Positions 1-64,000 of a stretch of DNA of 64,000 bases are shown in pieces. The translations under genes were made by a program, and so were the position numbers. Below the pieces are notes generated by a model. That model saw only the letters and a program-made list of their open reading frames with translations. It searched no databases and was not told the origin of the DNA. The stretch's first letter is position 1, and every line of letters starts with the position of its first letter. Origin of the DNA: an uncultured Rhodospirillaceae bacterium (GTDB lineage: Bacteria > Pseudomonadota > Alphaproteobacteria > Rhodospirillales > Magnetospirillaceae); the NCBI GenBank assembly GCA_903901915.1, contig CAIUSV010000084.1, positions 1-64,000 of the forward strand, given 5' to 3'.

Positions 1-150
1 CTTCAGCCGGACCGCCTCCTCGACCGCGATCTCGTCGAACGGATTCATCGAGAACTTGACGTTGGCCGTCTCTACCCCGGTCTGGTCGCCCTTGACCCGG
101 ATCTTGACGTTGTAGTCGATTACCCGCTTGATCGAGACGAGCAGTTTCAT
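1..150 (-). CDS. etfB: Electron transfer flavoprotein beta subunit, N-terminal part (truncated by window edge)
   Basis: Reverse complement reads [50 protein letters not shown], typical EtfB N-terminus. Confidence 0.88.
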
Positions 151-152
151 GG

Positions 153-1781
153 TCAAAGCTCCTTGGCCTTCTGGCGCAGCATGAACTTCTGGACCTTGCC
201 GGTCGAAGTCTTGGGCAGCCCGCCGAACACGATGGTCTTGGGAACCTTGAAGTGGGCCATGCGCTCGCGGCAGAAGGTCATGATCTCGGCCTCGGTGGTC
301 TCGGCGCCCTCCTTGAGGGCGATGAAGGCGCACGGGGTCTCGCCCCACTTCTCGTCGGGCCGGGCGACCACGGCGGCTTCCATGATGGCCGGGTGGCCGT
401 AGAGGATGTCCTCGACCTCGATCGACGAGATGTTCTCGCCGCCCGAGATGATGATGTCCTTGGACCGGTCCTTGATCTCGATGTAGCCGTCGGGATGGCA
501 TACCGCCAGGTCGCCGGTATGGAACCAGCCGCCGGCGAAGGCCTCGTCGGTGGCGGGGATGTTCTTGAGATAGCCCTTCATGACGTTGTTGCCGCGCATG
601 AAGATCTCGCCCACCGTCTTGCCGTCCTTGGGCATGGGGGCGAGGCTCAGCGGGTCGCCCACCATCAGCCCCTCCAGCATGGGACCGCGCACGCCCTGGC
701 GGGCCTTGATCTGGGCCTTTTCCTCGATGGACAGGCCGTCCCACTTGCCGTGCCAGACGCATTGAACCGCGGGGCCGTAGGTCTCGGTCAGGCCATAGAC
801 ATGGGTGACGTCCCAGCCCATGCGCTCCATGCCGGCGATGATCGGCGCCGGCGGGGCGGCACCGGCGGTCATCACCTTGACCGTGTGGACGATGCCGTCC
901 TTCATCGCGGCGGGGGCATTGTTGATCATATTGAGCACGATGGGGGCGCCGCAGAAATTGGTGACCTTTTCCTCGCGCACCGCCGCCAGGATGGCGTCGA
1001 CCCGGACATGCCGCAGGCAGACGCTGGTTCCGGCCACCACCGCCATGGTCCAAGGGAAGCACCAGCCGTTGCAATGGAACATCGGCAGGGTCCAAAGATA
1101 GACCGTCTCGTCGCTCATCTGCCAGGACAGGGCGTTGGACACCGCGTTGAGATGGGCGCCGCGGTGGTGATAGACGACGCCCTTGGGATTGCCGGTGGTC
1201 CCCGAGGTGTAGTTCAACGCGATGGCCTGCCATTCGTCGGTGGGCATGGTCCACGGCAGATCGTCGCCGGCCTCGTCCAGCAGCTGTTCGTAATTCTTCT
1301 CGCCCAGCAGCTCGCCGCCGACGTACTGGGGATCGTCGATGTCGATCACCGGAATGGTGCGCCCCAGGGTGGCCAGGGCCTTTTTCACCACCGGCGAGAA
1401 CTCGCGGTCGGTGAGAAGGATCTTGGCCTCGCCGTGATTGAGGATGAAGGCGACGGCGTCGGCGTCAAGACGGGTGTTGATGGCGTTGAGCACCGCACCG
1501 GCCAGGGGTACGCCGAAATGCGCCTCGAAGGTCTCGGGAGTATTGGCGCCCATCACCGCGACGGTGTCACCCAGGCCGATGCCGCGCCGGGTCAGGGCGG
1601 CGGCCAGGCGGCGGCAGCGCAGGAAGGTTTCGGCCCAAGTCCGGCGCACCGGGCCATGGACGATGGCGACACGGTCGGGCCAGACGGCGGCGGCGCGCTC
1701 AAGAAAGGTCAGCGGCGTCAGCGGAACGAAATTGGCCGGATTCCGGTCGAGACCCAGGTCGTACGGATTGGAGGCGGACAT
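153..1781 (-). CDS. Acyl-CoA synthetase (AMP-binding, fatty-acid CoA ligase-like)
   Basis: 542 aa; [35 protein letters not shown] motifs. Confidence 0.93.
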
Positions 1782-1892
1782 TGACGACTTCTCCCTTGCG
1801 GCACAGATGCCTGCCGCGCTTCGGCACAGCGTTGAACGGATGCATAACAGACCGGCATTACCGGAATTTCTCAGGATTATGACGAATTGTTT

Positions 1893-2612
1893 CTACAGCC
1901 AGCAGACATCGGCGGCGAACAGGTAGCCGGCGCCATAGACGGTCTTGATCAGGCGCGGCGCCTTGGGATCGGCCTCGATCTTCTTGCGGATGCGCGAGAT
2001 GCGGACGTCGATGGAGCGGTCGAAGGGGAGGTCGTCGCGCTCCATGTCCTCGCCCTGCAACTGCTCGCGCGACAGAATTCGTTTGGGGGCCTTGAGCAGG
2101 GTCAGCAGCAGGCTGGCTTCGGCGGCGGTCAGCACTTCCTGGCGGCCGTCGGTGGCGCTCAGCGTCAGGTTGCCGGAATCGAACACCCATTCGGCAAAGC
2201 CGGCGCGGGTGGAAAGCGCCGCGCCGGCGGCGCAGGCCAGCTGGTCGCGGCGACGGATGACGCTGTTGACGCGGGCAACCAGCTCGCGCGGATCGAACGG
2301 CTTGACGATGTAATCGTCGGCCCCCAGTTCCAACCCCAGCACCCGGTCGGAAACCCCACCCCGACCGGTCAGGATGATGACGCCGAAGCGCACGTCCTCC
2401 CAAAGCTCGCGCACCAGGGTCAGGCCGTCCATGTCGGGAAGCCCCAGATCGACCAGGCACAGATCGGGCGGTTCGCGTCGGATGGCCTGGCGGGCGTCGC
2501 GCCCGTTGGCCAAAGGCGTCACTCGGTAGCCATACCCTTCCAGTACCTGCCGCAGCAGGGCGCGGATGTCGGGTTCATCCTCGATGACATAGATGCGCTT
2601 CTTGCCACTCAA
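1893..2612 (-). CDS. OmpR/TorR-type response regulator (REC + winged helix)
   Basis: KKRIYVIEDEPDIRALL, LVDLGLPDMDG, IVKPFDPREL, C-terminal DVRISRIRKKIE; likely TTG start at 2612 just after the upstream kinase stop. Confidence 0.88.
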   Translation of the reverse strand: MSGKKRIYVIEDEPDIRALLRQVLEGYGYRVTPLANGRDARQAIRREPPDLCLVDLGLPDMDGLTLVRELWEDVRFGVIILTGRGGVSDRVLGLELGADDYIVKPFDPRELVARVNSVIRRRDQLACAAGAALSTRAGFAEWVFDSGNLTLSATDGRQEVLTAAEASLLLTLLKAPKRILSREQLQGEDMERDDLPFDRSIDVRISRIRKKIEADPKAPRLIKTVYGAGYLFAADVCWL

Positions 2613-2623
2613 GCCGCAGATCC

Positions 2624-5482
2624 TCACGCCACATCGCAAGCCTCCGTCGTCCGGCCGATGGCGCCGACCAGAGCGGCCTTGTCCCAAGGCTTTCGTAATA
2701 TGACCAGATCGGCGGTATCGACGCTAGTGTCGAAGGAAAATCCGCTGACGAGAATGACGCGAATATCGGGATGATCGGCTTGAATCCGCCGTGCCAGTTC
2801 GATCCCCCCCATGCCGGGCATGACCACATCGGAGATGACCAGGCGCAGGCCGTCGATCTGATCGACGAGATAGGCGCCCTCGTCACCGCTTGCCGCCTCG
2901 ACCACCGAGAATCCCAGATCCACCAGTTGGCCGCGCAGAACCTCGCGGACGTCGGCGTCGTCCTCGACCACCAGGGCCAGTTGTCCCCGCCAGTCGAGAT
3001 CGCCAGTCCCGCCGGGGTCGCCGGGCGGATCGACGGCGAGCGAAACCGGCGTGGCCCGGGGCAGCAGGATGGTAACGGCGGCGCCTTCGCCCGGAATGCT
3101 TTCCAGATTGATGTAGCCGCGCGACTGCTTGACGAAGCCATAGACCATGGACAGGCCCAATCCCGAGCCCAGACGCTTGGTGGTGAAGAAGGGCTCGAAA
3201 GCCCTGCTCATTACGTCGGGGACAAATCCGCAGCCGGTGTCGGTGACGCGGATTTCCAGGTAGTCGTCGGCAAGCACCTTTTCGTCGAAATTCATCGGTT
3301 CGGTGATTCGGCGCACGGTGACCCCGATGTCCAGCCGCCCGCCGTCGGGCATGGCATCGCGGGCGTTGAGCGCCAGATTGATCAGGGCGTTTTCCAGCTG
3401 ATTGGGGTCGGCGATGGCCCAGCAATCATCTTCGCCGTCGGGGACCGAGAGGCTGATCGAACTGGGCAGCGAGCGCCGCAGCAGAATGGCGGCCTCGCGG
3501 ACCAGGGTGCAGACCTCGACCGGCTCGGGCTTTAAGGGTTGCTGACGTGAAAACGCCAGCAGGCGACTGGTGATGTCGGCGCCGCGCCGGCTGGCCCGCA
3601 CCGCCGGTTCCAGGTAGGCGTCCAGGCCGGGGGTTTCGCCATACTTTTCGCGGGCTGCGGCCAGATTGCCCAGAATGATCGACAGCAGGTTGTTGAAGTC
3701 GTGGGCCAATCCGCCGGACAACTGCCCCACCGCCTTCATGCGCTGGGCTTCCATCAGCCGGGCCTCGGTTTCCTTCTCGTCCGAGATGTCGAGCGTCAGC
3801 ACGAACAGCGCCACCACCTCGCCACCGGCGGCGACCTGGGGGATCAGGGTGTTCTTGGTGATGACGGTGTGTCCGGACGGGTGGGGGAAGCTGTACTCGA
3901 AGGTGACCTCCTCGCCCCTCCAGGCCCGTACCATATGGGGCTCGATGCCGGCATGGGCGCGTCGGCCGATGGCGGAGCCGAGATCATGTCCGATGACGGC
4001 GGCGGCGTCCCGGCGGACCAGATCGGCCCAACCCCGGTTGGCGAACCGGATGATTTCGTCGCGGTCGAGATAGGCGATGGCGGCGGGGATGGCGTCAAGA
4101 ATCAGGCGTTGGCGGGTCTCCGCCCCCTCCAGGTCTCGGGTTCGGTCGCGGACGCGGGAATCCAGGGTGGCGATGTCGCCGCGCACCCGCTGGATCATGC
4201 CGTCGAAGGCGCCGGCCAGCAGGCCGATCTCGTCATCGCGGCGGATGCCGCTCTCCACATGGAGATTGCCGGACTGAACCTGTTCGGCGGTCTCGGCCAG
4301 CCGGTTCAACGGCCGAACCAGTCGCGAAACCGCCAGATAGCCCAGGCCGCTGGCCACCAGCATCAGCGCCAGGGCAATGGTCATCAGGCGGTTGCCCAGA
4401 ACCGCCGACGAGCGCTTCAACTCGTCGCCATAGACCGAGGACGCGATGTACCAGTCGAATCCCTTGAAGTGGCGGACCCAGGAAATCTTTTCGTACGAAT
4501 AGTTGCCCGGATCACTGGGCTTGTCCCACAGATAGGTCAGGGGCCGGTCACTATCGGCGGCCTCCTTCAGTTCGGCGTTGATCAGCCGTCCGGTGGCGGG
4601 ATCGGTCAAGGTGCCGAACTCGGTGCCCTCGATGTTGGCGTTGGGATGGATGATCATGTTGTTGGCGGCGTCGAAGATGTAGACGTAGCCGGTGCGCGCG
4701 ATCCGGATGCTGCGCAATGCCTGGCGCAGATCGTCGATCGCCTCGATCTTGCGCCGCTCGACCTCGCGGTCGATGTCGTCGAAATAGGCGCCGGTGCCGA
4801 TGACCAGCCCATGACGGGGCAGATCGATGAAATACGAAAGCTTTTCGCTGGTCCTGGTCTCGCCCAGGCGCTGCCAGGGATAGGTGTGAAAGCCCTCTCC
4901 CTTCTCCCTGGCGATCTGGATGATGGTGGGCAGGATCGGCCGTCCCCCGGAATCGTGCAGGCCGGAAGCATCGCGCCCTTGGAACTCGGGGTCGGGATGG
5001 GATTGGATCACCGAGGAATAATCGGTCACCCAGATGTAGTCGTTATTGCCGTATTTGAAGGCTCGCAGTCCGTCGAACGCCTGGCGGCGGGCGTCCTGTT
5101 CGCTGATCTCTCCCCGTTCGGCGCGGGCGAAGACGTAGTCGAGATAGGAGGCCGCCAGCGATACGACATGGCGGAGCTGGGTCTTGTAGGAGTCGACTGT
5201 GATCGCCCGCTGGTCTTCCAGGCTGCCGTTGATCTTGCCGGCCATGACGAAGACGTTGTCGAGGATGGTGCGGCTGGCGTTCAGTTCGATTTCGTAGGCC
5301 TTTTCCTCGATCAGCGGCACCGAAAAGACGTAGATCGCCACCGAGAACAGCCCCACCGCGCCGACGATGGCGGAAAAGAGTCGGAGGAACAGGCGGGAAC
5401 GGATCATGGAAGACGCCTTCATGGGCTGTCGCTGACGGCGGCCCATCATTTCAAACCAAGCCTCCGCTCTCAATGACGTCAT
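2624..5482 (-). CDS. Hybrid sensor histidine kinase: Cache-type sensor, HAMP, PAS, HisKA, HATPase, REC
   Basis: GLAHDFNNLLSIILGNL H-box; NLALNARDAMPDGG N-box; C-terminal receiver LVISDVVMPGMGG; periplasmic Cache-like region. Real start may be 5422 or 5407. Confidence 0.9.
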   Translation of the reverse strand: MTSLRAEAWFEMMGRRQRQPMKASSMIRSRLFLRLFSAIVGAVGLFSVAIYVFSVPLIEEKAYEIELNASRTILDNVFVMAGKINGSLEDQRAITVDSYKTQLRHVVSLAASYLDYVFARAERGEISEQDARRQAFDGLRAFKYGNNDYIWVTDYSSVIQSHPDPEFQGRDASGLHDSGGRPILPTIIQIAREKGEGFHTYPWQRLGETRTSEKLSYFIDLPRHGLVIGTGAYFDDIDREVERRKIEAIDDLRQALRSIRIARTGYVYIFDAANNMIIHPNANIEGTEFGTLTDPATGRLINAELKEAADSDRPLTYLWDKPSDPGNYSYEKISWVRHFKGFDWYIASSVYGDELKRSSAVLGNRLMTIALALMLVASGLGYLAVSRLVRPLNRLAETAEQVQSGNLHVESGIRRDDEIGLLAGAFDGMIQRVRGDIATLDSRVRDRTRDLEGAETRQRLILDAIPAAIAYLDRDEIIRFANRGWADLVRRDAAAVIGHDLGSAIGRRAHAGIEPHMVRAWRGEEVTFEYSFPHPSGHTVITKNTLIPQVAAGGEVVALFVLTLDISDEKETEARLMEAQRMKAVGQLSGGLAHDFNNLLSIILGNLAAAREKYGETPGLDAYLEPAVRASRRGADITSRLLAFSRQQPLKPEPVEVCTLVREAAILLRRSLPSSISLSVPDGEDDCWAIADPNQLENALINLALNARDAMPDGGRLDIGVTVRRITEPMNFDEKVLADDYLEIRVTDTGCGFVPDVMSRAFEPFFTTKRLGSGLGLSMVYGFVKQSRGYINLESIPGEGAAVTILLPRATPVSLAVDPPGDPGGTGDLDWRGQLALVVEDDADVREVLRGQLVDLGFSVVEAASGDEGAYLVDQIDGLRLVISDVVMPGMGGIELARRIQADHPDIRVILVSGFSFDTSVDTADLVILRKPWDKAALVGAIGRTTEACDVA

Positions 5483-5590
5483 TGCCTGCGCATGGCTGGG
5501 TCCCGGCTACAATTCGTAACGATTGCCAGAAAATCCTGCAAAGGTCTCTTGTTACTCGGAGCGTGAAAAACATTCACGTTCGGAGGGGAC

Positions 5591-5905
5591 ATGCCAGAGT
5601 CGATGATTTATGCCCGGGTTCGCAGCAACCCGAAATTCCATGAACTTGTCCGCAAACGCAGCCGGTTGGCTATTGCTCTGTCGGTCATCGTCCTGGGCGC
5701 CTATTACACGTTCATGATGATTGTGGCCTTCGCCCCCGACATGCTGCGCACGCCTCTCAGCCAGGGGTCCAACCTGACGGTGGGAGTGCCGGTCGGAACC
5801 GCCATCATCGTCATTTCGTGGCTGCTGACCGGGCTGTATTCGCACTTCGCCAACGGCGAGTTCGAGGCTCTGAACAACGACGTGGTCCGTGAGGTGCTGG
5901 AATGA
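5591..5905 (+). CDS. DUF485 family small membrane protein
   Basis: 104 aa with two TM segments, directly upstream of and overlapping actP-like gene. Confidence 0.88.
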
Positions 5906-7572
5906 GCCGCATCCTCGTACTCCTGGCGGTGTCGGCCTGTGTTGCCGCCGCCCCGGCCCTGGCCGGACCGGGCGATCTTGGCGGCGCCGAGAAGCAGCCG
6001 ATCAACGTGATCGCCATCGGCATGTTCTTCGCCTTCGTCATGGGCACCCTGGGCATCACCTACTGGGCATCCCGGCGCACCAAATCGGCTGCCGACTTCT
6101 ATACCGCCGGCGGCGGTATCACCGGCTTCCAGAACGGCTTGGCCATCGCCGGCGACTACATGTCGGCGGCGACGCTGCTGGGGTTGTCCAGCATGGTATT
6201 CGCCAAGGGCTTCGACGGTTTCATCTACACCATCAGCTTCTTCGTCGGCTGGCCGATCATCCTGTTCCTGCTGGCCGAGCGGTTGCGCAATCTGGGGCGG
6301 TATACCTTCGCCGATATCGCGTCCTATCGCCTCGACCAGTCGAAGATCCGCACATTCGCCGCCATCGGCTCGCTGACCGTGGTGTGCTTCTATCTGATCG
6401 TCCAGATGGTCGGTGCCGGCCAGCTGATCAAGCTGCTGTTCGGCCTTGATTATGCCGTGGCGGTAATCATCGTCGGCGTGCTGATGGTGATCTATGTCAC
6501 CTTCGGCGGCATGATCGCCACCACCTGGGTGCAGATCATCAAGGCCTGCCTGCTGTTGGGGGGTGGCGTTCTGCTGTGCATCCTGGCGCTTTCCCGCTTT
6601 GGCTTCAGCCTGGAGGCCATGGCGGCCAAGGCCGTCGCGTCCCACAGCGACGGGATCAAGCTGATGGGGCCCGGTACCTTGCTGGCCGACCCGGTTTCGG
6701 CGGTGTCGCTGTCGCTTGGTCTGGTGTTCGGCACCGCCGCCCTTCCGCATATCCTGATGCGCTTTTTCACCGTGCCCAATGCCAGGGAGGCGCGCAAGAG
6801 CGTGTTCGTGGCTTCGGGCTTCATCGGCTTCTTCTTCCTGGTGGTTTGTGTGCTGGGGCTTGCCGCCATCAGCATCGTCGGCACCGACCCTCAGTTCTTC
6901 GAGGGTGGCAAGGTCGGCGGCAAGCTGCTGGGCGGCGGCAACATGCCGGTGATGCATCTGGCCAAGGCGTTGGGCGGCAACCTGTTCCTGGGGTTCCTTT
7001 CGGCGGTCGCCTTCGCCACCATCCTGGCGGTGGTGTCGGGTCTGGCCCTGGCGGGGGCATCGGCCATCGCCCATGACATCTATGCGCGGGTCATGCGCAA
7101 GGGCCATGCCACCGAGGCCGAGGAAATGCGGGTCTCCAAGCTGTCCTCGCTGGTGCTCGGCGTGCTGGCGGTGGTTCTGGGCATCATGTTCGAGAAGCAG
7201 AACGTGGCGTTCCTGGTCGGCCTGACCTTCGGCATCGCCGCTTCGGCCAACTTCCCGGTGCTGTTCCTGTCCATGTACTGGCGGGGCCTGACCACCGCCG
7301 GGGCGTTGTGGGGAGGGCTTGCCGGTCTTGTCTCGGCGGTGACCTGCGTCGTGCTGTCCAAGGCGGTGTGGGTGGTGGTGCTGAACAACCCGGCGCCGAT
7401 CTTCCCCTACGAGCATCCGGCCCTGTTCTCCATGACCTTGGCCTTCCTGGTCACCATCGTCGTGTCCAAGTTGGACAACAGCGCCTCGGCGAAGGCCGAA
7501 CGGTCCCGGTTCGACGATCAGTGCGTCCGGGCCCAGACCGGAATCGGGGCGGCGGCGGCGTCGAATCACTGA
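5902..7572 (+). CDS. actP: Cation/acetate symporter (SSS family, ActP-like)
   Basis: 556 aa; [37 protein letters not shown]. Confidence 0.92.
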
Positions 7573-7588
7573 ACCGTGCCGAATATGG

Positions 7589-7628
7589 CCGCGCCCGGGA
7601 TGTCATGCCCCGGGCGCGGTTGCTTTTG
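7589..7628 (+). terminator. Intrinsic terminator after actP
   Basis: Perfect 11-bp stem CCGCGCCCGGG / CCCGGGCGCGG followed by TTGCTTTT. Confidence 0.75.
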
Positions 7629-7692
7629 GTGCCGACCTGCTGCTATAGACCACGATCCGGCCAAGACGTGTCCAAGCCGGTGTTGAGGCCGA

Positions 7693-8673
7693 GTGATGAT
7701 GCCGAACAAGTGCCAGGATTGCCGGGACCGTGCCGCTTGGCTGGATATGTTCACCGCCCTGGCCTTGGCTATTTTCAAGACGGCCCTGGGCGTGCTGAGC
7801 GGCAGCATGGCGCTGCAAGCCCATTCGCTGCATTCCTTTGGCGATTTCCTGACCAAGGGGATCAATCTCGCCAGCGTCAAGCTGTCCAGCCGACCGGCGA
7901 ATTCGGCCTTTCCCTACGGCTATGGCAAGATCCAGTTCCTGTCGGCCAACTTCATCGGCATCAGCCTGATGGGCGGCGCCTTCGCCATGTTGTGGTACAA
8001 CATCAGCCATCTCGGGGCTGGACATGTCCAGGTTCCCGAGTTCTCGGCGGTCCTGGGCGCGCTTATCTCCGCCGGCACCGCCGAATTGATGCATCGCTAT
8101 CTCAGGTGTGTCGGCGAACATACCAACAGCCCCGCCATCATGGCCGCCGCCGCCGACAACCGGGGGGACGCCTATTCGTCGCTGGCCGTGCTGGGTGGCA
8201 TCGTGTTGTCGATTCTCGGCTGGGTTTCCGCTGATCATCTGGCGGCGATCCTGGTGTCTGTCCTGGTTATCCGGATCGGTGCGATCATCGCCTGGGACAG
8301 CATCCACGGTCTGATGGACGGCAGTGTTCCCGCCCATCGGATCGAGGCGATCCGGCAATTGCTGGCGGCCCATCACCCCGGCATTCGCGTCGTCGATCTG
8401 CGCGGGCGGCGCATGGGCGAGGCATGGGAAGTGGATCTGCGGCTATCGATTTCAAGCCAGGTCACGGTCGATGAGTGCCACACCCTGGAGAAGGAGATCG
8501 AGGCGCGGATCGGCCGTGAAATGTCTCATGCCTGCCATATCCGTATTCGCTTTGTTCCCGAGTCCGGCGGCACGTCCGGTGACCGGGTCATCGATGCGGC
8601 CTCGGCCGTTGATGAGTTCGCCGATCTGATCGAAGGCTCCGCCCTTCGTTCCCGTCCCCCCATCGTCCCCTGA
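7693..8673 (+). CDS. Cation diffusion facilitator transporter, MamB-like
   Basis: CQDCRDRAAW, SGSMALQAHSLHSFGD, FPYGYGKIQF, CVGEHTNSPAIMAAAADNRGDA, IHGLMDGSV, LRGRRMGEAWEVDLRL; resembles MamB as recalled. Confidence 0.85.
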   Translation: MMMPNKCQDCRDRAAWLDMFTALALAIFKTALGVLSGSMALQAHSLHSFGDFLTKGINLASVKLSSRPANSAFPYGYGKIQFLSANFIGISLMGGAFAMLWYNISHLGAGHVQVPEFSAVLGALISAGTAELMHRYLRCVGEHTNSPAIMAAAADNRGDAYSSLAVLGGIVLSILGWVSADHLAAILVSVLVIRIGAIIAWDSIHGLMDGSVPAHRIEAIRQLLAAHHPGIRVVDLRGRRMGEAWEVDLRLSISSQVTVDECHTLEKEIEARIGREMSHACHIRIRFVPESGGTSGDRVIDAASAVDEFADLIEGSALRSRPPIVP

Positions 8674-8811
8674 GCGGGGCGGCAACCCGCCGTCCTTTGG
8701 CGATCGCTGAAAAGGTCGCCTGAGCCGAAGGTATTTGTTACTTTCGTATGTGGATGCCATTGCCTTGGTGGCGCCAACCCGGAACCCTTTCGGCAACAGG
8801 AAGACTTAAGC

Positions 8812-9801
8812 ATGGATCTGTCCACTCGCTATCTCGGCTTGACCCTCAAGAACCCGCTGGTGGTTTCGGCGTCTCCCCTGGGACTTGATATCGGCAATAT
8901 CCGAAAGCTTGAGGATCACGGCGCCGCGGCGATCGTTCTGCCCTCGATCTTCCAGGAGGATATCGAGAACGAGATCGAAGAGATCGAACGTCTGGCCGTC
9001 GAGGGCAATTCCGAGGCGCTTTCCTATTTTCCGTCCGGTTTGGCCGACAATGTCGGCCCCGGGAACTACCTCAACCTGATTCGTCGCGCCCGCGCCGCCG
9101 TGGACATGCCGGTGATCGCCAGCCTGAACGGAACCTCCCGCGACGGCTGGATCGATTATGCCCGGCAGATTCAGGAGGCTGGCGCCAGCGCCCTCGAACT
9201 CAACGTATATTTTCTGCCCACCGACCTGACGTTGTCCGGTGACGAGGTCGAAGCCCGTTATGTCGATATCCTGAGCGCGGTCAAGCGGGAGGTTTCCATC
9301 CCGGTGGCCATGAAGCTTAGCCCGTTCTTCAGTTCGGTCGGCAACATGGTTCAGCGTCTGGATGCCGCCGGAGCCGACGGCTTCGTGCTGTTCAACCGCT
9401 TTTATCAGCCCGACATCGACCTGGAGGATCTGGCGCTGGTTCGTGATCTCAAGCTCAGCAACCGCGGTGAAATCCGTCTGCCGTTGTTGTGGATCGCGGC
9501 GCTGGCCGGCAAGGTCAAGGGGTCGATCGCCGCCAGTTCCGGCGTTCAGAGTTCGGCCGAGGTGATGAAGTACCTGTTTGTCGGCGCCGACGTGGTGATG
9601 ACGACGTCGGCGCTGATGCGTCACGGCATCGACTACATGAAGACCCTGCATGACGGGCTGGTGGCCGACCTCAATGTTCGCGAGGTCCAAAGCCTTGCCG
9701 AGATACGCGGCCGCATGAGCCGTGCCGCCATCGGTGGCCAGACGGCCTATGATCGGGTGAACTACATCCGGATTCTCAGGGGAGGGCAGCTCCAGGGATA
9801 A
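8812..9801 (+). CDS. Dihydroorotate dehydrogenase-like flavoprotein
   Basis: 329 aa; MDLSTRYLGLTLKNPLVVSASPLG; DHOD family TIM barrel pattern. Confidence 0.85.
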   Translation: MDLSTRYLGLTLKNPLVVSASPLGLDIGNIRKLEDHGAAAIVLPSIFQEDIENEIEEIERLAVEGNSEALSYFPSGLADNVGPGNYLNLIRRARAAVDMPVIASLNGTSRDGWIDYARQIQEAGASALELNVYFLPTDLTLSGDEVEARYVDILSAVKREVSIPVAMKLSPFFSSVGNMVQRLDAAGADGFVLFNRFYQPDIDLEDLALVRDLKLSNRGEIRLPLLWIAALAGKVKGSIAASSGVQSSAEVMKYLFVGADVVMTTSALMRHGIDYMKTLHDGLVADLNVREVQSLAEIRGRMSRAAIGGQTAYDRVNYIRILRGGQLQG

Positions 9802-9829
9802 TTCCCGTGTTCCCCGGGCTTGAGGTACT

Positions 9830-11656
9830 GTGGGAATCGTACCGGTCGTTTCGCCCGGCGCGATGGACTTCAAGCCGTGGGACCCGAGGGACATGACGGT
9901 CGAGCAGGGAATCGCGTTTGCCATCCTGATCGGAACCATTGCGTTATTCGCGATGGACAAGCTGCGTTACGATCTGGTGGCCATGCTGTCCCTGTCGGCC
10001 GGCCTGGTGTCGGGGCTGGTTCCCCCCGACCGGGCGTTCCACGGCTTCAGCGATCCGGTGGTGGTGGTGGTGGCGGCCGCATTGGTGGTGAGCGCCGGCA
10101 TCGAACGATCCGGGATCGTCGAACGGCTGGCGCGGCCCTTGGGTCGGTTCAAGTCGCCCGATGCGCTCATCGGCACCTTGTGCGCCCTGGTGATGGTGCT
10201 GTCGGCCTTCATGAAGAATATCGGGGCGTTGGCCATCTTCATTCCGCTGGCGATGCGGTTGGCCCGCACCAACAATATTCCGGCCTCGCAGGTTCTGATG
10301 CCGTTGTCGTTCGCCTCCCTGGTGGGCGGATTGATGACCCTGATCGGCACGTCTCCCAACATCATCGTTTCGCGGGTGAGGGAGGATCTGACCGGCCATC
10401 CTTACAGCATGTTCGATTTCACTCCGGTGGGGCTGGGGATCTGCCTGTGCGCGATCGCCTTCCTGACCTTCGCCTGGCGGGTGCTGCCGCGTGAACGCCA
10501 GGGGACCGCCTCGGCGGGCGACGGCTTTCGGATCGAGGACTATCTGGCCGAGGTGCGCATCTTGGCGCAGTCACCCTTGATCGGCGCCACCGTGCTTGAT
10601 CTGGAGCAACTGTTCAGCGGCGGCGCGCTGACCGTCGCCGCCATCGTCCGCGACCAGGGGCATCGCTATGTTCCGGGCGGAAACTGGGTGTTTTCCGAGA
10701 ACGATATCCTGGTGATCGAGGGTGATCCGGTCGCCATCAAGCCGCTGCTGGATTCCGCTGGGCTGGCAATGGTCGGGGGCAGCCTCGATCTTGCCGGCGA
10801 GACGCTGTCGGTGATGGAAGCCGTGGTGATGCCAAACTCGCTGTTGGTGGGCACCACCACCGCCCAGAACGCATTGCGCCGGCAATACGGTATCGCCGTC
10901 CTGGCCATCAGCCGTGGCGGTCGGCATCTGGTCGAACGGTTGCGGCAGATCGAATTTTTGGCTGGCGACGTGCTGGTGGTCGAGGGGGCAAGCGACGCCT
11001 TGCCCAAGACCCTGTCCCGGCTGGGCTGCCTGCCCCTGGCCCAGCGCAACATCCGGCTGGCCAGCCGTTCAAGCGCCGTGATGCCGGTGCTTATCGCCTT
11101 GGCCGCCATGGTCATGGTCGCGGTGGGGGTGTTGCCGGTGGCCCCGGCATTTTTTCTGGCCGCCATCGCCATGGTGTTGTCCCGTTGTCTGCCGTTGCGC
11201 GAAGCCTATGAGGCAATCCATTGGCCGATCATCGTCATGCTGGGCGGGTTGATCCCGATCAGTGATGCCATCCGAAGCACCGGCGCCTCGGATCTGCTGG
11301 CGGGGTGGCTGGCCATCGCCGCTTCGCAGGTACCTTCGGCGGTCGCCGTCGGCCTGGTGTTGCTGGCGTCGATGCTGTTGGCGCCGTTTCTGCACCATGC
11401 CGCCACGGTGTTGTTGATGGGGCCGGTGGCGGCGGGGATGGCGGCCAAGCTGGGGTTGGCCATGGATCCGTTCCTGATGGCGGTGGCGGTGGGAGCCGCG
11501 TGCGATTTTCTTACCCCCATCGGCCATCAGTGCAACACCCTGGTGATGGGCGTGGGCGGCTATCGCTTCGGCGATTACTGGCGGCTAGGCCTGCCGCTCA
11601 GCACTATCGTCGTGGTGGTCGGCACCGCGCTGGTGCTGACCGTCTGGCCCCTGTAA
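9830..11656 (+). CDS. SLC13/anion permease with TrkA-C-type domains
   Basis: Multi-TM; LMTLIGTSPNIIVSRVRE and PIGHQCNTLVMG motifs. Confidence 0.85.
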   Translation: MGIVPVVSPGAMDFKPWDPRDMTVEQGIAFAILIGTIALFAMDKLRYDLVAMLSLSAGLVSGLVPPDRAFHGFSDPVVVVVAAALVVSAGIERSGIVERLARPLGRFKSPDALIGTLCALVMVLSAFMKNIGALAIFIPLAMRLARTNNIPASQVLMPLSFASLVGGLMTLIGTSPNIIVSRVREDLTGHPYSMFDFTPVGLGICLCAIAFLTFAWRVLPRERQGTASAGDGFRIEDYLAEVRILAQSPLIGATVLDLEQLFSGGALTVAAIVRDQGHRYVPGGNWVFSENDILVIEGDPVAIKPLLDSAGLAMVGGSLDLAGETLSVMEAVVMPNSLLVGTTTAQNALRRQYGIAVLAISRGGRHLVERLRQIEFLAGDVLVVEGASDALPKTLSRLGCLPLAQRNIRLASRSSAVMPVLIALAAMVMVAVGVLPVAPAFFLAAIAMVLSRCLPLREAYEAIHWPIIVMLGGLIPISDAIRSTGASDLLAGWLAIAASQVPSAVAVGLVLLASMLLAPFLHHAATVLLMGPVAAGMAAKLGLAMDPFLMAVAVGAACDFLTPIGHQCNTLVMGVGGYRFGDYWRLGLPLSTIVVVVGTALVLTVWPL

Positions 11657-11677
11657 TGACGCGGCAGGCGGCGGCGG

Positions 11678-12151
11678 CTAGTCCAGGGAGGAAGAGCCGG
11701 ACGCGAAGCCCGTCGGGGCGACGATATGAGCCCCCGAGCCGGTCTCGGCGGCGTGGCGGCTGAGGCCGTCCAGGACGGCGGGAACCAATGTCTTGATCGA
11801 GATCGGCTGTGGTACGCAGGCGGTCGCTCCCGCCCTTGTCGCCCGCTTGACCACCCAGGCGTCGTGCCAATCCTCGTCGTCGGGATCGGTAAGAATGATG
11901 ATCGGGACGTTACGATTTCTCCCGGCGTGGCCGTCGCGGATCTGCCGGACATGGTCCAGGGCGGATTCGCCATCGATGATGTATTCCATGATCAGTAAAT
12001 CAATGTCCGATGTACGTAATACAGCCCAGACATCGTCATAAGAAATAGCTTCGGTAACGCGATGTATACCTGCAGATGACAGAATGATACGGGTCAGCTG
12101 TCGCAATAACTCGTCCCGTTCTGCGATCAGAATGTGATTGGTTTCCAGCAC
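11678..12151 (-). CDS. Response regulator receiver protein
   Basis: HILIAERDELLRQLTRIIL...IDLLIMEYIIDGESALDHVRQIRDG. Confidence 0.75.
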   Translation of the reverse strand: MLETNHILIAERDELLRQLTRIILSSAGIHRVTEAISYDDVWAVLRTSDIDLLIMEYIIDGESALDHVRQIRDGHAGRNRNVPIIILTDPDDEDWHDAWVVKRATRAGATACVPQPISIKTLVPAVLDGLSRHAAETGSGAHIVAPTGFASGSSSLD

Positions 12152-12251
12152 GACTCACCTCGTTCGCGATAAAATATTGGCAGGAACGCATCATGCTGCG
12201 TCGCACAATAATTTGGTATGGCGTCGAGTCGGTATGCCTTGGCTATTCGCT

Positions 12252-13349
12252 TCAGTGGACGATCACGGTATCGGCGGCGTCGAGCAGCATCTCCCGAAAC
12301 GTGACCAGCAAATGCACGTCCAGCGCCGATGCCATTTCGCCATACATCAGCGACAGCGCCTTTTCGGGAGACATCGCCGATTTGTACGGCCGCCGATCGG
12401 TCAGCGCGCCGAAGATGTCGACGATCGACGCCATTCTCGCCAGGTCGCTTATCTTGCCGTTACGCAATCCGTGGGGATAACCCGAGCCGTCTATCTTCTC
12501 GTGATGTTGTTTGGCGATGGTCATCACCGCATGGGGGAGGGAGGTGTGGCGGTAGAGATAGTCCACCGTCTTGGGAACGTGGGTCTTGATGACGTCCCAT
12601 TCCCTGGGAGAAAGAGAGCCGGGCTTGTTCAGTACCGAGTACGGAATCGCCGTCTTGCCGATGTCGTGGAGCAGGCCGCCGACCGACAACACCAGCACTT
12701 CCTTCTGCGTCAGGCCGATGGCGTTGCCGAACATGGCCAGGAAGGTCGCTACCCGCAAGGAATGGACATAGGTGTAATTGTCGTGATCGCGCACGCCGTC
12801 GAGAATGGCTCTGTGATCGTTGCGCGAGACCGCCTCGACCAGAAGGCCGCATGCCTCGGTGAGGGAAGGGTAGTCGACCGGTTCTCCGCTCATCAGTGTG
12901 TCCGATATGTCGGTGAAGACGGAGACGGTCTTGCACAGCGCGTCCTTTTGGCCTGGAGGCAGATCGTTCCAGGACGCTTCCACCGTCCGGTTGGACAGCC
13001 GGGAAACGGCGCGGAGCAGGCTTCGCGGCCAGAAGGGACGCTGCAGGATGACGTCGGCATCGACCTCGCGCGCGGTCATCGCGAGGTCGGCCGAGGCGAG
13101 AATGAGGGGAACGGCGCGCAGCGCATCGATCCGGCGGATTTTACCGATCAGTTCGCCTCCTCGGCTGCTTTCGTCGACGACGATGACCCTCGGTCGTGCG
13201 GTGGGCAGGAACGCCATCGCTTCGCCGGGATCGCGAAACAGCGCGACCGGATAGCGGGACGCCAGGATGCGTCCCTCATCGCTCAGGCGTTCGGCATTGC
13301 TGTCGATGACGGCAACCAGCATGGAGTCATGATCAGGATCAGGGGGCAT
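12252..13349 (-). CDS. HD-GYP phosphodiesterase with N-terminal receiver-like domain
   Basis: GGLLHDIGKTAIP and HHEKIDGSGYPHGLRNG motifs intact; start at 13349 preceded by AGAGGTTG. Confidence 0.85.
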   Translation of the reverse strand: MPPDPDHDSMLVAVIDSNAERLSDEGRILASRYPVALFRDPGEAMAFLPTARPRVIVVDESSRGGELIGKIRRIDALRAVPLILASADLAMTAREVDADVILQRPFWPRSLLRAVSRLSNRTVEASWNDLPPGQKDALCKTVSVFTDISDTLMSGEPVDYPSLTEACGLLVEAVSRNDHRAILDGVRDHDNYTYVHSLRVATFLAMFGNAIGLTQKEVLVLSVGGLLHDIGKTAIPYSVLNKPGSLSPREWDVIKTHVPKTVDYLYRHTSLPHAVMTIAKQHHEKIDGSGYPHGLRNGKISDLARMASIVDIFGALTDRRPYKSAMSPEKALSLMYGEMASALDVHLLVTFREMLLDAADTVIVH

Positions 13350-13440
13350 GCCGCTCAACCTCTTTCTTGCCGACCGGCACACCCCCGGCCTGTCGTCAGG
13401 ATGGGGCGGCGTCATACCGCCATCGCAGTCCACGCGGGGA

Positions 13441-13623
13441 TCAAGGACCCGGACGGCATCGCAGGATCATTTGGCGGATTCTCGTGCTGTACCGGATGAT
13501 GTCCTCGGCACTCGGTTCCTCCGATGTTGCCGTCTCTCCGGTGGTGGAGGTGGCCAACAGCGCCTCATTCACAAGAGCGGCGTCGAGATGGCGGATCGCG
13601 GTCGGGTGCGGCGTCACGGGCAT
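13441..13623 (-). CDS. Small hypothetical protein (60 aa)
   Basis: Overlaps the stop of the upstream co-directional ORF; operon-like arrangement. Confidence 0.35.
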   Translation of the reverse strand: MPVTPHPTAIRHLDAALVNEALLATSTTGETATSEEPSAEDIIRYSTRIRQMILRCRPGP

Positions 13624-14078
13624 GACGGCTCTCCTTCACGGTCCGGCGCGCAGCCGGGACGGGGCGCGACGATCCACGGGCTTTCGTAATCCCGATCGCC
13701 AGCGACGCATTGACGCGATATGTCCAATCTGTCCGTCAACATATCAACCGTCAGCAGGGTTGATATCTCCTCCAGCGCGGAGATAAGTCCGGATTTGTCG
13801 TACCCATGGCGCGTGAACTCGTATAGGTTAAATGCAAAATCATCAATTATTGTATTGTCGAAGCCGTGGCCAATATAGATAAATGCTGTGCATTCTATGA
13901 ATGTGTGTATCGCGCACAGGTCGCATAGTTCGTCAATGCGCAGGCTGATCGCTGATTTGCTTGATCCCGTCTCGATTGAGACTATCAAGTCATTGATGCA
14001 TTCCGATATCTCGCGATGTATGCCGTCGATGTCGGAATGGCCGGTGTCATATGTCGCCAACGAGCGCAGGCGTCCCAT
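13614..14078 (-). CDS. Degenerate bacteriohemerythrin-like protein
   Basis: DIDGIHREISECINDL and IHTFIE align with hemerythrin helices A and B; later His/Asp ligands missing. Confidence 0.6.
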   Translation of the reverse strand: MGRLRSLATYDTGHSDIDGIHREISECINDLIVSIETGSSKSAISLRIDELCDLCAIHTFIECTAFIYIGHGFDNTIIDDFAFNLYEFTRHGYDKSGLISALEEISTLLTVDMLTDRLDISRQCVAGDRDYESPWIVAPRPGCAPDREGEPSCP

Positions 14079-14118
14079 CGCGTTTCTCCACATTTCTGAT
14101 CATTTGAGGGGGGGCGGC

Positions 14119-14544
14119 CTATAGTCCGGCCCGAAGTTCGATCTGGTCGACCAGCCAGGCACCCAGCGGCAAGGCCTTGTTGCGCGAGGATTTCCGCCAG
14201 GCGAGGGTGGCGCGTTCGCGAATGCGGCCGACGTCGCCGTCGGGAGCCAGGCTCCGTGAGGTGCGGTGGTTGATCTCGATCAGCGTCTCGATGTCGGCAT
14301 CGACGACACCGCGGCCGCATTTGCGCAATGTCGCCATGATGAAGTCGCTGGTGCGATGGTCGAAAAGGTCCCAGCGGTTTCGCCGGGACGCGTCGATCAA
14401 GGCGCGCCAGAGGCGGTAGTTGCCGTCAAGGGCCGACAGAAAGGCGTCGGCGCTGGCGGCGTCGCCGAGGCGGTCGGCGGCCTCGGCCAGGGCGGCGACG
14501 CTGCTTTCCTCGAGACTCAGGCGGATGGGAAGGGTCGATTGCAA
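14119..14544 (-). CDS. FlaF-like flagellar regulator with C-terminal extension
   Basis: FLSALDGNYRLWRALIDA...LIEINHRTSRSL matches FlaF pattern ALDxNxRxW...LIxINR. Confidence 0.6.
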   Translation of the reverse strand: MQSTLPIRLSLEESSVAALAEAADRLGDAASADAFLSALDGNYRLWRALIDASRRNRWDLFDHRTSDFIMATLRKCGRGVVDADIETLIEINHRTSRSLAPDGDVGRIRERATLAWRKSSRNKALPLGAWLVDQIELRAGL

Positions 14545-14858
14545 GGCGGTTCTCCCGGCGCAATGGTTTGCCAGTACTTCTTTCGTCCGCTACGGCCGTG
14601 GGAGGGACATAGGAAGGAGGCTGGCAATGCCTGTTGTCGCGATCTTATGGGGAGGGGCCGGGCGGCCTCAATCGACGCCGACAGTTATACGTTGGTTATA
14701 TGTCATCTATCTTATGTGGCTGCCGGGGCTAGTCCTTGATCCCCATTATCTAACCATACCCACAGGAATACCCATAAATGGACAAAATTTTGTCTTGATG
14801 TTGAATTGTGCGCTGCAATACTAGAGCGCGGGGATCAATCGCTAGAGAGAAAAACGCC

Positions 14859-15146
14859 ATGTCCTCAGGACATGACATTACAGAACTGGCCCGTGCCCGG
14901 TTGACCAAGGCCGAAATTCAGGTGGCGTTTCTCGTGGGGGAAGGGTTTTCCACAAAGGAGATCGCGCGCCGTTTATCTGTCTCTCCTGAGACCATAAACA
15001 TTCACCGCAAGCACATCAGGAAAAAATTGGGTATCACCGACCGGAGCGCCAATCTGTATTCGTATCTGATGGCGAGACATGTGTTGCCCCAGGATAGCCG
15101 CGAGAGCCATCAGTTGGATCTGTTTCCCCAGGCGCAAGGACTCTGA
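14859..15146 (+). CDS. LuxR-type HTH (GerE) regulator, HTH only
   Basis: LTKAEIQVAFLVGEGFSTKEIARRLSVSPETINIHRKHIRKKLGI. Confidence 0.85.
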   Translation: MSSGHDITELARARLTKAEIQVAFLVGEGFSTKEIARRLSVSPETINIHRKHIRKKLGITDRSANLYSYLMARHVLPQDSRESHQLDLFPQAQGL

Positions 15147-15180
15147 TGGTCCCGTCCGGGCGGCCGTTTCCGGCCCGCGG

Positions 15181-15759
15181 TTATCGTGCGCGCAGATACT
15201 CGGCGAACGCCGGATCGGTATTGAGCAAGTGGCCGACGAGCTCGTTGAGCATGAAATTGATGGTGTCGATGGGGGCGACACCGCCGCCGCGATGGCGGCC
15301 GATGGTGGCCAGGCAGCGATCGAGAAGCTGATTGTGCCATTCGGCATGGATGTCCGCTTGGGGAAAGCCGGACGCCCTCATCTCCGCATCCTGACTCGAG
15401 AACATTATGTCCATGGCATGGAACAGCAAGGCGCTTGTATCCATGCCATAGAGTGTACACGGATCATTTTCGCGGTCGCTGCCTTGATGGTCGATTATGC
15501 CCAAGTCATGGTCATGGGTTGCTTGCATAATTCGATCGAGGCGGGATGATAGGCATGTATCCCTGCCGCAAATCCCGAGTTTCTTTCGTATGTGTTTCCG
15601 GTGAACCTTGATGGTTTCCGGTGAAACCGACAGCCGCCGTGCTATTTCCTTGGTCGCCAGCCCCTGTCTTACCAGGAGCGCCACCCGCAGTTCCGCTATC
15701 GATAGTTGTGTTTCGGCTGCCGCATACCCTTCATGCGCCCCGTCGGCCATGCGTGCCAT
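15181..15759 (-). CDS. LuxR-type HTH fused to degenerate hemerythrin-like domain
   Basis: HTH ATKEIARRLSVSPETIKVHRKHIRKKLGI; C-terminus LLFHAMDIMFSSQDAEMRASGFPQADIHAEWHNQLL...HLLNTDPAFAEYL matches hemerythrin spacing. Confidence 0.75.
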   Translation of the reverse strand: MARMADGAHEGYAAAETQLSIAELRVALLVRQGLATKEIARRLSVSPETIKVHRKHIRKKLGICGRDTCLSSRLDRIMQATHDHDLGIIDHQGSDRENDPCTLYGMDTSALLFHAMDIMFSSQDAEMRASGFPQADIHAEWHNQLLDRCLATIGRHRGGGVAPIDTINFMLNELVGHLLNTDPAFAEYLRAR

Positions 15760-15841
15760 ACCCGCCCCCCCGCCCTATCTGAGAGTGCAAATATATAAAT
15801 GCTATCCCGCAATGAGTACAGCAGGCCGGTTTTGACGCGGA

Positions 15842-15859
15842 TAGTCCCAAACGGGACTG
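15842..15859 (-). promoter_or_regulatory. CAGTCCCATTTGGGACTA-type operator-like site A
   Basis: + strand TAGTCCCAAACGGGACTG; 83 nt upstream of the LuxR-hemerythrin gene. Confidence 0.6.
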
Positions 15860-15937
15860 GCTATTTTACCAATTCTGTGATTCGCCGTGTGAGATTTCCG
15901 TGTTCCGCCGCCCGAATGCCCGATTGGGGCGAAACAC

Positions 15938-16261
15938 CTAGGCCGGCTTGGTGCCCCGAATTGGAGCAGTTGGCCCCCGGACCGAGGAGGGGCGCCGGCC
16001 GGCCGGGATGTCATCATTGGCCTGCGCCTTCTTGCGCACGACAAAGCCCTGCAAAGCCCAGCCCATCATATAGAGTGTCGTCGCGAAGAATAAGACGCCC
16101 GATGTGCCGAATACCAGTGCGCGACGAATAGCATCACTCGATGTGCCAAATATGCCAAGTGACCAGAGCATGGGGGTTGTGAATATTATGGAAACGCTTG
16201 CCGCGAGACCAAGTCGTGTCCAGCCGCTACTTTTTGTGATGGATGTGCCGCTATCCGCCAT
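15938..16261 (-). CDS. Small two-TM membrane protein
   Basis: MADSGTSITKSSGWTRLGLAASVSIIFTTPMLWSLGIFG...GVLFFATTLYMMGWALQGFVVRKK. Confidence 0.65.
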   Translation of the reverse strand: MADSGTSITKSSGWTRLGLAASVSIIFTTPMLWSLGIFGTSSDAIRRALVFGTSGVLFFATTLYMMGWALQGFVVRKKAQANDDIPAGRRPSSVRGPTAPIRGTKPA

Positions 16262-16339
16262 CGCCCGTCTTTGCAAGAAGTATGTTTTTTGCTAAGAATA
16301 ACAAGCGATTCAGGGTAGTTTGGCCGTTAATGATATTCC

Positions 16340-16357
16340 TAGTCCCAAATGGGATTG
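16340..16357 (-). promoter_or_regulatory. Operator-like site B
   Basis: + strand TAGTCCCAAATGGGATTG between divergent genes starting at 16261 (-) and 16409 (+). Confidence 0.6.
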
Positions 16358-16408
16358 GTGTAGTCGCCCTGGGTGGTGGAAAGCTTTGCCTATCGATTGG
16401 AGCAGGAC

Positions 16409-17302
16409 ATGGCTGAAATAAGAATTCTTGCCGTGGATGACGACAGCATTGTTCTGACGTTGTTGCGCGAGTCCATGATCGACGACGGATTCGATGTGGT
16501 ATGCGCCTCTGATGGCCGGCAAGCCATGGAGATACTCAACGACGGCCCCGATGAGTTCGATGCCGTCGTCCTCGATTGGCTGATGCCCGGCATGGACGGC
16601 ATGGACGTCCTGAAAGTCATGGCCGCCGACACCCGCTTTATCGGCCTGCCCGTCATCATGCAGACGTCGCAGGTCGAGGATCATCAGGTCCAGGAGGCGA
16701 TCCAGGCCGGAGCCTACTATTACATCACCAAGCCCTACGATCATGAAACCCTGTTGAGGGTCGTGCGTGCCGCGGTGGAGAAATTCCGCCAGTTCCGCGA
16801 AGGCATGTCGTGGGGGATCGAGGCGACCGCCGGGCTGGCGCTGCTGCGCAGCGGCGTCTTCGAGATCAAAACCCTGTCAGAAGGACACATGGTCTCCAAT
16901 CTTCTGGCTGATCTTGCCGAACGTCCCGCTCCCATTATCAGCGGCCTGTTGGAACTGATCACCAATGCGATCGAGAACGGTAATCTTGGTATCGATTATC
17001 GTGACAAGGCGCGCTTCATCGCGCTTGGCCGGTGGGATGAGGAACTGCGGCGGCGGCTTTATCTGCCCGAGAATGTTGACAAGGTGGTGACCATCACCTT
17101 TTCCGTCTCCGGTGCCGAGGTGACGGTTGACATCCAGGATTGCGGTGCCGGGTTCGATCCGAGCCCCTATCTCAGGCTCGATAAAAGCCGCGCCTATGAT
17201 CCCCATGGCCGGGGTATCGCCATGGCGGCGGCCTTCTCGTTCAAATCCATCGCCTACAGCGACGGCGGCCGTCGCGTACGTATCACGTTCGACGCCGCTT
17301 GA
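16409..17302 (+). CDS. Response regulator with C-terminal RsbW-type HATPase (REC-HATPase_c_2)
   Basis: REC DAVVLDWLMPGMDG...YYITKPYD; ATPase ELITNAIENGNLGI, DCGAGFD; no HisKA. Confidence 0.85.
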   Translation: MAEIRILAVDDDSIVLTLLRESMIDDGFDVVCASDGRQAMEILNDGPDEFDAVVLDWLMPGMDGMDVLKVMAADTRFIGLPVIMQTSQVEDHQVQEAIQAGAYYYITKPYDHETLLRVVRAAVEKFRQFREGMSWGIEATAGLALLRSGVFEIKTLSEGHMVSNLLADLAERPAPIISGLLELITNAIENGNLGIDYRDKARFIALGRWDEELRRRLYLPENVDKVVTITFSVSGAEVTVDIQDCGAGFDPSPYLRLDKSRAYDPHGRGIAMAAAFSFKSIAYSDGGRRVRITFDAA

Positions 17303-17865
17303 CCCCCGAGGGCTCCACCATGATGCGCCCCGCCGCGCAGACTCGTGATCATCAGTCATCCTACCGGTTGAGGTCCGGTCTGGTGGTGACGCGGACCCCG
17401 CGCCATCGGCGGATTGTCGAAGACATGCTGGCCATGGCCGATATGCGTCGGGTCGAGCATGTTCCCGACGCCGAGGCGGTCATCTTGAAGCTTCAATACG
17501 AACGGCAGGCGGGCTTCGTGCTTTGCGAGGCGGATGAAAGCACCCGTCACCACCTCGCAATCGCTAAATTCGTTCGTTGGAACAAGGCTTCTCCGTCGAT
17601 ACACCTGCCTATCGTTGCCCTGGGGGATCGCTGGACCCTTCCTTTGGTGAAGGAGGCGCGGGACGCCGGAGTTACGGAAATCATCGGCACGCCAATCGCC
17701 ATCTACGCCTTCATGCGCCGCTTCGTATCGGCGCTGTATCAGGAACGACGGTTCATCATGGCGCCCCTTTATCGTGGTCCGGATCGGCGGAAGCATCCGG
17801 ATATCACATACAAGGGGCCGTGGCGGCGATCTGACGATTCGCCCCAAGCGATCAATCGAGGTTGA
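17299..17865 (+). CDS. Pseudo-receiver protein with GPDRR tail (1)
   Basis: KFVRWNKASPSIHLPIVALGDRWTLPLVKEARDAGV; tail YRGPDRRKHPDITYKGPWRRSDD. Confidence 0.7.
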   Translation: MTPEGSTMMRPAAQTRDHQSSYRLRSGLVVTRTPRHRRIVEDMLAMADMRRVEHVPDAEAVILKLQYERQAGFVLCEADESTRHHLAIAKFVRWNKASPSIHLPIVALGDRWTLPLVKEARDAGVTEIIGTPIAIYAFMRRFVSALYQERRFIMAPLYRGPDRRKHPDITYKGPWRRSDDSPQAINRG

Positions 17866-17866
17866 T

Positions 17867-18517
17867 ATGCATGGGAGGCTGAAACCTCTGGCATCGTGTT
17901 GTTGTATACTGGCCATATCAGATGATATGTGCCTGAAGGCGACGCGTGATATTCTTTATAATATGAAAATAACAAATTTTGAGATTGTCCGTGATGGCGG
18001 GGCCGCCATTTTCTCATTAAGGAAATCGCCGTTTGTTGACTTTGTTATTTGTCAGGATGACGTTCCGGTTGGTGGGTGTCTGTCTGTCCTGAAGTTTGTC
18101 AGGTTTGACCGGGGATTTTCGCGATCGAATCTTCCCGTTCTTGCCATCGGGTCCAGTTGGACGCATGAGAAGATCGGTGCATATAGGGATGCAGGCGTAT
18201 CGGATATATTAAGTTTTCCGGTGTCGCAATATTCCATGCAGCGCCGGATATTGTCGTCGATATATTCCGAGCGCCAGTTCGTTTCGACCGAGGGCTATTG
18301 CGGTCCGGACCGGCGCCACCGCAACGATCCCGGCTATATGGGGCCGTTCAGGCGGTTCACCGATGTGATCGCGCAGAAAATCACCGTTCACCGCAAGCCC
18401 GCGGCCAAGCCGCCCGCCGCGCCGGAAAGCCGGCCCGCGCCGCCGCCACAGCCGCCGCCGTCTCCGCTCGGCGCCATGTCGCAGGAGGAATTGGCCAAGA
18501 TGCTTGGCAAGAAGTGA
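17867..18517 (+). CDS. Pseudo-receiver protein with GPDRR tail (2), Pro-rich C-terminus
   Basis: KFVRFDRGFSRSNLPVLAIGSSWTHEKIGAYRDAGV; tail YCGPDRRHRNDPGYMGPFRRFTD; start follows stop of the previous gene (TGATATG). Confidence 0.7.
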   Translation: MHGRLKPLASCCCILAISDDMCLKATRDILYNMKITNFEIVRDGGAAIFSLRKSPFVDFVICQDDVPVGGCLSVLKFVRFDRGFSRSNLPVLAIGSSWTHEKIGAYRDAGVSDILSFPVSQYSMQRRILSSIYSERQFVSTEGYCGPDRRHRNDPGYMGPFRRFTDVIAQKITVHRKPAAKPPAAPESRPAPPPQPPPSPLGAMSQEELAKMLGKK

Positions 18518-18559
18518 TCTTGGCCTGATGTGCCTTGCCCGCCGTTTCGCGCGGCAGGC

Positions 18560-18590
18560 AAAAGCCCCGGTCCTGCGACCGGGGCTTTTC
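18560..18590 (+). terminator. Intrinsic terminator
   Basis: 13-bp perfect stem AAAAGCCCCGGTC / GACCGGGGCTTTT. Confidence 0.8.
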
Positions 18591-18619
18591 GAGTCCGGCT
18601 TTCCGTCGGGGCTTTCCTA

Positions 18620-18644
18620 GAGTTTCAGCTTGAAGCTGATACTC
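18620..18644. repeat. Inverted repeat GAGTTTCAGCTT/GAAGCTGATACTC
   Basis: Near-perfect palindrome between convergent genes. Confidence 0.5.
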
Positions 18645-18705
18645 CAGGATTCTGGTTGTACGAAAAAGCTGCGCCTTTTCATGGCTCAAACGCCGCTCCG
18701 GCTCA

Positions 18706-18738
18706 AGAGTTTCCCGATTTTTAAATGCGGGAAACTCT
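18706..18738. repeat. Inverted repeat AGAGTTTCCCG / CGGGAAACTCT
   Basis: 11-bp perfect arms with 11-nt loop; overlaps stop of the minus-strand SBP gene. Confidence 0.6.
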
Positions 18739-19903
18739 AATTGATGATCACCCAGTCGCCCCGGCGGACCTCAAGCAGGCGCAACGAGTCGAAGGACAGG
18801 CCGTTATGGTCGGTCTCGCTCATATTGAAGACGCCGTTGGCTCCCACCAGATCGTTGGTCTTTTCGATGGCATCACGGACCTTTTCCTTGTCCATGCTGC
18901 CCGCCCGCTTGATCGCGTCGGCAAAGATGAGCATGGCGTCGAAGGCGTTGGAACCGAAAGCCGAAACGGATTCCTTGTAACGGGCCTCGTATCGCTTCTG
19001 GTAGTCCTTCACCACCGGGGCCTGACGATCGGAATCGGGCAGCTTGTCGGCGACCACGGCGGTGGCGGCCGGAATACGCATCCCTTCCGCCGCTTCCTTG
19101 GCCATGGCGATGAAATCCTTCGAGGCGACGCCATGGGAATGGTAGGTGGGCAGCTTCATATCCAACTGGCGGTAATTGCGGCTGACCACCGCCGGGCCTT
19201 GTCCCAGGCCCCAAATGATCAGCGCCTGGGGGTCGGCGTTGCTGCGGATCTTGGTCAGCTGCGGGGTCATGTCGGCATCCTTGGCCCCGTAGGTTTCATC
19301 GGCGACGATCTGGACGCCGTAGGACGGGGCCACGGCCATGATCTGCTCGCGGCCGGATTTGCCGAACGCCGAGTCCTCGGACAGCAACGCCACCTTGGTC
19401 AAGCCGCGCGCCTTCATGTCGACGAACACTTTCTCGGCGGCCATCCGGTCGGTATGGGGAATCTTGAAGACCCATTTGCGCACCGGATTGACGATGACGA
19501 TCGCCCCGGCGTTGGAGATGAAGGGAATGCCGGCCTTTTCCGCCAGCGGGACCACCGCCATGGTGGTGGCGGTGGTGCTGGCGCCGATCAGGATATCGAC
19601 GCCGTCGTTCTCGATCAGGCGCTTGGCCAGGGAGGCCGCCTTGTCGGGGGCGCCGCCGTCGTCATACATCACCATCTCGATCTGACGTCCGAGCAGGCCG
19701 CCGGAAGCATTGAGGCGGGCCACCTCCAGTTCCATGGTCTTCTTCGCCGGTTCGCCGAGAAATGATGCCGGCCCCGTCACCGACAGGAAGGTTCCGATCC
19801 GAATGGGTTGCTCGGCCGCCTGCGCGGTTCCCGTCAACGCCGCCAAAGCCAGCGTCGCGACACCAAGCGTCAGGGTTCTGAAAGTCTCCAGGATATCGCG
19901 CAT
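18737..19903 (-). CDS. LivK-like branched-chain amino acid-type periplasmic binding protein (orphan)
   Basis: Signal peptide MRDILETFRTLTLGVATLALAALTGTAQAAEQ; PIRIGTFLSVTGPASFLGEPAKKTMEL. Confidence 0.9.
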   Translation of the reverse strand: MRDILETFRTLTLGVATLALAALTGTAQAAEQPIRIGTFLSVTGPASFLGEPAKKTMELEVARLNASGGLLGRQIEMVMYDDGGAPDKAASLAKRLIENDGVDILIGASTTATTMAVVPLAEKAGIPFISNAGAIVIVNPVRKWVFKIPHTDRMAAEKVFVDMKARGLTKVALLSEDSAFGKSGREQIMAVAPSYGVQIVADETYGAKDADMTPQLTKIRSNADPQALIIWGLGQGPAVVSRNYRQLDMKLPTYHSHGVASKDFIAMAKEAAEGMRIPAATAVVADKLPDSDRQAPVVKDYQKRYEARYKESVSAFGSNAFDAMLIFADAIKRAGSMDKEKVRDAIEKTNDLVGANGVFNMSETDHNGLSFDSLRLLEVRRGDWVIIN

Positions 19904-19943
19904 GTTCCCTCCCACTTTTTTAACGAGATTTGTCTCGTCTATT

Positions 19944-19963
19944 GTGAGTTGAACTATCAACTG
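19944..19963. promoter_or_regulatory. Candidate MarR operator 1
   Basis: GTGAGTTGAACTATCAACTG; reverse complement matches 20655-20674 at 18 of 20 positions. Confidence 0.6.
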
Positions 19964-20084
19964 GATTCGGCGGCGGAGTCAACATGCCGAGATTGCGTCC
20001 CGAAGAGCGGCGTCCTATCTATCGCTATTCTGGGGTGTTCGCCCCCGGGGATGTGTTCGGAAAAAGCAGGCGTTCGGGTCACTG

Positions 20085-20612
20085 ATGAAAATCGCGAAAT
20101 CCACCGCAGCGGTGAAAGGCGCCCAGCCCCAGGTTGATGGCGCCATGGTCAAATGGACGTTGGACCTGGAGCGCTATGTTCCGGCTTTGCTGGTTTTTCT
20201 GGCGAACAAGATCACCAACGGCGCCTCCAACCTTTACCGCAAGAACTTTGGCGTCGGCGTCATCGAGTGGCGATGCATGGGGCTGATCGCCATCGAACCC
20301 TGGGCGTCGCCCAATCGGATCTGTCAGGTTATCGGGTTGGACAAGGCGGCGGTCAGTCGCAGCATTCGCTCGCTGGAAAAGAAGGCCTTGGTGGAGGTTC
20401 GCTCCAGCAGCCAGCGCGCCCGTTTCCTCGAGGTCGCCCTGACCGAGACGGGATGCCGACTGTACGACAGGATGATCCAGGTGGCCTTCGAGAGGGAAGG
20501 GCGGTTGTTGGCGGACATCACGCCGCAAGAGCGCGAGGCGCTTATCAGCATGCTCAACCGCATGCATCAACGGATTCCCACCGTCAACGGACCCATCGAC
20601 ATTCCGCGATAG
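20085..20612 (+). CDS. MarR family transcriptional regulator
   Basis: EPWASPNRICQVIGLDKAAVSRSIRSLEKKALVEVRSSSQRARFLEVALTETG. Confidence 0.85.
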   Translation: MKIAKSTAAVKGAQPQVDGAMVKWTLDLERYVPALLVFLANKITNGASNLYRKNFGVGVIEWRCMGLIAIEPWASPNRICQVIGLDKAAVSRSIRSLEKKALVEVRSSSQRARFLEVALTETGCRLYDRMIQVAFEREGRLLADITPQEREALISMLNRMHQRIPTVNGPIDIPR

Positions 20613-20654
20613 GCCGGGCCGTTCGATGGCGTAGCGCCTTCGGTGTCGCGAAAC

Positions 20655-20674
20655 GAGTTGATAATTCAACTCAC
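20655..20674. promoter_or_regulatory. Candidate MarR operator 2
   Basis: GAGTTGATAATTCAACTCAC, palindromic, upstream of the corrinoid/URO-D genes. Confidence 0.6.
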
Positions 20675-20837
20675 ATCCGCTATCTAGGATTCACCACAAG
20701 CCCGACGATCAAGCAATGCGGGCGGAAACGGGGATGGAACCAAGCCGGCGGATAATTCCGCTCGCAAGCGCCGCCGTGCGCATGCTCCCGCGTTTCCCGA
20801 AGGTTATCGCGTCGATACCGCGTGAGGGAGGCTGCTC

Positions 20838-21488
20838 ATGACCGATGAAGAAAAGCGACTGGTGGACCTGCTGTCCTCGATGGAGGAGGACGAAGCCCTG
20901 GCCCTGGCCAAACGGATGCTGCTGGAAGACCACAAGGACCCGATCCGGGTGTTGGAACTTTGCCGCTTGGCCATGGATGCCGTCGGCAAGCTGTTCGCGG
21001 AAGGGGAGTACTTCCTGCCGGAACTGGTGCTGGCCGGCGAGATGCTGGAGCAGATTTCCGCCATCGCCAAGCCGCTCATCACCCAGAGCGGCGGAGCGGC
21101 GGCCAAGAAACGGGGTAAGGTGCTGATCGGCACCGTCCACGGCGACCTGCACGACATCGGCAAGAACATCGTCTGCTTCATGCTCGACATCAACGGCTTC
21201 GAGGTCAAGGACATCGGCATCGACGTGCCGGTCAAGACCTTCATCGAAGAGATCAACGCCTTTCAGCCCGATGTGGTCGGCTTGTCCGGCTTTCTTACCC
21301 TGGCCTTTGATTCCATGAAGGAAACCATCGCCGCTTTCGAGAGCGAAGGCGTGCGCCAGGGCTTCAAGATCATGATCGGCGGCGGCCAGATCGACGAAAC
21401 CGTCCGCGCCTATACCGGCGCCGATGCCTTCGGCGTCAATGCCGTCGAGGCGGTCAATCTGTGCAAGAAATGGCTGGAGGCGGCGTGA
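20838..21488 (+). CDS. Methyltransferase corrinoid-binding protein (B12-binding)
   Basis: GTVHGDLHDIGKNIVCFMLDINGFEVKDIGIDV (DxHxxG), methionine-synthase-like cap. Confidence 0.9.
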   Translation: MTDEEKRLVDLLSSMEEDEALALAKRMLLEDHKDPIRVLELCRLAMDAVGKLFAEGEYFLPELVLAGEMLEQISAIAKPLITQSGGAAAKKRGKVLIGTVHGDLHDIGKNIVCFMLDINGFEVKDIGIDVPVKTFIEEINAFQPDVVGLSGFLTLAFDSMKETIAAFESEGVRQGFKIMIGGGQIDETVRAYTGADAFGVNAVEAVNLCKKWLEAA

Positions 21489-22750
21489 TGAATACTCCCG
21501 CGGGGACTGCCGAGGCCAAGGCCCAGTTTGACGTCCGCTGGCGCCGCATCCAAGATTGCGTCGCGCTGAAGCAACCGGACCGGATGCCCGTGGTCATGTA
21601 CGGCACCTTCTGGTTCGCCAGGTATGGCGGCATCAGCTTCAAGGAGCTGATGTACGATTACGAAAAGGCCAAGGAAATCACCGAGCGGGCCGTGCTGGAG
21701 TTCGAGCCGGACGCCGTCGCTCCGCTGGTGGGGGCCACGGCCCTGGGGCGGGTGTTCGAGGCGGTGGACTTCAAGCAACTCCAGTGGCCGGGCCACGGGG
21801 TCGGCGACAACCAGCCCTATCAGTACCTGGATCGCGAGTATATGAAGCCCGAGGAGTTTCCGGCGCTGTTGCAAGACCCCACCGGCTTTTATCTGAATTC
21901 CTATCTGCCTCGGATCTTTGGCGCCTTCGAGGGGTTCGACGCGTTTCCCGCCTTTCCGGGGATGTTCTATTTTCGCGCGATTACCGGTCTCAGGCCGCTG
22001 GCCAGCCCCGAATTCCGCAAGTCTTTGCAGCGTGTGCTGGATGCGGCCGACGAGGTCGACCGCTACATGACCCATGCGGCCGAGTGGAACCGCCGCATCA
22101 CCAGTCTCGGCTATCCCTTGATCAACGGCAGCAATTCCGGCGCGCCCTATGACGTGATCGCCGACTATTTCCGTGGCGCCACCGGCATGATGAAGGATCT
22201 ATTTCGCAACAAGGAGTTGCTTCTCGAAACCATCGAGATGATGCGCCGGAACCTGACCCGGATGACCATCGCCAACGCCAAGGCGACGGGCAACCCCATC
22301 GTCATGATTCCCATCCATTGGGCCCCCGATGCCTTCATGTCCAGAAAGCAGTTCGAGGAATTCTGGTGGCCCAGCTTCCGCCAAATGATGCTCGACCTGA
22401 TCGATGCCGACCTGATCCCCATGCCGCTGTGGGAAGCCGACTGCACCAAGCGGCTGGAGATCATCCGGGATGTTCCGCCCGGCAAGTGCATCTACTGGTT
22501 CGAGCGCACCGACATGGTCAAGGCGTTCGAGGTGCTGGGGGACGTGGTCGCGCTGCGCGGCAATCTGTCGCCGTCGATGATGACCACCGGAACCCCCGCC
22601 GATGTCGATGCCGCGGTCAAGCATCTGGTGGACAATGTCTGGGCCAGGGGAGGGAACCTGATTCTGGACACCGCCTTCGGCATTCCCGATGAAACCCCGG
22701 TGGAGAACGTGCGGGCCATGTTCGCCGCCGCCCGCAAGTATACCGGCTGA
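21488..22750 (+). CDS. Uroporphyrinogen decarboxylase (URO-D) family protein, MtaA-like
   Basis: 420 aa, start overlaps corrinoid gene stop (TGATG); URO-D family pattern. Confidence 0.85.
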   Translation: MNTPAGTAEAKAQFDVRWRRIQDCVALKQPDRMPVVMYGTFWFARYGGISFKELMYDYEKAKEITERAVLEFEPDAVAPLVGATALGRVFEAVDFKQLQWPGHGVGDNQPYQYLDREYMKPEEFPALLQDPTGFYLNSYLPRIFGAFEGFDAFPAFPGMFYFRAITGLRPLASPEFRKSLQRVLDAADEVDRYMTHAAEWNRRITSLGYPLINGSNSGAPYDVIADYFRGATGMMKDLFRNKELLLETIEMMRRNLTRMTIANAKATGNPIVMIPIHWAPDAFMSRKQFEEFWWPSFRQMMLDLIDADLIPMPLWEADCTKRLEIIRDVPPGKCIYWFERTDMVKAFEVLGDVVALRGNLSPSMMTTGTPADVDAAVKHLVDNVWARGGNLILDTAFGIPDETPVENVRAMFAAARKYTG

Positions 22751-22761
22751 AAGGTTGACGG

Positions 22762-23118
22762 CTAATCGTTGTGCGGTCTGGAATAGTCGATTTGTGTCTT
22801 GATCGACATCAGCTCGGCGCTGACGGAATCGACCAACTTATCGAGTAGTTCCGTAATATGAACGTTGAATGAATTGGCGTATTCAACTGCTTCTAGGGCA
22901 TATCTCTGTGCGCTGATTGTGTCTCCGCGCGAGATTGCCGCACCGATAATAGACGAATATCGAGCAAGCTCGGTCCTTGCCTCATGAATGCGCCTATTCA
23001 GGCTGGTGTCGCCATTGTCGTTGCTGGCGAAATATCCGGCGCTACGCGATGAATCGTGTGTGTTCGGCATTGATCCAGGCCCCAGATCACTCGTTCCTAT
23101 ACTATCTCCGGGCGCCAT
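22762..23118 (-). CDS. Hypothetical protein
   Basis: ORF continues upstream to 23238 but shorter start proposed (MAPGDSIGTS) because an operator-like site lies at 23129-23146. Confidence 0.5.
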   Translation of the reverse strand: MAPGDSIGTSDLGPGSMPNTHDSSRSAGYFASNDNGDTSLNRRIHEARTELARYSSIIGAAISRGDTISAQRYALEAVEYANSFNVHITELLDKLVDSVSAELMSIKTQIDYSRPHND

Positions 23119-23128
23119 GATGAATTTA

Positions 23129-23146
23129 TAGTCCCAAATCGCACTG
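23129..23146 (-). promoter_or_regulatory. Operator-like site C
   Basis: + strand TAGTCCCAAATCGCACTG. Confidence 0.5.
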
Positions 23147-23423
23147 TCATTCACTATTCCATGAGGCCGCGCCAGCTCCGAGCTGACGAGGATCTCTGTC
23201 CATGAAGTATATGCATTCCAAAAAACGTATGGCGTCAAATCAATACTGTAGTGCTAACATCAAGGCGCGATCCCTGTTTGGGCTGTCCAGGCGGCTTGGG
23301 CAATCACGGCATTAGGGGGGGCGGCATGTTCCGCGAACGGGTCAAACTCGTGATGACCGTCCTCAGTCCGCCCCGATCCTCTCCGGATTGCGAAAATAAG
23401 TTTCACCGCTATTCGCCGTACCC

Positions 23424-24407
23424 TTGATATTTTTGGAATACAGCATGAATAAAGTACGCAACAGCGCCGAGCTTATATCTCGAATCGCCGTGGCCTTCTG
23501 GTCGATGGTATTTAGCGGTAATAATGGATGCGTATCATTTATAGATGAGATTGCCCGTTCATCGCGATGCCGGATTTTGACGATCTGTACGGCATGCGGG
23601 TTACTCGTCCTTGTCGGTTCTATCCCCGCATCAGCTCAGGTCGCGACCACGCCGAGCTATTCGTTTGGCATCGTTCCGCAACAGGCCGCCTCGCGGCTGG
23701 CATCGACCTGGGGCCCCCTTCTCGCCAAGATCGCCAGGGACTCGGGAGTGAACTTGAGTTTCAAGACAGCTCCCGATATTCCAACATTTTATCAACGCGT
23801 GGAATCCGGAGAGTATGACATAGCGTATTTGAACCCGTATCAGTACATAAGTGCCCACTCCCAGGTTGGATTCGAGGCTATTGCCAAGGAAAAGGCACGT
23901 AAAATTCAGGGAATCGTCGTCGTCAAGGCGGATAGCCCCATTCGTGTCTTGGAAAACCTCAAGGGAGTGACCGTGGCATTCCCTTCGCCCCAGTCGTTTG
24001 CCGCGAGCATTCTGCCCCGAGCCGCGCTGAGGAGTAAGGGGATTGCCATCGAGGCGAAGAATGTTGGTTCGCACGAATCCGTTTATCTCGCCGTGGCGAG
24101 TGGACTATTGCCGGCGGGAGGAGGCATCGTTCGTACACTTGAAACCATGCCGCCGGAAATTCAGGCAAGCTTGAGGATTCTTTGGTCTACCGAAAAATTC
24201 ACCCCGCATGCCATCGCCATTCATCCCCGAGTTCCCGCAGGTCATGTTGACCGCCTGCTACGGGTGATGCTGGCGCTTGAGGACAGCGAAGAGGGGCGCG
24301 GCTTGCTGGCGGCAATCGGCTTCAACGGTATCGAGGTGGCGAAGAATTCGGATTGGGATGATATCCGGCAATTGGAGATTACTCCGGCCGAGGCGCTCGG
24401 AAAATAG
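23424..24407 (+). CDS. PhnD-like periplasmic substrate-binding protein
   Basis: YSFGIVPQQAASRLASTWGPLLAKIARDSGVNLSFKTAPDIPTFYQRVESGEYDIAYLNPYQY. Confidence 0.85.
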   Translation: MIFLEYSMNKVRNSAELISRIAVAFWSMVFSGNNGCVSFIDEIARSSRCRILTICTACGLLVLVGSIPASAQVATTPSYSFGIVPQQAASRLASTWGPLLAKIARDSGVNLSFKTAPDIPTFYQRVESGEYDIAYLNPYQYISAHSQVGFEAIAKEKARKIQGIVVVKADSPIRVLENLKGVTVAFPSPQSFAASILPRAALRSKGIAIEAKNVGSHESVYLAVASGLLPAGGGIVRTLETMPPEIQASLRILWSTEKFTPHAIAIHPRVPAGHVDRLLRVMLALEDSEEGRGLLAAIGFNGIEVAKNSDWDDIRQLEITPAEALGK

Positions 24408-24476
24408 GTCGCCAAATAACATGTGTTCGATACGTCATGGCTGATTTTTTTATAAATAGTGTGCGGGTGCATCGGT

Positions 24477-26318
24477 ATGGCGATGTCATTTCGTCTGAAG
24501 ACAATAGTGGGGATTGCCGCGATTGAAGCGGCTCTCCTCGTCACTCTCGTTTGGAGTGGTCTTGGTTATATTCAGACAACAAATGAAACGGCACTTAATC
24601 GTCGCGCTTCCGATACGGCGCTGATGTTTTCAACAAACCTAAAAAATTATATAATTTCTTCTGATATTGCCTCCATATATGCCTTCTTCAGGGAAAATGA
24701 AAAGAACAATGATCTTGCATCAGCATATCTCTTTGATGAGCGCGGACAAAAAATTTCTGGGTTCAGTAAGTCATTGGAACAAGACTCGATTATTTCAAAA
24801 GGAAGCGCGCTAATCGAGGAAGGCGGAATCGTGTTCGGCCGGGTCGATGTCGGATATGATACCAGGGGAATTCGCGAGGCTGTTTTGGAGGCAAGACGCT
24901 TATTCATATCTATTGCACTTGTTGAAATCGTTCTTGTCGCTCTATTTTCCTACCTTCTCGGGACACATCTTACCCAACGGATCAAGTTGTTGGAGAATGG
25001 TGTGATGAAGGTTGCCAATGGTGAGTTTAGCTATGTGGCATCGGCTGTTTCCCACGACGAGATCGGAAGAACCATCGTCGCGTTCAATAGAATGGTTGAC
25101 GTTTTGAGGTCAAGTCACGAAATATCGACGATTAAAAATAAGCTGAGCGAGGCTCACCGTATCGCCCGTCTTGGATATATTGAAATGAACAGCGCAACCG
25201 GTGTGTGGACGATTGGCGATGGTGCGCATGATATGCTTGGGTTAAGTCCATCGGTGTCATCTGGTATGATGGATTCTGTGTTTTGTAATGTTATTTCTGA
25301 CGATTATGAAAGGTTGCGCGATATCGTTGGCCGCTTTGATTTCAATAATCTTGATATAGAAATGAAAGTGGATGGCAAGATTCTTCATGCCCTTGGGCAA
25401 TCAACAGAAACAACTCTGGAAGAGAATACCTTCGTCGTTACCTTGCAAGACGTGACGCAGCAGCGTGCCGCCGAGCGCGAGCGAACGGTATTGATTGAGC
25501 GGCTGTCCGAGGCAAGCCGACTGGAATCGCTCGGTACCTTGGCTGGCGGGGTGGCGCATGAAATCAATACGCCGGCGCAGTATATCGGCGACAATCTGTC
25601 CTTCATCAAGGATTTGCTGCCCCGTCTTCTCGATGTCGCCACGGAGGCCCGTGCGGCGGCTACGACCGGGGATTGGACCAGGGTGGCCGCTGCCGCGGCC
25701 GCGTTCAATTATGATTTCGCCGTGCAGGAACTACCCGTTGCCGCCGACCAGGCGTTGGCCGGGATCGAACGAATTTCCACGATTGTTACGGCGATCAAGG
25801 CGTTCTCGTACCCCAGTGGCAAGACGCCGATGCCATTTGATATCAACCGGGCGATCGAGATGGCCGCGACAGTGACATCAAGCCAATGGAAATACGTTGC
25901 GACTCTCGATCTGAGGCTCGATCACGATCTCCCTGCGTTGAATGCCATAGAAGGTGAAATTAATCAGGTTCTTATAAATCTCATCGTTAACGCGGCGCAG
26001 GCCATCGGCGAAGCCGAGAATCGGGATCCGGGCCGAATCGATATCGCGACCCGATTGGTGGACCGCGATATTGAAGTCTCGGTTGCGGATACCGGTGTCG
26101 GCATTTCCGCCGAGAACCAGGGCCGGTTGTTCGAGATGTTTTTCACCACCAAGCCGCCGGGCCAGGGCACCGGGCAAGGTCTGGCCATCACCCGGGCAAT
26201 CATTCTTCGCCATGGCGGCTCCATTCGCGTCGAGTCGAAGCCGGGGGCCGGTGCCTGTTTCCTTGTACGATTGCCGGTTGATGGTCCACCACCGGAGCTC
26301 CGGGAGGTCCCGGCATGA
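24477..26318 (+). CDS. Sensor histidine kinase (TM, HAMP, HATPase)
   Basis: LGTLAGGVAHEINTPAQYIGDNLSFIKDLL; NLIVNAAQAIGEA; GTGQGLAITRAIILRHGG. Start uncertain (ORF opens at 24459). Confidence 0.87.
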   Translation: MAMSFRLKTIVGIAAIEAALLVTLVWSGLGYIQTTNETALNRRASDTALMFSTNLKNYIISSDIASIYAFFRENEKNNDLASAYLFDERGQKISGFSKSLEQDSIISKGSALIEEGGIVFGRVDVGYDTRGIREAVLEARRLFISIALVEIVLVALFSYLLGTHLTQRIKLLENGVMKVANGEFSYVASAVSHDEIGRTIVAFNRMVDVLRSSHEISTIKNKLSEAHRIARLGYIEMNSATGVWTIGDGAHDMLGLSPSVSSGMMDSVFCNVISDDYERLRDIVGRFDFNNLDIEMKVDGKILHALGQSTETTLEENTFVVTLQDVTQQRAAERERTVLIERLSEASRLESLGTLAGGVAHEINTPAQYIGDNLSFIKDLLPRLLDVATEARAAATTGDWTRVAAAAAAFNYDFAVQELPVAADQALAGIERISTIVTAIKAFSYPSGKTPMPFDINRAIEMAATVTSSQWKYVATLDLRLDHDLPALNAIEGEINQVLINLIVNAAQAIGEAENRDPGRIDIATRLVDRDIEVSVADTGVGISAENQGRLFEMFFTTKPPGQGTGQGLAITRAIILRHGGSIRVESKPGAGACFLVRLPVDGPPPELREVPA

Positions 26319-26352
26319 ATTTCCTTCACGGAGCGACGCGGCCGATTTGATG

Positions 26353-28335
26353 CTACGCCGCGGGGAGTGGGGCCGGCATTCCCTGCTCCGGGCCTCCGAC
26401 CTCACCGGCGGCGGGGAGGGTGAAAAAAAAGGTCGATCCCTTGTCTTGAACCGATTCCACCCAGATGCGGCCGCCATGCCGTTCGACCACCTTCTTGCAG
26501 ATCGCGAGGCCGATGCCGGTTCCCTCGTATTGGTCTCGTGTATGCAGCCGCTGGAAGATGCCGAAAATGCGGTCGAAATGTGAGGCATCGATGCCGATGC
26601 CGTTGTCGGCAACCCGGAACTCCCACGCGCCATCGATCGGGCGGCATGATATCAGGACCGACGGCGGGCGCTCCGGGGAACTGTATTTGAGCGCATTGCC
26701 GATCAGGTTCTGGCACAGCCGCATGACCTGAACGGGATCGCCCATCACCACGGCCGCCTGTACCGTTTCATCGATGGTCACCTCCGCCTGGCTGTCATCG
26801 ATCGCCGCCTTCAAGTGAATGAGGGCCAGTTGGAGCACCGGAAAAATCGGCATCGGGGCGATGGGGTCGCCGCGGTTGTCGATCCGGGCGAACGCCAGGA
26901 GGTCCAGTACCAGTTGATCCATCCGCTTGGCGCCATCACGGGCAAAATCCAGGAAGATATGACCATCGTGATCGAGGTGGTGGCCATATCGGCGTTCGAT
27001 CAACGACAGGTAACTGCTGATCATGCGCAACGGCTCGCGCAGATCGTGACTCGCGACATAGGCGAATTGTTCCAGTTCGGCATTCGATGCCGACAGGTCA
27101 CGGTTCAGTTTTTCCAGTTCAAGGGTTTTGGCCGCCAACCCCTGCTCGGCCGAGCGGCGGGCGGTGATATCCTCGATGACGCCGACAAGCCCCAGTGTCT
27201 GTCCGGTCTCCGTCAGCATTCGTTGGCCGGTGAGGTGGCCCCAGAATTCCACGCCGTCGCCGCGCCAATAGCGCCTCTCCAGATCGACACTCTGGATATC
27301 GCTGGCCAGCAGGGCGAGCATGCGGGCGCGTCCTTCCGACCGTTCCGTCTCGTGAACATGGGCAACGTATTCGCTGCCGATCAGCTGCTCCGGCGGACTG
27401 CCGAACATGGTCGCCATGCGACGGTTCGCATGGGTGATGATCCCATCGGTGTTGACAAAGAAAATGGCCACGCTGGAGGCGTCATAGATCAGCCGAAGTT
27501 CTTCCTCACGCGCGCGCAGGTTGGCGTTTATAAGCTCCGCCTCGCGGACGGCGTCCGCCAGTTGGCCTTCCACCAATTTCCTCTCGTCGATTTCCTTCAA
27601 CAGTTCCCGCCGCGAGACCATGCTGTCATATAACGTGTCCGCCATCCTGTCGAACGCGGTGGCCACCGCTCCGATTTCCGAGTGTCCCGCGAAGCCGAAC
27701 CGGTAGTCGCGCTCTCCCTGCCCGAAACGGCGAATACCTATGCGAAGGTATTCCAGCGGCCGGATCACCAGAACCACGACGCCGCTGAAGGTGGCGAGAA
27801 GTACCAGAACGGATGTCAATACGAAGATCCAGGACGCCACCCTGATCTGACGCTCCGCCTCGCGTATGCCGTCGCGGTTGGCGTTGGAGACGGCCGCCAC
27901 CTGTTCGGCCAAGGCACCGATGCGCAACCGCAGTTGCTCGAGCAGGGCGGCTTCCTGGACCTCGGAACCCGAGTTGGGCGGCGCCTGGTTCAATTCGACC
28001 ACCCGCTGAAACAATTCGCCAAGCTTCGCGTGGTGTTCGGCCATCTGAGGCAGTTGTGCCGAGCCGAAGCCGCCGACCGGGGGGCTGGAGATCATGGTTC
28101 CGACCGAGGCGTGGCGTACCAGCCATTGGCGTTCCACCCGCCGCGAGTGGTGGACGGTGTATTCGTTGGTCAACGCCGTCAAATGATACACGCCGTCGGC
28201 AAGCCGGTCGGCATACTCATCGTTCCTACCGGCGTGTTTCTCTTGTTCTAGGGTTGTATAGACCACTGTTCCGGTCACGGCGGTGACCGATGATGAAACG
28301 GCTATTGCTATCCAGAGCAATACCGAGATCCGCAT
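26353..28335 (-). CDS. Sensor histidine kinase (TM, HAMP, PAS, HisKA, HATPase)
   Basis: FAYVASHDLREPLRMISSYLSLI; NLIGNALKYSSPERPP; GTGIGLAICKKVVERHGG. Confidence 0.9.
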   Translation of the reverse strand: MRISVLLWIAIAVSSSVTAVTGTVVYTTLEQEKHAGRNDEYADRLADGVYHLTALTNEYTVHHSRRVERQWLVRHASVGTMISSPPVGGFGSAQLPQMAEHHAKLGELFQRVVELNQAPPNSGSEVQEAALLEQLRLRIGALAEQVAAVSNANRDGIREAERQIRVASWIFVLTSVLVLLATFSGVVVLVIRPLEYLRIGIRRFGQGERDYRFGFAGHSEIGAVATAFDRMADTLYDSMVSRRELLKEIDERKLVEGQLADAVREAELINANLRAREEELRLIYDASSVAIFFVNTDGIITHANRRMATMFGSPPEQLIGSEYVAHVHETERSEGRARMLALLASDIQSVDLERRYWRGDGVEFWGHLTGQRMLTETGQTLGLVGVIEDITARRSAEQGLAAKTLELEKLNRDLSASNAELEQFAYVASHDLREPLRMISSYLSLIERRYGHHLDHDGHIFLDFARDGAKRMDQLVLDLLAFARIDNRGDPIAPMPIFPVLQLALIHLKAAIDDSQAEVTIDETVQAAVVMGDPVQVMRLCQNLIGNALKYSSPERPPSVLISCRPIDGAWEFRVADNGIGIDASHFDRIFGIFQRLHTRDQYEGTGIGLAICKKVVERHGGRIWVESVQDKGSTFFFTLPAAGEVGGPEQGMPAPLPAA

Positions 28336-28363
28336 GCGCAGCCCCTCTTTTCGCTCCGATATC

Positions 28364-29395
28364 CTAGCGATAGATCGTCACCGCCCGTGGCTGAATACGC
28401 TCCAGGGCCGCATACGACACGAAATCCAGATAGTCAGGCAAGCTGTTGCCTTCCACAAGATGCTCTGCCATCGCCCAGCGGGCTTCCGAATCCAAGGTCG
28501 CCAGCAACCATTGTTTCAACGTTACCTCGAAAGTGAACGTCGGCCAGAGGGAGCGTACAAGCGAGAATTCCTGATTGATGAATTTGGAAACCAGTTCCTG
28601 GGACTCCTGGGGATGGCTGGCGATGAATTCGTTGGCAAGGATCAGCCCCCGCAGCATGGCCTCTATGGCCTTGGAGTTGCCGGCGATGAAGTCGCGCCGT
28701 GCGATCAGATTGAACGTCTCGATATAGGCTCGCTCATGCGGGATGGCGACGATCGCGTCGCCCATTTTCCGTTGAGCGATCAAGCCAAAGGGTTGCCAGA
28801 CGGAAACCGCGTCGACGGCATGCGAGGCCAGGGCGTCGGCCAATTCCTCGGGTTGGAAATAGGCGATGGACACGTCGCTGGGCGTCAGTCCTTGCAACAC
28901 GAGGATCTGGGACAAAAAGAAATGAGCCGCCGATCCCCTGATGGTGCCGATCCGGCGGCCTTTCAGGTCCCGCGGGGTGACTATTGCGCTGTCGCGCCGG
29001 GCCAGCAGCTGGACATCGTCCTCGTTGCTGACAAAAGTGGCGAAAATGGCGAAATCGTCGCGCTTGAAGCTGTTGAACATGACCACCGCCTCGGACGAGG
29101 TGGCAATGTCGGCTTCTCCGGCGAACATCGCCGCGATGGTTCGGTGACCGCCGATGATCTTGATTGGGCGGGCATCGATACCCTGCCGCTCGAAATAGCC
29201 CTTTTCGAGGGCGACGATCACCGGAGCCGAAAGCGGCGTAAGCGAGACCGCCAGCCTTACCAGCGGCCTTTCGGCGGCAAGGGACTGGCGAGGCAGCATC
29301 ACGATCAGGGCGAGCAGGAGAAGCACGCACCAATGCCAGCCACTCTCCCTCGGCGATGCTGCTCGTCGTCGCGCCATAAGGCCTCTCCGCTCCAC
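28364..29395 (-). CDS. NMT1/THI5-like (SsuA/TauA-type) substrate-binding protein
   Basis: LVRLAVSLTPLSAPVIVALEKGYFERQGIDARPIKIIGGHRTIAAMFAGEADIATSSE. Confidence 0.85.
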   Translation of the reverse strand: MERRGLMARRRAASPRESGWHWCVLLLLALIVMLPRQSLAAERPLVRLAVSLTPLSAPVIVALEKGYFERQGIDARPIKIIGGHRTIAAMFAGEADIATSSEAVVMFNSFKRDDFAIFATFVSNEDDVQLLARRDSAIVTPRDLKGRRIGTIRGSAAHFFLSQILVLQGLTPSDVSIAYFQPEELADALASHAVDAVSVWQPFGLIAQRKMGDAIVAIPHERAYIETFNLIARRDFIAGNSKAIEAMLRGLILANEFIASHPQESQELVSKFINQEFSLVRSLWPTFTFEVTLKQWLLATLDSEARWAMAEHLVEGNSLPDYLDFVSYAALERIQPRAVTIYR

Positions 29396-29404
29396 GAGAT
29401 CACG

Positions 29405-29536
29405 TCACTGGGTGGCAAGCCATCCGGCGGCGCAAGCCACGGCGGCCAGAGCCGACCATACCCAAGCGTGATTGCGACGGCGATGGTGGATCAATCGCGG
29501 ACAGGCAGTAAGGCCAAAGTGTCGGAAACCGGCCAT
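29405..29536 (-). CDS. Candidate 43-aa single-TM small protein
   Basis: MAGFRHFGLTACPRLIHHRRRNHAWVWSALAAVACAAGWLATQ; GGAGG Shine-Dalgarno; below the ORF-track length cutoff. Confidence 0.45.
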   Translation of the reverse strand: MAGFRHFGLTACPRLIHHRRRNHAWVWSALAAVACAAGWLATQ

Positions 29537-29834
29537 TGTCGCCTCCAAGGCGGTGGTGCGTTTGGCCGAGCGAGACCGTAATGGCAGGCATCGCCCGGCT
29601 TAACCATTCCCTCTTGACTGGCGGGCAAGGAGGGATCGGTCTTCAAACTGTGACGGGCTTGCCGACCGTGGTCGAGTCCATCTTGATGACGATTTGTACC
29701 ATGACAATAAAGGCTCGCCGATCCGGCGCGGCGGATGTCCTTAGACGATGTTCACCGAAAGCGTGTCAACCATATGGAGTGGGCGCCGTGGGAATCCTGC
29801 CAAATGATCCATCGTCTCGTCACAGCGGCATATG

Positions 29835-29868
29835 AGTCCGAGATCTATGCTTTTTGTATAATCGGACT
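29835..29868. promoter_or_regulatory. Inverted repeat AGTCCGA/TCGGACT enclosing TATAAT
   Basis: Arms 29835-29841 and 29862-29868, TATAAT at 29857-29862, upstream of the GGDEF-EAL gene. Confidence 0.4.
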
Positions 29869-29941
29869 TCTTGGCAGCCGCCGATCGAGTTAATCTGCCA
29901 GCGACCGTGGGCGGGCTGGCCGCCCGGTCGGGACATGACGG

Positions 29942-32900
29942 ATGCGCCCCTTGCCGCGGATACGCCTGCTGTTGATCCTGGGTCTGGTCGGCATCAACCT
30001 GCTGATGTTCACCCTGTCGGGATATTGGCTGTTTCAAAGCCGGGGGAAATATGAACTTCGGGCGCAAACGCTGACACAGACCATCGCCGGAGCGGTGGAT
30101 CTGAACGTTTCCAAGACGATCGAAAAAGTCCGTCTGGCCATGGACACGATGGTTGAAAAGGTCGAGGCCGAAATCGGCAAGGGCCTCGATAAGCCGGCCG
30201 TGAACGACTTCCTGACCCGGTATCTGCCGCGCATCCCCGAGATCGAAGGCCTTCGCGTGACCAACAGGGATGGCCTGATCATTCTAGGAAACGACATTAA
30301 CGAACAAGACCGGGTCAGTCTGGAGGACCGCGACTATTTTATTCACCACCGGGATAGTGCCAGCAACGACTTGTACATATCGAAGCCGCTGTGGGGGCGC
30401 ATTTCAAACCATTATATTATTGTTTTTTCACAACGCTATAATCGTCCTGACGGCAGTTTTGCCGGAGTGGTTTATGCCACCATCGCCCTGGATCATTTCA
30501 ACGAAGTCCTGTCACGCTACCGACTTGGCCCCGATGACACGATCGTGATTCGGGATTCCGATCTCGGGCTTATCGCCCGTTATCCGCTTCTGGTTGACCA
30601 TCCGGCCGGAAAGGTCGGCAGCCGCGAGGTGTCGCAGGAACTGGTCAGGCTGTTTCAGTCGGGATCTTCCCCCACCACCTACCAAGCCGTGGCACCGGCC
30701 GACGGCATCGGGCGCGTTCTGACCTTCCGCCGCCTGGAGGCGGTGCCGATGGTCGTGGTGGTCGGGCTGGCGAGCAAGGGCTATCTGGCGGACTGGTACA
30801 CGGAGGTCTACAAGACGATTGCGATGGATTTCGGCTTTTTCCTGCTGTCGCTGTTGCTGGGGGGCTTCCTGCTGCGGTCGTTCAGTGCGGTGCAAAAAAG
30901 CGCCGACCGGTTGAACGAGGCCCAGCGCATCGCCCATGTGGGCAGTTGGATGTTGGATCCGGCGAGCGGGAAGTTATTGTGGAGCGACGAAATATTTCGT
31001 CTGTTTGAAGTCGATCCCAAACGGTTTGGTGCCACCTACGACGCGTTTCTCGATGCCGTTCATCCCGATGACCGCGACGCGGTCAATCGCGCCTACACCG
31101 AGTCCCTCGCAAATCGCACGCCCTTCGACATCAATCATCGCCTGCTCATGCCCGACGGCCGCATAAAGTGGGTTCAAGAGCGCGGCATATCCGATTTCGA
31201 CGTGGCGGGCAGGCCGTTGCGGTCGCGCGGTACCGTTCAGGATATCACCGCAAGCGAGACGGCCGCGCGCGAACAGCGACGCCTTAGCCGCGCGCTTCGC
31301 CTGCTGGGCGACAGCAACGCGGCTCTGGTTCATGCCGAGACCGAGCAAACTCTTCTGTTCGATATCTGTCGGCTGGTCGTCGAGTCCGGCGGCTATCTGA
31401 TGGCCTGGATCGGTGTTGCCGAGCACGACGACGGGAAGTCCGTGCGTCCGGTGGCGCAATCCGGTTTCGAGGACGGCTATCTGGACGGTATCAGGGTGTC
31501 CTGGGATGAAGCCCAAGATATCGGGCGCGGTCCCATCGGCATCGCGATCAGAACCGGACAGACAGAGGTAAACCAGGACTATAACACCAATCCCCAATTG
31601 GCTCCCTGGCGTGAGGCCGCCCGTCGGCGAGGCTATAAATCAAGCATTGGCCTGCCCATGCAGATCCGGGGGTCCACCATCGGCGTTCTGTCCATCTACG
31701 CCGCCGAAGCGGACGCCTTCAATGCGGAAGAAGTGGCCCTGTTGGAAGAACTGGCCCTTAATCTGGCGTTTGGTATCGCGGCATTGCGAATGCGAGATCA
31801 GAACAAGGCGGCCAATGCGGAACTGGCCATTGCCGCGACTGCCTTCAATTCACAGGAAGGCATGGTCGTCACCGATGCGAACAGCATCATTCTGCGGGTC
31901 AACCAAGCCTTCGTCGCCAGTTCCGGCTACGCGGCGGCCGAGGTGGTCGGGCAGAACCCCCGTCTGCTCAAATCCGGGCGGCATGACGCCGAATTCTATC
32001 GCGCCATGTGGGAGTCGGTGAGCGCATCCGGAATGTGGCAGGGCGAGATTTGGAACCGCCGCAAGACGGGCGAGGACTATCTGGCGTGGCTTACCATATC
32101 GGCGGTAAAGAACAGCGATGGCGCGGTAACGAACTACGTTGGAACCCAATTCGATATCACGGAACGCAAAAAAGCGCAGGAGCGGATTCAGAACCTGGCG
32201 TTCTTTGACCAATTGACGGGACTGCCGAATCGAACGCTGTTGCTCGATCGCCTGAAGCAGGCGATGACGGCCAGCGCCCGCAACGGAAGTCATTGTGCCC
32301 TGCTGCTCGCCGATCTCGATGACTTCAAGACGATCAATGATATTCTCGGTCACGAAATGGGCGACTTCGTGTTGAGGCAGGTGGCGCAGCGCCTGACCGA
32401 GTGTGTTCGTGCCGAAGACAGCGTGTCCCGGTTGGGCGGGGATGAATTCATCCTGATGCTGGTTGGGCTGAGTGACAACGAAACCGAGGCCGCCAGTCAG
32501 GTCGAAGCCGTCAGCGAAACCGTCCTGGCGGCACTCAACAGGCCGCATCAGATCAATGACCTTCCGCGCCATTGTACGCCGAGCATTGGAATTACCTTAT
32601 TCAAGGGGCACGCCAGTTCCGCCGAGAACATTCTCAAGCAGGCCGACATGGCCATGTACCGCGCCAAGGCGGCCGGCCGGAATACAATCCGTTTCTTCGA
32701 TCCGGAAATGGAAACCGTGGTCATGGCCCGAGCCGCCATGGAGGCGGACCTGCGGGAGGCCATTCGGCAGAATCAGTTTCTTCTACACTATCAGCCTCAG
32801 GTGGTCGGCTCGGGGCGGGTAACCGGCGCCGAAGCCCTGGTCCGTTGGCAGCATCCCAAACGCGGCATGGTGTCGCCCGGTCAGTTCATTCCCTTGGCCG

Positions 32901-33496
32901 AAGAAACGGGCCTGATTCTATCCCTGGGCGCCTGGGTGCTGGAAAGCGCATGCCGTCAACTGGCCGACTGGGCAAGGCGCCCGGAGATGGCCGATCTCAC
33001 CATCGCGGTGAATGTCAGCGCCCGTCAGTTCCGGCAGCCCGATTTTGTCGATACGGTCCTGGAGACGATCAAGATAACCGGGGCCAATCCACAACGGCTG
33101 AAGCTGGAGCTGACGGAAAGTATGCTGGTGGATAACATCCAGGATATTATCGAGAAGATGTTTTCCCTGAAGGGGCGGGGGGTTGGATTTTCGCTGGATG
33201 ACTTTGGAACCGGCTATTCCTCCCTTTCATATCTGAAGCGCTTACCGTTGGATCAATTGAAGATCGACCAGTCGTTTGTTCGCGATGTTCTGGTCGATCC
33301 CAACGACGCCTCGATCGCCAGGACGATCGTCAGTCTGGCTCAAAGCCTTGGTCTGGGTGTCATCGCCGAAGGGGTCGAAACCGCCGAGCAGCGGGACTTT
33401 CTCGCCAACTCCGGCTGTCATGCCTACCAGGGCTATTTCTTCAGCCGGCCACTACCCCTGGCGGATTTCGAGTGGTTTGTCCGTCAATCGGCCTGA
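29942..33496 (+). CDS. Diguanylate cyclase/phosphodiesterase: Cache, PAS, GAF, PAS, GGDEF, EAL
   Basis: RLGGDEFILML; GAEALVRWQHP; DDFGTGYSSLSYLKRLPLDQLKID. Confidence 0.92.
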   Translation: MRPLPRIRLLLILGLVGINLLMFTLSGYWLFQSRGKYELRAQTLTQTIAGAVDLNVSKTIEKVRLAMDTMVEKVEAEIGKGLDKPAVNDFLTRYLPRIPEIEGLRVTNRDGLIILGNDINEQDRVSLEDRDYFIHHRDSASNDLYISKPLWGRISNHYIIVFSQRYNRPDGSFAGVVYATIALDHFNEVLSRYRLGPDDTIVIRDSDLGLIARYPLLVDHPAGKVGSREVSQELVRLFQSGSSPTTYQAVAPADGIGRVLTFRRLEAVPMVVVVGLASKGYLADWYTEVYKTIAMDFGFFLLSLLLGGFLLRSFSAVQKSADRLNEAQRIAHVGSWMLDPASGKLLWSDEIFRLFEVDPKRFGATYDAFLDAVHPDDRDAVNRAYTESLANRTPFDINHRLLMPDGRIKWVQERGISDFDVAGRPLRSRGTVQDITASETAAREQRRLSRALRLLGDSNAALVHAETEQTLLFDICRLVVESGGYLMAWIGVAEHDDGKSVRPVAQSGFEDGYLDGIRVSWDEAQDIGRGPIGIAIRTGQTEVNQDYNTNPQLAPWREAARRRGYKSSIGLPMQIRGSTIGVLSIYAAEADAFNAEEVALLEELALNLAFGIAALRMRDQNKAANAELAIAATAFNSQEGMVVTDANSIILRVNQAFVASSGYAAAEVVGQNPRLLKSGRHDAEFYRAMWESVSASGMWQGEIWNRRKTGEDYLAWLTISAVKNSDGAVTNYVGTQFDITERKKAQERIQNLAFFDQLTGLPNRTLLLDRLKQAMTASARNGSHCALLLADLDDFKTINDILGHEMGDFVLRQVAQRLTECVRAEDSVSRLGGDEFILMLVGLSDNETEAASQVEAVSETVLAALNRPHQINDLPRHCTPSIGITLFKGHASSAENILKQADMAMYRAKAAGRNTIRFFDPEMETVVMARAAMEADLREAIRQNQFLLHYQPQVVGSGRVTGAEALVRWQHPKRGMVSPGQFIPLAEETGLILSLGAWVLESACRQLADWARRPEMADLTIAVNVSARQFRQPDFVDTVLETIKITGANPQRLKLELTESMLVDNIQDIIEKMFSLKGRGVGFSLDDFGTGYSSLSYLKRLPLDQLKIDQSFVRDVLVDPNDASIARTIVSLAQSLGLGVIAEGVETAEQRDFLANSGCHAYQGYFFSRPLPLADFEWFVRQSA

Positions 33497-33539
33497 TCGT
33501 CGGCGGGCGGGGGCGCAAGGAGGCGCGGACTTTCGGTGG

Positions 33540-35087
33540 CTAGATCGCCTGATCCCTGGCAATCAGTTCCGGAAGCACCGTCGACGAGGCTTCTTCCATG
33601 GCGAAGACGGCGTTGGCAATAGTGATCGCCTCTTGGGTGGTCGCCTTGGCTGACGGACTCATCGCCTCGGTGCCGCCGATCGCCGCCACCAGGGCCGACA
33701 CCCGGTCCAGGTGACGTTCCATGATGGCGCCGACACCCAGCGGCAGCCCGTACTTTCCCGACAGGATGCTTGCTCCGTATTCGATGATGCGTCGCGCGGC
33801 CGTTTCGGCCAACGCATTGGCGTTGCTGGCGACGGCCGCCCGGATCTCGCTTAGGCGCCGCAGCTGAAAGGCATTGCAACCGGTAACCTCGATGCGGGAA
33901 TCGGCAAGGGACATCAGGTTGATCAGGCGTTCCGTGGCGTCGGCGATCTGCCGTGACAATTGAGATTGACGGTAACGCCCGCGGGCCCGCTTCAGTTGTA
34001 CGGAAATCTGGGCAATCTGCGTCGCCGACAAATAGGCGTTGTTGATGACCAGCCTGGTCTGTTTGTGGTTGGTGTCGCTATTGAAGCCGTCATCGTATTC
34101 GCCATTCATTTTGGCGATCATGACCCGGTCGATTCCGGCGATGTGCGAGACCAGCCAATTGTATATTGCGAACAATAGCTTCAGACGTTTGTCGTCGTCG
34201 GTAAATGCATCGTCGGACAAACTGTCAACTCTGGCGGTAAACTCGGTGTGTAGATGTATGTGGTGATCCCTGTCATCATAATCGAACGTATGCATCAGGC
34301 CTTCTTCATAGGCAAAGTGGGTCTTTATATAGTCCTTTAGTCCGGATATTACGCTGAATATGAGGTCTTCATTGCAATCATTATCGGGCTTTTTTGACAG
34401 GATATTTATGAAGTCTATTATCTTTTTGTGTTGCCCATCGATGTCTTCCCGTCCCGTGGCAATGGCCATTGTCCATTCAAACTCGGCCTGAAATTCAGCG
34501 TTCACGCCTGGCGCGCTAGGCGATTCCGCTACGGAAGACCCGACGCTGGCGGGGGTGATCAGGGGTGATCCGGGGGCGCGCTGGGTCTGCGCATCGTCCG
34601 CCCGGCGAAAGGGGCCTTTGTACCCCTTGATGGTGGCGGCCCGCCTATCCGGCCCGCGAAACGTCGCGCACGCCACGAATGCCTTCTGCGGCGAAAGGGC
34701 CGCCATCATCGCCATGTCGAGGGAGCGCTTGGTCAGGGGCAGGGTAAGGGTTGACGAGATACCGGCATCCCTGGCGATGATCAGGTCATCGCCGGTCCAT
34801 TGCTCCGCCACGCAGATTACCGGCAGGGAACTGAGGAAAAGCCCCTGTTCCCACCGGACCAGCTTCAGCACGGCAAGGTGGCCGTTCCCGCCGAGGTTGT
34901 CACAGATGATAAGGTCGATCTTGGTGGTGGCGCCGCGTCGGAGATGGAGGAGTGTGTGGTCTTTGTCCTTGGTCTCGGTGATGTTGGCGTTTCCGATCTC
35001 TCGGAGAAGGGAAATAATCAGCTTTCTGGTCACGGCATTTTCGATCGCGACCAACAAGCCTAGGGGGGATGCCGATGTCAGGACCAT
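33540..35087 (-). CDS. Pseudo-receiver with GPDRR tail fused to bacteriohemerythrin and helical C-terminus
   Basis: FRGPDRRAATIKGYKGPFRRADD; hemerythrin ligands DIDGQH, HFAYEE, HIHLH, HIAGID. Confidence 0.85.
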   Translation of the reverse strand: MVLTSASPLGLLVAIENAVTRKLIISLLREIGNANITETKDKDHTLLHLRRGATTKIDLIICDNLGGNGHLAVLKLVRWEQGLFLSSLPVICVAEQWTGDDLIIARDAGISSTLTLPLTKRSLDMAMMAALSPQKAFVACATFRGPDRRAATIKGYKGPFRRADDAQTQRAPGSPLITPASVGSSVAESPSAPGVNAEFQAEFEWTMAIATGREDIDGQHKKIIDFINILSKKPDNDCNEDLIFSVISGLKDYIKTHFAYEEGLMHTFDYDDRDHHIHLHTEFTARVDSLSDDAFTDDDKRLKLLFAIYNWLVSHIAGIDRVMIAKMNGEYDDGFNSDTNHKQTRLVINNAYLSATQIAQISVQLKRARGRYRQSQLSRQIADATERLINLMSLADSRIEVTGCNAFQLRRLSEIRAAVASNANALAETAARRIIEYGASILSGKYGLPLGVGAIMERHLDRVSALVAAIGGTEAMSPSAKATTQEAITIANAVFAMEEASSTVLPELIARDQAI

Positions 35088-35217
35088 GCGAACGCCACGC
35101 CTCCACTCGCCCTGCGGCAAGCCGGTCCCTGGCTAACGCGGCAAAGTGCCGTGACGAGGGCGCTTCGCGATAGGGCGGATACACGATAAGAACACATTGA
35201 CGCCATCCCCGGAGGCA

Positions 35218-35235
35218 TAGTCCATAAGTATTATC
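35218..35235 (-). promoter_or_regulatory. Degenerate operator-like site I
   Basis: - strand ...ACTTATGGACTATGCC; right half shared with site F. Confidence 0.25.
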
Positions 35236-35378
35236 ATGCTGGCGTTTTTCCATCTCCTCAATAATCAATATTTGCTCAAATGTGACGGCGCCCCTTCGAA
35301 CGTTCACGTCACTCCGTCGAGAGAGGGGGGGGCTTGATGTGTGCTGGCGCCTTCGTAGCCAGGGGGATGGAATGAGGC

Positions 35379-35771
35379 ATGCTTAGCCGACTCAAACGCG
35401 CAATCATCGCCGACGACGCCCCCCAGATGCGGACGTTGATCAAGATATTGCTTTGTCAGTTCGGCGTGCGGGAGGTGGTCGAGGTGGAGGATGGCGCCAG
35501 CGCCATGGCGGCCCTGCGGTCCGGCGGGGCCGACATCGTCGTCATGGATTGGATGATGCCGGTGATGGACGGCATCGAATGCATCCGCCGTATCCGGGCC
35601 GGACAGGACGGTATTGATCCGGGCATTCCCATCATCATGGCGACGGGCGTTCTGGGTGATAGCGCCGAGGCAACGGCGATGGCTGCCGGCGCCAGCTGCT
35701 TTGTCAGGAAGCCGTTCTCGATCAGGACGTTTCACAACGCCTTGCTGAAGGTCCGGGGCGAGGCCACCTGA
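35379..35771 (+). CDS. CheY-like response regulator
   Basis: AIIADDAPQMRTLIKILL...IVVMDWMMPVMDG...FVRKPFS. Confidence 0.88.
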   Translation: MLSRLKRAIIADDAPQMRTLIKILLCQFGVREVVEVEDGASAMAALRSGGADIVVMDWMMPVMDGIECIRRIRAGQDGIDPGIPIIMATGVLGDSAEATAMAAGASCFVRKPFSIRTFHNALLKVRGEAT

Positions 35772-35814
35772 GTGGCTTCCGATTGTACTGACGGCGTTCA
35801 AATTCGGTATGCAG

Positions 35815-35832
35815 GAGTCTCATTTAGGACTT
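35815..35832 (+). promoter_or_regulatory. Operator-like site D
   Basis: GAGTCTCATTTAGGACTT; 51 nt upstream of the ORF at 35883. Confidence 0.45.
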
Positions 35833-35882
35833 ACCGAGGTCTCCCCAAGCTTCCATCATAGGGTGGAGAATGGAGTAATCGG

Positions 35883-36668
35883 GTGGAGGCGCAAATGGGT
35901 GCCGCTGCACAGCCGTCGCACTGCCAACACCGGGCAGGTCTTGCGATCCAGGTATTTGCCAAGGCTCTGGAGGAACAGGCCGTCGAAGGCTTCGTCTCCG
36001 TTCGCTCCATCGAACAGCTTTATAAGGTGATGGTGCAGGCGCCGGGGGCTTTGGCTGAACACTATTCCCTGGCCGAGAAAACGTGCACTGCCGGTTTTGT
36101 CCTGTCTCCGCCCGACGCCGACGAGGCGGTTCATGATGGCGATATCGAGCCGACGCCCGCCGTGGCCTCTCGGCCGTGCCCGAGTGCCCCAGGGGGGGCG
36201 CGCGGCCCAAGTGGTTTGGCGGCCGGAGCCGGTGATGCGGTGCAGGGGCGGAGGGGCGCAGTTTCCTCGGCCTACTGGGTCGCGATGGCGGCGGGAGCGG
36301 CGGCGCTGACGATGGTGTCGTGGCTGCTCACACAGTGGTCTGGGGGGACGTCCACCGAGAGTACGACATTGGCGGATGCCCGCATGTTCACCTCCCAGGT
36401 CTTGGACGCCGCATCAGGCTCCGGTGAAGTCCGTCACCTGTTCGGGGGGCAAATCAAGGTGGTCGAAAGCGGAGGCCGTATCGTCGTCGTCGCCGAAAAT
36501 ATTCCCCCCCGGGTTTGCGGTGCATCCGGTTGGACCCTCGCCCGCAAGGGGCTGTTAACCATCAACGGCATTACCCCGAATCGCCTGTCCCGGGCGATCG
36601 TGATCGATCTCTGCGGCCGTGAGGGCGGCGGAGCCAACTTAATGTGGATTCCCAAAACGGTAGAATAA
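35883..36668 (+). CDS. TM-anchored protein with type IVb pilin (PilS)-like head
   Basis: TM YWVAMAAGAAALTMVSWLL then LFGGQIKVVESGGRIVVVAENIPPRVCGASGW...LLTINGI...DLCG...NLMWIP; GTG start likely. Confidence 0.5.
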   Translation: MEAQMGAAAQPSHCQHRAGLAIQVFAKALEEQAVEGFVSVRSIEQLYKVMVQAPGALAEHYSLAEKTCTAGFVLSPPDADEAVHDGDIEPTPAVASRPCPSAPGGARGPSGLAAGAGDAVQGRRGAVSSAYWVAMAAGAAALTMVSWLLTQWSGGTSTESTTLADARMFTSQVLDAASGSGEVRHLFGGQIKVVESGGRIVVVAENIPPRVCGASGWTLARKGLLTINGITPNRLSRAIVIDLCGREGGGANLMWIPKTVE

Positions 36669-36670
36669 AA

Positions 36671-37171
36671 ATGCTTCAAGATTATAGCCATGTCGTCGCC
36701 GCGCTCATTCCTTTGCCGGTCATGGATAACGCGGTCGATGAGGGGGATGTGATCATGTCCGTCGGCGATGCGACGCTAGACGACGATCACCGACGGTTCT
36801 TCAGCCTGGTCCGCATGTTCCGCGATTGCCCCGGCGGTCCGATCCATGAGTTGGTGACCAGCAGCATGCTGTTCATTCTGGAGCAATACGTCGATGGGCA
36901 CTTCCGGCGGGAGGAGGGGGCCATGGCCCTGGTTGACTTTCCCGGCCTTGCCGAGCACGCGGCGCTTCATGCCAAGTTTCGGGACCGTATCGCCACCATT
37001 ACCCGTCAATACCGGGCCGGGTGTTTGTCGGCGGTCGACGGCTTACCTGCCCTGGTCGAAGGGTGGCTTAAGGCGCACATTCTTATTGAGGACATGAAAT
37101 ACACCCGCTGGATCCGTTCGGATCTGGTGGACAGGCGCCACGTCGCCATGCTGTCCATCGACTCGCCGTAG
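36671..37171 (+). CDS. Bacteriohemerythrin
   Basis: DDDH, HFRREEGAM, HAALH, HILIED ligand set complete. Confidence 0.85.
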   Translation: MLQDYSHVVAALIPLPVMDNAVDEGDVIMSVGDATLDDDHRRFFSLVRMFRDCPGGPIHELVTSSMLFILEQYVDGHFRREEGAMALVDFPGLAEHAALHAKFRDRIATITRQYRAGCLSAVDGLPALVEGWLKAHILIEDMKYTRWIRSDLVDRRHVAMLSIDSP

Positions 37172-37260
37172 CCGACGTCACTGCCGCCGGGGTACCGGGC
37201 GGCAGAACGGAATCATGCCGCAGGACACGGCCATCATGCATAGGCCGCAACGCTCGTCCT

Positions 37261-37308
37261 CGCAGCTGGCGGCATCCGAGCGGAATGGCGCGGATGCCGC
37301 CAGTTGCG
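37261..37308. repeat. Long hairpin between convergent genes
   Basis: 18-bp arms CGCAGCTGGCGGCATCCG / CGGATGCCGCCAGTTGCG with one mismatch (G-U compatible), 12-nt loop. Confidence 0.65.
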
Positions 37309-37414
37309 GGAGCATTTCATGTCGGGCCTTGCACCCGAGATTTTCGCTGGACCGTAAAGCCGTGCCCATGTTCATCCCGCCGTTAAATAGGGAGTTGTCG
37401 TTCCAAGCGCGGAA

Positions 37415-38197
37415 TCACTCAAACATTCGGTCGATGTCGTTCTGGCTGCACCCCTCGCCGACCAACTGAGGGCCATTCAAGAGGTTGGATTCATCGGTGT
37501 CGGGGCGACGCTTGGGGGCAGCTTCGCCGTGAACGCCACCCCATATGGCAATCATGGAATTGACCCGGTCTTCGATATATTTGAGGGTATGGACGACCTT
37601 TGTGATCCGCTGGCCGGTAATGTCCTGGAAATTGCAGGCTTCAAGCACCGAAACCAGCTTTTCAAGGACGATGTCGGCGACACAACTCACGTAGGGGTCG
37701 GAAACGTGCAGGCGCAGGTCCTGTACCAGGGCATCGACGGATTCGACGGAATCAAGTATGGCCTGCGTGGCGTTTTCCGTTGCCACCACAATCGTATCCA
37801 ACTCGTTGGAGACGATAACGATATGATCGTCGCCACTTTGCGCCGGCCGGATTGCCGCAATCTCTGACTTCGTCTTGTTGATGCACATCGCCAAGGCGCG
37901 GATCTCCGTCTTTAAAACAGAGATGTCCTCACCCTTGGCCGTCATTTCGCCCGCGTCATCGGGCGTCGTTTCCTCGGGGAGGCCACGGCTGCCGTCAAAG
38001 CCGTCCGTCGGCCGGCATCTCGCGAAGTCACGGCGTAACGTGGCGACCTCGTGACGGAGCGCGGCAAATTCGTTGCGCATTTCCATCAGAGCGGTGCCCA
38101 TTTGATCGGAAGGAGCCGCGGGGGATCGCCACGCGGCTCGATTTCGCTGCTCAAGAAGACGGCGTTCGGCCGAGAACAAAGCGGGAGGCGCGATCAT
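37415..38197 (-). CDS. CheZ-like protein phosphatase
   Basis: EACNFQDITGQRITKVVHTLKYIEDRV (CheZ DxxxQ catalytic motif) and C-terminal CSQNDIDRMF. Confidence 0.75.
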   Translation of the reverse strand: MIAPPALFSAERRLLEQRNRAAWRSPAAPSDQMGTALMEMRNEFAALRHEVATLRRDFARCRPTDGFDGSRGLPEETTPDDAGEMTAKGEDISVLKTEIRALAMCINKTKSEIAAIRPAQSGDDHIVIVSNELDTIVVATENATQAILDSVESVDALVQDLRLHVSDPYVSCVADIVLEKLVSVLEACNFQDITGQRITKVVHTLKYIEDRVNSMIAIWGGVHGEAAPKRRPDTDESNLLNGPQLVGEGCSQNDIDRMFE

Positions 38198-38260
38198 CGG
38201 TGGATATTCCGGCTGTTAATCCCGATTTAATGACTTCAAGCAGGGCCAGGCTGGGCGCGC

Positions 38261-38278
38261 CAGTCCCATTTGATATCG
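38261..38278. promoter_or_regulatory. Operator-like half site E
   Basis: CAGTCCCATTTGATATCG upstream of the cheZ-like gene; one arm intact. Confidence 0.35.
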
Positions 38279-38295
38279 TCGATAGGAATTGGCCG

Positions 38296-39753
38296 TTATC
38301 CGCCTTGGATTTGGGTAAGAAACTCTTCCACCTGACTGGAGAGTCGTTCCGTCTGGTCGGCGATTTCCGATGCTTCGGTCGTTCCTTTATGGGCAAGCGT
38401 GCCCAGATCGCGGGCAACCTCGGTCACATGGGTCACGTTTTCTCCGACCTCCACCACCACCCCGGCGGCCCGCTGAGTGCTTTGGGCAATCTCGGAGATG
38501 GCTTGGCTTTGGTTGGCGGCCGATCCGGCGATGGTACCGATGGCGTGTTCGATTCCCTGCATTATGGCGCCGATTTCACGCATCGCCGCCACGGCCCCTC
38601 CCGTAACAGACTGAATCTCACCGACTTGTGTGCCGATTTCTTCGGTCGCCCGAGCGGTCTGGCTGGCCAGATTCTTGACTTCGTTGGCGACCACGGCAAA
38701 GCCCTTGCCGGCCTCTCCCGCCCGTGCCGCTTCGATGGTGGCATTCAACGCCAACAGGTTGGTCTGGCTGGCGATATCCTGGATCAGATTGACCACGTCG
38801 CCGATCCGGTGGGCGGCGGCGGCGAGGGTTTCCACCGTCGCGTTGGTTTTCTCAACTTCACTCACGGCCTTGCTGGCCATGCCCTTGGATTCCTCGATGA
38901 AGTGATTGACCTCGCGGACGCTTGCCGATAATTCCTCGGCGGCGGCGGCAACCGTTTCGACGTTGCCGGTGACCTGCTGGGCACTGTTTGCCGCCTCCAT
39001 CAGACGTTCCGCCATTTGGCTCAAGCGCCGATCGACTTCGCGGGCGGAACCACGCGACGCGGTGGCGCTGGACGACAGCCGGGAAACGACCTCGCCGATG
39101 GCCGAGCGGAACCGGCCGGCCAGTTTGTTCATCTCGTCGCGATGGTGTGTCTGGGCGGCCGATGCCGAGCGGTCGCGGTCCTCGGCGGCGGCGGCGGCGG
39201 CGGCTTGGGCCAGCCGTACCTCGGCGACGGCGCCGGCGGAGTTCTCGAACGCCTTGGTCAGGCGCCAGGCGACCCAACCCAGTACCGCCACCTGCGCTAC
39301 GACGATCACCGCATGCAGAACCACCCGCCCGAAGGCGGCCCCACCCGGAAACACGGCGGCGGGATAGATGAAGTTCAACAGCAGGTGATGGGCGGCGACC
39401 ATGGCGGCGGCCACAATCATGGCCTTCCAGTCGCAAAAGGCGGTGAGCATGGCCAGGACGGCGAAGAAATACATGTGCATGTCAGCCTGCCACGGATGGC
39501 CATCGAACCCGTACACCAGCAGTCCCACCATTCCGACCAGGGCGACGCCGATGGTATAGCGCGAGGATGCCGATCCCGGTGCCGCCCGGCTTGTCGCCGT
39601 CGCGGTTCCTGCCAGTACCAGGGCGCCAATCCCCATAGCGGTTCCGTTGCCATCCAGCAGAAAACCTATGCCCGCCACCAGGGGCAAATGCAGCCACAAA
39701 TAGGCGATCAGAAAACGCTCGACGGTGATCCGGATCTGATGGATGTCATTCAT
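38296..39753 (-). CDS. Methyl-accepting chemotaxis protein with multi-TM N-terminus
   Basis: [43 protein letters not shown]; several TM helices. Confidence 0.9.
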
Positions 39754-39766
39754 GAAATGGCCCTTT

Positions 39767-40102
39767 CTATCGCATGCAGTCCGACCGTTCCGGCGCTCGA
39801 AGAACGACAAGCGCTCCGGCGCGGTAAAGGCGCTCAATGACGTTGGGGGTTGTTGAGCGGACGATCACTACGGCGGGCCAGCCTCCGAACGTAAGGACCT
39901 CTTCCGCTCCGGCGGCCACGGCCGCCGCCAATGCGTGGGAACCTGCCAGGGTCGGCGGGAAAATGGCCGCGAGCGGATGGTCCGACCGAGGCCACACGGC
40001 CAGTGCCACTGTCCAGGCCAGGCCGAAAGCCATCAACGCCGCAGCGGGCGCCAGACTGGCACCCCTGATCGGTCCTGTGTCGCTTTGCTGGCTCACATCC
40101 AT
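39767..40102 (-). CDS. Small membrane protein
   Basis: [37 protein letters not shown]. Confidence 0.5.
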
Positions 40103-40138
40103 GGTCACCAATGTAATGGGATGGCTATATTCTTGGCA

Positions 40139-40156
40139 TAGTCCCAAATGGCACTG
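40139..40156 (-). promoter_or_regulatory. Operator-like site F
   Basis: + strand TAGTCCCAAATGGCACTG between divergent genes at 40102 (-) and 40265 (+). Confidence 0.55.
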
Positions 40157-40264
40157 TTCTCGGCTTTGAATCCTGGCACCCTGACGCCCGTCGATTGATG
40201 GGGTATTGGGAAATCGCGCAGGTCGATAGGCAGGCGACGAAGGTATTGATTGGGGCGGTCCGCG

Positions 40265-40663
40265 ATGAATGTCGAACAGGTTCTGGGTATCAAGGGGGAG
40301 GCGACCCACACCATCTCTCCCGACAAGACCTTGAGGGAGCTGGCCTGCCGGTTGCTCGAAACCAAGACGGGATTGCTGGTCTGCGTTGATCGGTCGAACA
40401 GTATCATCGGTGTCGTTTCCGAAAGGGATCTGACCCAGACCGTGGCCCGCCATGGGGAAAAGGCCCTGGGCATGGCGGTCGCGACATTCATGAGCCGGGA
40501 TGTCGTCGCCTGCGGGCTCAATGACGATATCGACGACCTGTTGGCGATCATGACGGAGGCGAGGTGCCGTCATCTGCCGGTCGTGCACGACGGGCGTCTT
40601 GTCGGGCTGGTCTCCATCGGCGATCTGGTCAAAGCCAATTTGCGCCGCCGCGCGCAGGGGTAG
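40265..40663 (+). CDS. CBS domain pair protein
   Basis: GLLVCVDRSNSIIGVVSERDLTQ...CRHLPVVHDGRLVGLVSIGDLVK. Confidence 0.85.
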   Translation: MNVEQVLGIKGEATHTISPDKTLRELACRLLETKTGLLVCVDRSNSIIGVVSERDLTQTVARHGEKALGMAVATFMSRDVVACGLNDDIDDLLAIMTEARCRHLPVVHDGRLVGLVSIGDLVKANLRRRAQG

Positions 40664-40787
40664 GGGGGATGAATTTCTCCCGCCAAGGCGACTTGGGCAC
40701 CGCCGGCAAACGGGCTATGATATGAAAACGAGTCTTTAGAGGAACTCCGTTCCCGCAGATTCACCACAAAGCCCCAGGTCCCGATCC

Positions 40788-43283
40788 ATGCGTGTGAACG
40801 AACCTATCACTGGTCAGGAAATCGAGCTTCCCGACGGCGCCATACTGGTGTCCCGCACGGATCTTGGTGGACGCATTACCTTCGTCAATCAGGCTTTCAT
40901 CGACGTCAGCGGCTATGGCGAGGAGGACCTGATCGGGGCGCCCCACAATCTGGTGCGTCATCCCCATATGCCGCCGGCGGCGTTCGCCGATTTATGGACG
41001 ACGATCAAGGCGGGCAAGCCCTGGGAAGGCATCGTCAAGAATCGCGCCAGGAACGGTGACCATTATTGGGTTCGCGCCAACGTTACCCCCGAGGTGAGCA
41101 ACGGCGAGGTGACCGGCTATATCTCCATCCGCTCGCCGGCCACCCGTTCGCAAATCGAGGCCGCCGAGCGGATTTATGGCCAGATTCGCGCGGATCAGGC
41201 CCGCCACATCAAAATCGAGGAAGGCCGGATCGTCTCCACCACTCTTGCCGCCCGCCTCAGCCGCAGCGCCCACAGCGTCGCGGGACGGCTGGCGGGCATG
41301 GTCGCGCTTCAAGTCGGCGCGATGGGCCTCAACACCTGGATGACGCTGTCCGGCAACGGGGATTCCGCCGCCGTTCCGGTCACGCTCTTTTGCGTCAGTA
41401 CGGCCGTGGTCGCGGTTCTGGCGACCTTGCTGGTCCGCTACATACAAAAGCCGCTGACCCGCCAGGAGAAGCATTTCGACGCCATCGCCCGCGGCGATTT
41501 CACCCACGAAATCGGGATCGAGGAAGTCCGCGAGTTCCAGCGTTCCAACGCCATGCTGCGGGCGATGGAAGCTAAGCTGGGCTATTCCGCCCTGGCCCAG
41601 AAGGAAACCACCGAGCGTGCCCAGCAGCAGTTGAAGCGCGACATGCTTTCGCTCACGGAACTGCTGGAGGGCGAGGTCGACACCACCGTCGCCGAGATTT
41701 CCACGCAGGCCGAGCGTCTGAAGGAGGGGGCGGCGCAGATGCTCGATACCGCCAGCGAACTGCGGACCATCGCCCAGTCGGTATCTTCGGCCATTCAGAT
41801 CACCAACGGCAACGTCCAGACCGTAGCCGGTGCCACCCAGCAGCTCGAAGCCTCGTCCCACGAAATTTCATCGAGGGTCCAGCGCAGTTCCGACCTCAGC
41901 CAGTCGGCCCGCAAGAAGGTCGATGTCGCCTGTGCCAGCGTCAGCACCTTGACCGAAGCCACCGCCCGCATCGGCGACGTGGTCGGGCTGATCAAGGCCA
42001 TTGCCGGACAGACCCGTATGTTGTCGTTGAACGCCACCATCGAGGCTGCGCGGGCCGGCGAGATGGGCAAGGGGTTTGCCGTCGTCGCCAACGAGGTCAA
42101 GGGGCTGGCCGAACAGACCGAGCAGGCGATCGGCCGGGTCCACGCCCAGGCCAACGAAATCGATCGGACCACCCGCGAATCCGTCGCCACCGTCGAGACC
42201 GTGGCCGAGGCCATCCACGACATGGACGTGATCGCATCCCAGGTTGCCGCCGCGGCCGACGAGCAGCGCGCCGCCACCGGCGAGATCATGGCCAGCGCGA
42301 CCCAAGCAGCCGACCACACCCGCGAGGTCGCCAGCACCACGGAGTCCGTGCTGAAGGGCGCCGACCTCACCGGCGTTACCGCGCGCAAGGTCAGTGAACT
42401 GGCCGCCATGGTCAGTCACGATATCGGCGCCTTGCAGCGCCGGCTCAACGTCATCCTGCGGACCTCGTACAGCGGTAATCGCCGCGCCGTCGAACGCATT
42501 CCTGCCGGCCTGGAATTCTCCGCCAAATTCGCCGGGCAGACCTTTCGCGGCCAGACCGGCGATGTGTCGACCATGGGGGCCTTGCTGGTGGTGGGGAACG
42601 CGCCCAAGCTGGAAGGCGAGAGCGGAACCGTGGAATTTCCCGGTATCGGCGCCCTTGCCGCCAAGGCCATTCTCGGCAGCGCCCTGGGCATCCAATGCCA
42701 GTTCACCAAGATCAGCGCCCAGCAGAGACGTGATCTCGCCGCCGCCATCGAACAGGCCAAGGCCAGGGATATCCCGTTCATCGAAACCGCCCAGCGGATC
42801 GCCACCCAGATCGGCCAAGTGTTCGATCAGGCCGTCGCCGGCAACCAGATTTCGCTCGCCGATCTGTTCGACAGCACCTATAGCCCCATCGAGGGCACCG
42901 ACCCCCAGCAACTGATGGCCGCTCATACCGATTTTGCCGACCGGGTTCTGCCGTCCATCATCGAGCCGCCGTTGACCGCCCAGCCTCGGGTCGTGCTGTG
43001 CTGCGCCACCGACCGCAACGGCTATATCGCCACCCACAACAAGAAATGCTCCCAGCCCCAGCGGCCGGGCGATACGGTGTGGAATACCGCGCACAGCCGC
43101 AATCGCCGTATCTTCGACGACCGTACCGGAATCCTGGCGGCTCGCAGCATAAAGCCATATTTGGCTCAGACCTATGCTCGCGACATGGGTGGTGGTCAAT
43201 TCATGCTGCTGAAAGAGTTCGACGCACCGATCATGGTGGGCAAGCGCCATTGGGGCGCTTTGCGGTTTGCCGTCGAACTGTAG
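40788..43283 (+). CDS. Aer-like PAS MCP with C-terminal PilZ-like and Cache-like domains
   Basis: PAS ITFVNQAFIDVSGYGEEDLIGAPHNLVRHPHMP; MCP core; RRAVERIPAGLEFSAKF; DRNGYIATHNKKCSQPQRPGD...RRIFDDRTGILAAR. Confidence 0.88.
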   Translation: MRVNEPITGQEIELPDGAILVSRTDLGGRITFVNQAFIDVSGYGEEDLIGAPHNLVRHPHMPPAAFADLWTTIKAGKPWEGIVKNRARNGDHYWVRANVTPEVSNGEVTGYISIRSPATRSQIEAAERIYGQIRADQARHIKIEEGRIVSTTLAARLSRSAHSVAGRLAGMVALQVGAMGLNTWMTLSGNGDSAAVPVTLFCVSTAVVAVLATLLVRYIQKPLTRQEKHFDAIARGDFTHEIGIEEVREFQRSNAMLRAMEAKLGYSALAQKETTERAQQQLKRDMLSLTELLEGEVDTTVAEISTQAERLKEGAAQMLDTASELRTIAQSVSSAIQITNGNVQTVAGATQQLEASSHEISSRVQRSSDLSQSARKKVDVACASVSTLTEATARIGDVVGLIKAIAGQTRMLSLNATIEAARAGEMGKGFAVVANEVKGLAEQTEQAIGRVHAQANEIDRTTRESVATVETVAEAIHDMDVIASQVAAAADEQRAATGEIMASATQAADHTREVASTTESVLKGADLTGVTARKVSELAAMVSHDIGALQRRLNVILRTSYSGNRRAVERIPAGLEFSAKFAGQTFRGQTGDVSTMGALLVVGNAPKLEGESGTVEFPGIGALAAKAILGSALGIQCQFTKISAQQRRDLAAAIEQAKARDIPFIETAQRIATQIGQVFDQAVAGNQISLADLFDSTYSPIEGTDPQQLMAAHTDFADRVLPSIIEPPLTAQPRVVLCCATDRNGYIATHNKKCSQPQRPGDTVWNTAHSRNRRIFDDRTGILAARSIKPYLAQTYARDMGGGQFMLLKEFDAPIMVGKRHWGALRFAVEL

Positions 43284-43367
43284 ACCCGCTCGGTGTCGAT
43301 CGACACCCTTCCGGTTTCGCTTTGGCTGGCTGTCGCCGGACGGAGATCCTGGGCGCACCCGACTTCC

Positions 43368-43385
43368 GGATCCCAAGTGGGACTA
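43368..43385 (+). promoter_or_regulatory. Operator-like site G, followed by TATAAT at 43395-43400
   Basis: GGATCCCAAGTGGGACTA. Confidence 0.55.
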
Positions 43386-43435
43386 GGCTGCCGCTATAAT
43401 TAGGGCAGTTTATCGCGCGTGGTCGCTTTTTGGGC

Positions 43436-43460
43436 GGCGTGGCGTGGCGTGGCGTGGCGT
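43436..43460. repeat. (GGCGT)5 tandem repeat
   Basis: Five perfect copies of GGCGT in the leader of the REC-HATPase gene. Confidence 0.9.
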
Positions 43461-43507
43461 GACGCGCGACGGGTCGATTCTTTGATTCAGGGGGGGAGCG
43501 TCCATTG

Positions 43508-44449
43508 ATGCGGGAACGCGCGGGGACCGGAAGTGAGGTGGCGCCGATGGCAAATGGTACGATTCTGGCGGTCGATGACGAGGGGCTTACCCTTCGGATC
43601 ATCAAGGATACCCTTGAGGACAGCGGGTTTGAGGTGGTTACGGCGACTAATGGCCGTGAGGCGCTTGACATATTGCAGGCCGATCCACAGCGCTTCGACG
43701 CGGTTGTCATCGATCGCATGATGCCGGAAATGAACGGCATGTCCGTATTGGATGCCATTCGTAATAATGATGATACTGTAAATATACCAGTAATATTCCA
43801 GACTGCCGCAAACAGATCTGAAGAGATGCGGGAGGGGATTGAAGCTGGGGCGTTTTATTACATCACAAAGCCGTATAATGAAAGCACGCTGGCGGCTATT
43901 GTAAGGTCCGGCGTGGATCGATATAAGCAAAATCGGCAGTTTGCTTCCTACATCAACGATAGTTCCGTCATGTTCGATGGGGCACATAGCCTGGTGAAAG
44001 GGGAGTTCCACTTTTCCTCTTTGGAAGAGGCCAGGACGGTGGTTTGGCTGATTTCCCAACACGCCGAGGAACCGGTCAACGTCAACCTTGCCCTACAGGA
44101 ACTGATCGCCAATGCGATCGAACACGGCAATCTTGGCATTGGCGGCGCCGAAAAAGAGCGCCTGATCCGTGACAATCGCTGGGATGCCGAAATTGCGCGC
44201 CGGATGGAATTGCCGGAAAATCAGGGCAAGGTGGTGGTGGTCCGGTTCGATGCGACCGACGAATTTGTAGGGGTTGCCGTTGAAGATCAGGGGGCGGGAT
44301 TTTCCTGGCATCGCTATCTCGCCGACGAGGTGAATTTGGAGAACCGGGTTCAGGGTCGCGGTATCGTTGTCGCCAGAAGCCTGGCATTCTCCGACCTTCG
44401 CTATGAAAATGGCGGAAGTCGGGCTGTGATGAGCTTCGCGCGGGGGTAG
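43508..44449 (+). CDS. Response regulator with C-terminal RsbW-type HATPase (paralog of 16409-17302)
   Basis: DAVVIDRMMPEMNG...YYITKPYN; ELIANAIEHGNLGI; DQGAGFS. Alternative start 43547. Confidence 0.85.
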   Translation: MRERAGTGSEVAPMANGTILAVDDEGLTLRIIKDTLEDSGFEVVTATNGREALDILQADPQRFDAVVIDRMMPEMNGMSVLDAIRNNDDTVNIPVIFQTAANRSEEMREGIEAGAFYYITKPYNESTLAAIVRSGVDRYKQNRQFASYINDSSVMFDGAHSLVKGEFHFSSLEEARTVVWLISQHAEEPVNVNLALQELIANAIEHGNLGIGGAEKERLIRDNRWDAEIARRMELPENQGKVVVVRFDATDEFVGVAVEDQGAGFSWHRYLADEVNLENRVQGRGIVVARSLAFSDLRYENGGSRAVMSFARG

Positions 44450-44638
44450 GTCGGCATAATGCGGACGGACTGTGCCGACGGCGGCGTTCGGCTGGCGCGG
44501 CCCGGCGACAGATTGACAGCGTTGCGACGGGGAGAGACTATCGCGATGGGCATACGTTCAGCATAGCTCGTCGTGGTCAGTCGATCATCTCGCCCGGGGC
44601 TTGCTGCGGCCTTCCGCCCAGCCGTAAGGACCCCGTTA

Positions 44639-46138
44639 ATGGACCGATATGTCTTGAACGATGCACCACGGCCGCCGGTCAGCCGATATGAGGTGATCGC
44701 GATGGCACTGGTGATCGGCGGGATCGTGATGAGCCGCCTTCACAGCTACATCATGTTTCACACCCTGGCGGAACTGTTCGGGATCTGCGTCGCCCTTACC
44801 GCGTTTTCACTGGCCTGGAACACGCGCACCCATATCGAGGATGGCTTCCTTCTCGTCGTCGGACTGGCCATGGGGCCGCCGGCCATCGTGGCCATGCTGC
44901 ACACCGTGGCCTACAGGGGCATGGGGGTGTTCTCCGAGAATGGGGGCAACCTTCCCACACAGCTTTGGATTGCCCTGCAAATTATTCACGCTGTTGCCAT
45001 GCTTGCCGCGACGGTGCCGGCGGTGGCGAAGCAGCCGGCCGGACGAATTCTCGCGGGGGGCGCGCTGGTCACGTCGGCGTTGGTCGCCGCCATCCTTGGG
45101 GGATATTTTCCCGACTGCTTCATTGAGGGGCAGGGGTTGACGCCTTTCAAGATCGTCATGGAATACATGGTCATGGCGGCATTCGCCTGGGCGACGGTGA
45201 GGCTTTGTCGTGACCGTTCGCCGCGCGAACCCAAGATTCGAATCTTCTCCATCGCCGCCCTGGCGATCGGATGCCTGGAATCCGCCGCATTCACCGTTTA
45301 CGCCGATGTCTACGGGGCGTTGAACATGGCCGGGCATGTTCTGGGCCTCGTGCAATCCCTTCTGATCTATACCGCCGTGGCGTGGACCGGGCTGGTCATC
45401 CCGCAGCGGGCGCTATATGCCAGACAACAGGCGCTTGCCGATCGCTTCGCCGACAATGCCGATCACGCCAACCGGGATATCTTCAGGTTTTCCGAAGTCC
45501 TGGCCCACCATCTGCGCGAACCGGTTCGTCTGCAGTCGATTTATGCCGATAAGCTGGGAAAGCTGATTTCCCAGCCGTCCGAAGACGTCGCGGAGTGCCT
45601 GGACCACATTCGCAGGGGCGGGCAACGGCTGCTTAACCTGATGAATGACGTTCAGGTCTACATGGCCGCCTGCCGCCAGGATGCCTCGGGGGTCTGTTCC
45701 GCCGACGTGGCCCTGGACACCGTGCTTTCGCGCATGGCCGGCACGCTTGATGCCATGGGGGCGACCATCCATCGCGAGAGATTGCCGACGGTGCGTATCA
45801 GTCCGGCCGCGTTGGCGGGTGTGCTGGAACAGATTATCCTCAACGCCATTCGGTTCAGGAGGCCGGGCATCCCCCCGGCCATCATCGTATCGGGGAGCTC
45901 GTCCGGTGGATACGGAACACTGTCGATCCGCGATAACGGGATCGGCATCGATCCCCAGTATTTCGACAAGATTTTCGGTGTGTTCGAGACGCTGCATGCC
46001 CAGGATCAGTATCCCGGAACGGGGATCGGTCTCGCCCTGGCCAGACGCGCGATCGAATCGGTCGGAGGCAAAATCAGCGTAAAGTCCTCGGTGGGGGAGT
46101 GGACGGAATTCACCCTTTCTCTTCCGATCGGAGATTGA
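44639..46138 (+). CDS. Sensor histidine kinase with multi-TM (MASE-like) sensor
   Basis: FHTLAELFGICVALTAFSLAWNTR; FSEVLAHHLREPVRLQSIYADKL; GTGIGLALARRAIESVGG. Confidence 0.82.
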   Translation: MDRYVLNDAPRPPVSRYEVIAMALVIGGIVMSRLHSYIMFHTLAELFGICVALTAFSLAWNTRTHIEDGFLLVVGLAMGPPAIVAMLHTVAYRGMGVFSENGGNLPTQLWIALQIIHAVAMLAATVPAVAKQPAGRILAGGALVTSALVAAILGGYFPDCFIEGQGLTPFKIVMEYMVMAAFAWATVRLCRDRSPREPKIRIFSIAALAIGCLESAAFTVYADVYGALNMAGHVLGLVQSLLIYTAVAWTGLVIPQRALYARQQALADRFADNADHANRDIFRFSEVLAHHLREPVRLQSIYADKLGKLISQPSEDVAECLDHIRRGGQRLLNLMNDVQVYMAACRQDASGVCSADVALDTVLSRMAGTLDAMGATIHRERLPTVRISPAALAGVLEQIILNAIRFRRPGIPPAIIVSGSSSGGYGTLSIRDNGIGIDPQYFDKIFGVFETLHAQDQYPGTGIGLALARRAIESVGGKISVKSSVGEWTEFTLSLPIGD

Positions 46139-46282
46139 AGGCGGGCCGGGAGGCGCCGAGGCACCAAAAGCCATCGCCGCGCTGCTTGCAATCGCCTTGC
46201 ATTCCTGCCTAACTGAAAAGGTTGACAGTCGGGAGGTGCCAAAGCCTGCCGGCGGTGGGATGGACGGCTCAGGAGGTAGGTC

Positions 46283-46396
46283 ATGAAGGCTCTTGTCTTG
46301 GCGTTCGCGATTCTTGTTGGCTGCGGTCTGGCGACCGCCTTCGTCACCACGGCATTCATTTCGCCGGCGATGGCCGACAATGCCAACAGTAACTAA
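46283..46396 (+). CDS. Candidate 37-aa small membrane/secreted protein
   Basis: MKALVLAFAILVGCGLATAFVTTAFISPAMADNANSN preceded by AGGAGGT; below ORF-track cutoff. Confidence 0.55.
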   Translation: MKALVLAFAILVGCGLATAFVTTAFISPAMADNANSN

Positions 46397-46441
46397 CGGG
46401 CGGGGAACGCGGCACTTTTCCTTGCCCCGGATCCGCCGTTG

Positions 46442-47881
46442 ATCTTGTCGCCGCGGTCGCAACGGGCGTTCGCGTTTTCCGTTGCCGGCTTCGTATTTTG
46501 CGTCTCTCTTTTCATGAGGGCACAGATTCTGGCCAGCCAGGATCTGTATCTTCATATCAGTTGCGGCCGATGGATTCTGGCTAACCGGACGGTCCCCGAT
46601 TTCGGACTGTTTTCCGGCACCATGCCTTCTGCGCCCTGGGTGGCGCATGAGTGGCTGGCATCGGTCGGCATGGCGCTGCTGTATGACCATCTGGGCTGGA
46701 CGGGACTCGTGGTGGCGACCGCCTTGCTGCTGGCGGTTGCCATCGGGGTGTTGACGTTTGAGACTGTCTGCACCACCGGTCCGGTCGGCGCGCTGGCCGC
46801 GGCGGTGCTGGGCTGGGGGTTGTGTGTCGGCCATCTGGTGGCGCGACCGCATGTCCTGTCGCTGCCCTTGGCCGTCATCTGGATTGCCGCCCACGTCCGG
46901 GCGCGGCGCGGCGGCGGCGTGCCGCCGTTGTATCTGGCCGGGCTCATGGCGCTGTGGGCCAATCTTCACGGCGCGTTTCTGTTCGGCATCGCGTTTACGG
47001 CGCTGTTCGCGGCGGAAGCCGTGTTGGAGTCCGGGGCCATGGCCGAAGCCGTTCGGGCGGGTCGGCGCTGGGGTCTATTCCTGGGTGCCGGCATTCTGGC
47101 CGCCGCAGTCACGCCGCATGGCCTGGACGGGCTGCTGTTTCCGATTCGCATGATGGGGCTTGGCCCCGCCGTGGCGGCCATCAACGAATGGCAGCCATCC
47201 AGCGTGTCGAATAATATGCCATTAATACTTTGGGTGTTCATTCTTATTTTTGCGTCTACCCTGTCGGGCGTCCGGCTTCCCGTGCTCAGAATTTTTATGC
47301 TTCTTATTCTTCTCTACATGGCTTTTGCTCATCGCCGTCATACGGAACTGCTTGGTTTGGCCGCGCCGCTTCTGCTGGGGAACGCCATTGCCGACAGGCT
47401 GTCCCGAAGCACGGTGATTTTGGCCCGGCCCTGGGGCGTTCTGGCGCGGCCGGCGGTGGTGGCGTCGGTGGCGGGGAGTGTGCTGATCGGCGTGCTTCTA
47501 TCGCTATCACTGGTATGGCGCGACATCGGTCGTGGGCCGGATCGCTTTACCCCGGCGGCGGCCCTGGCGGCGGTTCAGGCGCGCGGCATCACCGGCCCGG
47601 TGCTGAACGCCTATAACTTTGGCGGATATTTGATCTTTCAAGGCTATGCCCCTTTCGTCGATGGCCGCGCCGACATGTACGGCAACGACTTCATGACCCG
47701 GTATGGCGCGCTGGACCAGCTTCCGGGGTTGTTGGAGCAATACGCCATCGCCTGGACAATCTTCGAGCCGGGCAACCCACGGGCGGTGGTGATGGATCAT
47801 CTGTCCGGCTGGTCGCGTCTGTTCGCCGACGACGGTGCCGTGGTGCATGTCCGTCAGGCGCGATTATCGGGCCAGCCGTAG
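46442..47881 (+). CDS. Polytopic membrane protein (glycosyltransferase-like, unknown function)
   Basis: LASQDLYLHISCGRWILANRTVPDFGLFSGTMPSAPWVAHEWLA; about ten hydrophobic segments. Overlaps the end of the convergent gene. Confidence 0.65.
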   Translation: MLSPRSQRAFAFSVAGFVFCVSLFMRAQILASQDLYLHISCGRWILANRTVPDFGLFSGTMPSAPWVAHEWLASVGMALLYDHLGWTGLVVATALLLAVAIGVLTFETVCTTGPVGALAAAVLGWGLCVGHLVARPHVLSLPLAVIWIAAHVRARRGGGVPPLYLAGLMALWANLHGAFLFGIAFTALFAAEAVLESGAMAEAVRAGRRWGLFLGAGILAAAVTPHGLDGLLFPIRMMGLGPAVAAINEWQPSSVSNNMPLILWVFILIFASTLSGVRLPVLRIFMLLILLYMAFAHRRHTELLGLAAPLLLGNAIADRLSRSTVILARPWGVLARPAVVASVAGSVLIGVLLSLSLVWRDIGRGPDRFTPAAALAAVQARGITGPVLNAYNFGGYLIFQGYAPFVDGRADMYGNDFMTRYGALDQLPGLLEQYAIAWTIFEPGNPRAVVMDHLSGWSRLFADDGAVVHVRQARLSGQP

Positions 47882-50725
47882 GCCGACGACGTCGTTGCGG
47901 TTTACCGGCGCGTAGATGTCGCGGCTGGCCGAGCGGGTGAAGCGCGGCTTGGCGGTCCACGAGCCGCCACGGACGACGCGGAACTTGCAATCCTCCGCTT
48001 CCGCCGCAGTTCCGTCCGAGGGGGCCTTGGCGTAGTCGCCGAAACAATCCTGCGTCCACTGGAACACGTTGCCAACCATATCGAACAGCCCGAACGGGTT
48101 GGGCTTCAGCGATCCCACCGGCGCCGTCTCGTCGTAGCCATCCGCGCAATTGATGATGGCTTCATCGACGTTGAAGTGTTTGCTCTTGTAGGTGAGGTCA
48201 CGCATGTTGGCGTAGGCGCAGCCGCTTTCCACCCTGTCGCCCCAGAACCACGCGGTGGTGGTTCCCGCTCGGGCGGCGTATTCCCATTGCGCCTCGCTGG
48301 GCAAGCGATAGGGGTGGCTGCCGAAGAAACGCATCCGCCAGGCAAAGGCGCGCGCGTCGTCCCAACTGATCATTTCCACCGGATTGCGCGCCCCCCGGAA
48401 CCGTGACGGCGCCGGGTTCTCGACCATCACCAGTCGCCATTCCTCCTGGGTGACGGCAAATTTGCCCAGGTCGAAGGCGGGGATACAGACCTGATGCGGG
48501 GTTTCATGGTCGAACCTGCCGACCTCACTCGGCGGACTGCCCATGACGAAGCAACCCTGGGGAATGGGTACGAAGGCCATTTCCCCCTCGACCTGCCGTA
48601 CGCCGCGCCAGACCAGCACCGCCCATACTATTCCGGCCACGATCGGAAGCAATGCCACCGCGCCGGCCAGGGTCAGGATCGTCCGCCGTCGTTGTCGCTT
48701 CGCCAGACGGTGGCTTTCGCCGATGAATGCCGCCACCTCCGCCGGCAGTTCACTTTTCCCCCAACGGCGCTTCAGGGCTAGGGCTTCGATCAGCGGCAGG
48801 CCGCGGGGCAGGGCCAGGCTGTCGCGGTATTTTCTCTCGGAGGCCCCCCAGCGCGCGGCGGCGTGTTCGAGGCGCCCCAGCAGTTCAAGATCACGGCTGT
48901 CGGCGGCGATCTGGTCGCTGGCGCGAGGCCAGTGACTGAGCAATGCCTCGTGGGCCACCCGAACCCGCACCCCTTCGGCGTCTCCGTCGGCGATCAGCAG
49001 CCGCGTCTCGGGGGCGAGAAAGGCGTCCACCAACTGGCGGGCCGGGCTGCCGACCGGGAATTGAGACATCGCGGCGGCGCGTGCCGTCGCGGTGCCGCCG
49101 CTTCCCTGGCCCACGGTCACCAGCGTCCGCAGGACGGTCGGCAACGCCGCCCTGGCTTCGTCGGACAGGCGCGCCAGCTCCATTTCGGCGCGCTTGCCGA
49201 TGGCTCCTTCCAGTTCCCCCAGCTTTCCATAGGCATCGAAGGTCAGGTCGCCGTGTTCGCTTCGGTTCTGCCAAAGCTGGTCGAGCAGGAAGGAGAGAAG
49301 GGGGAGGGCGCCGGGATTGCTGGATGCCGCCGCCCGGATTTTCTCGTCCAATGTCAGGCTGCTGGTGGCATCGGTCTCGTAGCGTACTCCCGCTTCATGG
49401 GCAGGCTGGCGGATGATCTGGGCGATTTCCGCCGGTTCCGGAGACGTCAGCAGATAGCGAGCCTCGGACGAAAGCCGCGCTAGGCACGGCAGTGTTTCAA
49501 GCCGATTGAAGAAGTCGCTACGCAGGGTGGCGATCACCCACACCAATTGGCTTTCGGCCAGCGCCGCCAACGCCGCGACGAAGGCATCGCGCTCTGGCTG
49601 GGACACGCCATCCTGGGTGAATATCTCCTCCAACTGGTCGACCACGACCAGCAGGCGGGCCTCACCCCGTTCGGTCAGCTCAGCCTTCAGCCGGGCCGCC
49701 GCCAGTCCCTGGCGGATCGGCAGACTTGCCTGGGACGGGGCATCGCGAAGCAGCGCGGTCAAGGTTTTCTGGTCGTATTGCAGGGTCTCCAGTTCCGGCA
49801 GGGCAGCCGATGCCAGTATCGCCGCCGCCAGACCGCCGATCAGGTCGCCGCCGCCATCGGCCGGACGCAAGATGGCGTGGCGGACCAGCGCTACCCGCCC
49901 GATCATGCCGGGCAACTTGAGATCGGCCAGTACCCCGGCCTTGACCAACGACGACTTGCCGGACCCCGACGCCCCCATCACCAGAACGAAGGCCGTGCCA
50001 CGTTCGATCTGGCGTACAAGCAGCTCGCGCACGTCGTTGCGGGCGCGGGTGCGGCCGAAGAACACCGGCGCATGTTCAAGGTCGAAGGACTGGAGACCGC
50101 GGAACGGGCTGCCATGGTGCCAGCGGATGCTTGAGGGGCCTTCATCGGCACCCGCCAGGCGGCGCCGGATCAATTCGCGCAGATGGTTTTCCAGAAGGTC
50201 CTCGAACGACGCGGCGTCGGTGAATTCCCACGATGCTGCGGTGAACGACCCGTCGGCGGCGCGGGTCCAGCGCGTCATGAACTCCTCAACCAGCCGTTTC
50301 TGCTCAAAGTGTTCCCGTGCGGCGGTTTCGTCGTCCCTCAGCCGGGCCTCGGCCTTTTTGCGAAACAGCAGCAGATCGGGTTGGCGCCTGTTGCGGTAAG
50401 ACGCCAGCGCGTCCTCGAACTCCCATTCGGTGCCGGTGACGGTGCCGCCGGACAGAGGGCCGGTGTATTTGTCGGCTGGCAGCGGCACGCCGAGGCGGGA
50501 CCACAGGATCACCACCACGATGTCGGTCTCGTGCGGGGGGACGATGCCGTCCTGGAAATTCTCGCCGGCCACCAGCGGCTCGCGTTCCCAGAGCATGGCC
50601 TCGATACGGAAATGGTACGAGAACTCGCGGTCAAGCCGCTCGATCACCCGCTCGGCGATCAGCCGTTCGGGGCGCACGTCGCCAGGGGACGAGATGAATA
50701 CCCTGAGGCGTTGAAACTCCGCCAT
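47864..50725 (-). CDS. DUF4062-like + STAND NTPase + TM + FGE-sulfatase protein
   Basis: LRVFISSPGDVRPERLIAE; Walker A GASGSGKSSLVKAG; Walker B RLLVVVDQLEEIF; TM; MGSPPSEVGRFDHETPHQV...RLPSEAQWEYAARAG...RVVRGGSW. Confidence 0.88.
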   Translation of the reverse strand: MAEFQRLRVFISSPGDVRPERLIAERVIERLDREFSYHFRIEAMLWEREPLVAGENFQDGIVPPHETDIVVVILWSRLGVPLPADKYTGPLSGGTVTGTEWEFEDALASYRNRRQPDLLLFRKKAEARLRDDETAAREHFEQKRLVEEFMTRWTRAADGSFTAASWEFTDAASFEDLLENHLRELIRRRLAGADEGPSSIRWHHGSPFRGLQSFDLEHAPVFFGRTRARNDVRELLVRQIERGTAFVLVMGASGSGKSSLVKAGVLADLKLPGMIGRVALVRHAILRPADGGGDLIGGLAAAILASAALPELETLQYDQKTLTALLRDAPSQASLPIRQGLAAARLKAELTERGEARLLVVVDQLEEIFTQDGVSQPERDAFVAALAALAESQLVWVIATLRSDFFNRLETLPCLARLSSEARYLLTSPEPAEIAQIIRQPAHEAGVRYETDATSSLTLDEKIRAAASSNPGALPLLSFLLDQLWQNRSEHGDLTFDAYGKLGELEGAIGKRAEMELARLSDEARAALPTVLRTLVTVGQGSGGTATARAAAMSQFPVGSPARQLVDAFLAPETRLLIADGDAEGVRVRVAHEALLSHWPRASDQIAADSRDLELLGRLEHAAARWGASERKYRDSLALPRGLPLIEALALKRRWGKSELPAEVAAFIGESHRLAKRQRRRTILTLAGAVALLPIVAGIVWAVLVWRGVRQVEGEMAFVPIPQGCFVMGSPPSEVGRFDHETPHQVCIPAFDLGKFAVTQEEWRLVMVENPAPSRFRGARNPVEMISWDDARAFAWRMRFFGSHPYRLPSEAQWEYAARAGTTTAWFWGDRVESGCAYANMRDLTYKSKHFNVDEAIINCADGYDETAPVGSLKPNPFGLFDMVGNVFQWTQDCFGDYAKAPSDGTAAEAEDCKFRVVRGGSWTAKPRFTRSASRDIYAPVNRNDVVGLRLAR

Positions 50726-50824
50726 CGCCCCCCCTTCCGATCACGGCCGGATAAGCTTCAACGGATTGAACCATGCGGGGTTTCCCGGAGCAAGGTCCCG
50801 TAACCGATCATCTGAGCAGGGCGC

Positions 50825-51106
50825 TCAAGACGAAACCGGCGGATCGGTGTCGCCCCTGGCATAAAGCGCCAGCCGACCGGCGTTGGACACGATTCCGGGA
50901 AAGGCGGTGCCGAAAACCTCCCGCCATCTCCCTTCGACGTCGGATGGCAGTTCCGTTCCCGGCCGCGAAAGGCCCAGCCCCGATTGGTCGTTGATCGCGG
51001 TGAGTGCCGAGACGGCGGCATCGGCTTCACCGGCGCCTTCGGCCAGAACGGTCTGCTCGACGATCGTGCCGTCATCACAGGCGATGGAAAATGCCCACAG
51101 CGTCAT
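50825..51106 (-). CDS. Small hypothetical protein
   Basis: MTLWAFSIACDDGTIVEQTVLAEG..., upstream of and co-directional with the STAND gene. Confidence 0.5.
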   Translation of the reverse strand: MTLWAFSIACDDGTIVEQTVLAEGAGEADAAVSALTAINDQSGLGLSRPGTELPSDVEGRWREVFGTAFPGIVSNAGRLALYARGDTDPPVSS

Positions 51107-51195
51107 CGCGATTCTCCCGATCATCGGCATGGACGACGGCGCCGGCCCGAAGACCCTCCCTGATCGGAGGGAGGTGGTCAAGCGGCACATATTCC

Positions 51196-51441
51196 CTATC
51201 CTACAAATGGTGTCGCTCGCGCCGCCCGCCCGTTCGCCGGTCGCTGCGGGATATTTCCCGCCGAGGTCATGCCGAGCCGATACACGGCCCTTGTCGCTTC
51301 CAGTGCCGTCATGTCCGGACGGACGATCAGCACGGCGGCGACAGCCGCCTGGGACTGCCCGTTCATGTCCCGACCGAAAGCATGGGCGGCGCTGATCGCC
51401 CTGGCGATCACCCGCTGTAAAACCGGATCGACTTGGCCCAT
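51196..51441 (-). CDS. Small hypothetical protein
   Basis: MGQVDPVLQRVIARAISAAHAFGRDMNGQSQAAVAAVLIVRPDMTALEATRAVYRLG. Confidence 0.45.
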   Translation of the reverse strand: MGQVDPVLQRVIARAISAAHAFGRDMNGQSQAAVAAVLIVRPDMTALEATRAVYRLGMTSAGNIPQRPANGRAARATPFVG

Positions 51442-51635
51442 GGCGCCTCTCCTCCTGAGTCTCATACCGCTTATGTTCTCTATATGTTCTTGCGACGAAA
51501 GTCAATGCCGATGTCAGGCTTGCTTGACCGATCGGTCCGAATGTCGCCCGCAGGCCAGTTCCAAAAGGAACTTGTAATGGCGGCAGTTCCGCCGACGCCA
51601 ATCGGAGGTGGGATAATTCGCCGATCAATGGCGGA

Positions 51636-51653
51636 AAAGCCCATTTGGGACTA
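51636..51653 (+). promoter_or_regulatory. Operator-like site H
   Basis: AAAGCCCATTTGGGACTA, about 100 nt upstream of the CHASE kinase. Confidence 0.55.
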
Positions 51654-51754
51654 GCGCGGGCGCCCAATCGGCAGCTTTCAATCCTTTCAGAACGAATGCT
51701 GGATACTGACGTCGAGGTTTGGCGGGATCCCATTCTTCGTGCGGGAGGCCTGCC

Positions 51755-54700
51755 ATGATGAATACGCCTATTCTCAAAATCACGCGGCAACTGCTTCCCA
51801 TGACCGTAGTCGGGGTCGTCGCGTCACTGATCGTGTTCGGCATCGCCTTCTACCTGGAGCGCCGCAGTTCCGAGGTTCGGTTCGATGAACTGGCGGAGCA
51901 GCGGATCATCGCGATCCGGGCCAGCGTCGCCATTGCTCAGGACAGCGTCAATCTGGTCGCCGGCCATTTTACCGTCGCATCGCCGCAATACACCAGTCGA
52001 GAGGGGTTTCGACGGATGACGGCGCAGACTCTGGCCCGCCATTCCTTCATCCAGGGGCTGTCATGGGACCCCAGGGTGTCGCGGGCCGATCGTGCGGCCT
52101 ATGAGAACAAGGCCCGGCTGGAAGGTGTCGACGACTTCCAATTCACCGAGCGTGATAGCCAAGGCCGGCTGCGTCCGGCCGGAGACAGGGATCAGTACAT
52201 CCCGGTCTATTACATGGAACCCTCCGCCACCAACAGGCCGGCATTGGGTTTTGACCTGTCGTCCCACTCGGTTCGGCGTCTCGCCCTTGAAGCCGGACGG
52301 GACAAGGGGCGTCCGGAGGCGACCGGGCGGATTACCCTGGTCCAGGAATATGGTGACCAGTACGGCGTCCTGATCCTGGCGCCGGTCTTCGGTCCTACCG
52401 GTCCCGGCGACGTCGAGAGCAACCGGCAATCCTTGAGCGGATATGTCTCGGGGGTGTTCCGGATCGGCGATCTGATCAATTCCACGGCCCATGCCGGATC
52501 AATGGCAAAGGCGCTGCCGCTGGTGGACGTCCATCTATTCGACATGAGCGGCGCGGAAGACGAACGCCGATTGTATCCTAAATCGGATGCAACGTCCCCG
52601 GACAGCCTGGCGTCCGGCCTTCATAAAACCGAGTCGTTCGATGTCGCCGGGCGGTCGTGGCTGTTGATCGCCAAACCCAGCCCCGCCTTCCTGGCATCCA
52701 GCCGGCCGGTGGTATCCTATGTGATGCTGGTGGTCGCTTTGCTGGCCACTGCCTTCTACGTCGCCAATCTGAGGGGGCGCATTACCCAGGCGGAAAATGC
52801 CATCGCATTCGCCCGCGCCCAGTTGCTGCTGCATCACGCCAGCGACGGCGTTCATATCCTTGATGGCCGGGGAAATATCATCGAGGTCAGCCAATCCTTC
52901 TGCGACAGCCTGGGCTATAGCCGAGACGAGATGATCGGCATGAACGTCGCGGAGTGGGCGGAGGGGTTGGCGCCGACCGAGGTCGCGTCAGCCGTATCGC
53001 GGAGGCTGGCGAAAAGCGGAATTACCACATTCTCGCCGCGCTATCGGCGCAAGGACGGCAGTGTATTTTCGGTGGAGATTTCCAGTCACGCGTTGGATCT
53101 GGATGGCCAGAAGGTGCTTTATTGTTCGTCCCGCGATATTTCCCAGCGCATTGCTTCCGAGCGGGCCGTCAAGGATCTGTCCCGTCGCCTGGAGGGCGTG
53201 CTGGCGGCGGCCTCCGAGGTCGCGATCATCGCGTGCGACATGTCGGGCACCATTACCCTGTTCAACCGCGGTGCCGAAAAGATGCTGGGATATGCCGCCG
53301 GTGACATGGTCGGCCATGCCGCGGTGGCGGCCTTCCACGTTTCCGAGGAGATCGAAGCGCGTGCCGTGGAACTCACCGCCGAATTGGCGAGGCCGGTGAC
53401 GGCGTTCGAGGCCCTGACGGTAAAAGCGGAAATTGACGGGAGCGAGCGCCGCGAATGGACGTATGTCCATAAGGGCGGGGCGCAGCTGATTGTATCCCTG
53501 GTGGTTACGGTGGTTCGCAATGATGCCGGCGAGATCGATGGCTATCTCGGACTCGCCTCCGACATCACGGACAGGAAGCGAACGGACTCGCTGCGCAAGG
53601 CGATGGAGGAGGAATTACAGAATAGTATGCGGGAGGCAGAGGCGGCCAACCGTGCGAAGACCTCATTTCTCGCCAATATGAGCCATGAAATGAGAACTCC
53701 GATGAATGCTATCATTGGATTATCGGCGTTGCTGAAGAAGCGTGTCGAGAAGGCTGAAAACGTCGATATGATTCATAAGATTATGCTGTCTAGCCAGCAT
53801 CTTCTCGCTATAATTAACGATATTCTTGATTTCTCAAAAATAGAATCCGGCCGCCTTGAGATACATGCCGACGAGTTCGATGTCCGTCGCGCAATAGATA
53901 TTGCCCATCTTCAGGTTGACCAACTGGCTCAAAACAGAAACCTGTCACTCTGCGTGGAAATCGATCCGGCGGTGCCCGCTCGATTGATCGGCGATCAACT
54001 GAGGTTGAGGCAGTGTGTCCTTAACTACCTGAGCAACGCCATCAAATTCACTTCGGAAGGAGGGGTCGTCGTACGGGTCCGGTTGGTCGAGGACCGCCAG
54101 AATGCCGTCCTCTGTCGGTTCGAGGTGGAAGACACCGGCATCGGTATTCCGGTCGAGGCCCAGGGGCAATTGTTCAACGACTTCCAGCAGGCCGACGATT
54201 CCACCAGTCGCAAGTATGGCGGCACCGGCCTGGGGCTGGCCATCACGCGGCGTCTGGCGATCATGATGGGGGGCGACGCCGGGTTTAGCAGCACGCCGGG
54301 GAAAGGCAGCCTGTTCTGGTTCGACGCTGCATTGTGCCGGGCGGATGACAGGGACGATGCCGTTTCTGACGAAGATGGGTTGAGCGCAATCGAGATCGAA
54401 CGATTGCTGACCGACAGCCACGGCGATGCCAGGATCTTGCTGGTGGAAGACAACCCGACCAACCGTGACGTGGTGCAAGGTATGTTGGCCGACATCGGCT
54501 TGAAGGCCGACATCGCCGAGAATGGCCGGCTTGCCGTCGAGGCGGTCGAGGCGGCCGGTTTCGATCTGATCTTGATGGATATGCAGATGCCGGTAATGGA
54601 CGGACTCGATGCCACCCGGATCATCCGGCGCCTGCCGTCGGCGCAGCGGGTCCCCATCGTGGCGATGACCGCCAATGCCTTTGCCGAGGATCGCAAGAGA

Positions 54701-55261
54701 TGCCTGGACGTCGGCATGAACGATCATCTCGCCAAGCCGGTATTGCCCGACACCCTGTACGCCGTACTCCTGAAGTGGCTTTCGGTCTCGTCCTCGGCTG
54801 GCGACCATTTGCGGCCACCGGCGGCGGCAATCATGTCGCCGCCGGTGGCCGAAGATGACGACGAGGCCCTATTGCGGCGCCATCTCGGGCACATCGAAGG
54901 GATCGATATCGACGCCGGCATCAAGTATAGCCGTCGTGTCGGGCGTTATCGTGCGATTCTTGAGACGTATGCCAACGAGTACGGCGATCCCATGACCCGG
55001 GTGAGCGGACTGCTTGCCGCCGGGAACAGCACCGAGGCTCGGCGTATCGTCCATACCATCAAGGGAAGTTCGTCGTTTCTGGGCTTTTTCGGGGTTCAGG
55101 AGGCGGCCGCCCAACTGGAACGGGCGATTATCGACGGCGACGATCCAGAGGTGATCGCTTCCTTGATCGATGCCGTCGAACTGCGCTACGGCGTCGCGTC
55201 AACCGCGATCATGACGATGATGGCCGAACGTGGTCGGCGAAAAGAAGTTATCGGCGTATAA
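51755..55261 (+). CDS. Hybrid histidine kinase: CHASE, PAS, PAS, HisKA, HATPase, REC, Hpt
   Basis: [41 protein letters not shown]; Hpt [16 protein letters not shown]; start approximate. Confidence 0.9.
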
Positions 55262-55310
55262 TTGCGCTTCGCCGCTTGTCGATCGATCATCATGGTTCCG
55301 GTACGCTCAC

Positions 55311-56891
55311 ATGACGCATGAAAAGGCCTCTGTCCTTATCGTTGATGACGATTTGATCAATATTCAAGTTCTGACGGGGCTGCTTGAAGACGACTTTCAG
55401 GTTATTGCCGCTCGCGACGGGGCGCGGGCCCTTGCCATCGCCGCGTCCGAACCTCCGCCGGACCTGATCCTGCTCGATATTCTGATGCCGGGGATGAGCG
55501 GCTACGATGTCTGTTCCAGGCTGAAGGACAACGACGATACCCGCGACATTCCGGTGATCTTTTTGTCGGCGATGGGCGATGTCGGCGATGAACTGAAAGG
55601 ATTGGAACTCGGGGCCGTCGATTATGTCACCAAGCCCATTTCCCAGCCCATCCTGTTGGCTCGTATCAGAACTCATCTGGCACTGAATCAGGCGCGTCAG
55701 CGCCTGCGGGGAATCTCGGATAATCTGCTTGAGGGCATTGTCCTGGTCGGGATGGGGGACCGGCTGCTGTTCGTCAATCGGCCGGCGATCCGCATCATGG
55801 GGCTGAATGACAGTCCGAAGGATCTCGTCGGGCGCCATCGAGAGCGGTTGTTTCAACTCAGGCGGGACGACCCCTCGTCCCTTCCCTGGCAGGATGTGAT
55901 CGATCACGGTGCCACCTACGTGGACAGCGACACCGTCTTCCTTTCGCCCTCGGGCAAGGAAATTACCGTATCCTACGGCTGCTCTCCCTTGGATACGTCC
56001 GAATTTGGTCGCGCCGTGATCATCACGTTCCGCGACATCACCGCGCAGAAGCGAGTCCAATTCGAGGCCATGCTGGCGGCACGCCAAGCCGTCGTCGGCC
56101 ATCTGGCCGCAGGTGTCGCTCACGAGATCAATACGCCGGCTCAGTTCATCGCCAGCAATCTTTGCTATATCGAGGACGGCCTCAATGTTCTGGCCGGGAT
56201 CATCGAGGCGGCGAAGGCCGTGACCGAAGGCGCGCCCGGCACTCCGGTTTTCAGCGATCGCCTGGCTCGGCTCAAGGAGGCCGTGTCCAACCGGCGGCTT
56301 GCCAGCCTGTTGGCCGAAATGCCGAAAGCGGCGGCGGACTCGCGAGACGGAATGGACAGGATTGACCATCTCGTGGTGGCGATGAAGGAATTTTCCCGGC
56401 CGGGAACCACCGGCCGTACCGCGACCGATATCAACAGGGCCATAATGAACACTCTGGCCGTGTCTCGTTCCACCTGGGCTTCCGTCGCCGAGGTGAAACT
56501 CGAATTGGCCCCGGCGTTGCCCTTGGTGGTGTGCCACGCCAGTGAACTCGGTCAGGTCTTCATCAATCTGATCCTGAACGCCGTGCAGGCAATCGAGGCG
56601 TCCGCCGAGAGACTGCCGGGCCAGATTTCCATTGCCACGCGCCGGAGCGGTGATCTGGTCGAAATCGAGGTTGCCGATACCGGGGGAGGGGTGCCCCCGG
56701 AGATACGCGAGCAGATATTCGATCCATTCTTCACCACCAAACCCGTCGGAATGGGAACCGGTCTCGGGCTGGCGATCTGCCACGATGTCGTGGCGATAAA
56801 GCATGGCGGTTCGCTGGTCGTGGGAGAGGGTGAGGGGCACGGGGCGGTGTTCACGATCAGGCTGCCCGTGGGCAACATTCATGATGATTAG
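55311..56891 (+). CDS. REC-PAS-histidine kinase
   Basis: VLIVDDDLINIQVLTGLL...[48 protein letters not shown]. Confidence 0.88.
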   Translation: MTHEKASVLIVDDDLINIQVLTGLLEDDFQVIAARDGARALAIAASEPPPDLILLDILMPGMSGYDVCSRLKDNDDTRDIPVIFLSAMGDVGDELKGLELGAVDYVTKPISQPILLARIRTHLALNQARQRLRGISDNLLEGIVLVGMGDRLLFVNRPAIRIMGLNDSPKDLVGRHRERLFQLRRDDPSSLPWQDVIDHGATYVDSDTVFLSPSGKEITVSYGCSPLDTSEFGRAVIITFRDITAQKRVQFEAMLAARQAVVGHLAAGVAHEINTPAQFIASNLCYIEDGLNVLAGIIEAAKAVTEGAPGTPVFSDRLARLKEAVSNRRLASLLAEMPKAAADSRDGMDRIDHLVVAMKEFSRPGTTGRTATDINRAIMNTLAVSRSTWASVAEVKLELAPALPLVVCHASELGQVFINLILNAVQAIEASAERLPGQISIATRRSGDLVEIEVADTGGGVPPEIREQIFDPFFTTKPVGMGTGLGLAICHDVVAIKHGGSLVVGEGEGHGAVFTIRLPVGNIHDD

Positions 56892-56897
56892 GGGCGG

Positions 56898-56907
56898 CCC
56901 CCCCCCC
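56898..56907. repeat. C10 homopolymer between convergent genes
   Basis: ggcggCCCCCCCCCCgcacc. Confidence 0.85.
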
Positions 56908-56940
56908 GCACCGTAAAACCCGTTCAGATCCGCCGTGACT

Positions 56941-58128
56941 TCAGCTCGCGCGATGGGGCTTGCCGATGCGCTTGGCCGCAGCCAGCAGCATGGCATCGCT
57001 GCCGCGTGGGCCGATCAGCGATACGCCGACCGGCAGTCCGGCCACCTGGCACAACGGCAGGCTGATCTGTGGGCAGCCGGCCATGCCGGCGATGGCGGTC
57101 AGGCAGATCATGCGCGCGCGGATATCCCACAGCATCGAGCGAGGGCTTTGCAGTGGCGGTGCGGTGACCGGTGTGGTCGGCAGTACCAGCACGGCGTTGC
57201 CTTCCAGCGCCTCGGCGACCCATCGCCGCGCTCGCAGTCGGAAGCCGCGCGACGACGACAGGGTCCGGTTGGAAACGCGGGCGCCGCGCAGGAAGTTGTC
57301 GGCCACCTCGAACCCGAAGCGGGGGTTGGACCGGTTGATCCACTCGCCGAAGCGTTCCCAGGCTTCGCGTCCCTGGATGGCGTTCTGCGGCTCCAGCCAG
57401 TCGGAGAGCGGCACCGGCGACAGCCGGTGTCCGCGCACCACCGGCGCCAGCGTCTTGGCGATGCCGCTCAGGGCGCCTTCGACGGCGCCGGCGACGGCGG
57501 GGTCCGAGAACTCCATGGCGTCTTCCAGCACCACCACCTTGTCGGGGACGGTGTCGCGGATTTTCTTGCGCAGCAGCACCGATCCCGCCCGGGCCAGCAG
57601 GTCGGGGTCATCGGCCAGCAGACCGACGGTGTCGAAGGTGTTGGACTGGCTCAGGACGCCGTCCATGGCGATCGAGCCGAGGGTGGGGCGCAAACCGTAG
57701 ATGCCGCAGAACGAGGCCGGCACCCGGGTCGAGCCGGCGGTATCGGTGCCCAGCGCGAAGTCGCACAGGCCGCCCGCCACCGCCGCCGCCGAACCGCAGG
57801 ACGAGCCGCCGGGGACGTGGCCGGGGGCGCGGGGGTTCTCGGGGGTGCCGTAATGGGCATTGTCGCCGAACAGCCCACGGGTCAACTCGTCGGTGACGGT
57901 CTTGCCGACCAGCCGGGCGCCGGATGCCAGCAGGGTGGCCACCGCCCAGGCAGTGGTGGTGGCCGGCGAGGCGAGGCGGCGCCAGTCGGGGTTGCCGGCG
58001 CCGGTGACATAGCCGGCGACGTCGAAGACGTCCTTGGCGGCGAAGGTCATGTCGGCCAGCAGGCCGGTCTTGGCGCCGTCGATATAGACGTCGCCACCGA
58101 GGGCGAAAGCGTTCAGCGGATCGTGCAT
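56941..58128 (-). CDS. Amidase (amidase signature family)
   Basis: PGGSSCGSAAAVAGGLCDFALGTDTAGSTRVPASFCGIYGLRPT. Confidence 0.9.
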   Translation of the reverse strand: MHDPLNAFALGGDVYIDGAKTGLLADMTFAAKDVFDVAGYVTGAGNPDWRRLASPATTTAWAVATLLASGARLVGKTVTDELTRGLFGDNAHYGTPENPRAPGHVPGGSSCGSAAAVAGGLCDFALGTDTAGSTRVPASFCGIYGLRPTLGSIAMDGVLSQSNTFDTVGLLADDPDLLARAGSVLLRKKIRDTVPDKVVVLEDAMEFSDPAVAGAVEGALSGIAKTLAPVVRGHRLSPVPLSDWLEPQNAIQGREAWERFGEWINRSNPRFGFEVADNFLRGARVSNRTLSSSRGFRLRARRWVAEALEGNAVLVLPTTPVTAPPLQSPRSMLWDIRARMICLTAIAGMAGCPQISLPLCQVAGLPVGVSLIGPRGSDAMLLAAAKRIGKPHRAS

Positions 58129-58236
58129 TGTCGGACAGGCCCCCTCGAAGTGACGGCGCCGCCCCTGGACGGTGCGCCAGGGCAAAAATAGCCATAACGC
58201 CGGATGCGGTCCAGCGGAATGGGGAAGGGGGGGCTT

Positions 58237-59919
58237 CTATTCCGCCGCGGCGCTCTGTTCGGCGACCTTAAGGTGGTCCTTGAAATATTTGATCTTTTTC
58301 GCGGCGTCCTGTGCCGGTCTGGCGAAGAAGTGTCCCTGGGCGTATTCGATGCCGACATCCTTGAGGATATTCATCATATGACTGTCCTCGACGCATTCGC
58401 CGATGGTGGTCATGCCGAGGTCGTGGGTCAGGCTGGTCAGGGCGCGCAGCACCGATCGTCCGCGCTTCTCGCGGGCGTCGAAGATGTACGTCTGATCGAT
58501 CTTGACGAAATCGACCGGCAGGATCTTCAGGATGTCGAAGGCGGCGCCACCCGAGCCGAAATCGTCCAGCGACAGCCTGACGCCCATGCGCTTGATGCGG
58601 GCCAGCAGCCGCCTGGCCTCGTCGATGTTGTAGATCCGGGCGGCATCGGTGATTTCCAGCACCAGCCGGGCCAGCAGGGTCTTGTGGCCCTCGAGAATCT
58701 TGAGCAGGGCGTGATAGAAGGCGGGATTGCCCAGCGAGGTTCCCGAGACGTTGACCGCGATGGTCGCCAGCGCCGAAATATTCTGGGCGGCCTTCATGGT
58801 GTCGAGGGCCTTCCTGACCGCCATCAGGTCGAACTCGCCGATCACCCCCATGTCGGTGGCGAACGGAATGATCTGGGAGGGGTTGAAGAACCCCTTGTCG
58901 TGGGAGATGCGGCCGAATGCCTCGTAGGCCAGCACCGCCCCGGTATTGACGTTGACCATGGGCTGGTACAGGAAGACCAGTCGGTCGCTCTTGATCATCT
59001 TACGGAAGTTGCGGACACGGACCAGGGTGTCCTCGACCGCCACCTTGGCGCCCTCGGCCAGCGACTTGATGGCGAAACCGGCGCTGTCGCGGACGAAGCC
59101 GTTGACGATGTAGGTAAGCGCCTTGCCGATATCCTCTTCGGACAGCGTCTTGTCATCCATGTCCAGCGTCGCGGAATGCATCTTGAGGGCGGCGCCCTTG
59201 ACCTTGCCGCCGTATTTTTTCATCACCTCGACCATCTTTTCCCGGACGACCCCGGCGGTCACGGTGCTGTCGTGGACCAGGCCGAAAGCGCGTTCATTGA
59301 ACGCCCCGGCCGAAGAATGACGGATGGAATGCTGCTCAAGGGTGTGATGGACGGTCGAGAAGAAACTTTGCAGCAACGCCGGCTCGGCGTTGGGGAGTTG
59401 GGTCGCCGACAGATCGAACAGGGTCAGGGTGTATTCCTCGCCCAGGCGATTGGCCTCGTTCAGCCGCTGGCGCACCATTTCGACGAAGCGGACGCGGGGA
59501 TCGACCGAGTGGGCCTTTTCCTCGTCGGTCGCCGCCATCTGCGAAACCCGGGACAGCACCAGATGACAGCCGGTCGGGAACTGCGGCAGCTTGATGCCTC
59601 CGATCCGCATCCGCGACATGGCGCCTTTCGAGCCGACCAGGGTCAACGGGGTGTGATCCAGGCGGCCGGTGTTGCGCAGTCGCTGCATGGCCTCGGCGAA
59701 TCTGGGGCGGTCGCGCTGGACGATGAAATCCACCAGCGGCTTGCCCAACAGTTCCGCGTCTGACAGACCGTACAGCGCCTCGCCGGCCCCGGCGGAATAG
59801 GTGACGACATCGGCGTCGTCCATCTCCAGCAGCAGATCCGCGCCAGCGAAGGCGAAGGCGATGAAGCGGTCGCGTTGCTGCTTCAGTTTCTCGACAAGGG
59901 CATCGCTGCTATCCGTCAT
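58237..59919 (-). CDS. PAS-EAL domain protein
   Basis: AYEAFGRI, VNVSGTSL, LEITDAA, DDFGSGG, VDFVKIDQTY, YAQGHFFARP. Confidence 0.82.
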   Translation of the reverse strand: MTDSSDALVEKLKQQRDRFIAFAFAGADLLLEMDDADVVTYSAGAGEALYGLSDAELLGKPLVDFIVQRDRPRFAEAMQRLRNTGRLDHTPLTLVGSKGAMSRMRIGGIKLPQFPTGCHLVLSRVSQMAATDEEKAHSVDPRVRFVEMVRQRLNEANRLGEEYTLTLFDLSATQLPNAEPALLQSFFSTVHHTLEQHSIRHSSAGAFNERAFGLVHDSTVTAGVVREKMVEVMKKYGGKVKGAALKMHSATLDMDDKTLSEEDIGKALTYIVNGFVRDSAGFAIKSLAEGAKVAVEDTLVRVRNFRKMIKSDRLVFLYQPMVNVNTGAVLAYEAFGRISHDKGFFNPSQIIPFATDMGVIGEFDLMAVRKALDTMKAAQNISALATIAVNVSGTSLGNPAFYHALLKILEGHKTLLARLVLEITDAARIYNIDEARRLLARIKRMGVRLSLDDFGSGGAAFDILKILPVDFVKIDQTYIFDAREKRGRSVLRALTSLTHDLGMTTIGECVEDSHMMNILKDVGIEYAQGHFFARPAQDAAKKIKYFKDHLKVAEQSAAAE

Positions 59920-60182
59920 GAGCCCGCAGAGGCCTCCCGTTCCCGCGCGCCTTTCCGGCGCTTCCCCCATTTGGCATGTTACAAAACGTCATATATCGTT
60001 GCAAGCTCATTACGTATGTGGATCGGATGTAACATACTTTTGGCGTGGGCTGATCAATAGGCAAACCGGTACCCAATTGCGTATTTTTTTCTGGCGCAAT
60101 CGGTTGCTCTCGGGTTAAATACGCCCTTAGATAAGCCACGCGGCGGAAATAAGCTGCGGGCTGCTTCTGGGAGGAACACGAA

Positions 60183-61337
60183 ATGCACAACCTCGTTAAG
60201 TGGGGGACGGCGGCCGTCGTCGCCGTTGGACTCTGCGGTTTGGCGGGACACGCCCGGGCCGCCGATCCCATCAGGATCGGCTCGACCCTGTCGGTGACCG
60301 GGCCAGCTTCTTTTCTCGGCGAGCCGGAAAAGAAGACGCTGGAGATGTACGTCGAGCGCATCAACAAGGAAGGCGGCGTGCTGGGCCGCAAGATCGAGCT
60401 GGTGGTTTATGACGATGGCGGTGCCGGCGACAAGGCGTCCACCTTCACCAAGCGTCTGATTGAAAGCGACAAGGTCGATATTCTGATCGGTGGCAGCACC
60501 ACCGCCGCCACCATGGCGGCGGCGCCGCTGGCCGAACGTGCCGAAGTGCCGTTCATTTCGCTGGCGGGCGCGGTGGTGGTGGTCGAGCCGGTCAAGAAGT
60601 GGATCTTCAAGACCCCGCATACCGATCGCATGGCGGCCGAGAAGGTCTTCAGCGACATGAAGAAGCGCGGCATCACCAAGATCGGCCTGATCTCGGAAGA
60701 TGCCGGTTTCGGCAAGTCGGGCCACGATCAGTCGCTTGCGGTGGTGAAGAACTACGGCATCGAGATCGTCGCCGACGAAGTCTATTCGCCGAAGGACCCC
60801 GACGTTACCGCCCAGCTGACCAAGATCAAGAACGCCGGGGGCGTACAGGCGGTGTTCAATTTCGGTTTCGGCCAGGGGCCGGCCATCGTCACCAAGAACT
60901 TCAAGCAGCTTGGCATGGCCGTGCCGCTGTACCAGTCGCACGGCGTCGCCTCGAAGGACTACATCAGGCTGGCGGGTGACGCGGCCGAGGGTGTCCGCCT
61001 GCCGGCCGCCGGCATCGTCGTTCCCGAGCAACTGGCGGCGACCGATCCGCAGAAGCTGGTGGTGACGGCCTTCAAGAAGGACTACGAGGCGGCGTTCAAG
61101 TCCGACGTCTCGACCTTTGCCGGCCACGCTTATGACGCATTGCAGATCGTGCTGGCCGCCATCAAGCGCGCCGGTGCGGTGGACAAGGCCAAGATCCGCG
61201 ACGAGATCGAGAAGACCTCGGGCTATGTCGGCACCGGCGGTCTGGTTTCCATGTCTGCATCCGACCACATGGGCCTGTCGCCGTCGGCGTTCCACATGCT
61301 GGAAATCCGCAAGGGCGAGTGGGCGCTGATCGACTGA
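60183..61337 (+). CDS. livK: Branched-chain amino acid-type ABC substrate-binding protein
   Basis: Signal peptide; DPIRIGSTLSVTGPASFLGEPEKKTLEM; first gene of liv operon. Confidence 0.92.
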   Translation: MHNLVKWGTAAVVAVGLCGLAGHARAADPIRIGSTLSVTGPASFLGEPEKKTLEMYVERINKEGGVLGRKIELVVYDDGGAGDKASTFTKRLIESDKVDILIGGSTTAATMAAAPLAERAEVPFISLAGAVVVVEPVKKWIFKTPHTDRMAAEKVFSDMKKRGITKIGLISEDAGFGKSGHDQSLAVVKNYGIEIVADEVYSPKDPDVTAQLTKIKNAGGVQAVFNFGFGQGPAIVTKNFKQLGMAVPLYQSHGVASKDYIRLAGDAAEGVRLPAAGIVVPEQLAATDPQKLVVTAFKKDYEAAFKSDVSTFAGHAYDALQIVLAAIKRAGAVDKAKIRDEIEKTSGYVGTGGLVSMSASDHMGLSPSAFHMLEIRKGEWALID

Positions 61338-61350
61338 TCCGCAGCTCGGG

Positions 61351-61385
61351 CGGCGGTCCGTCTTTTTCGGAAGCACGGACCGCCG
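61351..61385 (+). terminator. Stem-loop in livK-livH spacer (possible attenuator)
   Basis: CGGCGGTCCGT / ACGGACCGCCG perfect stem. Confidence 0.55.
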
Positions 61386-61414
61386 GTCGATCCAAATGAG
61401 GGAGCCGGAGCAGC

Positions 61415-62290
61415 ATGTTCGCCGCATTCCTGCAATATCTGTTTTCGGGGCTGACCTCGGGCGCCATCTACGCGCTGGCCGGGCTGGGCTTCGCCATCAT
61501 CTACAACGCCAGCCATGTGATCAACTTCGCCCAAGGCGAATTCATCATGATCGGCGGCATGGCCACGGCCACCATGGTGGCGGCGGGAACCCCGGTACCG
61601 GTGGCGATCGCCCTGGCCATGGCGGCGTCCATGCTGGTTGGCGTGGCGCTGGAGAAGTTCGCCATCGAGCCGGCGCGTAACGCCGACGTGGTGACGATCA
61701 TCATCATCACCATCGGCGCCTCGATTTTTCTCCGTGGCGGGGCGCAGCTGCTGTGGGACAAGGAATTCCACGCCCTGCCGGCCTTCTCGGGGGAAACCCC
61801 CATCGGCATTCTCGGCGCGACGCTGATGCCGCAAAGCCTGTGGGTGTTCGGCGTGGCCGGGCTGGCGATCGTGGTGCTGTGGTGGTTCTTCAACCGTACC
61901 CTGTTCGGCAAGGCGATGCTGGCGACGTCGCATAACCGGCTGGCCGCGCAACTGGTGGGAATCGGGGTCAAGAAAGTCCTGCTGGCCAGCTTTGCCCTGT
62001 CGGCGCTGCTGGGGGCGGTGGGTGGCATCGTGGTGACGCCGATCACCTTCACCAATTACGAAGCCGGCATCATGCTGGGTCTCAAGGGCTTCAGCGCGGC
62101 GGTGCTGGGCGGCCTGGGCAACGGCACCGGCGCCATCGTCGGCGGCCTGATCGTCGGCATCGCCGAGGCGTTGGCTTCGGGCTACCTGTCGTCGGCCTAC
62201 AAGGACGCGATCGCCTTCCTGATCATTCTTTTCGTGCTGTTCTTCATGCCGAGCGGCCTGTTCGGCAAGCGCGGCACGGACCGGGTATAG
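61415..62290 (+). CDS. livH: Branched-chain amino acid ABC permease
   Basis: GLTSGAIYALAGLGFAIIYNASHVINFAQGEFIMIGG. Confidence 0.93.
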   Translation: MFAAFLQYLFSGLTSGAIYALAGLGFAIIYNASHVINFAQGEFIMIGGMATATMVAAGTPVPVAIALAMAASMLVGVALEKFAIEPARNADVVTIIIITIGASIFLRGGAQLLWDKEFHALPAFSGETPIGILGATLMPQSLWVFGVAGLAIVVLWWFFNRTLFGKAMLATSHNRLAAQLVGIGVKKVLLASFALSALLGAVGGIVVTPITFTNYEAGIMLGLKGFSAAVLGGLGNGTGAIVGGLIVGIAEALASGYLSSAYKDAIAFLIILFVLFFMPSGLFGKRGTDRV

Positions 62291-62294
62291 GATC

Positions 62295-63242
62295 ATGAAT
62301 ATATACACCGCCCGCACCGGAGGCCTGGCGATCCTGGCGACCATCATCGCCGTGGCGCCGTTGGGGTTCTCCAACACCTATTTCTACGATGTCGGCGTCA
62401 ACGCCATGTTCAACGCCATCGTCTGCGTCGGCCTCAATCTGCTGATCGGCTATGCCGGACAGATCAGTCTGGGCCATGCCGGGTTCTTCGCCCTGGGGGC
62501 CTATGGCTCGGGCATCCTCACCACCGTCTACGGCTTCCCCCCCATCGGGGCGCTGGTGCTGTCGGCGGCGGTGGTCGGATTGCTGGCTTTCGCGGTGGGC
62601 CGCCCTATTCTCAAGCTCAAGGGCCACTATCTGGCCATGGCGACGTTGGGCATCGGCATCATCATCCACATCGTGCTGAAGACCGAGGCCAAGATCACCG
62701 GCGGTCCCGACGGCATGTCCTTGGACAATTTCAAGATGCTGGGCTTCGCCATCAAGGGCGACGTCATGTGGTACTGGGTCGCCGGCATCGCCCTGGTGGG
62801 GTCGGTGTGGCTGGCGCTGAACCTGATCGACTCGCCGGTGGGGCGGGCGCTGCGGGCGGTGCACGGCTCCGAGGTCGGCGCCGAGGTGGTGGGGGTGGAC
62901 ACCTCGCGCTACAAGGTTCTGGTCTTCGTGGTCTCGGCGGTGTTCGCCTCGGTGGTGGGCAGCCTGTTCGCCCACAAGAACGGCTTCATCACCCCTGATA
63001 TCGGCAGCTTCTTCCATTCGGTCGAACTGGTGACCATGGTGGTGCTGGGCGGCATGGCGTCGACCTTCGGCGCGTTGATCGGGGCGGTGATCCTGACCTT
63101 GTTGCCGCAGGTTCTGGCGGCGGTGGAACAATACGAAGCCATGATCCTGGGGGCCATCATGATGGGGACCATGATCTTCATGCCCAAGGGGCTGTTGCCC
63201 AGTCTGGTCGCCGTACTCCGGCGGCGGGGAGGGGGGAGATGA
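62295..63242 (+). CDS. livM: Branched-chain amino acid ABC permease
   Basis: VGLNLLIGYAGQISLGHAGFFALGAYG; GGMASTFGALIGAV. Confidence 0.93.
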   Translation: MNIYTARTGGLAILATIIAVAPLGFSNTYFYDVGVNAMFNAIVCVGLNLLIGYAGQISLGHAGFFALGAYGSGILTTVYGFPPIGALVLSAAVVGLLAFAVGRPILKLKGHYLAMATLGIGIIIHIVLKTEAKITGGPDGMSLDNFKMLGFAIKGDVMWYWVAGIALVGSVWLALNLIDSPVGRALRAVHGSEVGAEVVGVDTSRYKVLVFVVSAVFASVVGSLFAHKNGFITPDIGSFFHSVELVTMVVLGGMASTFGALIGAVILTLLPQVLAAVEQYEAMILGAIMMGTMIFMPKGLLPSLVAVLRRRGGGR

Positions 63243-63342
63243 GCGACCGCGGGGAGCGCGGCCGCATTGCGCGGCCCGAAGCGCCAGCGAAGGCGAGCCA
63301 AGCGCGCGGACACGCGTGCCCGGCGCCTGAGGGAGAGGAGCG

Positions 63343-64000
63343 ATGAGTCTTCTTAAGGTCGAGCGCCTGTCCAAGGAATTCGGCGGCATTCACGCCATCG
63401 AGGATCTGACCTTCTCGGTCGAGGCCGGCGACATCCACTCCATCATCGGCCCCAATGGTGCCGGCAAGACCACCCTGTTCAATCTGATCACCGGGGTCTA
63501 CACCCCCAGCTCGGGCCGGGTTCTGTTTCAGGACCGGGTCGTGTCGGGAATGAAGCCCTACGAGCTGGCGGCCCTGGGCATGAGCCGGACCTTCCAGAAT
63601 CTACAGATCTTCTTCAACATGAAGGCGATCGAGAACGTCATGGTCGGCCATCATCTGCATCTCGACCGTCGTTTCCTGCCGTCGCTATTGCGGCTGCCGA
63701 CGGTGACGCGGCGTGACCGCGAATGCCGCGACTACTGCGCCGGGCTGCTGGAATTCGTCGGTCTGGCCAAGTATCTCGACGCCGATGCCGGCTCGATGCC
63801 CTACGGCGCCTTGAAGCGGCTTGAAATCGCCCGCGCCCTCGCGGCACAGCCCAAGATGCTGCTGCTGGACGAGCCGGCGGCCGGGCTGAACGCCACCGAA
63901 AGCCGCGAGATCGACGAGGTCATCAAGCGTGTCGCCTCGTCCGGGGTGACGGTGGTGCTGGTGGAACATGATATGAAGATGGTGATGGGCATTTCCGATC
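63343..64000 (+). CDS. livG: Branched-chain amino acid ABC ATP-binding protein (truncated by window edge)
   Basis: MSLLKVERLSKEFGGIHAIEDLTF; IIGPNGAGKTTLFNLITG; LDEPAAGLN. Confidence 0.93.
   Translation, partial: MSLLKVERLSKEFGGIHAIEDLTFSVEAGDIHSIIGPNGAGKTTLFNLITGVYTPSSGRVLFQDRVVSGMKPYELAALGMSRTFQNLQIFFNMKAIENVMVGHHLHLDRRFLPSLLRLPTVTRRDRECRDYCAGLLEFVGLAKYLDADAGSMPYGALKRLEIARALAAQPKMLLLDEPAAGLNATESREIDEVIKRVASSGVTVVLVEHDMKMVMGISD

Follow-up and report, generated by a model that had tools for sequence, protein, structure and literature searches.

The window analysed here (64,000 nucleotides; contig C84, 1.6% of this 4.1 Mb, 93-contig genome) carries a recurring 18-bp near-palindrome ahead of signalling genes, which raises the questions of whether it is a genuine regulatory site and, if so, which protein reads it. 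The original prediction took it for the operator of a single dimeric regulator, perhaps one of two LuxR-type helix-turn-helix (HTH) proteins encoded nearby. We find that the palindrome very probably serves as a genuine DNA switch ahead of oxygen/NO-sensor, chemotaxis and kinase genes in a Magnetospirillum-type bacterium, and comparisons among genomes indicate that its reader is most likely an uncharacterised response regulator (RR) encoded on contig C44, not the small LuxR proteins. The site sequences originally listed were confirmed at all nine of their positions, and those retained are as follows, with one additional tentative candidate in the last line:

15842-15859, minus strand: site A, CAGTCCCGTTTGGGACTA read toward the LuxR-hemerythrin gene; matrix score 24.4, 0.000 expected
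16340-16357, no strand: site between divergent genes 15938-16276 (minus) and 16373/16409 (plus); matrix score 26.6, top of the window
23129-23146, no strand: site between an unknown gene, 22765-23073 (minus), and the binding protein and HEINT kinase operon (23424-26318, plus); mismatch search and matrix
35815-35832, plus strand: weak site ahead of gene 35883; matrix and orthology
38261-38278, minus strand: site ahead of the CheZ gene; matrix score 19.4, which owes part of its weight to the similar training site C87:70969
40139-40156, no strand: site between a small membrane protein gene (minus) and the CBS-domain gene (plus); mismatch search and matrix
43368-43385, plus strand: site ahead of the second REC-HATPase gene; matrix; TATAAT 9 bp past the arm
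51636-51653, plus strand: site ahead of the CHASE hybrid kinase gene; matrix; the CHASE region resembles that of a G008 kinase
13967-13984, no strand: tentative near-palindrome CCGTCTCGATTGAGACTA, intergenic; ranked eighth, score 14.3, 0.2 expected per window

A search of the window for TAGTCCCAAATGGGACTG with up to three mismatches gave 5 matches, where dinucleotide shuffles predict 0.03. Because circularity was to be avoided, the position weight matrix took its training sites exclusively from beyond the window (8 in this genome and 5 in genome G049). Its nine best window matches, in descending order 16340, 15842, 40139, 38261, 51636, 23129, 43368, 13967 and 35815, are all intergenic in a window whose intergenic share is about 14%; the expected number of matches in shuffled windows is 0.00–0.08 for the top seven scores and 0.2 for the scores of 13967 and 35815. 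Eight of the nine sites originally listed stand by this measure, and the ninth, 35218, was rejected with a score of −15.8. Sites 38261 and 51636 are stronger than they had first been graded, and 35815 is weak by matrix score and backed by orthology (below). The sequences flanking the window sites are mutually unrelated. Site centres lie about 40–170 bp upstream of start codons, and inspection by eye found a −10-like hexamer 9 bp past the arm at 43368 and 40139 (TATAGC at the latter); a fixed −10 spacing, sought by eye across the sites, is absent at most others.

The genes associated with these sites, and the second LuxR-type gene of the original prediction, are:

14859-15146, plus strand: 95-aa LuxR HTH protein, no site nearby (domain search)
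15181-15759, minus strand: target, N-terminal LuxR HTH and partial bacteriohemerythrin domain (domain search)
16409-17302, plus strand: target, REC + HATPase_c_2 protein (domain search)
23424-24407, plus strand: probable target, phosphonate-type periplasmic binding protein (PF12974, 1.4e-58)
24459-26318, plus strand: probable target, HAMP histidine kinase in the same operon as the binding protein
35883-36668, plus strand: target, unknown protein with an orthologue in G049 (orthology)
37415-38197, minus strand: target, CheZ (PF04344, 1.2e-10)
40250-40663, plus strand: target, CBS-domain protein (domain search)
43505-44449, plus strand: target, REC + HATPase_c_2 protein, paralogue of 16409 (domain search)
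51719-55261, plus strand: target, CHASE-PAS-HisKA-HATPase-REC-Hpt hybrid kinase (domain search)

Since site 15842 precedes it, the LuxR-hemerythrin gene at 15181 is a likely target and not the master regulator, and site A marks it as such where autoregulation had been proposed. The domain order of its product is unusual, with the LuxR HTH at the N-terminus followed by the C-terminal part of a bacteriohemerythrin domain, and no full-length relative was found among the relatives searched. Both paralogues that join REC to an anti-sigma-type HATPase (16409 and 43505) have an operator site upstream. The gene that follows 35883 (36644) encodes a hemerythrin, as it does in G049. Outside the window, the targets include bphO/bacteriophytochrome (named from the translation) and a chemoreceptor operon at C22 (two sites). 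Contig C87 contributes a PAS kinase and a hemerythrin kinase, C44 a kinase of Cache type, C61 a further kinase and C88 an unknown 369-aa protein; a site at C71 has no clear target. The motif HEINTPAQ is present in several of the target kinases.

Genome-wide counts, which rest on pattern searches and sequence stretches, agree with the enrichment of sites in intergenic DNA expected under the original prediction. The pattern TAGTCCCAAATGGGACTG with up to three mismatches has 12 sites in the whole genome versus 0 for the reversed control pattern, and the relaxed 14-bp core RTCCCAWWTGGGAY with at most one mismatch has 14 versus 2 (5 of the 14 are inside the window). Chance matches inside genes (C3:13830 in an smc-like gene, C80:20836 in parA, and C13:11027) are about as numerous as the control predicts. 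We rejected C80:20836 and a near-perfect site in genome G011 as operators, since both lie within parA-like genes and represent coding coincidence.

The sites also recur upstream of orthologous genes in related genomes. At C88:72287 and G049:C319:4229 the site is kept ahead of proteins that are 76% identical, and most other intergenic bases have changed. The protein in question (369–389 aa; L126:6384-7490 and L150:4238-5404) retains this identity across genera, with the same operator and no Pfam match. The chemoreceptor operon keeps its site in four species (C22 here, G004, G007 and G016; the MCP is 82% identical), and G049:C286:8957 is the counterpart of 35815, at a nearly equal distance before the orthologue of 35883. 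The CHASE region of the 51719 kinase is 67% identical to that of a kinase that follows an RR and a site in G008; the kinase cores differ, as does the RR linkage between the window and G008, and the site is present in both. In two loci from distant genomes (L161 and L163) the neighbours of the RR are a phosphonate-type binding protein and a kinase, as in 23424/24459, and 23129 is therefore a plausible operator of the 23424-26318 operon. Sites, intergenic enrichment and conservation together support the predicted operator of one dimeric regulator ahead of signalling genes.

The protein that adjoins these sites is a 325-aa RR with a REC domain, a PAS-like middle and a divergent LuxR-type HTH; its orthologue in this genome lies outside the window (G000:C44:23797-24747), with paralogues at C74 and C76. 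A Response_reg domain was found in 17/17 members, in which the REC active-site residues D11, D12, D58 and K109 are invariant and T86 is conserved in at least 90%; the top NCBIfam match of the REC domain is the NosR family. The middle domain has weak Pfam PAS matches in 5–9 of the 17. Profile matches of the C-terminal domain in the PDB include VraR (1.9e-4), DevR (1.1e-3) and NarL (8e-3), and Pfam GerE detects the HTH in just 9 of the 17 at E ≤ 0.1. At 325 aa the RR does not have the direct joining of REC to HTH (~200–220 aa) that is typical of the NarL/FixJ class; we treat that joining as typical, not defining, and the RR is a variant architecture.

Sites and RR occur together. When a site is counted at no more than one mismatch to YASTCCCAWWTGGGASTR in 55 family genomes, 10 of the 11 with a class I or class II RR have sites versus 3 of the 44 without (Fisher p ~1e-7, ignoring the relatedness of the genomes). 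One of those three is G011, with its site inside the parA-like gene; among the listed genomes of genus g5, a class-I RR occurs in G049 alone, where the contig that encodes it bears four sites, and no site was found in G013 despite its class II RR. Across the order, sites stand beside or upstream of RR genes: 36 RR loci contain 20 exact cores (CCCAWWTGGG) versus 0.8 in shuffles, and 19 control loci retrieved with a LuxR query contain none. For 12 RRs, drawn from several families, the distance from the palindrome to the RR gene downstream is 28–134 bp, often 55–56 or 73–75. The RR promoters of G011, G057, G023b and C76 lack a clear site, and in this genome the C44 RR gene has no strict site upstream and a weak one, CAGTCCCAAACAGGACCT, on its 3' side. 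A class-wide search found distant RRs, among which a similar palindrome lies near the RR gene at L163 only (CATCCCCATAAGGGGAGG, 3'); at L164, TTTCCATAAATGGAAA is upstream of the RR.

In class II the palindrome is at the 3' end of the RR gene, ahead of the next gene, which encodes a CHASE kinase. There (L091, L095, L114 and L094) the operator overlaps the last RR codons, ACC CTC CCA AAT GGG AGT, which encode TLPNGS. In G012 the RR gene ends earlier and the palindrome is retained behind the stop; because the stop precedes the palindrome, G012 alone allows DNA conservation to be separated from protein conservation in this class.

The bases beside the core vary with the RR. All sites share CCCAWWTGGG, and the two flanking bases are GT, CT or TC; one class has TATCCCCATTTGGGGACA, another TACTCCC..., and this genome and G049 have TAGTCCC.... 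Mapped on the RR tree, the flanking types require 3 changes, where shuffles need 8.9 and none of 200 falls as low, a result to which the relatedness of near-copies contributes; the GT-type RRs do not form a single clade. In this genome the RR at C74 goes with the TC type and the other sites are mostly GT. The TC set constitutes a second, CATCCCCATTTGGGGACT-like operator type within the genome (C74:11141, C74:12823 and C76:39927; loci L158, L159 and L156), upstream of the C74 RR gene, a hemerythrin at C74 and a hemerythrin kinase at C76. In relatives the variant TACTCCCAWWTGGGAGTA is upstream of hemerythrin kinases and a PAS-chemoreceptor operon.

Could the regulator instead be one of the window's own LuxR-HTH proteins, with site A autoregulatory, as first proposed? 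Both the 15181 and the 14859 proteins have a GerE HTH, both genes sit within the site cluster, and site 15842 is upstream of the former; nonetheless, we consider this quite improbable. Their matches in G004, G014, G016 and G049 are generic (E ~1e-4 to 1e-5) and no close homologue was found in other motif-bearing genomes, so that these proteins, not being present wherever the operator occurs, were rejected on phylogenetic distribution. The LuxR-query control loci moreover lack the exact core, the flanking bases track a different protein family, the RR, and G011, whose LuxR HTH is 56% identical, has its sole site in the parA-like gene. Somewhat less improbable, but still unlikely, is that another conserved regulator binds the palindrome and the REC-PAS-HTH genes are merely among its targets, since co-occurrence and promoter sites by themselves do not distinguish binder from target and RR autoregulation is presumed. 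What speaks for the RR as the binder is that the flanking bases shift with RR subclade, that RR paralogues of one genome pair with different flanking bases, and that no other DNA-binding gene stood repeatedly beside the sites in the loci read.

Two further readings dispense with a DNA-binding protein. The palindrome might act as an RNA hairpin in a 5'-leader, given that GTCCC-AAAT-GGGAC can pair and that the GT/CT/TC changes preserve pairing; we regard this as very unlikely, since one degenerate arm would break the stem at 23129, 40139 and 51636, 16340 sits between divergent genes, and the constant AWWT centre with its seldom altered CCC/GGG better fits protein contact. Clustering of several near-identical copies within 36 kb might also suggest dispersed repeats (mobile or REP-like) with no regulatory role, to which we give hardly any weight, as their flanks are unrelated and the sites are rare within genes and recur before orthologues in other genera.

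We thus return to the RR. From its linkage to, and covariation with, sites that are enriched between genes and conserved before their targets, we infer that an RR dimer directly binds the inverted repeat, and it is likely that the palindrome is the operator through which the C44 REC-PAS-HTH RR would rewire its own sensory network, including its proposed kinase inputs. The operator, [CT]A-GT-CCCAWWTGGG-AC-T[AG], would be bound by a dimer of this NarL/FixJ-type RR with its PAS-like insert, after phosphorylation, probably by HEINT-type histidine kinases whose predicted inputs are oxygen/NO (hemerythrin), extracellular ligands (CHASE, Cache and the phosphonate-type binding protein) and light (bacteriophytochrome). 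Binding by the phosphorylated RR would alter transcription, most likely by activation; the position of the centres ~40–170 bp before starts and the two sites with a −10-like hexamer at 9 bp would suit an activator at the −35 region. The output would comprise the same kinases together with hemerythrins, chemoreceptors, CheZ, REC-HATPase and CBS proteins; the resulting feedback loop may reset the sensory equipment of the cell. A broader generalisation seems to us about evenly balanced: that among PAS-containing LuxR-type RRs across Rhodospirillales (broad sense) the core CCCAWWTGGG is common, the two neighbouring bases set specificity, paralogues keep separate regulons, and recoding among GT, CT and TC along the tree drives rewiring of oxygen/NO-taxis and kinase networks.

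A full-text literature search returned no match to the 18-mer and, for the core, only papers, as far as listed, unrelated to an operator of this kind; within the open literature that was searched, neither the operator nor its regulon appears to have been described. Two-component regulons of the NarL/FixJ type are a known kind of system; what appears to be new is the RR with its operator, together with the way flanking bases differ from one subclade to another. An uncharacterised RR family thereby acquires at once an operator, a list of targets and named predictions, and does so in a host that probably belongs to the genus used for magneto-aerotaxis studies, where a single regulator appears to determine the set of oxygen/NO, light and ligand sensors and of chemoreceptors that the cell makes. 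RR subclades that differ in flanking bases, including paralogues in the same genome, lend themselves readily to testing how cross-talk between related regulators is avoided.

Among known systems, response regulators of the NarL/FixJ/VraR type share REC, a C-terminal GerE-type HTH and inverted-repeat binding (predicted here), but the present RR has an extra PAS-like domain between REC and HTH and its HTH is divergent. The H-NOX/HnoK-HnoB-HnoC-HnoD and NosP-NahK NO networks are gas-sensing systems in which kinases act with several response regulators, including c-di-GMP outputs and a DNA-binding response regulator; the sensors here, in contrast, are of hemerythrin, CHASE or binding-protein type, not H-NOX or NosP. 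NsrR is not a response regulator. A report on the NsrR regulon of Magnetospirillum gryphiswaldense describes NO-linked regulation in the same genus (PMC11014258). The closest parallel in form is the DosR/DevR regulon of Mycobacterium tuberculosis, with its operator TTSGGGACTWWAGTCCCSAA (PMC2275270): it too combines a NarL/FixJ-type response regulator, a palindrome and a hypoxia context, its half-site TTSGGGACTW is nearly identical to the arm TTTGGGACTA, and DevR is among the HTH matches noted above, from which we claim no homology past the HTH fold. The palindrome is, however, not a DosR box, because the half-sites are in the opposite order (GGGACT-WW-AGTCCC in DosR versus AGTCCC-AWWT-GGGACT here), and the RR described here differs from DosR in having a PAS-like insert and, as targets, sensors and chemotaxis proteins.
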